A stretch of DNA of 34,100 nt from positions 1 to 34,100 of the forward strand of contig QEXY01000150.1 of NCBI GenBank assembly GCA_003130875.1, in the 5' to 3' direction. This stretch comes from Ardenticatenia bacterium (GTDB taxonomy: Bacteria > Chloroflexota > Anaerolineae > 4572-78 > NAK82). This document shows positions 1 to 34,100 of this stretch, one piece after another. Each line of letters begins with the position of its first letter. The first letter of the stretch is position 1. The translations under genes and the position numbers were made by a program. A model generated the notes under the pieces. The model was not told the DNA's origin. It saw only the letters and a program-made list of their open reading frames with translations, and did not search any database.

Positions 1-77
1 AAAAACTCTTTAGTTACCTGCTTTATTGGCCCATTTTCCTATGAAAATCTGAGCGGTCAAGGGACTTTTTCAACACC
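1..77. repeat. Left copy of terminal repeat, MITE/IS-end-like
   Basis: Bases 1-71 are repeated in the same orientation at 34030-34100 with one mismatch (C at 49, T at 34078). The element appears to extend beyond the window on the left. The right copy begins with GTGTTGAAAAA, and this copy ends with TTTTTCAACAC (about 67-77), which is its exact reverse complement. A complete copy would therefore be about 83 bp with 11-bp inverted ends and an AT-rich core. It could be a miniature inverted-repeat element or the terminal region of the insertion sequence whose transposase relic starts at 161. The family was not identified. Confidence 0.8.
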
Positions 78-160
78 CTCAATAGAGTGTGCGCAGGGTT
101 TTTCCCTTTTCTTATATGTGCCATCATTGGGGCAACGGATGAAGAAGAGGAGTGAGCCAG

Positions 161-602
161 ATGCCATCCCAGCGGGGTAAGCGTTTGCTGGACTATCTGC
201 GCACGATGCCCGATCTGCGCTGCCGCCAGGGGCGGCGCTACCCGTCGGCCGGGTTGTGGGCGTTGCTGATCCTGGCGGCATCGCACGGGGAAAGCCATCT
301 GCGCGGGATGTGGTGATGGACGCAGGCGTATCAACACCCCTGGCTGCGCCCGTTGGACTTCCTTCCAGACGACGGGGCGTGTGCCAGGGCTGACGACATT
401 GTGGTGGGTGTTACGACGCCTGGATGTGGGCGCGTTGCGGCCGGCGGCGCACGCCTGGGCAGAGGACGGGGAAGCGGTGTGGGTGGTCAGTTGGGATGCG
501 CAATCTCGGCGCGGAAGCCAACGGAGCGAACGGGCGGCCGTGCCGGTGCTGGTGGTGACGGCGCAGCAGTTAGGGGTGGTGCAACAACGCGCGAGCGAGA
601 TA
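161..602 (+). pseudogene. ISAs1-type transposase, truncated and frameshifted remnant
   Basis: An ATG at 161, preceded by a GAGGAG-like ribosome site, opens a product whose start (LLDYLRTMPDLRCRQGRRYP) resembles the N-terminal domain of ISAs1-family (H-repeat-associated) transposases. The frame is broken by an in-frame TGA at 313-315. It then shifts between about 360 and 381 to another frame that continues with LTTLWWVLRRLDVGAL and a segment ending near QRASEI, matching the region before the catalytic core. The usual DGK motif of the family reads WDAQ here. Most of the DDE domain is missing and similarity stops at about 600, where the suf promoter begins. The element is therefore dead. The family call rests on memory of the consensus; the broken state is directly visible. 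Confidence 0.72.
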
Positions 603-631
603 TTGACAAATATACTCAATCATGGTATGAT
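603..631 (+). promoter_or_regulatory. sigma-70 promoter of the suf operon with overlapping inverted repeat
   Basis: TTGACA (603-608), a 17-bp spacer and TATGAT (626-631) form an almost perfect housekeeping promoter. It lies 38 bp upstream of the sufC ATG, which has GGAGG at 661-665. An imperfect operator-like palindrome, ATTGA-N9-TCAAT (602-620), covers the -35 box and half the spacer, where a repressor could block polymerase. suf operons are often controlled by Rrf2-family (IscR/SufR-like) or ArsR-type SufR regulators. No regulator gene is present in the window, so the operator role is a guess. The promoter sits at the truncated edge of the transposase relic. Confidence 0.75.
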
Positions 632-669
632 GGGAACTGGTTAAGCATACCTTTTCCTGTGGAGGCGAT

Positions 670-1446
670 ATGACATCTGAGCTGGTTATCCAGGACTTAT
701 ATGTCCAGGTGGAAAGCAAGCTGATCCTAAAGGGACTCAATCTGAGGATCAAGCAAGGCGAAGTTCATGCTATTATGGGACCAAACGGATCCGGGAAGAG
801 CACCCTTGCCTATAGCCTGATGGGGCATCCCAAGTACCAAGTAGTCGCAGGTGACATCCTGTTCAAGGGACAGAGCTTGCTCGGTCTTTCACCAGATGAA
901 CGGGCGCGGATGGGTCTCTTCCTGGCCTTCCAATACCCCGTGGCAATCCCTGGACTCACTCTGGCTAACTTTCTGCGCACAGCGGTGGACGCTGTCAAAG
1001 GCGGCCAGCGCAACGGCAACGGTAAAGCGACGATGCCGGTGACCGAATTCCGCCGTTTGCTTAATGAAAAAATGGAATTGCTCCAGATGGACCGATCATT
1101 TGCCCAACGTTATCTCAACGAAGGATTCTCTGGAGGTGAGAAGAAGCGAGCAGAAATCCTCCAAATGGCTATGTTAGAGCCGGAGATTGCCATCCTGGAC
1201 GAGACAGACTCCGGCCTTGACATCGACGCATTGCGCGTGGTCGCCCAGGGTGTCAACGCCCTGGCAGGCCCCCATATGGGCATTGTGGTGATCACACACT
1301 ACCAGCGTATCCTGAATTATATCAAGCCTCAATTCGTACATGTATTAGCCCATGGTCAAATCGTCGCCTCGGGCGGACCGGAGCTGGCCCTCCAGCTGGA
1401 GGCAGAAGGCTACGACCGTTACGTCAAGAACGCGAACGGTGCGTGA
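670..1446 (+). CDS. sufC: Fe-S cluster assembly ATPase SufC
   Basis: The 258-aa product is the cytosolic ABC-type ATPase that joins SufB and SufD and powers cluster assembly on the SufBC2D scaffold. It shows a Walker A motif GPNGSGKST (37-45), a Q-loop glutamine in AFQYP (88), the signature FSGGEKKR (153-160), Walker B IAILDE (173-178) and the SufC-typical ITHYQR after the H-loop. There is no membrane segment, as expected. The start is fixed by GGAGG at 661-665, five bases upstream of the ATG. It is the first gene of a sufC-B-D-S-U order, 23 bp ahead of sufB, and is transcribed from the promoter at 603-631. Length and motifs are normal for the family. Confidence 0.97.
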
Positions 1447-1469
1447 TCTGATGGCATGGGGAGGCTGTT

Positions 1470-2870
1470 ATGCCCGCTAGACTTGATATCGATCTGGACA
1501 ACTATCGATATGGCTTCAGCGTGCCGGAGAATTACGTCTTCAAAGCGCGCAAGGGCCTGGATGAACAAATCGTGCGTGAGATATCCTGGATCAAAGGCGA
1601 ACCGGAATGGATGACCAGGTTCCGTCTCCATGCCTATCACTCCTTCTTGCAAAAGCCAATGCCCACATGGGGAGCGGATCTGAGCGGCGTGCACTTCGAC
1701 GATATCTATTATTACATTAAACCGACCGAAAAACAGGGGCGTTCTTGGGATGAGGTGCCGGAAGAGATTCGCAACACCTTCGAGCGATTGGGGATTCCCG
1801 AGGCAGAGCGCAAGTTTTTAGCTGGTGTGGGCGCCCAATATGAATCCGAAATGGTCTATCACAACATCCAGAAGAACCTTGCCGAAAAGGGGGTTATCTT
1901 TCTGGATATGGACTCCGGATTGCGCCAGTATCCAGACTTGGTACGCGAGCATTTCGGCACGGTAATCCCTCCCGAGGACAATAAATTCGCTGCGCTGAAC
2001 AGCGCCGTGTGGTCGGGAGGCAGCTTTATCTATGTTCCGCCGGGGGTGCACGTCGACCTGCCTCTTCAGGCATACTTCCGCATCAACGCGCGCGATATGG
2101 GACAGTTTGAGCGCACCCTCATCATCGCCGATGAAGGCAGCTATGTTCACTACGTGGAGGGCTGTACCGCGCCTACCTATTCGAGCGATAGCTTGCACAG
2201 CGCCGTGGTGGAGATCATCGCCAAGCGCGGCGCACGCGTGCGCTATACCACCATCCAGAATTGGAGCCGTAACGTCTATAATCTGGTCACCAAGCGCGCG
2301 GTTGCCCATCAGGACGCCACAGTGGAATGGGTGGATTGTAACCTGGGCTCCAAGGTCACTATGAAGTACCCTTCCATCTGGCTGATGGGTCCAGGAGCAC
2401 ATGGAGAGATTCTATCCATCGCCTTCGCGGGGAAGGGCCAGGTGCAGGATGCGGGCGGTAAAATCATTCACGCGGCACCTCACACTAGCTCAGTCGTGAC
2501 CAGCAAGAGCATCAGCAAAGGAGGTGGACGCACCGTCTATCGCGGCCTGCTGAAGGTGGTGGCCGGTGCTTCGGGAAGCAAATCCAATGTGGTGTGCGAC
2601 GCGCTCATCCTGGATGAGCAGTCGGCATCCGATACCGTGCCTACGATCGAAATCGAAGAGAGCAACGTGGCCATCGGCCACGAAGCGACGGTCTCGAAAG
2701 TGTCGGAGGAACAGCTGTTTTACTTGCAGAGCCGCGGCATCGATGAGCATCGAGCTGCCACCCTGATCGTCTCCGGCTTTATCGAGCCGGTGGTCAAGGA
2801 GCTGCCGATGGAATACGCGTTGGAGATGAACCGCCTCATCGACCTGGAGATGGAAGGCTCGGTGGGATAG
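1470..2870 (+). CDS. sufB: Fe-S cluster scaffold protein SufB
   Basis: The 466-aa product is the SufB subunit of the SufBCD scaffold, on which sulfur and iron are assembled into clusters. The C-terminal half has the SufBD beta-helix core. Family hallmarks visible are [28 protein letters not shown], the segment [11 protein letters not shown], whose cysteine matches the essential SufB cysteine near residue 405 of E. coli SufB, and [19 protein letters not shown], ending in the typical LEMEGSVG tail. GGGGAGG lies just upstream of the ATG at 1470. The gene follows sufC by 23 bp and precedes sufD by 13 bp, so it is co-transcribed. Nothing is truncated; the length is usual for the family. Confidence 0.97.
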
Positions 2871-2883
2871 CAAGGAGCGAACG

Positions 2884-4242
2884 ATGAAGGACAATCTTGT
2901 TTCCAGCACTCATGCTATCACACTTCCCGCCGAGATATTCTCACGCGAAATGGTAGCCCGGCTTTCGGAGAGGCTGGCAGAGCCAGATTGGATGCGGGAG
3001 AAGCGCCACATTGCGTGGTCACTCTTTGAAGAGATGCCGATGCCCACCCCACAGGATGAGCATTGGCGCCGCACGAATCTGGGCGCTGTAAAGTGGAATG
3101 CGCTTCGGTTGCCCGAAAGCATCTATGCGGGATCAGCGCCCTCTTCGGGACGTCTTCTTGAGGAGCTGAACGTTGCCTTGAGCCCAGGCGAACATATCGC
3201 TGGGCGCATCGTGATGTCAAACGGGAACGTGATACGGCACGAACTCCGACCAGAGGTGGCGGCACAAGGTGCGGTTTTGATGGACCTGACCGCAGCCGTG
3301 CGTCATCATCCTGACCTGGTACGACAATACCTTATGCAGGCCGTCGCACCCGGTGAGGGCAAGTTCGCCGCCTTAAACGGTGCGCTCTGGAATGCAGGTG
3401 CCCTGGTCTATATACCGCGAGACGTGAGAATTGAACAACCTTTTGAAATTATCATCGAACTGCAAGGGGACAACACAGCGCTCTTTCCGCGCGTCCTGAT
3501 CATCGCCGAAGCCGGTGCTTCGGCTGTGGTTATAGAGGAGCTGGTATCGTCAGATCACATCGACCAGGCTTTTTCAGCGGGAGTCAGCGAGATCATCACA
3601 GGTGAAGGTGCATCGATCACCTATGCAGAGTTGCAGCGATGGGGAGAACAGGTGTTTGCCTGTAATACCCGCCGTGCTGTCCAAAGCGCCCAAAGTCACG
3701 TTACCTGGAACCTTGGATATCTGGGGAGTCGCCTGAGCAAGACCTTTGTCGACAGCACGTTACGGGAAGATGGCGCCTCCTGTCAGGTGCACGGGATTTA
3801 CTTTGCGCGCGATCGCCAACACATCGATCTGGATCTGGCAGTCCACCACGTCGCACGGCATACCCAAGCTGACCTGCTCATCAAAGGTGCCGCGCAGGAA
3901 CGAGGACGGGCTGTCTTTCGTGGCCTTATTCGCATCGATCGCGTTGGCCAGCAGACCGATTCTTACCTGAAGAATGACAACTTGATCCTGAGTAAAGATG
4001 CCCGGATCGATTCAATCCCGAGCCTCATCATCGATGCCAATGACGTGCGTGCTTCTCATGGAGCCACTGTGGGTCATCTTGATGAAGAACACATCTTCTA
4101 CCTGCAAAGTCGTGGCATCTCCCGTGCGCTTGCGGTGCGCCTGGTGACTGAAAGCTTCTTCGCAAGCGTGCTGGAAAGAATAGAGCAAGCGCACATCCGT
4201 CGTAAGCTGACAGAAGCTGTGATCTCCAAGCTGGAACGATGA
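2884..4242 (+). CDS. sufD: Fe-S cluster assembly protein SufD
   Basis: The 452-aa product is the SufB paralogue SufD, which pairs with SufB and SufC and is needed for iron loading. The N-terminal ~130 residues form a variable helical region (DEHWRRTNLGAVKW is the typical SufD entry motif). The rest is the SufBD beta-helix domain: KFAALNGALWNAGALVYIPR, then NDNLILSKDARIDSIPSL and VRASHGATVGHLDEEHIFYL. The His in ASHGATVG matches the functionally important SufD histidine (360 in E. coli). AGGAG in the gap after sufB is the likely ribosome site. It is followed by an 89-bp gap before sufS, the longest inside the operon. Confidence 0.95.
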   Translation: MKDNLVSSTHAITLPAEIFSREMVARLSERLAEPDWMREKRHIAWSLFEEMPMPTPQDEHWRRTNLGAVKWNALRLPESIYAGSAPSSGRLLEELNVALSPGEHIAGRIVMSNGNVIRHELRPEVAAQGAVLMDLTAAVRHHPDLVRQYLMQAVAPGEGKFAALNGALWNAGALVYIPRDVRIEQPFEIIIELQGDNTALFPRVLIIAEAGASAVVIEELVSSDHIDQAFSAGVSEIITGEGASITYAELQRWGEQVFACNTRRAVQSAQSHVTWNLGYLGSRLSKTFVDSTLREDGASCQVHGIYFARDRQHIDLDLAVHHVARHTQADLLIKGAAQERGRAVFRGLIRIDRVGQQTDSYLKNDNLILSKDARIDSIPSLIIDANDVRASHGATVGHLDEEHIFYLQSRGISRALAVRLVTESFFASVLERIEQAHIRRKLTEAVISKLER

Positions 4243-4331
4243 GGGCTTCCCAATAGGGGAGGGGATTGAGAGTCTCAGCTGGCTTTTTTGCAGAACTCTT
4301 GTGAACGCCTATTATGGAATAAGGGGCTCAT
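4243..4331 (+). other. sufD-sufS spacer with small palindrome, possible attenuator or weak internal promoter
   Basis: This 89-bp gap contains an 11-bp palindrome TGAGAGTCTCA (4267-4277) and, a few bases later, a run of six T (4284-4289). That is only a weak resemblance to an intrinsic terminator, because the stem is five base pairs and the T-run does not follow it directly. A TATTAT box (4310-4315) could be a -10 element for sufS, but the matching -35 region is poor. It may tune the ratio of sufS-U to sufC-B-D, but this is speculative. Confidence 0.25.
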
Positions 4332-5558
4332 ATGCTCGACAGTGATGTAGTTCGCCAGGACTTCCCGATATTACATCAGTCCATCAACGGAAAACCGTTG
4401 GTCTACTTGGACAGCGCCGCCAGCTCTCAGAAACCGTTGGTGGTGATTCAAGCGATGGACGAATATTATCGTGCCTATCATGCCAACGTGCATCGGGGCA
4501 TCTACCAGCTGAGCGAAAAGGCCACAGAGGCATACGAAGCCGCACGGCGCAAAGTGGCCCGTTTCATCAACGCGCGCAGCTGGCGCGAGATCATTTTCAC
4601 GCGCAACGCTACGGAGGCGATCAACCTGGTAGCATATGCGTGGGGGCGTCACAATATCACGGCACGGGATAAGATCCTGGTCACCGAGATGGAGCATCAC
4701 GCCAACCTGGTGCCCTGGCAGCAGCTCGCTGCGGAAACCGGAGCGCAGCTCGCTTACATCCCACTCGACGAAAATTTCTGTTGCGACATGGCGGCTTACG
4801 AAGCCATGCTCGATGCGCATGTGAAACTGGTCGCTATCACCCAAATGTCCAATGTATTGGGCACTATTGTGCCCGTCCGCGAGTTCGTGGCCCGCGCCCA
4901 CGCCGTCGGTGCACTGGTCTTGTTAGACGGGGCACAAGGTGTGCCACACTTGCCCACGGATGTGCAATCGCTGGATGTGGACTTCCTGGCCGCCTCGGGC
5001 CACAAGATGTTAGGACCTACGGGCAGTGGCTTCCTATATGGGAAACGGCACCTGCTAGAAGAGATGCCCCCCTTCCTCACCGGGGGCGAGATGATCCGAC
5101 GAGTCACCTGGACAGGAGCTGAGTGGAACGATCTTCCGCACAAATTCGAGGCGGGCACGCCGGCAATCGCGGAGGCGATCGGATTGGGAGTGGCAGTCGA
5201 TTACTTGAGCCGCCTGGGGATGGAGAATGTGCGCCAGCATGAGGTCAACCTAACCCGTTACGCGCTGGAGCAACTGAGCCAAGTAGAAGGCATCCGCATC
5301 TACGGTCCCCAGCAAGTCGAGAGGCGGGGCGGCGCGATCGCCTTCAACCTAGATGGACTGCATGCCCATGATGTGGCTGCCATCCTGGATCGAGAGGGCA
5401 TCGCCATCCGAGCCGGCCATCACTGTGCGATGCCATTGCACCAGAAGTTGGGGGTGGTAGCCACCGCTCGCGCCAGCTTCTACGTCTATAACGAGCCAGC
5501 AGAAATCGATCGACTGGTCGAGGCGCTGGATATGGTACGCCGCTTGTTCGAAAGGTGA
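4332..5558 (+). CDS. sufS: Cysteine desulfurase SufS (group II)
   Basis: The 408-aa PLP enzyme removes sulfur from cysteine as an enzyme-bound persulfide and supplies it to the SUF scaffold, probably through SufU encoded next door. The PLP lysine is in SGHKMLGPTGSG (K225). The catalytic cysteine is in IRAGHHCAMPLHQKLG (C365), embedded in the short group-II (SufS/CsdA) active-site loop rather than the long IscS loop. TEMEHHANLVPW and LLDGAQGVPH are further family motifs. The ATG at 4332 is preceded by AAGGGG. It starts after an 89-bp gap and ends 6 bp before sufU, so the two are tightly coupled. Full length. Confidence 0.96.
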   Translation: MLDSDVVRQDFPILHQSINGKPLVYLDSAASSQKPLVVIQAMDEYYRAYHANVHRGIYQLSEKATEAYEAARRKVARFINARSWREIIFTRNATEAINLVAYAWGRHNITARDKILVTEMEHHANLVPWQQLAAETGAQLAYIPLDENFCCDMAAYEAMLDAHVKLVAITQMSNVLGTIVPVREFVARAHAVGALVLLDGAQGVPHLPTDVQSLDVDFLAASGHKMLGPTGSGFLYGKRHLLEEMPPFLTGGEMIRRVTWTGAEWNDLPHKFEAGTPAIAEAIGLGVAVDYLSRLGMENVRQHEVNLTRYALEQLSQVEGIRIYGPQQVERRGGAIAFNLDGLHAHDVAAILDREGIAIRAGHHCAMPLHQKLGVVATARASFYVYNEPAEIDRLVEALDMVRRLFER

Positions 5559-5564
5559 AATCCT

Positions 5565-5957
5565 ATGGACGATCTTTACCGCGAAATCATCCTGGATCAT
5601 TATCGCAACCCGCGCAACAAAGGGACGTTGGAAGACGCTACTCATACCTTCCAGGACGACAACCCTTTGTGCGGCGACCGGATTCGTATGGATCTGAAGG
5701 TGAACGGCACCGGGGTGATTGAGCAAGTGCGCTTCGATGGCGAAGGTTGTGCCATCAGCCAAGCCTCTGCATCGATGTTGACCGAAATGGTGCTGGGAAA
5801 ATCCCTTGAAGAGGCAAAGGCGATCAGCAAGCAGGACATCTTGGATGCTCTGGGTATCCAGCTGGGTCCAGTGCGCATTAAGTGTGCTCTCCTGTCACTC
5901 AAAGTGCTCAAGGGTGCCCTCTATGGCCTGTCTGGTGCAATAGATGAGGAAGAGTGA
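5565..5957 (+). CDS. sufU: SufU/IscU-type sulfur-transfer scaffold protein
   Basis: The 130-aa product is a U-type Fe-S protein. It begins MDDLYREIILDHYRNPRNKG as SufU proteins do, and carries the three ligand cysteines and the aspartate: C36 and D38 in NPLCGDR, C62 in GEGCAIS, and C107 in VRIKCALLSLKVL. In Bacillus-type SufU the second and third cysteines are about 62 residues apart because of an 18-21 residue insertion. Here they are 45 apart, close to IscU. The LPPVK chaperone motif of IscU is absent (LGPVR instead). Position directly after sufS supports a role in accepting persulfide sulfur from it. The next gene starts about 40 bp downstream. Confidence 0.93.
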   Translation: MDDLYREIILDHYRNPRNKGTLEDATHTFQDDNPLCGDRIRMDLKVNGTGVIEQVRFDGEGCAISQASASMLTEMVLGKSLEEAKAISKQDILDALGIQLGPVRIKCALLSLKVLKGALYGLSGAIDEEE

Positions 5958-5998
5958 CCTTTGGGCATTCGGCACATTACTCGTGGAAGGTTGGCAGC

Positions 5999-6319
5999 AT
6001 GGAACGTTTCGTGAGGGTGGCGAGGACAACCGACCTGATGCCGGGTCAGAAAATGCGGGTGGAATACGACGGCACACCGGTGGGCTTGTTCAACATCGAC
6101 GGCGAATATTACGCCATCAGCGATATGTGCACACATGATGGCGGCCCATTGGTTGAGGGAGAGCTCCAAGATGATGTGATCATCTGTCCACGCCACGGGG
6201 CCCGTTTCGATGTACGCACTGGTCAGGTGCGTTCGTTGCCAGCTTATCGCCCGGTACCTACTTATCAGGTCAAAGTCGAAGACGGCGATATCCTGATCGC
6301 GCCACGAGAGGAAGACTAA
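5999..6319 (+). CDS. Rieske-type [2Fe-2S] ferredoxin
   Basis: This 106-aa soluble protein is a complete single-domain Rieske ferredoxin. The cluster ligands are C44 and H46 in CTHDGGPL, and C63 and H66 in CPRHGARF. The chosen ATG at 5999 has GGAAGG at 5985-5990 and gives the normal MERFVRVA start; an in-frame GTG at 5954 would add 15 unlikely residues. There is no signal peptide or membrane helix, so it works in the cytoplasm. Its place between sufU and a sufT-like gene suggests a role in cluster assembly, for example as electron donor, or as a client protein. Neither has been shown here. Confidence 0.9.
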   Translation: MERFVRVARTTDLMPGQKMRVEYDGTPVGLFNIDGEYYAISDMCTHDGGPLVEGELQDDVIICPRHGARFDVRTGQVRSLPAYRPVPTYQVKVEDGDILIAPREED

Positions 6320-6346
6320 CTTGTCATCAACCGTGAGGAAATCACA

Positions 6347-6661
6347 ATGACCGAAGAACATGTGCAGCAAGTTGAAGCGCCGTTGGAGGAGAAAATTCGC
6401 GAGGCACTGCGCCGAGTGGTGGATCCTGAGCTCCACCTCGATGTGATCGCATTGGGGCTGATCCGCGAGATCGACACAAGCGTCTCACCCGTCGTCCTAA
6501 AAATGGTGCTCACCACACCTTTCTGTCCTTTTGCGCCGTGGATGGTCAAACAGGTGCATGAGGTGGCGGAGAAGGTGGCGGGGGTGCCGGTCAAAGTGGA
6601 AGTGCTCCAACAGCAGTGGCATCCTGAGATGATGGAAGATCCCTCTCTGCTGGGCTTCTGA
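6347..6661 (+). CDS. sufT: MIP18/DUF59 family protein, SufT-like Fe-S maturation factor
   Basis: The 104-aa product is a MIP18-family (DUF59) protein. It shows the family's DPEL motif (26-29), the TTPFCPF segment with the conserved cysteine (C60), and a WHPEMM motif near the end. Proteins of this family (SufT, bacterial relatives of CIA2/MIP18) help mature Fe-S proteins. GAGGAAA upstream of the ATG is a usable ribosome site. It is the last gene of the suf operon, 27 bp after the Rieske gene, and is followed by a 520-bp gap. The symbol is assigned by context and family; some DUF59 proteins act in other pathways such as phenylacetate degradation (PaaD). Confidence 0.85.
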   Translation: MTEEHVQQVEAPLEEKIREALRRVVDPELHLDVIALGLIREIDTSVSPVVLKMVLTTPFCPFAPWMVKQVHEVAEKVAGVPVKVEVLQQQWHPEMMEDPSLLGF

Positions 6662-7087
6662 GCGTTGCCACCGTCCACTTGAAGAGGTAAAAGCTCTCCC
6701 GGATTTGGCTTCCGGCGAGCGGCATGCGCCATTGCGGAAGCAGGTAAGGCACTGATGCGCGCAAACTAGCTCCATCTGAGCTGGCCCATACACAGCGACA
6801 TCGCGATCGTCCGAGGCACGTGTGGCTCAGATGAATCTATGAAATTTGCGAATCTTCACCTCTCTGCCTCCATCTTTCCAAAGTCAATGATCACTACTTA
6901 TCCGCGCATGCCCTTTTGCTCAACGGAAGAGCGCATCTCATTTCGGGGGAGAAGTGAGACTCAAACCGGTCCGCGCGTAAGCAAGCGGCCCTGATCACTC
7001 CCTGGCGGTCGCGGCTCGAATAGCCGTAACTCTGGTTTGCCGCTTCAACCCGCCTCAAATGAAATGCTTTTTCAACGGAATATGGTT
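6662..7087. other. Intergenic stretch without a convincing gene
   Basis: Between the suf operon and the kinase gene no frame in either strand shows recognisable protein similarity or a good ribosome site. A minus-strand frame of 78 codons (6894-7130) has no family features. A small hairpin sequence GGCTCGAATAGCC near 7012-7024 faintly recalls a tRNA T-arm, but no acceptor or anticodon stem can be built around it. No clear intrinsic terminator with a T-run was found. This may be decayed DNA. Confidence 0.5.
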
Positions 7088-7116
7088 TTGCCGCGCTCCT
7101 CCAAGTGATGTATAGT
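7088..7116 (+). promoter_or_regulatory. sigma-70 promoter upstream of PfkB kinase
   Basis: TTGCCG (7088-7093), exactly 17 bp, then TATAGT (7111-7116) form a good housekeeping promoter. It lies about 65 bp upstream of the kinase ATG at 7182 and at the end of a 500-bp gene-free stretch, the place where a new transcription unit is expected. Confidence 0.6.
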
Positions 7117-7181
7117 GTTAGCGGATCCATGTGTGATCAAACCTAGTCAGGCGCACCAACTGATAAGAAAGCCCCCCTGTC

Positions 7182-8120
7182 ATGCTGAACAGGCAACATT
7201 CCCATGTCTTGGTGATCGGAGCGGCCGGGCTGGATACCAAAGGCTATGTTGCCGGCCCTTTGCATATGGGCACCAGCAATCCCGGCACCATTTACGTCAG
7301 CAATGGCGGCTGTGCGCGAAATGTAGCTGAAAACCTGGCCCGTTTGGGTGAGAAAGCCATCCTGCTCTCTGCGGTCGGCAAAGGGCGCTCGGGCAGGCGG
7401 GTGCGGGAACAAACGGCCGATGCCGGTGTCGATGTCTCCTATGTGATCGAAAGCGCTGACCATCATACCGCGGCTTATATGGCCATCTACGACCAAGAGG
7501 GGCAGCTGGTGCTCTCTGTGGACGATATGGAGATCATGCAGCTGCTCACACCTGCTTTCATCTACAGTCATCGCCGGCTGATACGCACCGCGGCGATGAT
7601 CGTCATTGATGCCAACCTGCCCCCAGCCAGCCTGCAAACCCTGATGCGTGAGGCAAAGAAATACGGCGTTCCGGTCAGCGCAGACCCCACCTCCGTGCCA
7701 CTCGCAAGTCATCTCAAGCCTTATCTGTCTGACCTCTTTATGGTGACGCCGGACATCTCGGAGGCGGAAGTGTTGTGTGAGCGCACGTTGCGCAACACCC
7801 GTGCCCATGGAATCGCGGCCGCCAAACAACTGGTCGCGATGGGCGTTCAGGTAGCCATTGTGACCCTGGCCGAACTGGGTGTATGCTATGCCACCCCTGA
7901 GGTGAGCGGTCACGTGCCAGCGGTCAAGACGCGCGTGGTGGATCGCACCGGCGCCGGCGATGCCCTGACCGCCGGGGTGGTCTTCGGCCTGCTGAATGAC
8001 TTCCCCACCGATGAAGCGGTGCGGCTGGGAGCCGCCGCTGCCGCACTGACACTCCAACACAACGACTCGGTCTGCCAAACTCTCAGCCTGGATTGCCTGT
8101 ATGATGCATTGGCGATGTGA
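7182..8120 (+). CDS. PfkB-family kinase, probably pseudouridine kinase-like
   Basis: The 312-aa product is a ribokinase/PfkB-fold sugar kinase. The N-terminal substrate region has SNPGTIYVSNGGCARNVAEN (32-51), close to the SNPG...GG...RN-A-NL pattern of E. coli pseudouridine kinase PsuK. The C-terminal PfkB signature DRTGAGDALTAG (254-265) holds the anion hole and catalytic base D260. Pseudouridine kinase makes pseudouridine 5'-phosphate, which PsuG then splits; no psuG or nucleoside transporter gene lies nearby. The ribosome site before 7182 is weak. It has its own promoter at 7088-7116. The PfkB family is certain; the substrate is inferred from motif resemblance only. Confidence 0.85.
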   Translation: MLNRQHSHVLVIGAAGLDTKGYVAGPLHMGTSNPGTIYVSNGGCARNVAENLARLGEKAILLSAVGKGRSGRRVREQTADAGVDVSYVIESADHHTAAYMAIYDQEGQLVLSVDDMEIMQLLTPAFIYSHRRLIRTAAMIVIDANLPPASLQTLMREAKKYGVPVSADPTSVPLASHLKPYLSDLFMVTPDISEAEVLCERTLRNTRAHGIAAAKQLVAMGVQVAIVTLAELGVCYATPEVSGHVPAVKTRVVDRTGAGDALTAGVVFGLLNDFPTDEAVRLGAAAAALTLQHNDSVCQTLSLDCLYDALAM

Positions 8121-8177
8121 GAGGTTGGGCGATCAATCCCTATAGATCATTGACATCTTGCTTGATGGAGGTATCCT

Positions 8178-8630
8178 ATGAGGCCACGTGGGCTGTATTT
8201 CGAAGAATTTGAAGTCGGCAAAGAGCAAATCAGCCCAGCACGCACGATCACCGAAGCGGATGTGGTGATGTTTGCCGGGCTTTCGGGCGATTACACCCAG
8301 CTGCACACAGATGAAGAATTCGCCCGCACGACCCCCTACGGGAAGCGCATCGCCCATGGTATGTTGGTGCTTTCGATTGCCACCGGACTGGCAGCGCGTC
8401 TGGGCTTTATCGAGGGCACCGCGCTCGCCTTCCGTGAACTGTCCTGGAAGTTCAGCCTGCCCGTCTTCATCGGCGATACGGTTCACGTTAAAGCGGTGTG
8501 CCGAGAGACAAAGCCGATGGCACGTCTGGGAGGCGGGCTGGTGATTTTCGACGTGAGCGTGATCAATCAAGACGGCAAAACCGTTCAGCGTGGCGACTGG
8601 CACGTGTTGGTCGCGAGCAAACCGCAGTAG
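8178..8630 (+). CDS. MaoC-family (R)-specific enoyl hydratase-like protein
   Basis: The 150-aa product has the single hot-dog fold of MaoC-type hydratases, which add water to trans-2-enoyl thioesters or act on related acyl substrates. The catalytic pair is visible as D38 and H43 in GDYTQLHTD, followed by the conserved HGML (60-63). GGAGG sits a few bases before the ATG at 8178. It is 11 bp upstream of the ferredoxin-FAD oxidoreductase, so the two are probably co-translated and may act on the same acyl or isoprenoid-like substrate, which is inference. No polyhydroxyalkanoate or beta-oxidation genes accompany it. Confidence 0.88.
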   Translation: MRPRGLYFEEFEVGKEQISPARTITEADVVMFAGLSGDYTQLHTDEEFARTTPYGKRIAHGMLVLSIATGLAARLGFIEGTALAFRELSWKFSLPVFIGDTVHVKAVCRETKPMARLGGGLVIFDVSVINQDGKTVQRGDWHVLVASKPQ

Positions 8631-8641
8631 GTGAACCCCCG

Positions 8642-10123
8642 ATGCGACTGTTGCGTGAATGCTGTTCAGGATGTGCCTATTGTGTCATGGTCTGCCCTCA
8701 GAACGCGCTAGCGACAGATGGCTGGGCCTATTTGCTCCCTGAGCGGTGTACGGATTGCAACATGTGCTACTATGCTTGCCCGCATCGTTGTTTCGTGCCG
8801 GACAAGGAACTCCGTCCACTGCGACACAACATAGCCCCACACTATGATGTGCTGATCATCGGCGCGGGGATCGGGGGATTGATGACAGCGGCTGCATTAG
8901 CGCGTCGAGGGCGTCGTGTCGCGGTGTTCGAGCAATTGAGTTTTCCTGGAGGGCGTTACACTGAGCTTTCCTACCGCGGCAGCGCTGTGACCACTGCTGC
9001 GTGGACGAGCTTAGGCCCCAAGAGCCACATCGGGCGCTTTCTGGCCGAACTGGGCATCGGTCAGAATCCGGAAGGGGACAGCGTGCGCTATGTCTCTCTG
9101 CGCGATATAGGGCTACGCGAACAATATGCGATACGCTTTCCGGATGGCCGACACTATGCATCATTACAGCAAATGTTGCCATCCGAGGTATATCGCGCCT
9201 GGATGCGTGCGGTTGTCCGTGGACGGCGGAGCGTGCCTGGGGACGTGAGTGCGCATGATTACATAGCCAGCTTCTGTCCGGACAACGACCTACTGGCGGT
9301 CGTGGACGCCGTGGCGATTACAGCTTCAGGGGTGAGCAGTCAGGCGATGCCGGCTCGTGAGTTTATCCAAATCGTGCTGGATAGCGCCGCAGCGGGGACT
9401 GACTTTGCTATGCCGGCGGGAGGAGTGGCGGCAATTATTGAGGCACTGGTGCACACGTTGAAGGTGCACGGTGGAGAGCTATACCTCGGCAGCCGTGTGC
9501 AGCGCATCCTATTAACACAGGGGGAGGCACGTGGGATCGAGCTGGCGGATGGACGGCAGATCACCGGCAATATCGTGGTACACAATGCCGGTCCATCCGC
9601 TCTGATCCGACTTCTCGGCAGCGACAATGTGCCGCCAGCCTATCGAACGCGGCTGCAGTCTCTCAAAGGGGTGGAGTGCGCTGCGATCTTCTTTGCCACA
9701 CGCGAACCTCTCTTCGAAGATGCCCCCATCCTGATGACGCCGGGTTGTCAGCGCGTGGCGGGCATCTTTTCGCCGACCCGTTTTGATCCCTCCCTCAGCC
9801 GGGATGGCCTGCATCTTTATGATGCCTTCCTACCTCTCCACAGCGCCGACCGCAAAGCTGAGCTCGCACTGGCTCTCAACGACTTACATAGACTGTTTCC
9901 CAATCTCGATACCGTGCTGGCATGGCTCTTGCCCATGTTTTTCACCGATGGTTGGCCGGGCACGGAAACTGCCCAGATTTTTGGGCAGACAGGCCAACAA
10001 CGTCTGGAGACACGCACCCCTGTACCTGGCCTGTATTTGGTGGGGATGGATGTGCAAGGCAGCGGTGTAGCGGGTGACCTGATCCCTCTGGGCGTGCGTC
10101 GCCTTTTGGACGAGATAGAGTGA
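8642..10123 (+). CDS. Ferredoxin-FAD oxidoreductase fusion (phytoene-desaturase/GGR-like)
   Basis: The 493-aa product joins an N-terminal 2x[4Fe-4S] ferredoxin domain to an FAD-binding oxidoreductase. The first cluster is C8-x2-C11-x2-C14-x3-C18-P, the second C36-x2-C39-x2-C42-x3-C46-P. A Rossmann motif GAGIGG (74-79) and an FPGGRY-type second FAD motif follow. The C-terminus (GLYLVGMDVQGSGVAGDLIP) is the closing FAD motif of the amine-oxidase/phytoene-desaturase superfamily. The ATG at 8642 with AGGTGA upstream is preferred; the frame stays open back to 8498 but would overlap maoC out of frame. Family members desaturate, isomerise or saturate isoprenoid and carotenoid chains. The built-in ferredoxin suggests low-potential electrons and so a reductase direction. 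Substrate unknown. Confidence 0.88.
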   Translation: MRLLRECCSGCAYCVMVCPQNALATDGWAYLLPERCTDCNMCYYACPHRCFVPDKELRPLRHNIAPHYDVLIIGAGIGGLMTAAALARRGRRVAVFEQLSFPGGRYTELSYRGSAVTTAAWTSLGPKSHIGRFLAELGIGQNPEGDSVRYVSLRDIGLREQYAIRFPDGRHYASLQQMLPSEVYRAWMRAVVRGRRSVPGDVSAHDYIASFCPDNDLLAVVDAVAITASGVSSQAMPAREFIQIVLDSAAAGTDFAMPAGGVAAIIEALVHTLKVHGGELYLGSRVQRILLTQGEARGIELADGRQITGNIVVHNAGPSALIRLLGSDNVPPAYRTRLQSLKGVECAAIFFATREPLFEDAPILMTPGCQRVAGIFSPTRFDPSLSRDGLHLYDAFLPLHSADRKAELALALNDLHRLFPNLDTVLAWLLPMFFTDGWPGTETAQIFGQTGQQRLETRTPVPGLYLVGMDVQGSGVAGDLIPLGVRRLLDEIE

Positions 10124-10129
10124 TAGAAT

Positions 10130-10159
10130 TTGAGCCGAGCTCCTAAAATAGCATAGGAT
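10130..10159 (+). promoter_or_regulatory. Possible promoter for YbhB-like gene
   Basis: TTGAGC (10130-10135), an 18-bp spacer and TAGGAT (10154-10159) lie in the 99-bp gap after the oxidoreductase. They are about 64 bp upstream of the lipoprotein start. Both boxes are imperfect, so this is a moderate candidate only. Confidence 0.35.
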
Positions 10160-10222
10160 AACGGAGATTTTTCCCGTGTCCTTCTCGGTGGGTTGTTGTT
10201 TTATCAGGAGGCGAGCACAACG

Positions 10223-10807
10223 ATGAGCCATCCAGGTTGGTTGATCGTAGGTCTTGGGACTGCGTTGATCTTGGTCGCGTGTCAGTTGGTGCCGCTTCAG
10301 ACGCCAACTCCCACGGTGCCATTTGAACAAGGAGGTGCAACGATGGCTTTTCAATTAACCAGCAGTGCTTTTGCACATGGTCAACCCATCCCGGCACAAT
10401 ATACCTGCCGTGGCAAGGATATCTCGCCCCCCCTCAGCTGGAGCGACCCACCCGCGGGCACCCAAAGTTTCGCGCTCATCTGCGACGACCCGGATGCACC
10501 GGCGGGTGACTGGGTACATTGGCTGATCTACAACTTGCCCGCTACAGCGCGTTCTCTGCCTGAGGGGATGCCCACGGATGGTCAGTTACCGGATGGTAGT
10601 CGCCAGGGACTGAATGGCTGGCGTCAGACCGGTTATCGCGGCCCGTGCCCTCCTTCAGGCACCCATCGTTATTTCTTCAAGCTCTACGCGCTCGACACCA
10701 CACTCAGTTTGCCACCTGGCGCTACCAAACAGCAGCTCTTAGAGGCAATGAAGGGTCATGTGCTGGCACAGGCTGAGTTGATGGGAACATTCAGCAAATT
10801 TCCTTAA
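10223..10807 (+). CDS. YbhB/YbcL-type PEBP (Raf kinase inhibitor-like) lipoprotein
   Basis: The 194-aa product starts with a lipoprotein signal (LIVGLGTALILVACQL, lipobox LVAC, lipidated Cys at about residue 20). A short TPTPT linker and a bacterial phosphatidylethanolamine-binding-protein domain follow, with CDDPDAPAGDWVHWLIYNLP and GYRGPCPPSGTHRYFFKLYA as its ligand-pocket motifs. The function of bacterial PEBPs is poorly known. The outer start at 10223 has AGGAGG at 10206-10211. A second in-frame ATG at 10343, just after the linker, has an even better AAGGAGGTG (10329-10337) and would yield a cytosolic form without the signal. The gene may therefore make two products, or the lipoprotein head was added to an older cytosolic gene. 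Confidence 0.93.
   Translation: MSHPGWLIVGLGTALILVACQLVPLQTPTPTVPFEQGGATMAFQLTSSAFAHGQPIPAQYTCRGKDISPPLSWSDPPAGTQSFALICDDPDAPAGDWVHWLIYNLPATARSLPEGMPTDGQLPDGSRQGLNGWRQTGYRGPCPPSGTHRYFFKLYALDTTLSLPPGATKQQLLEAMKGHVLAQAELMGTFSKFP
10329..10345 (+). promoter_or_regulatory. Strong internal ribosome binding site and alternative ATG
   Basis: AAGGAGGTG (10329-10337) followed five bases later by an in-frame ATG (10343-10345) lies inside the PEBP gene, exactly at the border between the lipoprotein leader and the folded domain. It is closer to the anti-Shine-Dalgarno consensus than the site of the upstream start. Confidence 0.6.
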
Positions 10808-10839
10808 ATAGTTTATTTTATAAATCTGAATATCATATT

Positions 10840-10868
10840 TTGACGCGCTGAGGTATAGCTGCTACAAT
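10840..10868 (+). promoter_or_regulatory. sigma-70 promoter of pyruvate kinase with AT-rich upstream element
   Basis: TTGACG (10840-10845), a 17-bp spacer and TACAAT (10863-10868) form a strong promoter, five of six matches in each box. The 30 bases before it are almost purely A/T, like an UP element bound by the polymerase alpha subunit. The predicted transcript would have a leader of about 25-30 bases before the pyk start. Confidence 0.75.
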
Positions 10869-10902
10869 CCAGTTTGAATCGCAACGAGAAAGAGCACAGG
10901 AG

Positions 10903-12372
10903 ATGGTGTTCCATCAATGCACGGATCGCCCGCGCAAACGTACGAAGATCGTCGCTACTATCGGACCTGCAAGTGACAGGCCGGAGATACTACGTCGGAT
11001 GATCCTGGCGGGCATGGACGTGGCCCGCCTTAATTTTTCTCACGGCAGTCCAGAGAGCCATGCAGCCGTTATCAGCACCTTGCGCCGACTTAGTGAGGAG
11101 CTGGACGTTCCGGTGGCAATTCTGGGCGATTTGCGCGGGCCGCGCATTCGCGTGGGAGAGGTTGCGGAGGGACAGATCCAACTGGCCAGTGGCCAGAGCA
11201 TCGTGCTCACGCCAGAGACGGTGGTGGGCAATGCGCAACGCATTTCAGTCTCCTTTCCTGGACTGGCGGACGATCTGCAGCCAGGCAACCGCCTGTTGAT
11301 CGACGATGGCGATGTGGTATTACAGGTGCAGCGCATCACGCCGGAGCGCGACATCCATTGCGTAGTACTCGAAGGTGGCAGCATCGCCAGCCGGCGCGGT
11401 ATCAATTTACCTGGCATTCGCGTCAGCCTGCCCGCGCTGACCGAAAAGGACAAGGAAGATGTCCTTTTCGCCGTGGAGCAAGGGATCGATTTCCTGGCAC
11501 TTTCCTTTGTACAATGTGTTGAGGACGTGCGCGCGCTCAAGCGTCTGCTACAAGAACGGGGCAGCGATATCCCGGTGATCGCCAAGATCGAGAAGAAGGG
11601 CGCTTTGGACGACCTGGACGCCATCGTGCACGAAGCATATGGCGTGATGGTGGCCCGCGGCGACCTGGCGCTGGAGATGAGCTTCCAGGAGGTGCCAATA
11701 GCCCAGAAGCACATTATTGCGCGGTGTCGTGCTGCCGCCGTGCCGGTCATCACGGCCACCCAGATGTTGGAGTCGATGATTGAACGCGATCACCCGACCC
11801 GCGCGGAAGCCACCGATGTGGCGAATGCGGTGTTCGATGGCACGGACGCGCTGATGCTCTCCGGCGAGACAGCGTTGGGGCGCTATCCGGCGGAGAGCGT
11901 TGCCACAATGGCCACAATTGCCACACGGGCTGAAGCGGCCTGGTTGACCGGAGAGGTGGCACGCCCGCCCGAGCTGCCACCGCCCGGCGATGTCGATGCG
12001 ACCATTGCGCGTCTGGGTCACATCGCGGCTTGTGACCTCAAGGCATCTGCCATCGTCACCTATACGCAATCGGGCAGCACGGCGCGCCGCCTCTGTCGTC
12101 ATCGGCCGCCGGCGCCGATCCTGGCTCTCACTCCCTCGCCTGTTACGCAGCGGCGACTGATGCTCAGCTGGGGTGTCACCCCGTTAATATGTAGCCCATT
12201 ACACGATCTGACCAGGGTGAGCACAAAAGCTCTGGAGGAAGCCCAGCGCTGCCAATTGGTGCGTCGCGATGATGTCATTGTGGTGCTGGCGGGCACGCCG
12301 TTGGGGGTGCCCGGAACGACAAACCTGTTAAAAGTGGAACGGGTGACTGAGCACGGTTCAGGCTCGAGCTGA
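10903..12372 (+). CDS. pyk: Pyruvate kinase
   Basis: The 489-aa product converts phosphoenolpyruvate and ADP to pyruvate and ATP, the last step of glycolysis. It shows TKIVATIGPAS and ARLNFSHG at the N-terminus, the inserted B domain, the active-site lysine in VIAKIEKKGAL, VARGDLALE, and TATQMLESM followed by RAEATDVANAVFDGTDALMLSGE. The C-terminal regulatory domain is present. The start is uncertain: AGGAG directly abuts the ATG at 10903, too close to use, so GTG at 10906, or an upstream purine run (GAGAAAGAG) paired with the ATG, must serve. It is driven by the promoter at 10840-10868 and ends 12 bp before the following glycosyltransferase, so readthrough is likely. Confidence 0.96.
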   Translation: MVFHQCTDRPRKRTKIVATIGPASDRPEILRRMILAGMDVARLNFSHGSPESHAAVISTLRRLSEELDVPVAILGDLRGPRIRVGEVAEGQIQLASGQSIVLTPETVVGNAQRISVSFPGLADDLQPGNRLLIDDGDVVLQVQRITPERDIHCVVLEGGSIASRRGINLPGIRVSLPALTEKDKEDVLFAVEQGIDFLALSFVQCVEDVRALKRLLQERGSDIPVIAKIEKKGALDDLDAIVHEAYGVMVARGDLALEMSFQEVPIAQKHIIARCRAAAVPVITATQMLESMIERDHPTRAEATDVANAVFDGTDALMLSGETALGRYPAESVATMATIATRAEAAWLTGEVARPPELPPPGDVDATIARLGHIAACDLKASAIVTYTQSGSTARRLCRHRPPAPILALTPSPVTQRRLMLSWGVTPLICSPLHDLTRVSTKALEEAQRCQLVRRDDVIVVLAGTPLGVPGTTNLLKVERVTEHGSGSS

Positions 12373-12384
12373 AAAGAGGACAAT

Positions 12385-13791
12385 TTGGACGCACTCACGG
12401 CGCGACGCTATTGGATGGCTACCTGGTTGGTGGTGGGGTTGTGGCTTGCCCTCTGCATGGCTACCCTCGACTACAATGGTCCCTTCTTTGACGAGGGCAT
12501 CTACATCACAGCGGGCCAGCGGGCATTAGAAGGTTATGCTGCCAGCGACAATTACCTCTCCTGGTTTGCCGGCAGCATGCTATGGCCCACCTTTGCCGCG
12601 CTGGGTTATAACGTGGGAGGGCTGATCGGTGCCCGCGCTGTTGCGACGATCTTTGTCACGATTGCGTTCATCGCCACGCTGCTGGCCACGCGCAACCTGT
12701 TTGGCGAAGCGGTCGCTTTCTGGACCGCTCTGGCATTGGCGCTTAGCGGACCACTCCTGGCACTGGCTCACCTGGGGGTCTATGATGTGCCCGCACTGGC
12801 CGGCATCGCGGTAAGCTTCTGGGCCATCACGAAGTTGCATCGGCGTGATCATCGCGTATGGCTTGTGCTGGCTGCCCTCACTTATGTCTTCGCACTCTTC
12901 TCCAAGTACCCTACCGCAGCGATGTTCCTATCGCTCGCTGGGCTGATGCTTGCCTTACGCCGTGCCAGAGCGGTGATGGACATAGCAATCTTCGGATTCG
13001 TCGCCGTGGCGGTCTTGCTGATCTTCTACATCCCCCTGCGTGCGCCGCTCAGTCAGCTAGGTCCATATTTAGCGCCCCAAGAACTATTGCGCCAACCGCC
13101 ACTGGTGCTCACATCTAGCGTAATCTACTTTGGTGGGCTTCCCATCGTGCTGGCACTGCTGGGATGGTTGATGGCACGGGATCGACCTTTGTTAGCTACT
13201 GTGCTGTTGGCAAGTCTAGTGATGTGGCCTGCTTACCATTTGTGGCAAGCTTTCGTCGTGGGACTTTCGAAACACGTGGTGTTCGGCTTTCTGTTCGGCT
13301 ATCCGCTCATCGGATTGGCGCTGAGCAGGCTATGGGCGCGCTGGCATCGCGCTGCGGTGATTGCCATCTGCGCCGCTCTCGTTATGGTGGGCGCTATCCA
13401 GTGGCAACAGCTCGATCACGTCTGGCCAGATGTGCGCACCGCGGCAGCGTATCTGACCGAGCATGTAAAGCCAGGGGACAAGTTGTTGATCAACGATTCC
13501 TGGCCGTACACGATGTATTTGTACATGACGGGACGCATCCATCAGCCTCAGGACGTCATCGACATCTACAGCCGTGAAGAAGCCGGCATGCCTCTATGCA
13601 ATTATCATTGGTTTGTTGAATCAGATTACACGCCGCGCTGGCCGCCAGATGTCCTGGAAGAGCTGAAGCAATGTCGCACCTTCCGTGAGGTGTTCTCGAC
13701 GCTGAGCTCGGTCAGTATGTTGAACTTCGGCTTTGATTATGTGGTCGTGCCGGTCAAAATCGTGATCTGGCGAAACCACTTGCAGGAGTGA
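12385..13791 (+). CDS. GT-C (GT39/ArnT-like) membrane glycosyltransferase
   Basis: The 468-aa integral membrane protein has about ten hydrophobic segments, a first extracytoplasmic loop with the acidic pair D36-E37 in GPFFDEGIY, and a soluble C-terminal part. This layout fits the GT-C fold of the dolichyl-phosphate-mannose and ArnT-like transferases, which move a sugar from a polyprenyl-phosphate carrier on the outer face of the membrane. Translation seems to start at TTG 12385 with AGAGGA four bases ahead; an in-frame ATG at 12415 lacks a ribosome site. It sits 12 bp after pyk and 4 bp before the GT2 gene. Acceptor and sugar are unknown. Confidence 0.82.
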   Translation: MDALTARRYWMATWLVVGLWLALCMATLDYNGPFFDEGIYITAGQRALEGYAASDNYLSWFAGSMLWPTFAALGYNVGGLIGARAVATIFVTIAFIATLLATRNLFGEAVAFWTALALALSGPLLALAHLGVYDVPALAGIAVSFWAITKLHRRDHRVWLVLAALTYVFALFSKYPTAAMFLSLAGLMLALRRARAVMDIAIFGFVAVAVLLIFYIPLRAPLSQLGPYLAPQELLRQPPLVLTSSVIYFGGLPIVLALLGWLMARDRPLLATVLLASLVMWPAYHLWQAFVVGLSKHVVFGFLFGYPLIGLALSRLWARWHRAAVIAICAALVMVGAIQWQQLDHVWPDVRTAAAYLTEHVKPGDKLLINDSWPYTMYLYMTGRIHQPQDVIDIYSREEAGMPLCNYHWFVESDYTPRWPPDVLEELKQCRTFREVFSTLSSVSMLNFGFDYVVVPVKIVIWRNHLQE

Positions 13792-13795
13792 CTCT

Positions 13796-15391
13796 TTGCG
13801 CGACATTAGCAGCTGGAAAATTAGACTGACAGGTATCATCCTGGTATTGGCCACTTTGTGGTACCTGCCATGGGTGTATGCCAACCTAAACTGGGCAGCA
13901 CCATGGCTGGCAGTGCCGTTCGCCCTCTCGGTCACACTGGCAGCGGTGTTGATGCTGATTGCCGTGATGACCAACTGGCGCCGACAGGTGCCCATCGCGT
14001 ACGAAGTACCAGTAGGTCAGGAGCCCACTGTCCTGGTGGTGATCCCGACCTATGGTGAACCACCGACTATGCTATATGAGACCGCCCGCTCGGTCTTGGA
14101 GCAAGATTATCCACGCGACAAGATCAAACTGGTCATCAGCGATGACTCTCACCGCTTAAGTGTCCGCGAGGTAGTGGAACGTCTCAAGCACGCATACCCC
14201 GATGCGGCGGTCGTTTATCATGAGCCACCACGACGTGGCAACCCGAGACGTCGTGGCGACGGCAAGGCGGGCAATCTCAACTCGGTGTTGGACGCGATCA
14301 ACCAACACGCCCCTGAAGCAATCACTTTCATCGAGACGCGCGATGCAGATGACTTGGTAGGTGATGCCAAATTTCTGCGCCAGACGACCGGTCAGCTGCT
14401 AGCCAATCCCCATGCTGCCTATGTACAGACCATCAAACAGGCGCGTGTCAGCCCTGGCGACCCGTTCGGCAATTTGGAGCCGCTCTTCTATCGGCGGCTG
14501 ATGCTGTCCAAGAACGCCACCAACTCGGTTTTCCCATGCGGCTCGGGTGTGGTGTGGCGGCTGGCTGCCCTGCGAGACATCGGCGGATTTCCGGATTGGA
14601 ATCTGGTGGAGGATTTACAATCGGGTGTTGAAGCGTTGCGACGTGGTTGGCGTGGGATCTATCTGCCCATTGTGGGAGCAATTGCCCAGACAGCGCCCGA
14701 GGATATTCCCAATCTTTTCAAACAGCGTGGCACCTGGGCCATCGACACGCTCCGCTTGATGTTCTGGGGTGATAAGCGCGGGTTGAGCTTCTGGCAGAGG
14801 TTCTCTTTTCTGGAGATAGGGCTCTTCTATCTGCTGAGCCTGCCTATGTTGCTCTTCACTGTGATCCCCGCTATTTCATTGGGCTTTGGGATCTACCCCA
14901 TTTACAGCACCCCGATCGAGTATGCGCTCCATCTGTGGCCCTATGTGGCCGCAATGGAGCTCACACTGGTAGCATTGGCGGATGGACTGCGCTATGAAGA
15001 TCTGTGGCGGTTCCGGGAGATGATGATCGGTATGGCCCCACTCTACTTGAAAGCGCTCTGGATCACGCTGCGCTATGGGCCACAGCACAAGCCAGGTTAC
15101 CGTGTAACACGCAAGGAGCATGTTCACTCGCTCTACTGGCGTGAAACTTTGTTGCAAAGCACGCTGCTCCTCACATTGGTGGCTGCGAGTGGCTACCACC
15201 TGGCCGTTTATTCTGTATTACGCAACGCCGACTTGGGTAGTCTTTTCTGGGCAGCTTTCTTCATCCTGGCGTTGAGCCGAATCACGCGCAATGCCTGGCA
15301 CGGTATGGACTTTCAAGCGCTGCTGAAGGAACAGATACGTCGGTATTCAAAGAGCTCGGCGGTGTTAAGAATGCTCACAAAGTTATTCTGA
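13796..15391 (+). CDS. Cellulose-synthase-like family 2 glycosyltransferase
   Basis: The 531-aa membrane protein has two N-terminal membrane helices, a cytosolic GT-A domain and four or more C-terminal helices, the plan of processive synthases such as BcsA. The catalytic series is visible: SDDSH (first Asp), TRDADD (DxD), LVEDLQSG (base-type ED) and KQRGTWAIDTL at the place of QxxRW. In that last motif Thr replaces the usual Arg. Start TTG 13796 has AGGAG (13784-13788) inside the end of the previous gene, so the two are translationally coupled. No PilZ domain is seen. It likely makes and exports a beta-linked polysaccharide; cellulose, mannan or another polymer cannot be told from sequence alone. 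Confidence 0.87.
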   Translation: MRDISSWKIRLTGIILVLATLWYLPWVYANLNWAAPWLAVPFALSVTLAAVLMLIAVMTNWRRQVPIAYEVPVGQEPTVLVVIPTYGEPPTMLYETARSVLEQDYPRDKIKLVISDDSHRLSVREVVERLKHAYPDAAVVYHEPPRRGNPRRRGDGKAGNLNSVLDAINQHAPEAITFIETRDADDLVGDAKFLRQTTGQLLANPHAAYVQTIKQARVSPGDPFGNLEPLFYRRLMLSKNATNSVFPCGSGVVWRLAALRDIGGFPDWNLVEDLQSGVEALRRGWRGIYLPIVGAIAQTAPEDIPNLFKQRGTWAIDTLRLMFWGDKRGLSFWQRFSFLEIGLFYLLSLPMLLFTVIPAISLGFGIYPIYSTPIEYALHLWPYVAAMELTLVALADGLRYEDLWRFREMMIGMAPLYLKALWITLRYGPQHKPGYRVTRKEHVHSLYWRETLLQSTLLLTLVAASGYHLAVYSVLRNADLGSLFWAAFFILALSRITRNAWHGMDFQALLKEQIRRYSKSSAVLRMLTKLF

Positions 15392-15436
15392 GAGACTCTA
15401 AGGCGTTTTTTAGCGAGAGAGAGATGGGAATGAGAG

Positions 15437-17548
15437 ATGGGCTTAGTTGTAAGCTTAAAGAGGCTGTGGGTAGTGACACTGCCCGTATTGCTGGCGGTGT
15501 GTTTTGTCTTATCGATTATTGCAATGTTACACAGCGGTGATACCTCTGCGGCGACGACTTGGTCACCCGGCCTCTACAGCCAGCAGGTAGTGGGTGGTCT
15601 GACCAACCCGACCGCCATCGCCTGGACACCTGATGGTCGGATGTTGATCGCACTCAAAGAGGGCAAGATACTGGTCTACAAGAATGGCCAGCTGTTGCCG
15701 ACACCTTTCGTCGACCTCTCGAACGAAGTGAACGACGTAGCTGACCGCGGACTGCTGAGCTTGGCGGTGGATCCACAATTTGATAACAACCGGTACATCT
15801 ACCTGCTTTATGCTTACGATCCACCTGAACTGCCAGGTGCGCCTAACTCGGCCGATGGTTCGGATGGCGATGGCCAGCGTGTGGCACGCTTGGTGCGCGT
15901 CAAAGCGAATGGGGATACAGCCGATCTCGCTACCAAGGAGGTGATCCTGGGCAAGAATAGCACTTATGCCAATATCGGTGCCGCGGATGATCCGGACGGT
16001 GGTGGACCCCATACTTCGTGCGAGGATAGTGGTGTGCCGGTGGAGGATTGCATTCCCGCCGACAGCGCTTCTCATACTATTGGCTCGGTGGCCTTCGGCA
16101 CCGACCGTTCGTTGTTTGTTAGTGTGGGTGATGGAGCGCGCTTTGTCGTGGTGGACCCGCGAGCATTACGCGCTTATGATGTGAACAGCCTGGCGGGCAA
16201 GATTTTGCGCATCGATCCCGACACCGGTAATGGATATGCAGACAACCCGTGGTGCGACAGTCCCACCAATATAGACAAGAACCGTTGCAAGGTATATGCC
16301 ACTGGCTTGCGCAACCCCTTCCGCATGAAAGTCGATCCTACCACCAATGAACCGTATCATGGCAACGTGGGTTGGTTCTCATGGGAGGAGATCAACACTG
16401 GCCGTGGCAAGAATTTCGGCTGGCCGTGTTGGGAGGGTAACGAGCACCAGGGCTTGTACAATGGACCCGAGGAAAGCTACGAAAAGAATCCAGTCACGGC
16501 GATGCAGTGCCAGGCGGTGTATAGTGGCACCCTTGGGCCAGTTGAGCCACCCTATTACGCTTATCCACACTGGTATGACAATGCGCAACATGACGCATCT
16601 GCTATGGCTGGCCCGGTCTATACGGGCGCCAATCTCTCCTATCCGCCGGAGTACCACAACAAGCTGTTCATCTTCGACTATTCGGGCGACCAGGACTGGA
16701 TCAAGTATCTGACTCTGGATGGAGCGCCGCCACAGGTCGGCACGCTGGGCGAAGGAGTATCTGATATGGTGGGGCAATTTGCCGGTCCGGTGGACCTGGC
16801 GCTGAATCCCCACGACGGCGATCTGTACTATGTAGTGCTGAACGGCACCGGCCCTGGCCAGGTGCGGCGCATTCGCTATACAGAGGGCAACCTGCCACCG
16901 GTTGCCCATCTCAGCGCGATGCCGTTGTATGGCACGCTGCTCCTGACCGTCACCTTTTCGGCGGGAGGCTCTCACGACCCGGAGGCGCAGAGCATCACCT
17001 TCACCTGGGATTTCGGCGATGGCGTCCTCACAGACACAGGCGCATTGGCGACGATCACCCATACTTATAACACACCAGGCGTTTACACCGCCGTGATGAC
17101 GGTCACTGATGTACTCGGCGCACCCGATAGTACCACCGTGCAGGTGGTGGCGGGCAACCGTCCGCCGCAGGCATCCATCACCACGCCGCTGTCGGGCACT
17201 ACGTACTACGCTGGCAAGAACGTTCCCTTCTCCGGTGAGGCAAACGACCCCGAGGATGGCACCCTGGATGATACGCGGCTGCTATGGACAGGTCTGCTAC
17301 ACCACGAGGACCACGTGCACCCCGACCAATTCCGCGCGACAGGAACAAGTGGCAGCTTTGTCTATCCAGAACATGGTGGTGGGGAAATGTACTGGCTGGA
17401 GTTATGCCTGACGGTGACGGATAACGGCATCCCTGGTCAAGGCGGCATAGGTCCGCTTCAGAACAGGCGCTGTGTCGCCCTGTACTCTCACCATGATATG
17501 CAACCCAATAAGGTGTGGTTTCCTGTGATTGCCAAGCAAGAAGGATAA
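15437..17548 (+). CDS. Secreted sugar-dehydrogenase-type beta-propeller with PKD domain
   Basis: The 703-aa product starts with a hydrophobic signal segment (about 10-30). Residues ~45-480 are a six-bladed propeller of the glucose/sorbosone dehydrogenase (PQQ-dependent aldose dehydrogenase) type: NPTAIAWTPDGRMLIALKEG, RGLLSLAVDPQF, GLRNPFRMKVDP. A PKD domain follows (about 487-575, with FTWDFGDG and HTYNTPGVYTAVMTVTD), then an Ig-like domain. The end is VWFPVIAKQEG, a hydrophobic-P-V-I-basic tail like those of two other secreted proteins here. In the propeller the usual H-x-G-G around the catalytic His reads HTIGS, so true dehydrogenase activity is doubtful. It may bind or oxidise surface sugars. 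It follows the GT2 gene by 45 bp. Confidence 0.85.
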   Translation: MGLVVSLKRLWVVTLPVLLAVCFVLSIIAMLHSGDTSAATTWSPGLYSQQVVGGLTNPTAIAWTPDGRMLIALKEGKILVYKNGQLLPTPFVDLSNEVNDVADRGLLSLAVDPQFDNNRYIYLLYAYDPPELPGAPNSADGSDGDGQRVARLVRVKANGDTADLATKEVILGKNSTYANIGAADDPDGGGPHTSCEDSGVPVEDCIPADSASHTIGSVAFGTDRSLFVSVGDGARFVVVDPRALRAYDVNSLAGKILRIDPDTGNGYADNPWCDSPTNIDKNRCKVYATGLRNPFRMKVDPTTNEPYHGNVGWFSWEEINTGRGKNFGWPCWEGNEHQGLYNGPEESYEKNPVTAMQCQAVYSGTLGPVEPPYYAYPHWYDNAQHDASAMAGPVYTGANLSYPPEYHNKLFIFDYSGDQDWIKYLTLDGAPPQVGTLGEGVSDMVGQFAGPVDLALNPHDGDLYYVVLNGTGPGQVRRIRYTEGNLPPVAHLSAMPLYGTLLLTVTFSAGGSHDPEAQSITFTWDFGDGVLTDTGALATITHTYNTPGVYTAVMTVTDVLGAPDSTTVQVVAGNRPPQASITTPLSGTTYYAGKNVPFSGEANDPEDGTLDDTRLLWTGLLHHEDHVHPDQFRATGTSGSFVYPEHGGGEMYWLELCLTVTDNGIPGQGGIGPLQNRRCVALYSHHDMQPNKVWFPVIAKQEG

Positions 17549-17561
17549 ATCTGGGTTGCGC

Positions 17562-17586
17562 AGTATCCGACTAGAAGAGGGATACT
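17562..17586 (+). other. Intergenic 7-bp hairpin
   Basis: AGTATCC (17562-17568) and GGATACT (17580-17586) are perfect inverted repeats around an 11-base loop in the 65-bp gap before the GH26 gene. There is no T-run, so it is not a classic terminator. It could stabilise or process the mRNA between the two secreted-protein genes. Confidence 0.35.
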
Positions 17587-17613
17587 AGATGCTTACAGAG
17601 ACAGGATAGCAGG

Positions 17614-18618
17614 ATGAATCGAACACATTGGAAGAGAGTTCTCTGGTTATATGTTATAAGCTGGGTTACTTTGTGCCTGGGATTGGGGATGCCGATAGCA
17701 GCACAGACACCGACGCCTCCGATCTCAATCGGTCGCGTGGCGGTGGGCGCCTTCACTCAAGAGATCCCATACGACAACTTCGCCGCCCTGGATCGCCTCG
17801 GACTGCTGGTCAATCACCCGATGCGCCTGGCATTATGGTTCCAGGCATGGGGCGACTCGGATGCAAGCTTCCATAACGATTATGTAAAGTTAGCTTCCAT
17901 GAAAGGCTACACGCCGGTGATCACCTGGGAACCATGGAAGCGCGCCTTCGACGACCGGCTAACCGTGCAACCAGAGTACGCCCTGGAGACCATCGCAGCG
18001 GGAAAACACGATGAGTACATTCGCAGCTGGGCACGCGATGCGCGGGACACCGGTGTGCCGATCATTCTGCGCTTCGCTCACGAGCAGAGCACCGAACCGG
18101 GAGTGCGTTCCTGGTATCCATGGCAGGGTGATCCGGAGAACTTCAGGGCTGCCTTTCGTCATATTGTCACTCTCTTCCGTGAAGAGGGTGCCACCAATGT
18201 GACCCACCTGTGGAGTGCGATGTGGCTGCACAAGTGGGCCGCACAATATTATCCGGGCGATGACGTCGTGGACTATATTGGCACGACCGAGCTCAATCAC
18301 GGCACCGTGCCGGATGAGCAGTGGGCGAAATGGCGCACGTTCGACGAGATGTTCGCCCCGGAATATCAAGCCGCCCTGCAATGGAACAAGCCCATTATTT
18401 TGACTGAGCTGGCGTCCGCCGAACAGGGAGGCAACAAGGCACAATGGTTGCGTAATTGTTTCGCCTCTTTTAAGACCCACTATCCTATGGTGGTCGGTGT
18501 CCTGTTGGTGGAGATCCGGTCCGACCGCGAGTGGCCGGCTATCAATTGGTCGGTGACCTCCAGCCCAGCAGCACTGCAGGCATTCCGAGAGGCAATCAGC
18601 GATCCTTACTTCTGGTAG
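17614..18618 (+). CDS. Secreted glycoside hydrolase family 26-like (beta-mannanase clan)
   Basis: The 334-aa product has a signal peptide ending near GMPIAAQ (about residue 30), a short TPTPP linker and a TIM barrel. The GH26 catalytic pair is readable: acid/base E157 in LRFAHEQS with the preceding His, and nucleophile E265 in ILTELASAEQGG; WYPWQGDPENF matches the loop after the first glutamate. GH26 enzymes cleave beta-1,4-mannans or, less often, mixed-linkage glucans and xylans. There is no carbohydrate-binding domain. An AGCAGG-like site precedes the ATG. Its place two genes after a polysaccharide synthase suggests trimming or release of the nascent polymer rather than scavenging of plant mannan; this is inference. 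Confidence 0.87.
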   Translation: MNRTHWKRVLWLYVISWVTLCLGLGMPIAAQTPTPPISIGRVAVGAFTQEIPYDNFAALDRLGLLVNHPMRLALWFQAWGDSDASFHNDYVKLASMKGYTPVITWEPWKRAFDDRLTVQPEYALETIAAGKHDEYIRSWARDARDTGVPIILRFAHEQSTEPGVRSWYPWQGDPENFRAAFRHIVTLFREEGATNVTHLWSAMWLHKWAAQYYPGDDVVDYIGTTELNHGTVPDEQWAKWRTFDEMFAPEYQAALQWNKPIILTELASAEQGGNKAQWLRNCFASFKTHYPMVVGVLLVEIRSDREWPAINWSVTSSPAALQAFREAISDPYFW

Positions 18619-18680
18619 GTAAGCGAGACAAATATGTCACCAATCAAAGCACTGTCAAACCGAAAGGGGGATAGGCACCG

Positions 18681-19016
18681 ATGGGGCTTTGTAAGGAATG
18701 CGTCGCGTTCCATCTAGGCGCGTGCCGTGACTTGAGCTATTGCCTTCAGGAGCGAAAGGCATTGATGGAAGAAGCCTATCAACGGGCACAGGCACATAAG
18801 CATGCCGAATTGAGCTCTTTCACACGCTGGCGCGAGGGTTATTCCATTTTTGAAGCACACTGTTTGGCTTGCGGCATGGTTGTACGCGTCGACGTCAACC
18901 CGGCCATCGGCGAACCTGATCTCTCCGGTGAGGCGCTCTTTCAGGATTGCCCCCTTGCCCCAACAGGACCGATCGCCACTTCGAACAGGGACGCTCCATC
19001 GAGCTGGGCGATCTAA
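18681..19016 (+). CDS. Small Cys-rich protein of unknown function
   Basis: The 111-aa product is not recognised. It has two cysteine groups: C4-x2-C7 with C15 and C21 near the N-terminus, and C61-x2-C64 (HCLACG) followed by a lone C89, which could bind zinc or an Fe-S cluster. A charged helix (about 24-45) lies between them, and the last 20 residues look disordered. It has no signal peptide or membrane helix, so is probably cytosolic. AAGGGGG about ten bases upstream supports the ATG at 18681. The stop codon touches the GTG start of the following glycosyltransferase, suggesting coupled translation. Confidence 0.6.
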   Translation: MGLCKECVAFHLGACRDLSYCLQERKALMEEAYQRAQAHKHAELSSFTRWREGYSIFEAHCLACGMVVRVDVNPAIGEPDLSGEALFQDCPLAPTGPIATSNRDAPSSWAI

Positions 19017-20537
19017 GTGGTGCAACGAGGGTCAAGAGTGTATCGTATGGCCCGAGCATACCGGCTGCGCTGGCTTGAGATCCCAGCTGTCCTCTTACTC
19101 ATGATCCTCGCTGCCCTGCTGCGCTGGAATTGGGACTATCGCAGCGCGTCCGTGGATGAAGCGAGCAACCTTTTCAACGGTTGGTTGCTGCTCCAGGGAC
19201 AGGAAGTCCACACCATGGCTTATCAACCCACCTGGCCCTACATGGGCATGCTGCCGCTGGGCTGGGTCGATATGTGGGGTGGACTCATCGCTGCGCGAGC
19301 GCTCAACAGCGTATGGGGTGTGTTGAGCGTGTCGTTAGTAGCGTTGACCGCGCGGAGCGCCTTTGGTGTCCCAGCGGGCATATTGGCAGGCGTTGTCCTA
19401 GCTGTTTACGGACCGGCCATTCATCTCAGCACATTTGCTTCGCACGACAGCTTGGCCATCTTCCTACTGTGCCTGGCACTGTACTTGTGGACAATTGCCA
19501 CTCTACGCGGACGCGCCTGGCTGTTGCCGCTGGGCAGCCTAGCCATGGTGGGTGCGGTATTGACCAACTATATACTCCTGATGGTTGCAGCAGGCACCCT
19601 AGTATATCTCACCCTCACTGGAGCGATTGCCCAGATACGGCGTGGCAAAACGCCCGATGACACCTGGCCACATCCGATGCGCTGGGGATGGCTGGTGTCC
19701 CTGTGGCTTCCGTTTCTGCTGTTAATCGGGTATGGATGGTATTATCGCGTCGAATTATCGCAACTATGGCAAGCGCACGTGCTCACCTCTCACCTGCCAC
19801 AACCCCTTATCACGTGGGATTTCGTCAAACCACTACGCGATTACTTGTGGGCTCCTTTCCTGGCTGGGCTGCTCGCCTTTGATCGATCTGGGCGGCGGCT
19901 GTTTGCCGGCTGGCTGTGGCTGCTCGCATTTATCCTGATCGCGCACCAATGGTACAGCCAGGACGCTACCCGCTTGGTGCCACAGACGGTTTATATCATG
20001 GTCAGCCTGGCTATCCTCGCCGGCGGGGGTTTGGTCACGCTAGCACGTGGATGGGAAGCAAAAGCGGCACGACGTGCCGCAGTGGCTGCAGCGTTGATGC
20101 TGAGCATCGCCCTCCTCAGTCACCTTGGCTTGGAAGGGCAGAAAGTATTGCCAGGCTTGCGCAGCTATTGGCCCGAAACCAGTCCGTTGATGGCCTTTCT
20201 ACGCAATCGGGTGAGCGATGGGGATGTGATCCTAATGGAAGAGGGAGCGGTGGGACGCTATTACTTGATCGCGCACGGCACACCAGGCCACATTCCGGCA
20301 CAGGTATGGGACACCTGGTACTATCAGGACGAAACGGGAAGAGGATCCGATGCAGCGTTGTACGAGCGTGCCATTGCGCAGCAACGCTTTGATTACGTTG
20401 TTTTCGACTACAACGTCACCAAGGAGCTGGATCAAGCGGTTTTGCCCGCGTTACGGCGTGGTTATCGTTTGATCGCCACTTTTCCAACGCAGACCGGCAA
20501 CAGCCAGCCCATTGAGGTGTTCGAGAAGATAGAGTAG
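19017..20537 (+). CDS. Second GT-C (ArnT/GT39-like) membrane glycosyltransferase
   Basis: The 506-aa polytopic protein has a first membrane helix (about 22-38) followed by D47-E48 in SASVDEASNLFNG. This is the loop-1 acidic motif of GT-C transferases that use polyprenyl-phosphate sugars. About ten more hydrophobic segments follow, then a soluble domain of some 120 residues. It resembles the gene at 12385 in plan, but the sequence is clearly diverged. Start is GTG 19017, directly after the previous stop; ATG 19047 with GAGGGTCAAGAG upstream is an alternative. It is the last plus-strand gene of the glycan block, ending 19 bp before the convergent GH113 gene. Confidence 0.8.
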   Translation: MVQRGSRVYRMARAYRLRWLEIPAVLLLMILAALLRWNWDYRSASVDEASNLFNGWLLLQGQEVHTMAYQPTWPYMGMLPLGWVDMWGGLIAARALNSVWGVLSVSLVALTARSAFGVPAGILAGVVLAVYGPAIHLSTFASHDSLAIFLLCLALYLWTIATLRGRAWLLPLGSLAMVGAVLTNYILLMVAAGTLVYLTLTGAIAQIRRGKTPDDTWPHPMRWGWLVSLWLPFLLLIGYGWYYRVELSQLWQAHVLTSHLPQPLITWDFVKPLRDYLWAPFLAGLLAFDRSGRRLFAGWLWLLAFILIAHQWYSQDATRLVPQTVYIMVSLAILAGGGLVTLARGWEAKAARRAAVAAALMLSIALLSHLGLEGQKVLPGLRSYWPETSPLMAFLRNRVSDGDVILMEEGAVGRYYLIAHGTPGHIPAQVWDTWYYQDETGRGSDAALYERAIAQQRFDYVVFDYNVTKELDQAVLPALRRGYRLIATFPTQTGNSQPIEVFEKIE

Positions 20538-20556
20538 CCTTGAGCACACGGACACG

Positions 20557-22218
20557 TCAGCGTGCGATGACCGGCAGCATGATCTGGTAGTCTGGCTCCC
20601 TGGCGGCCACGAAGCGCAAATTGGCGAGGTAAAGCGAGGCGTTCTGGCCCCCCTGTTCCTGGATGCTCACCCGCGTGATGCGTCTGCCCAAGCGGTTCAG
20701 GTCGCTCAGACGCAGGCGTGCCAGCTTCCATTCGGCGGTGATATTGCCTCCACTGATGTGGCGACAGTCGTTTACCGGCACGCGCAGCCCTTCCGCGCCA
20801 TTCTCGTCGCTCAGAAAGACCGTCAAGCGCGGCGAGGTGCTGTTGGCACTGCGCACGTAGAACTCCAGCCAATAGTAGGGGCTCACATCGTGCGGCGGTG
20901 AGTGCCACAGCGAGAGAGCCCCATAAGGTTGTACGGTCAATGCAACAGATAGTGTGCCTTCTGGAGATAGTGGCTCAGCTCCCATCTCCAAAGCGCTGAT
21001 ACCCCACGACCAGTTCTGCCAATTGCTCGCCAGGGCGCCATTGTAGATGGGCAACTGGGTGACGTAATCGGGCACCCGTGTCGGCTCGACAGGACGCGGT
21101 GGCGCACCATACCAGCGTCGCAGGATATCCTCGGCCGGCTTTTCAGCAGGCGTATATCCCATGTCGCACGGACCGCTCTCAAACGGATCCGCCGACCACA
21201 TCCACCAGAACATCCCTGCCAACCACGGCTCGTTAAACAATTGTCGAAATGCCGCTTCGTAGGCGTTCGCTTGTTCCTCCATGTCGAGCTGAGAGGTCTC
21301 CCAAGAATCCCATGGCTTCACTGTACACCCGTGACGGCTACGATAACCGATCTCGGTCAGCAAGATCGGCTTGCGATATTTCGCCGATAACTCCGCCAAA
21401 ATCGCCTTGGGACCCGTCCAGGCAGCTTCCAGCTGCTCCACAGTAGGATGAACGCCTGGGTTGGGATTCAGTGGATAGTAGCCATCCACACCAATGTAGT
21501 CCACTGCATCCCACCAGGTGATAGAGACCTCCTCACCCTCTTTAAGGGCCGCATAAACGATAGGCCCCTTGTAGATAGCTCGCACACCGGCTGCCACGGC
21601 ACGCCAGTCGCTAGCACGATGCGTGGTACCCAGCAATTCGGTGCCGATACAAAACTGCTCGACTCCGTGTGCCTGGGCCAAGGCGGCATAATGATTGATA
21701 AACTCCCGATAGGCATTAAACCAGGCTGCCCACTGAGTTTCGGTGGTGAACGCCTTGCCGATATCGCCGCGCCACGGCCCACCCGGCACTTCGTTGAAGA
21801 GATCCACATGGGGCTTCAGCATCACCTTCAGCCCCATGCGATGCGCCAGATGAATCGCATGGATAAGATCCTCGTCGGTTGGGGTCGAGGGATGCGTGCG
21901 GTCAATAGTGGTCGCAGCAATGCCATCTTGATGACCAGTCACAATGAGAGCAATCCAGTTGGCGCCGGTAGCGCGCAGTGCCTGGAGCGCCACCTCAGCG
22001 CCCTGGGTGCGATAGACACCCGACCACCAAGCAGCAAAGGAAACACCCTTCTGAAATGCGGGATTTGCCTGCTCCGTGAGAGGCCCATCGGCCCGCGCTT
22101 CCGCGGCCGGGCTCATCCAGAGAAGTCCAATGCACAGGAGAACGGATATGGCAGAACGCCGAATGGTGCAGAATACATCGTCCAAGCCATCCTGTCGCGC
22201 TTTTCCACCCTTAGCCAT
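20557..22218 (-). CDS. Secreted glycoside hydrolase family 113-like with C-terminal beta domain
   Basis: The 553-aa product has a signal peptide with a long basic N-region (hydrophobic core about 23-38), a TIM barrel (about 55-375) and a C-terminal beta-sandwich of carbohydrate-binding type (about 390-535). The barrel matches GH113 (beta-1,4-mannanase family): acid/base E194 in CIGTELLGTTHR, nucleophile E289 in ILLTEIGYRSRHG, and FWWMWSADPF at the end of strand eight. It ends in IMLPVIAR, the same kind of tail as the propeller and beta-helix proteins. It faces the glycan block tail to tail. With the GH26 gene it gives two unrelated mannanase-type enzymes within 5 kb, suggesting a mannose-containing polymer. 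Confidence 0.87.
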   Translation of the reverse strand: MAKGGKARQDGLDDVFCTIRRSAISVLLCIGLLWMSPAAEARADGPLTEQANPAFQKGVSFAAWWSGVYRTQGAEVALQALRATGANWIALIVTGHQDGIAATTIDRTHPSTPTDEDLIHAIHLAHRMGLKVMLKPHVDLFNEVPGGPWRGDIGKAFTTETQWAAWFNAYREFINHYAALAQAHGVEQFCIGTELLGTTHRASDWRAVAAGVRAIYKGPIVYAALKEGEEVSITWWDAVDYIGVDGYYPLNPNPGVHPTVEQLEAAWTGPKAILAELSAKYRKPILLTEIGYRSRHGCTVKPWDSWETSQLDMEEQANAYEAAFRQLFNEPWLAGMFWWMWSADPFESGPCDMGYTPAEKPAEDILRRWYGAPPRPVEPTRVPDYVTQLPIYNGALASNWQNWSWGISALEMGAEPLSPEGTLSVALTVQPYGALSLWHSPPHDVSPYYWLEFYVRSANSTSPRLTVFLSDENGAEGLRVPVNDCRHISGGNITAEWKLARLRLSDLNRLGRRITRVSIQEQGGQNASLYLANLRFVAAREPDYQIMLPVIAR

Positions 22219-22614
22219 TCTCTAGGTACTCCGGTTGATCTCCCTAAGCGCCATCCACCCATCTTCCGCTATACCACAAGCACTGCTCAGCATAGCAGAC
22301 AAAAGGTGCTCCACCTTGACCACTGGTTGACTATTCAACGTCGACTGCCCTTCGATTACACAATGCAAACCCAGCCCCGAGAGACCAGATCCGGATCGGG
22401 CAGCACTGCTCTCAAAGGCGCCCTACAGCGAGTGTAACATAGACAACCGTGCTCTTGAATGGGAAAGAGGTACTATAACAAAGAGATAAACCAGACCCGT
22501 TATCCCGGAAAGGCTGGACGGTCCCAGTATGCCAACCTTTGCTGCTAATAATGCACGAGGATCGGGAAAGCGTGCTCTCCAGTGAGATCGAAAGGGCGAA
22601 ACTTCAGCGCCTTT
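22219..22614. other. Intergenic region upstream of GH113
   Basis: This 396-bp stretch has no supported gene. It holds a perfect inverted repeat GTTGA-CTAT-TCAAC (22326-22339), operator-like in size. On the minus strand there is a weak promoter candidate for the GH113 gene (TTCAAG, complement of 22454-22459; 17-bp spacer; TACACT, complement of 22431-22436). The left part could also carry the end of the amidohydrolase transcript, but no strong hairpin with a T-run was found. Confidence 0.35.
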
Positions 22615-23799
22615 TCAGTTTGTGCTCACTCCGTATAGTTGCCGTGCTGTATCGGCCAGGATGAGGCGGGCTGCCTCATGGGCTTCTTGGGGTGAAAGCA
22701 GATCGCCATCCACCAATTCCTGCAGCGCCGCAGCCAACGCCTGCTTACCTAGCAGTACAGAAACATAGTGGATCTCGGGTAATGCCAGTCCATCCGAACC
22801 GTAAACGATCTTGGAGATGGGCGCCATCTCCAGGACTTCCGCGTAGATGCGCCGCGCCCCGCCTCCCGCAAAGGGTATTCCTTCCGAAACGTCACAATAC
22901 ACCCGAGGCAGCATGCCAGCGATATATCCCGCCTCAGCGCAGTAGGGATAGCCGGCATGCACCAGTATCACGGTACAGGCGCGGAAGGCGGGGAAGCGCA
23001 GAAGCTCCATCAAAAGGGCGGGGCGACAGTCGGGCATGTTGATCTCATAATCCCCTACCCCGGTGTGAATCTGCATCGGTACGTTGTACTCGATACACAG
23101 CTCGAGCGCCCGGCACAACAGGTGATCCCGTAACTTTTTCACAGCACCGCCCCCGGTGCCACGTCGAATGGCGTCCAACGCCTGCATGCCCTGATCGGGT
23201 GTGCGGCTGAGCGGCGAAATGTCCAACCCGGTGCGATAGGCAATGATGGACTTCAGACCACGATAACCATCCCGCTCCAGGGCATGGGCAATCGCCTCGT
23301 CATAGCGACGGCGAAACTCATCCCATCCAAGCTCCGCCTTCAGCAAATCGACAATCAGGGGCTCAATGCGATAGATAGGCACCACCGGCACCGGCATGTC
23401 CTGCTGGAAAGCGGGCATACTCAAGGGGGGCTGTGGATACCCGAAGTCAGCCACCAATGCGGTGAGATGACATGCAGCAAAGAGGCGACGCACGTAGTCT
23501 TTGTAGTCGTCTGTCACCGCCCGATTGCGCGCCGCTACCACTTCCTCCAACCCAGGCGCACAGCCGAGGAAACGGGCCATCTGACGCACCAGATAACGCA
23601 TATACACCACATTGCGCCGAATGGTCTGGATCTCGCGGATCAGCGCTTCGTCCACCGGCAGACCTGCTTGGGCCATGTAGCTGACCCCCCCACCCGGGAA
23701 AGAGGCCAGGTCCACAAATTGTTCCGGGGTGAGCGCGCCGGCGTTGAGGAAAGGATGACAATGTACGTCGACGACGGGCAGCTCCGCTGTGTCGATCAT
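22615..23799 (-). CDS. Amidohydrolase-2 family metal-dependent hydrolase (FluG N-domain-like)
   Basis: The 394-aa product is a TIM-barrel amidohydrolase. Metal ligands are visible: HxH in VVDVHCHPF near the N-terminus, His in MQIHTGVGD, His in VILVHAGYPY and the late Asp in KIVYGSDGL. The start ATG at 23799 overlaps the stop of the glutamine-synthetase-like gene by one base (TGATG), a typical coupled start; the frame is open 11 codons further but without need. The same two activities are fused in fungal FluG and in some bacterial proteins. It probably hydrolyses the product or a derivative of the neighbouring ligase. Substrate unknown. Confidence 0.87.
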   Translation of the reverse strand: MIDTAELPVVDVHCHPFLNAGALTPEQFVDLASFPGGGVSYMAQAGLPVDEALIREIQTIRRNVVYMRYLVRQMARFLGCAPGLEEVVAARNRAVTDDYKDYVRRLFAACHLTALVADFGYPQPPLSMPAFQQDMPVPVVPIYRIEPLIVDLLKAELGWDEFRRRYDEAIAHALERDGYRGLKSIIAYRTGLDISPLSRTPDQGMQALDAIRRGTGGGAVKKLRDHLLCRALELCIEYNVPMQIHTGVGDYEINMPDCRPALLMELLRFPAFRACTVILVHAGYPYCAEAGYIAGMLPRVYCDVSEGIPFAGGGARRIYAEVLEMAPISKIVYGSDGLALPEIHYVSVLLGKQALAAALQELVDGDLLSPQEAHEAARLILADTARQLYGVSTN

Positions 23800-25139
23800 C
23801 AGATAGACTCCAGGTAGAGGTGACGCTCCCAAGGATGCACGTGCAGGTTGTAGTCGGTCAACTCGGAACGTTTGACCTTGATGAACTCGCTGGTGATGAC
23901 CGGCCCCAAAGCAGCCGTCACGACGGGATCCGCTTCCAAGGCACTCAGCGCTTCGTCCAGCGAACGCGGCAGCAACGCCAGTCCTCTGGCACGTGCCTGC
24001 TCGTCTGTCAATGCCCCCACGTCGTCGGTCACGGCAGGCGGCGGCTCGATCTGCTGCTCAATGCCATCCAGTCCTGCCGCTAACAGTGCAGTCAAGAACA
24101 TGTAGGGATTACAGGCATTGTCGCCGGAGCGGAATTCGAGATGGCGGCGTGCCCCCATGCCCGGAATGCGCACCAGTGCCGCACGGCTGCCCACGCCCCA
24201 ACAGATGTGAGCAGGCGACCAAGAGCCGGGCAATAAACGCTTGTAGGAGTTGACAATGGGCGCCCCTACCGCTGTGAGGGCCGCCGCATGCGCCAACAAG
24301 CCCCCCAGAAAATGTCTCCCCAACTGTGATAAGGGTTCCTCCGGCCGCTCGCCACAGCTCAGGTCACGCTTCCCCTCCGCATCCCACAAGCTCATATGCA
24401 CGTGCAATCCGCTGCCAGGCATGTGGGCGTAGGGCTTGGGCATAAAGCTGGCAATCCAACCCGCCTGGCGTGCCAGCGCACGCACCACCTCCTTAAAAGT
24501 CAAGTAGTCATCGACCGCCTTAAACGGTCCCGTGGACACGGGGGTCGCTTCATACTGGCCTGGACCGTATTCCTTACCCAGCTGTTCCAGCTGCACCCCC
24601 ATCGTTTTGAGCGTCTCCATCACCTCCAGCCACAGGGCGTAGTGGCGGTCCAATCCCGCCACGGTGAACATCCCATCGCGATCCGAAGTGACGTATTCAC
24701 CCTCTTCAGTGCGCCGGAACAGCATAAACTCAGGCTCAAAGCCCACCCGGATGGTCAGGCCACGTTGGGCATACGCGCGCACCATATGGTCGAGGCGGGT
24801 GCGCGGACATCCCGGCCACTCGCTGCCGTCCATATCCCGCAGGAAAGCGTGTACGCGACCGCTGGCCTGGCGATAAGGAAGCGGAGCGTAGCTCGCCGGG
24901 TCGCCCACTGCCAGCACATCACCCGTTTCGGCAGTGAAGGCACTGCCAGGCGCCATATGATCGAGCAAGTTGAAGTCCACGTTGGCGCGCGCAAAGACGA
25001 TGCCGCGCTCGAAGACGGTGGCAAAGCGATGCGGTGGCACCGCTTTGGCACACGAACGGCCGCTGTAATCGTGATAGATGACCCATAAATATTGAATATT
25101 GTCTTCTGTAAGGCGCTGAAGGATTTCCGCTGTATTCAC
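23799..25139 (-). CDS. Glutamine synthetase-like gamma-glutamyl ligase
   Basis: The 446-aa product has the type-I glutamine synthetase fold. FEPEFMLF carries the first metal-binding glutamates, MPGSGLHVHMSLWD the catalytic-loop histidines, NSYKRLLPGSWSP the glutamate-binding segment and RRHLEFRSGDNACNPYMFLTA the closing ATP/metal motif. The usual C-terminal adenylation-site tyrosine motif is not seen. Such GlnA-like proteins often gamma-glutamylate amines (PuuA, GlnA3/GlnA4, FluG relatives) instead of ammonia. Start GTG 25139 with GGGAG about eight bases upstream is preferred; the frame is open to 25184. Its neighbours are an amidohydrolase, a class-III aminotransferase and an amino-acid importer, which favours amine or amino-acid catabolism over ammonia assimilation. 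Confidence 0.88.
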   Translation of the reverse strand: MNTAEILQRLTEDNIQYLWVIYHDYSGRSCAKAVPPHRFATVFERGIVFARANVDFNLLDHMAPGSAFTAETGDVLAVGDPASYAPLPYRQASGRVHAFLRDMDGSEWPGCPRTRLDHMVRAYAQRGLTIRVGFEPEFMLFRRTEEGEYVTSDRDGMFTVAGLDRHYALWLEVMETLKTMGVQLEQLGKEYGPGQYEATPVSTGPFKAVDDYLTFKEVVRALARQAGWIASFMPKPYAHMPGSGLHVHMSLWDAEGKRDLSCGERPEEPLSQLGRHFLGGLLAHAAALTAVGAPIVNSYKRLLPGSWSPAHICWGVGSRAALVRIPGMGARRHLEFRSGDNACNPYMFLTALLAAGLDGIEQQIEPPPAVTDDVGALTDEQARARGLALLPRSLDEALSALEADPVVTAALGPVITSEFIKVKRSELTDYNLHVHPWERHLYLESI

Positions 25140-25283
25140 CGTTTTGCTCCCGTGAGAATAGATTTCGTAGAAATGGTATACCACTCAGCTGGTTTGTTCG
25201 GCTTTGGAGCGCAAGAAGTGCTTGACCCGCTCCCGTTCCGACCTATTGTTGCTCCCCTGTTCGCTCTCTGTTTCGGATTCAGG

Positions 25284-26627
25284 TCACCAGCCGGCATAAG
25301 GCGCAATCACCTCGTCGCTGACACGCCCCATCTCCACATCGGAAAGCGCTTGATCCAGGATAGCCACACCCTCATCCACTTCCGCCTCGCTGAGAACCAA
25401 CGGGGGGGTGATTTCCAGCACGTTTGAGAACATGCCCACATAAAAGAGCAGCAGCCCCAGTTCGAAAGCGCGGTAGACCACCTTCGCCGCTTCGCGGGCA
25501 GCAGGCGCTTTGGTTTGACGGTCGTGAACCAGCTCCACACCCTGCATCAAGCCCATACCGCGCACATCGCCGATCAACGGATGCCGTTCCTGCAACTCGC
25601 ACAAGCGCTGGTGCAAGTACGTTCCCACCCGCGCGGCATTTTCTGGCATTTTCTCCTGCTCAATCGCTTCGAGCGTTGCTAGACCGGCAGCACAGCTCAG
25701 CGGATTGCCAGCGGTAGTGAAGATCGCCAACCCAATACCGGCGTCGAGGATTTCCTTGCGTGCCACCACAGCGCTCAAGGGGATACCATTCCCCAGCGCT
25801 TTGCCCAACACCAACACGTCGGGTGTCACCCCGAAGTGTTCCGGTGAGAACATCCGGCCCGTGCGTCCCACGCCCACTTTGACATCGTCCACGACGAGAT
25901 AAATCCCATAGCGCTGACACAAGTCCGCTAACATGGGCAGGAAGGTGGCGGGTGGGACGATGTCGCCGCCATCGCTCTGGATCGTCTCTACGATGATGCC
26001 GGCCACGTCATCCGGCGGGCAGATCGTCTTGAAGAGATAATCTTCCAGGAAGCGGATGGTGGCTTGGGCGCAGTCGTGCACGTCATCTCCGAAGGGGCAT
26101 CGGTAGGGATGAGGATAGGGCACTTTGACCACGTGCCCCCCACCGATAAAGTGACTCTGTGCCGCGTGGGCGGACATCGCCATAGAAGTCGCCGTGGCAC
26201 CGTGATAAGCGCCGATAAAGGACACCAGGCGACGCCTGCCCGTAGCAATGGGGAGCAGTCGGCCTACTGTCTCATTGGCATCCGAACCGCAGAAGCCAAA
26301 CCAAACCTTCTTGGGAAAGTCGCCAGGGGTGAGCGCGATCAGCTTTTCGGCCAGCTGCAACGCCGGGGCATGCATGCCCGAGATCAGACTGGCGAAGTTA
26401 GTGCGCTCCAGTTGGCTCAAGAGCGCCTCCCTAAAGCGGGGATGGCCATAACCGATGTTCACCACCGCCCAGCCAGCGGCGAAATCGAGATATGCCTTGC
26501 CTTGCACATCCCACACACGGCAACCTTGCGCGCGTTCCACCGCGAGCGGGTAGAAGCGCAACCGCATCGCATCGGAGATCACCTTGGCATCCAGCGCCGA
26601 CATTGCTTCCAGAGAGAGCATCACCAC
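25284..26627 (-). CDS. Class-III PLP aminotransferase-fold enzyme
   Basis: The 447-aa product belongs to the fold-type-I class-III aminotransferases (4-aminobutyrate, acetylornithine, and some amino-acid racemases). The PLP lysine is K276 in VLGKALGNGIP; GSDANE (114-119) and AYHGAT bind the cofactor phosphate. The motif usually read as DEVQ-x-G-x-GRTG is DDVKVGVGRTG here (247-256): the Asp that bonds the pyridine nitrogen is kept but the Gln next to the ring hydroxyl is Lys. The start is one of GTG 26627, GTG 26624 or ATG 26621, with AAAGG upstream. It lies between the liv permease and the glutamine-synthetase-like gene. It could transaminate or racemise the imported compound; the substrate is unknown. 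Confidence 0.88.
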   Translation of the reverse strand: MVMLSLEAMSALDAKVISDAMRLRFYPLAVERAQGCRVWDVQGKAYLDFAAGWAVVNIGYGHPRFREALLSQLERTNFASLISGMHAPALQLAEKLIALTPGDFPKKVWFGFCGSDANETVGRLLPIATGRRRLVSFIGAYHGATATSMAMSAHAAQSHFIGGGHVVKVPYPHPYRCPFGDDVHDCAQATIRFLEDYLFKTICPPDDVAGIIVETIQSDGGDIVPPATFLPMLADLCQRYGIYLVVDDVKVGVGRTGRMFSPEHFGVTPDVLVLGKALGNGIPLSAVVARKEILDAGIGLAIFTTAGNPLSCAAGLATLEAIEQEKMPENAARVGTYLHQRLCELQERHPLIGDVRGMGLMQGVELVHDRQTKAPAAREAAKVVYRAFELGLLLFYVGMFSNVLEITPPLVLSEAEVDEGVAILDQALSDVEMGRVSDEVIAPYAGW

Positions 26628-26648
26628 CCATCGCCTTTCTGCACGTAG

Positions 26649-27671
26649 CTATAAGCGCAGCTCTCGTGAGCCCAGAATGCCCGAAGGACGCATAATCAAA
26701 ATGAGAATCATCGCGATCGAAAGGCATACCTCGGTGAGTCCGGAGACAGTGAACGGGAAGACGGCCGAGATATTGATCGCATTCTCGACACCACGCACTC
26801 CCTCAAAGATCGCCGTCACCGCTACTGCCCCCACAACAGCACCGCTGACACTGGCGCTCCCGCCAATGATGGCCATCGATATGATCAAGAATGTCTGGGG
26901 TAGGTAGAAAGCCAGCGGCGAAAAAGAGGTGATGAAATGTGCCCATAAGGCACCCGCCACGCCGGTTACGAAGGCAGCCAACACAAAGGCGACCCAGCGC
27001 ACCCACACAATGTTAATCCCGACGCTGGCAGCAGCGGCTTCATCCTCACGCGAGGCCCGCAGCTGCAATCCCAGTGGGGTCTCTTTAAACCATAACGCCA
27101 GAAGGAGAAACAAGATGCCGGTCGCTGCACTCACCCATAGCGTGGTATACGCCTCCAGGCCGAACAATGTGCGTGGGCCGTTGGTGACTTCAGACCAGTT
27201 GATCAAGACGGTATGCACGATGATCAACAGAGCGAAGGTGGCGATGACCGCAGCCGCTCCCGAGAGACGCATCAACGGATAACCCACCAGAGCAGCTACC
27301 AGCGCGGCCATCAAGCCGCCGATGATCACCGCCACCACAAAAGGCACCTGAATCGGCACCAACCAGGAGTAAAGATTGCGCAAGGCCATCGCCTTCGCCT
27401 GGGGCGACATAGAGAAGAGCGCCGAGGCATAGGCACCAATACCCATGAAGCCAATCGGGGCGAAGGAAACGACCCCAGAGTTCCCCATGAAAATCTGCAA
27501 CCCCAACACCATCGAAAGGTTGATGAACAGCACGGTCAGAATGCGCTGCAACACCTCTCCCCCGAAGAGATGCACCACCAATGCCAGCACGATTAACGGA
27601 CCAGCGAGGAGCAGTCCGGTAGACCACTTGCCGAAGCTTTCCAGATAACTCATCCTTTGCATGCGCATCAT
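26649..27671 (-). CDS. livM: Branched-chain amino-acid-type ABC transporter permease LivM
   Basis: The 340-aa integral membrane protein has about nine hydrophobic segments. Family motifs are the NLSMVLGLQIFMGNSGVVSF region near the first helices and the LRASREDEAAAASVGIN coupling loop that contacts the ATPases; FLIISMAIIGGSASVSGAVV is also typical. It forms the channel with LivH. The exact start is uncertain: ATGs at 27671, 27668, 27662 and 27653 follow a single AGG, and 27662 has the best spacing. It follows livH by six bases and precedes the aminotransferase by about 20. The C-terminus FRPSGI-like segment (MRPSGILGS) is normal. Confidence 0.93.
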   Translation of the reverse strand: MMRMQRMSYLESFGKWSTGLLLAGPLIVLALVVHLFGGEVLQRILTVLFINLSMVLGLQIFMGNSGVVSFAPIGFMGIGAYASALFSMSPQAKAMALRNLYSWLVPIQVPFVVAVIIGGLMAALVAALVGYPLMRLSGAAAVIATFALLIIVHTVLINWSEVTNGPRTLFGLEAYTTLWVSAATGILFLLLALWFKETPLGLQLRASREDEAAAASVGINIVWVRWVAFVLAAFVTGVAGALWAHFITSFSPLAFYLPQTFLIISMAIIGGSASVSGAVVGAVAVTAIFEGVRGVENAINISAVFPFTVSGLTEVCLSIAMILILIMRPSGILGSRELRL

Positions 27672-27677
27672 CCTGGT

Positions 27678-28577
27678 TCAAACACGTTCTGTTACAGCGC
27701 GGCCGCGTACCAGACCCTGTGGGCGGAAAAGGAGCACCAGCAGCACGATAGCAAACACAAAAGCTTGGCGATAATCCAGCAAGGATTGGGGTAACACAAG
27801 CTGCAACCCCACCGTGAGTGTGCCCAAAAGGTAACCGCCGATCACGGCGCCGGTCAAGCTCTCCATGCCGCCCACAACGGCAGCCACAAAGGCAACCAAA
27901 ACCGGTGTCGAACCGACAAACGGCCCGACCGAACCCAACCGCCCGATCCAGAACAGCGCCACCACACCGGCCAGGAAGCCGCTAATGGCAAACGCGGTGG
28001 CGATCACCTGATTGGCTCGGATACCGACCAGGCGGGTCATCACGAAATCATCCGCTGCGGCACGCAGGGCAATGCCCAACAACGTGCGCCGCAGAAACAA
28101 TGTGAGCAATCCCAGCAGAAGCAGGCTGACCACCAGGCTGGCAAGGTTTCCCTTGGAAATCAGCAGATTGCCCACCTGAAAATTCTCGGTGAAGAAGGAG
28201 GGGGTCACCACCGCCTTGGCGCGCGGGGAGACAAACAGGATCGCGGCATTTTGCAGCAAAGCGCTGACCGCAAACGAGGTGATCAGCATCGTGGTAGCAG
28301 AAGCCTGGCGCACCGGTCGGAAGGCCACCCGTTCCAGAAGCAAGCTGGTGAGCACCGCCATGCCAACGCTGATGACGGCGACGATTAACCATGGAATAGG
28401 TCCGGCACCCAGCATGAGCAATGTGTAACCCGCGACCATCACCAACTCGCCATAGGCGAAATTGACCAGCCTCAGAATGCCATACACGATGACCAGCCCG
28501 AGCGCCATCAGCGCATACAGCCCTCCCAAGCTCAGGGCATTGATGATGAATTGCAGTACTTCCTGAAGCACATTCAC
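27678..28577 (-). CDS. livH: Branched-chain amino-acid-type ABC transporter permease LivH
   Basis: The 299-aa membrane protein begins VLQFIINALSLGGLYALMAL, the usual LivH start, and has about eight helices, the RAAADDFVMTRLVGI coupling loop and the closing LLFRPQGLVRG. GTG 28577 is taken as the start because it gives the family-typical N-terminus and has AGGAGAG upstream inside the end of livF; the frame is open another 28 codons, which would overlap livF. It pairs with LivM to form the transmembrane channel. Confidence 0.93.
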   Translation of the reverse strand: MNVLQEVLQFIINALSLGGLYALMALGLVIVYGILRLVNFAYGELVMVAGYTLLMLGAGPIPWLIVAVISVGMAVLTSLLLERVAFRPVRQASATTMLITSFAVSALLQNAAILFVSPRAKAVVTPSFFTENFQVGNLLISKGNLASLVVSLLLLGLLTLFLRRTLLGIALRAAADDFVMTRLVGIRANQVIATAFAISGFLAGVVALFWIGRLGSVGPFVGSTPVLVAFVAAVVGGMESLTGAVIGGYLLGTLTVGLQLVLPQSLLDYRQAFVFAIVLLVLLFRPQGLVRGRAVTERV

Positions 28578-28581
28578 CGGC

Positions 28582-29301
28582 TCAGCTTCTCTCCTGCGTA
28601 TCCCCAAGATATGCGCCCACGATATCCACCTGCTGGCGCAGCTGTTCTGGGGTGCCCTCACATTCCACCCGACCCGTGTTCAAAAGGTATACACGATCCG
28701 CGATATCCAACGTGCGTTCCACGTTCTGCTCCACCAACAAAACGGTAACCCCGGAGGCGTGAAGCTGGGTGATCATCGCAAAGACCTCATCTACCAAGAT
28801 GGGAGAAAGACCCAGCGAGGGTTCATCCATCATGAGCAAGCGGGGGCGTGACATCAGCGCGCGGGCGATTGCCAGCTGCTGTTGCTCACCACCTGACAAG
28901 GTGCCACCCGGCTGGTGGAACCGCTTGCCCAGAATCGGAAAGCGCGTGCACATCTCTTCGATGTCGCGTTGCACTCCGGCTGGATCACGGCGGGTGGCCG
29001 CTCCCAGACGCAAATTTTCGGCCACCGTCAAGCTGGGGAAGATGCGACGTCCCTCTGGCACCAGGGCGATGCCTTGTCGCACGATCTCCTCGGGGGACAA
29101 ACCCAGGAGTGAGCGTCCCTCAAAAGTGATTTGGCCACGAAATGGCCTCAGCACTCCAGCGATCGTGGCCATCAGGGTGCTTTTGCCGGCACCGTTCGCA
29201 CCCACCAGCGCTACCAGCTCGCCTGTATTGACATGCAGCGACACACCCCGCAATGCGATGATCGCGCCATAACCCGCATGCACATCTTCAACGCTTAGCA
29301 T
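28582..29301 (-). CDS. livF: ABC transporter ATP-binding protein LivF
   Basis: The 239-aa ATPase has Walker A GANGAGKST, signature LSGGEQQQLAIARAL, Walker B LLMMDEPSLGL and the H-loop region VLLVEQNVERTLDIADRVY with VEQN, typical of LivF. It is the smaller of the two ATPases. Its ATG at 29301 overlaps the end of livG by seven bases, so the two are made together. It drives the LivHM channel from the cytosolic side. Confidence 0.95.
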   Translation of the reverse strand: MLSVEDVHAGYGAIIALRGVSLHVNTGELVALVGANGAGKSTLMATIAGVLRPFRGQITFEGRSLLGLSPEEIVRQGIALVPEGRRIFPSLTVAENLRLGAATRRDPAGVQRDIEEMCTRFPILGKRFHQPGGTLSGGEQQQLAIARALMSRPRLLMMDEPSLGLSPILVDEVFAMITQLHASGVTVLLVEQNVERTLDIADRVYLLNTGRVECEGTPEQLRQQVDIVGAYLGDTQERS

Positions 29302-30044
29302 GGCAACACCCGGCGGCTTGTTCCCAAGTAGGCGGCGATGACTTCGGGGTTGTGACGCACCTCAGCGGGTGTCCCTTCGCAAATGGTGCGGCCATAATTC
29401 AGCACGTGCAGGCGGTGGCATAACCGCATAATGAGGCGCATATCGTGATCCACGATCAACACACCGCACCCGATCTCTCGCGGCAAGGGCAACAACATCT
29501 CCAGCAGAGCGTCACTTTCCTGCTCGTTCAAGCCCGCTGCTGGCTCGTCCAAGAAGAGGAAGATCGGTCGAGAGGCCAGTGCACGCGCGATCTCGACACG
29601 TCGCTCTTCGCCGTAGGGCAACGCACCCGCCGGGACAGTGGCGAGGCGCGTTGCCCCCACTTGCTCTAATGCCCAGAGCGCTTGTTCACGCGCCCGATGC
29701 CGCGGCAGCCCAGCGCTGACAGCCGCCACTTCCACATTCTCCAGCACAGTCAATCCGCGGAACAGCTTGATGGTCTGGAACGTGCGCGCCAGCCCAACGT
29801 GCGCAATGCGATGGGGCGGCCAGCCCGTGATGTCCATCTCGCCCACGCGAACACGGCCGCGTGTCGGTTTCAGGAAACCGGTGACCACATTGATCAAGGT
29901 GGTCTTGCCCGAGCCGTTGGGCCCGATCAAGCCTAGAATCTCACCGCGTTGCAAGTGCAGCGTGACATCTTCCAGAGCGCGCAGCCCCACGAAGTCCTTG
30001 GTGATCTCCTCGATGTGCAGTGTCAGCGCATCGTCCCGAGTCAT
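29295..30044 (-). CDS. livG: ABC transporter ATP-binding protein LivG
   Basis: The 249-aa ATPase has Walker A GPNGSGKTT, the LivG-typical GLARTFQTIKLFRGLTVLENV (Q-loop region), signature LPYGEERRVEIARAL, Walker B IFLFLDEPAAGL followed by NEQE, and H-loop LIVDHDMRLIMRL. ATG 30044 with GCAGGGG upstream is chosen; the open frame runs back to 30203, but that would overlap the end of the binding-protein gene by more than 100 bases. It overlaps livF by seven bases at its end and is 41 bases after livK. Confidence 0.95.
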   Translation of the reverse strand: MTRDDALTLHIEEITKDFVGLRALEDVTLHLQRGEILGLIGPNGSGKTTLINVVTGFLKPTRGRVRVGEMDITGWPPHRIAHVGLARTFQTIKLFRGLTVLENVEVAAVSAGLPRHRAREQALWALEQVGATRLATVPAGALPYGEERRVEIARALASRPIFLFLDEPAAGLNEQESDALLEMLLPLPREIGCGVLIVDHDMRLIMRLCHRLHVLNYGRTICEGTPAEVRHNPEVIAAYLGTSRRVLPC

Positions 30045-30085
30045 CACCCCTGCCGCTTTAGCTGGATTAGGATCTTGGGCTCCGT

Positions 30086-31369
30086 TTATGGTTGCGGCGG
30101 ATTGGTCGGCCGCATCCAGCCCAAGAATTGAGGCTGACCACCCTGCACCACCACAATTGCGGCTTCCTTCTGCGGCTGGTGGCCCGATTCGGCGTCCGAC
30201 CACTTGAGCTTCCCGCTCAGCAGGTCGAACTCCATTTCCTCCATTGCCTTGCCCAGAGCAGCTCCTTCCGTGGTGCCGGCTTTTTCCACCGCCTGAGCGA
30301 TGATCTTGATGACATCCCAGCCCATGACGATGAAGGCACTGGAAGGTGGTTCGCCATATTTGTCTTTGTAGAGCTGGACGAAGCGCGCCATCTCACCGCC
30401 CGCTTCAGGTCCCAGCCAGCTGTGCGTGGCCATGTAAAGGTCGTTAGCTAGGTCGGGACCAAGCGTCTTGTAGAGCTCGGTATCGTCATAGGTGTCGCCG
30501 CCTGCCAGCGGAATGGTGATCCCTGCCGCGCGCACCTGGCGCAATACGATGCCCAGGTCTGGCATGGTGCCAGTGATGTAGAGCACATCAGGCTGCGAGG
30601 AAAGCCCTTTAATGCGCTGCACCTGAGCGGAGAAGTCCTGGTCGCCCGCAGTGAAAGTATCGCGCCCGATCACCCGGCCGCCCAACCCGGTGAAATGCTG
30701 CTCGAAATAATCACCCAGCGAGGTGGCATAATCGGTAGAGGTGTCCGTGACGATGTAGGCGGTGCGCCAGTTGAGCTTCTCGTAGCCATACTCGGCCATG
30801 GCGGCGCCCATGATATTATTCCACATGCCGACGGTGAACTGCTTATCCCCCAGCACCTTCGAGCTGTACAACGGCGAGGTGGCACACGTGGAAATGCCTA
30901 CCAAGCCTTTTTCCTGAGCTGCCTGGCTGGCAGGCGCACCGATGTCGAAGTCACAAGGGGCGATGATCACCTCCGCGCCCTGACTGATCAGCTGGCGTGC
31001 AGCATTGCCCACCGTCGCCGGATCGGTCTTGCCGTCCAGCTCGATCAACTTGAGCTCACGCCCCATGACCCCTCCATGGGCGTTGATATCCTCGATCGCC
31101 AGGAGCGCCGCACTGCGGGGCAGCTGGTCATACGTTGCCATCCAGCCGGTGGCATTAAACACCGCCCCCACGATCAGCGGCGGCTTGTTGGGATCAGGAG
31201 TTGCCAGCGGACGTTCTGTGGGCATTGCAGTAGCTTCTTGACCGGCCTCCGGAGTGGGGGTTTGGGCACGTGCCGGTATGGCGTGGAACCATCCAATGCC
31301 TATCATCAGAGTCAATGCTAGAAACAGTGCCAGAAAATGGGTGAGCGAAGTTCTGCCTTCTCGTTTCAT
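30086..31369 (-). CDS. livK: ABC transporter substrate-binding protein LivK-type
   Basis: The 427-aa product is the extracellular receptor of the importer (periplasmic-binding-protein type I fold): PLIVGAVFNATGWMATYDQ, AALLAIEDINAHGGVMG, a ligand cleft with AEVIIAPCDFDIGAPASQAA, and TDTSTDYATSLGDYFEQHF. Start ATG 31369 has a perfect AAGGAGG in front. The N-terminal signal (hydrophobic core about 13-27, cleavage near IPARA-QT) lacks a lipobox cysteine, and a long Thr/Pro-rich linker follows. It is therefore unclear how it is held at the membrane; the leader may stay uncleaved as an anchor. The substrate may not be a branched-chain amino acid, since this family is broad and the neighbours are amine/amino-acid enzymes. 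Confidence 0.93.
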   Translation of the reverse strand: MKREGRTSLTHFLALFLALTLMIGIGWFHAIPARAQTPTPEAGQEATAMPTERPLATPDPNKPPLIVGAVFNATGWMATYDQLPRSAALLAIEDINAHGGVMGRELKLIELDGKTDPATVGNAARQLISQGAEVIIAPCDFDIGAPASQAAQEKGLVGISTCATSPLYSSKVLGDKQFTVGMWNNIMGAAMAEYGYEKLNWRTAYIVTDTSTDYATSLGDYFEQHFTGLGGRVIGRDTFTAGDQDFSAQVQRIKGLSSQPDVLYITGTMPDLGIVLRQVRAAGITIPLAGGDTYDDTELYKTLGPDLANDLYMATHSWLGPEAGGEMARFVQLYKDKYGEPPSSAFIVMGWDVIKIIAQAVEKAGTTEGAALGKAMEEMEFDLLSGKLKWSDAESGHQPQKEAAIVVVQGGQPQFLGWMRPTNPPQP

Positions 31370-31429
31370 GATCCCCTCCTTTTGAATATGCACTTATGGA
31401 AAGAGCACTGAGCACAATCCGCCATCGAT

Positions 31430-31555
31430 TCAAACGACCCTTTCACTCTGGGCACCTTCTATGCCCGGGGCAATCCGAAACCCTATGGAGACAAGAGCTT
31501 TGTCGTAGAACCGGGGGCGATGGCTCTCGCACCTTTGTTGCAGAACGTCCTGCAT
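31430..31555 (-). pseudogene. Possible relic of a formylglycine-generating-enzyme (FGE/SUMF1) domain C-terminus
   Basis: The minus-strand frame reads QQRCESHRPRFYDKALVSIGF followed by RIAPGIEG and a stop at 31430. The R-C-x2-R/H-x-R...GFR-[IVL]-A pattern is that of the last ~25 residues of FGE-sulfatase domains, which end in GFR-x-A. Nothing upstream in this frame matches the rest of the domain, and no ribosome site precedes it. It is therefore at best a decayed fragment. The similarity is short and recalled, not searched. Confidence 0.3.
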
Positions 31556-31618
31556 CATGGCTAAAGCAAAGCAAATCACACAGTGGCAAGGGGACACGAC
31601 GTATCTTACCTCAATGAG

Positions 31619-31644
31619 GTTGCCCCTGTCCCAGTAGGGGCGAC
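31619..31644. repeat. Strong intergenic hairpin, REP-like or bidirectional terminator
   Basis: GTTGCCCCT (31619-31627) and AGGGGCGAC (31636-31644) pair over nine positions (one G-T wobble) around an eight-base loop. The stem is GC-rich and lies in the gene-free spacer after the stop of the beta-helix gene (minus strand). Short AGGGGC...GCCCCT hairpins are common dispersed intergenic elements in some bacteria. Without a T-run it is a poor intrinsic terminator. Confidence 0.45.
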
Positions 31645-31833
31645 TATCGTGCTGAACCAAATTTGGCGATAAATTCTATACCGTTACGGCTCTGCTTGCA
31701 AGCTGGGGGGTCTTGGGCTAGATCGTGCGAACCTTGGGCGTCCGTGGAGCTTCCGGCTGTGCATTGACCCCGTTACCCGTTAGTGGCTACCGGCGCATCC
31801 ATGCCTTGTATGCTTAGCTACCCTGCTCTTCCA

Positions 31834-33576
31834 CTACCGCCGCACCACAGGCAAGTAGACGGTGCTGCGCTGGCGCTCGTAGGCGCCCATGTCCACCGCC
31901 GCGCCGACAATGCGTGGTTTGCCGTCCAGGTCGGTCGTCACTCCGGCAGGCACAGCGGCGTTGTCGCCCTGGTCAATTGCCGGCGAGCTGGCTTGCAACC
32001 GATAGTTGCCGGTTGTGGTCGGCGCATACGTCGCCGCAACGGGCGCAACGAAGAGCGGATTGGCGTTGATGTTGCCCGTGCCGGGCCAACTGCCCTCCAC
32101 ATCACTGGTGGTGATGGTAACGGTGCTGGTTGCCGCCAGATGTACCTGTGCCCCGGTCGTGGCGGCGTTGCCCCACAGGATGGCATTGATTAGTGTGGTG
32201 TGACTCCAGGTGAGGACGCAGACGGCACCCCCTTCGAGGGTAGCACGATTGCCGGCCATAGTGACGTTGACCATCCGGCCACTGGAACGATCGGTGATGG
32301 CAACGGCGCCGCCGCGAGGCGCCTGATTACCGCTCAACAACACGTTGGTAGCGGTAAAGTGACTGTGCTCAGTGGTGTGCATCCCACCGCCCGCGATATC
32401 AGCCCGGTTGCCAGTGAGAGCGACGCGGTTGAGATTGACGTGACTGCCTCCCTCATTGTACATCCCACCACCGTAACGAGCAGAGTGATTGTCGCTGAAA
32501 GTCACCTGGGTCATGGTCAGGTAGCTCTGGTCATTATCGATCCCACCGCCGTACCAGGTAACCCCGTTTTTGTCGAAGGTCGCCTGGGTCAGGATCACGT
32601 TACTTTTGTAATTGCTCATCCCCCCACCGCTATCAGCCTGGTTGCCACTGAAGATCACATCGGTCAAACTGAGGGAACTATCACTAGTGTCCATCCCCCC
32701 ACCCCATGTCGCCTGGTTGCCACTGAAGATCACATCGGTCAAACTGAGGGAACTATCACTGGTGTCCATCCCCCCGCCCCATGTCGCCTGGTTGCCACTG
32801 AAGATCACATCGATCAAACTGAGGGAACTATCACGGGTGTCCATCCCCCCACCGCTCATACCAGCGTGGTTGCCACTGAAGGTCACATCGGTCAAACTGA
32901 GGGAACTATCACTGGCGCTCATCCCCCCGCCCCACTGCCCTTGATTGCCGCGGAAGGCGCAGTGGCGGATGACCGGGCTGGCATTGACCACGTCCATCCC
33001 GCCGCCGAAATTGTCGGTGAAGCCGGCGGAGATGGTGAAACCGTCGAGGACCGTGTTGGAGGTCACATTGGTGGCAGTGACGACGTGATAGGCATTGGCG
33101 CCGTGGATATGTGTGGTGGTGATCACCACACCGTTGGCGTCCTTGGTGTCGTTGTTGTCCAGATCGCCGCTCAACACGGTCACGTTGGTCGTCCAGTTGC
33201 GCTGGGTGCGTACCGTCTCCGTGCCGGCGAACCCGCCGTACAGGGCTATTCCTTCCTTGAGCTGGAAGGTGGCTGAGCGCGGATCGGCCGGATTAGTGCG
33301 TTTGGTCGGGGTGTAGACGCCGCGCGCCACCCAAATCTCATCGCCCGGCGACGCGGCGTCAATTGCCTGTTGCGGGTCAGTGTAGGCATTTGTCCAGGAT
33401 GTGCCGTTGCAGGCACCAGTCGCATCACGTTTCACGTAGCGGACGCTCGCCGCCGTAGCGCCAGGTGCGCTGTCGGCCAGCGCCCATACCAGGCCGATGA
33501 GCCATAGCGTCGGCAGGGCAAGTGCCAGCATAAGGGCCCATCGGTGTGCAGGATACTTCATCTCCTTCTCCTTCAT
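31834..33576 (-). CDS. Secreted right-handed parallel beta-helix protein
   Basis: The 580-aa product has a signal peptide (hydrophobic core about 15-32, cleavage near TAAS). A domain resembling the starts of polymorphic-outer-membrane-protein repeat proteins follows (RYVKRDATGACNGTSWTNAY, GDEIWVARGVY). Next come some twelve beta-helix coils of about 25 residues with GGGM turns and S-GN-A ladders, then an SSPAIDQGD...DMGAYE module that commonly ends such proteins. The last residues are STVYLPVVRR, the same tail type as two other secreted proteins here. Start ATG 33576 has a perfect AAAGGAGGTG in front. Such proteins may bind or cleave polysaccharide or act as adhesins; no catalytic site is evident. 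Three to four central coils are near-identical. Confidence 0.87.
   Translation of the reverse strand: MKEKEMKYPAHRWALMLALALPTLWLIGLVWALADSAPGATAASVRYVKRDATGACNGTSWTNAYTDPQQAIDAASPGDEIWVARGVYTPTKRTNPADPRSATFQLKEGIALYGGFAGTETVRTQRNWTTNVTVLSGDLDNNDTKDANGVVITTTHIHGANAYHVVTATNVTSNTVLDGFTISAGFTDNFGGGMDVVNASPVIRHCAFRGNQGQWGGGMSASDSSLSLTDVTFSGNHAGMSGGGMDTRDSSLSLIDVIFSGNQATWGGGMDTSDSSLSLTDVIFSGNQATWGGGMDTSDSSLSLTDVIFSGNQADSGGGMSNYKSNVILTQATFDKNGVTWYGGGIDNDQSYLTMTQVTFSDNHSARYGGGMYNEGGSHVNLNRVALTGNRADIAGGGMHTTEHSHFTATNVLLSGNQAPRGGAVAITDRSSGRMVNVTMAGNRATLEGGAVCVLTWSHTTLINAILWGNAATTGAQVHLAATSTVTITTSDVEGSWPGTGNINANPLFVAPVAATYAPTTTGNYRLQASSPAIDQGDNAAVPAGVTTDLDGKPRIVGAAVDMGAYERQRSTVYLPVVRR
32641..32943 (-). 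repeat. 75-bp tandem repeats inside the beta-helix gene
   Basis: Units beginning GTTGCCACTGAAG start at 32641, 32716, 32791 and 32869 on the plus strand, with spacings of 75, 75 and 78 bases. Each encodes one 25- or 26-residue coil, and the first three differ at only a few bases over most of the unit. The array keeps the reading frame, so coil number can change by slippage or recombination without breaking the protein. Confidence 0.92.
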
Positions 33577-34023
33577 GGGAGCACCTCCTTTGGCAATTGC
33601 TTTCTGCAGCTGGTGGTTAACCTGACACAATGCCTTATTTAATTTAGGGGCTTTCGTCAGCCGACGAACGATGCCTGGGAGATCGACATTGCCAGGAACT
33701 GCGCCGGGAGGTGATAGAATGGGTGGTCAGAAGCAAGTGGATCGGAGTGGGATGATAAGGGAGGATATGACGCAGTAACTGTACAAGTTGTTAACAGGCA
33801 AGCGTGTGTGGCCTTATTCGCATCCCTCCTGGGCCGCGGCAGCGCCCAAAATCATCTGAGCACCGATGGTCCCTCGCGCTATGCGGACGGCAGCCCCCTA
33901 GTCGCCCTGAGGTTCGTTATAAACTCGCCAATACTGTGTGGCCTGCAGGGGAAAGGCATAAGTAGCACACCACACTTTCAATATATCGAAAAACACCCTT
34001 GGTGTCAAGGGAGTTCTAGGAGA
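33577..34023. other. Region without a supported gene between beta-helix gene and right repeat
   Basis: About 450 bases with no recognised product. A plus-strand frame is open from about 33717 to the window end (about 125 codons, reading into the terminal repeat) but has no good start, no ribosome site and no family resemblance. The minus strand should hold the promoter of the beta-helix gene, but no clear -35/-10 pair was found. Confidence 0.4.
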
Positions 34024-34100
34024 GTGTTGAAAAACTCTTTAGTTACCTGCTTTATTGGCCCATTTTCCTATGAAAATTTGAGCGGTCAAGGGACTTTTTC
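34024..34100. repeat. Right copy of terminal repeat, MITE/IS-end-like
   Basis: Starts with GTGTTGAAAAA and then follows bases 1-71 of the window from 34030 to the end with a single mismatch. It lies in the same orientation as the left copy and is cut off by the window end before its inverted right end. The window is thus flanked by direct copies of one element, as expected where an assembly broke at repeats or where recombination between copies could excise the segment. Confidence 0.8.

Follow-up and report, generated by a model that had tools for sequence, protein, structure and literature searches.

How proteins are fixed on the surface of Chloroflexota, which are monoderm, multilayered and often sheathed, is largely unexplained. 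The window analysed here, a 34,100-nucleotide stretch of a contig from an Ardenticatenia bacterium, raises this question in a simple form, as three of its secreted proteins with unrelated domains end in the same type of short tail. A simple recognizable tag of this kind would allow the surface proteomes of the whole phylum to be predicted from sequence, and could serve for the display of enzymes on thermophilic filamentous bacteria. No prior description of the tail motif or of a Chloroflexota sorting signal was found in the literature or in NCBIfam.

Tailed and untailed proteins of the window

The common C-terminal tail of the three proteins and their N-terminal signal segments, described in an earlier note on this DNA, are both present in the translated ORFs, and the tail positions given there are off by no more than one to two codons (Table 1). 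The neighboring GH26-type protein is indeed free of the tail, as that note had stated. Homologues of the propeller protein exist both with and without a tail; those of the Herpetosiphon-like genomes (family f31) end in YLPVVRK or YLPIVRK, and that of genome G067 in FLPTVQR. In total, three of the seven secreted proteins of the window are tailed, which has a probability of about 2e-9 because the motif occurs inside proteins at a rate of only ~7e-5 per residue (32 in 445,804), for a motif that was defined after the fact.

Table 1. Positions of the tailed proteins, their tails and the untailed contrasts in the window
Feature	Position	Strand	Evidence
Secreted glucose/sorbosone-dehydrogenase-type β-propeller (GSDH) with PKD domain, 703 aa	15437..17548	+	PF07995 1.1e-34, PF18911 3.9e-18; signal segment
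C-terminal tail VWFPVIAKQEG of the GSDH+PKD protein (variant with 3 extra residues after the basic one)	17513..17545	+	ORF translation
Secreted GH26-type protein without tail, ends ISDPYFW (internal contrast)	17614..18618	+	PF02156 2.1e-07
Secreted glycoside hydrolase of family GH113, 553 aa; C-terminal region carbohydrate-binding-like	20557..22218	-	PF22612 3.5e-73
C-terminal tail IMLPVIAR of the GH113 enzyme	20560..20583	-	ORF translation
ABC-transporter substrate-binding protein without tail (internal contrast)	30086..31393	-	PF13458 1.2e-54
Secreted right-handed β-helix protein, 580 aa when counted from the start chosen, with a choice-of-anchor Q domain	31834..33576	-	PF02415 4.9e-15, NF041518 1.2e-12
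Choice-of-anchor Q domain of the β-helix protein (residues 521-569 of its 580), immediately preceding the tail	31870..32016	-	
C-terminal tail VYLPVVRR of the β-helix protein	31837..31860	-	ORF translation

Consensus, enrichment and modularity of the tail

The tail is found across Chloroflexota with the consensus ending [RK]-[VIL]-[YF]-L-P-[LVI]-[IV]-x-[RK]-COOH, or, in simplified form, the nine-residue stretch [R/K]-V-[Y/F]-L-P-L-[I/V]-x-R. Similar endings in other Chloroflexota had been mentioned in the earlier note, correctly so because the tail is phylum-wide. In a logo of 48 tailed proteins, the proline is invariant, the leucine is present in 42, the phenylalanine or tyrosine in 40 and the terminal arginine or lysine in all 48, and conservation is absent upstream of position -5. 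The logo contains neither a T-G pair nor a membrane helix, the latter in line with the first description of the tail, and ends with one or two basic residues. Deviations occur: the motif can be degenerate, or up to five more residues can follow it (QEG, P or RLEW). Lipobox matches were seen in 2 of the 48 tailed and 45 of 321 comparison proteins (p = 0.06), both tailed matches looking false by eye, and tailed proteins appear to be rarely lipoproteins.

The enrichment on secreted proteins, which the earlier note had named as a check, is strong. With secretion called by a simple hydrophobicity script rather than SignalP, random stretches of five genomes carried the tail on 12 of 232 secreted versus 1 of 999 other genes (Fisher p = 1.7e-8), a ~100-fold excess over the 0.125 tails expected from shuffled C-termini. 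The tail is not universal, as only ~5% of the secreted proteins in these samples carry it. Regions around pattern matches gave 18 of 66 secreted versus 2 of 321 other proteins in genome G163, and 15 of 68 versus 1 of 285 in G165. Within secreted proteins the motif stands at the exact end 23 times compared to 4 internal occurrences, in a sample that is partly centered on hits. All these ORF-level tests refer to sampled stretches of genomes, with K-ending genomes outside the sample. None of the 116 secreted genes in the non-Chloroflexota loci is tailed.

At the DNA level the picture varies among genomes. In the genome to which the window belongs, the bare pattern shows no enrichment (27 matches versus 32 for the reversed-pattern control), and in other genomes the control is often far lower (for example, 32 versus 5, 25 versus 3 and 20 versus 1). 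The counts in the own genome, uninformative as evidence, were replaced by ORF-level tests; read as genes, this genome has four long ORFs truly ending in the tail, all encoding extracellular-type proteins, and three further, putative K-ending copies (YLPVIRK, YLPIIRK and YLPIIRK) seen at the DNA level. Taken alone, the missing enrichment in this genome would suit chance or a compositional bias of C-termini, but the excess over shuffled C-termini, the confinement to secreted proteins and the low reversed-pattern controls in many genomes refute this explanation.

Domain searches revealed 79 Pfam families among 38 tailed proteins, with no C-terminal domain common to them. The tail follows dozens of unrelated domains or bare linkers, and a proline-rich linker precedes it in several proteins. 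Models of the choice-of-anchor Q, T, J and X, CSLREA and rhombotarget-A types match tailed proteins, and the 25 most frequent NCBIfam matches of the 38 proteins include no T9SS CTD model. In the choice-of-anchor Q family, the exact slot of the tail is occupied by a T9SS domain in Bacteroidota, by a dockerin-like domain in Planctomycetota, and by an SLH domain in one Chloroflexota homologue (L262). C-terminal sorting signals in general are enriched at the very end of secreted proteins from unrelated families and, in choice-of-anchor families, alternate with sorting signals that are already known; the tail displays both features.

One could also regard the tail as just the final strand of a C-terminal domain shared by these proteins, and β-rich domains do end many of them. 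This is very improbable given the 79 Pfam families, the proline-rich linkers, the end of conservation at -5 and the structure models of the β-helix and C25 proteins, in which the tail region has low model confidence, contains no strand and is predicted to be disordered. These predictions, made from shallow alignments of 5 and 9 sequences, show no more than a lack of confident packing of the tail. In the AlphaFold2 model of the β-helix protein, the β-helix stops near residue 493 and the pLDDT is ~29 over the last block.

Candidate partners of the tail

Screening of candidate families, rather than an unbiased search, pointed to a PorU-like Peptidase_C25 as the best candidate partner. C25 (E ≤ 1e-20) was found in 19 of 22 tail-rich versus 9 of 179 other genomes (p = 4.7e-17), or in 10 of 12 versus 3 of 55 when counted by family (p = 7e-8), p-values that are inflated because the genomes are phylogenetically related. 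Tailed ORFs, or C25 or propeller proteins with tail-variant ends, mark six or more of the nine exceptions as tail-positive, and contrasts exist within families f58 (G163 versus G139) and f5 (G101, G165 and G197 versus G173). DUF11, taken as a control cargo family, has much lower specificity, as it occurs in 77 of the 179 tail-poor genomes. For the protease or transpeptidase with the phyletic spread of the tail, which the earlier note suggested looking for, C25 is a good candidate, the counter-examples being G034, which is tail-rich and has no C25, and the tail-rich G101, the sole C25 of which is dead, as Gln stands in place of the catalytic His and Ser in place of the catalytic Cys.

The C25 proteins resemble PorU over the full length (NF033707, down to 6.4e-55), with the Peptidase_C25 fold and a PorU-like N-terminal region, and the top Foldseek match is PorU (6za2, 4e-22). 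Of 24 copies, 23 keep the His/Cys dyad. The position of the T9SS CTD of PorU is taken in the C25 proteins by the tail. Their scores against NF033707 (165-186 bits) lie below the PorU equivalog cut-off of 420 bits. As G034 has no C25 and G101 only a dead copy, C25 may be an enzyme or merely a cargo, the latter also because it bears the tail itself. The tail also suggests a connection, open to testing, between a phylum without outer membrane and PorU, an enzyme of the type IX secretion system.

Sortase PF04203 is present in 34 of 41 genomes and adjoins the second C25 copy in the Herpetosiphon-like genomes. Along with an LP core situated close to the C-terminal end of surface proteins, this would fit an LPXTG-like signal read by a class A-F sortase. 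However, LPXTG is a pentapeptide followed by a membrane helix and a basic cluster, whereas the tail stands at the very end with no T-G, no helix and one or two basic residues. Moreover, LPXTG systems have a sortase in every genome, whereas PF04203 is equally frequent in tail-poor genomes and missing from the tail-rich G165. Sortase was therefore rejected as the partner, and an LPXTG-like signal, largely refuted, is highly unlikely. Exosortase PF09721 exceeded the cut-off in 2 of 41 genomes, of which only G011 is tail-rich, and was rejected for its absence from nearly all tailed genomes. SLH, found in 1 of 60 screened Chloroflexota genomes, was rejected as a partner or substitute for a mismatched distribution.

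Possible modes of action and known sorting systems

The surface-anchoring signal proposed in the earlier note is partly supported: the enrichment on secreted proteins, the modularity, the slot of known sorting signals and the phylum-wide spread agree with it, whereas retention at the surface and recognition by a dedicated partner are inferred. That tailed proteins are anchored and untailed ones released, as that note proposed, and that a protease or transpeptidase reads the tail are hypotheses. The tail has the appearance of a hitherto undescribed label that directs proteins to the cell envelope, and is probably a genuine C-terminal sorting or surface-retention signal of these outer-membrane-less bacteria. 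Judging from the sequences, the signal peptide would take the proteins across the single membrane; an envelope partner would then recognize the tail, which is exposed, strand-like and ends in Arg/Lys, and hold or attach the protein at the cell surface or in the outer protein/polysaccharide layer. The tail would do the job of LPXTG, PEP-CTERM, T9SS domains, dockerins or SLH domains in the same families elsewhere. A purely physical role, such as aggregation or membrane contact, is possible.

As to how the tail would act, non-covalent retention is a realistic prospect that nevertheless falls short of being probable. The tail would be kept and, as an edge strand or as a peptide with terminal Arg, dock into a receptor of the envelope, for example a sheath or S-layer-like protein or a wall polymer. 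Its short strand-like alternation with no membrane helix and no conserved upstream cleavage context, its disorder in the two models, the C25 exceptions G034 and G101, and its replacement in L262 by SLH domains, which bind non-covalently, all point this way. On the other hand, the strict terminal R/K and the invariant proline equally suit an enzyme, residues after the basic one are tolerated, and the receptor is hypothetical. It is less likely that C25 acts on the tail by cleavage or transpeptidation and links the cargo to an acceptor on the cell surface, in the manner of PorU with the T9SS cargo of Bacteroidota but without an outer membrane. This speculative mechanism gains from the co-occurrence of C25 with the tail, the tail-positive exceptions, the within-family contrasts, the poor specificity of DUF11 and the PorU-like architecture with its dyad, but G034, G101, the sub-threshold scores, the relatedness of the genomes, the choice of families by candidate and the possibility of a common cargo weigh against it.

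In comparison with known systems, the tail resembles the T9SS CTD and PorU of Bacteroidota, which also feature a C-terminal signal common to many unrelated families of Sec-exported proteins, a PorU-like C25 that itself bears the signal, and the same slot in choice-of-anchor Q proteins. However, the T9SS CTD is a β-sandwich domain of ~80 residues compared to ~9 for the tail, and Chloroflexota, unlike T9SS hosts, lack an outer membrane, BAM and LPS (PMC7511795, PMC13319060). Slightly less likely than the C25 mechanism above is a dedicated Chloroflexota sorting system without outer membrane, sortase or exosortase, in which the nine-residue tag would be read by the tag-bearing C25; such a system may be what is left of a type-IX-like attachment step that outlasted the outer membrane. 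PEP-CTERM/exosortase systems, as well as GlyGly-CTERM and MYXO-CTERM, share the layout in which a signal peptide and a variable body are followed by a short conserved motif at the C-terminus, and two tailed genes of the window lie in an exopolysaccharide-type locus; the tail differs from them by having no PEP motif, membrane helix or Arg cluster, and by the scarcity of exosortase. SLH and dockerin domains share the C-terminal slot in choice-of-anchor Q homologues, but they are folded, and their ligands are wall polymer or cohesin.

Anatomy and carriers of the tail

ORF reading and Pfam matches bore out the three tailed ORFs that the earlier note had claimed for the window, whose GH26 enzyme and substrate-binding protein lack the tail (Table). 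The window corresponds to contig C114 in a 3.49 Mb draft genome of 195 contigs, which has two more tailed proteins (Table) and, at the DNA level, three further matches (YLPVIRK or YLPIIRK). In the window, two PMT_2-type membrane glycosyltransferases, a cellulose-synthase-like GT2, the GH26 and GH113 enzymes and the GSDH propeller lie together in what looks like a beta-mannan-type exopolysaccharide locus.

Tailed proteins and Peptidase_C25 loci
Feature	Source	Positions	C-terminal end	Basis
GSDH+PKD propeller	Window		VWFPVIAKQEG	ORF reading, Pfam
GH113 enzyme	Window		IMLPVIAR	ORF reading, Pfam
Beta-helix protein	Window		VYLPVVRR	ORF reading, Pfam
PMT_2 to GSDH stretch	Window	12385-22218
FG-GAP protein	Window's genome, contig C58		HLPVISR
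C25-peptidase fragment	Window's genome, contig C25		FLPVVRR
DUF11 + PorU-like C25 genes	G115:C1	1512411-1515883
DUF11 + PorU-like C25 genes	G131:C1	2685862-2689450
Second-type C25 beside sortase, f31	G067:C241	19403-21790
Second-type C25 beside sortase, f31	G075:C2	318045-320410
Second-type C25 beside sortase, f31	G031:C1	280944-283306
Second-type C25 beside sortase, f31	G040:C64	41221-43586
C25 peptidase + sortase	G149:contig C25	41216-43503
C25 (L244)	G101:C1	118994-119980

Alignment of 48 tails, counted from the proline (0), revealed R/K at -4, V/I/L at -3, F/Y at -2, L at -1, L/V/I at +1, I/V/L at +2, any residue at +3 and R/K at +4, directly followed by the stop in 44 of them. The tail lacks a membrane helix, and there is no conservation upstream of -5 in these 48 sequences. 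It is preceded by folded domains or Pro-rich linkers (PPPDNPPPDNGIRRVFLPLVTR, SPTATTGSGSTLTPVRLFLPLITRP); 38 tailed proteins matched 79 Pfam families. In an AlphaFold2 model of the window's beta-helix protein, computed from an alignment of only five sequences, the tail is not confidently packed. The best explanation, which we consider probable, is a genuine short C-terminal sorting signal of Chloroflexota without a membrane helix; we infer surface retention and a partner of the tail. No earlier description was found in NCBIfam or in the openly accessible literature searched.

Enrichment and distribution

At the DNA level, the pattern alone, followed by a stop codon, shows no enrichment in the window's genome (27 matches versus 32 in controls), and therefore a gene-level test was used. 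In stretches from five genomes, picked irrespective of tails, 12/232 secreted proteins carry the tail, compared to 1/999 membrane or cytosolic proteins (Fisher p 1.7e-8), and shuffling the last twelve residues gave an expectation of 0.125 in the secreted set; the earlier note had proposed this comparison with shuffled and cytosolic controls. The sole tailed non-secreted protein looks like a surface-protein fragment, and within proteins the motif occurs only rarely (32 in 445,804 residues).

Across 201 Chloroflexota genomes, the pattern [YF][LF]P(hydrophobic)2-x-[R/S]-stop strongly exceeds its reversed form in some families (genomes G058, 32 vs 5; G067, 25 vs 3; G022, 23 vs 3; G163, 20 vs 1; G101, 14 vs 3), whereas many others show no excess; a K-ending form added the f31/g43 genomes. 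We take G115, G163 and G107 to be Chloroflexus aurantiacus J-10-fl, Roseiflexus sp. RS-1 and Herpetosiphon aurantiacus, respectively, and therefore the tail spans Chloroflexia and the window's class, which also includes G165. Reading the regions around matches as genes confirmed this spread, with tails on 18/66 secreted proteins in G163 and 15/68 in G165.

Exchange of C-terminal ends

Many tailed proteins match NCBIfam models of the choice-of-anchor type, whose domains precede sorting signals that differ between bacteria; one of these proteins is the beta-helix protein of the window (NF041518, residues 521-569 of 580). Comparison of the C-terminal ends of its named relatives from GTDB genomes revealed a common (V/C)DMGAYE motif, directly followed by the tail in four Chloroflexota (FQPRLYLPMIHR, ...FSFLPMIIR, ...HVFLPLIQR and ...NIFLPLILR). 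By contrast, several Bacteroidota relatives end in T9SS-type domains, many Planctomycetota relatives in a dockerin-like repeat, one Phycisphaerae relative in what, by eye, appears to be a PEP-CTERM-like helix, and one Chloroflexota relative (L262 of HGW-Chloroflexi-6, choice-of-anchor Q) in SLH-like repeats without the tail. The propellers follow the same pattern: homologues in f31 end in YLPVVRK, YLPIVRK or FLPTVQR, whereas those of families f34, f17 and f3 with a visible end lack the tail. None of 116 secreted genes of non-Chloroflexota loci is tailed. An Anaerolineales HSG24 choice-of-anchor protein (L333) contains KIYLPLIIK internally, some 31 residues ahead of its stop.

Candidate partners

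Because Chloroflexota are regarded as monoderm bacteria that lack BAM and LPS genes (PMC7511795, PMC13319060), outer-membrane beta-signals are an unlikely model for the tail. Exosortase exceeded the cut-off in only 2/41 genomes, and sortase occurs in 34/41, tail-rich and tail-poor alike, yet is missing from tail-rich G165; both were rejected as partners. SLH domains were found in one of 60 screened genomes (26 matches in G109, none in the 59 others).

The earlier note had also suggested looking for a protease or transpeptidase gene of the same phyletic spread, for which Peptidase_C25 is a good candidate. It is present in 19 of the 22 tail-rich genomes (net excess of at least 3; G147 and G159 called from DNA counts only) versus 9 of the 179 others (p 4.7e-17), and by family in 10/12 versus 3/55 (p 7e-8), both values ignoring shared ancestry. 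At least six of these nine others are tail-positive by ORFs or by C25/propeller ends, and comparisons within f58 and within f5 show the same trend. Of the 179 others, 77 have DUF11, a common surface repeat. Similarity to PorU extends along most of the length of the C25 proteins (NF033707 to 6.4e-55, under the cut-off of that model), and PorU 6za2 is their closest PDB relative as well as their top fold match. They terminate in the tail, or in a variant of it, at the site of the T9SS domain in PorU. PorU cleaves T9SS signals and has been proposed to attach the cargo in a sortase-like step (PMC4560394). However, G034 is tailed without C25, and in the sole C25 of tailed G101 (L244) both catalytic residues are replaced (Gln for His and Ser for Cys). 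C25 could thus be the enzyme, a cargo protein or both.

In nine f21 genomes, including G115 and G131, the PorU-like C25 gene directly follows a co-oriented gene for a DUF11 protein; the end of the latter matches no canonical tail in G115 and G131. In four f31 genomes, the gene of a second C25 type and a sortase gene are immediate neighbours, and a C25 peptidase and a sortase are also adjacent in G149.
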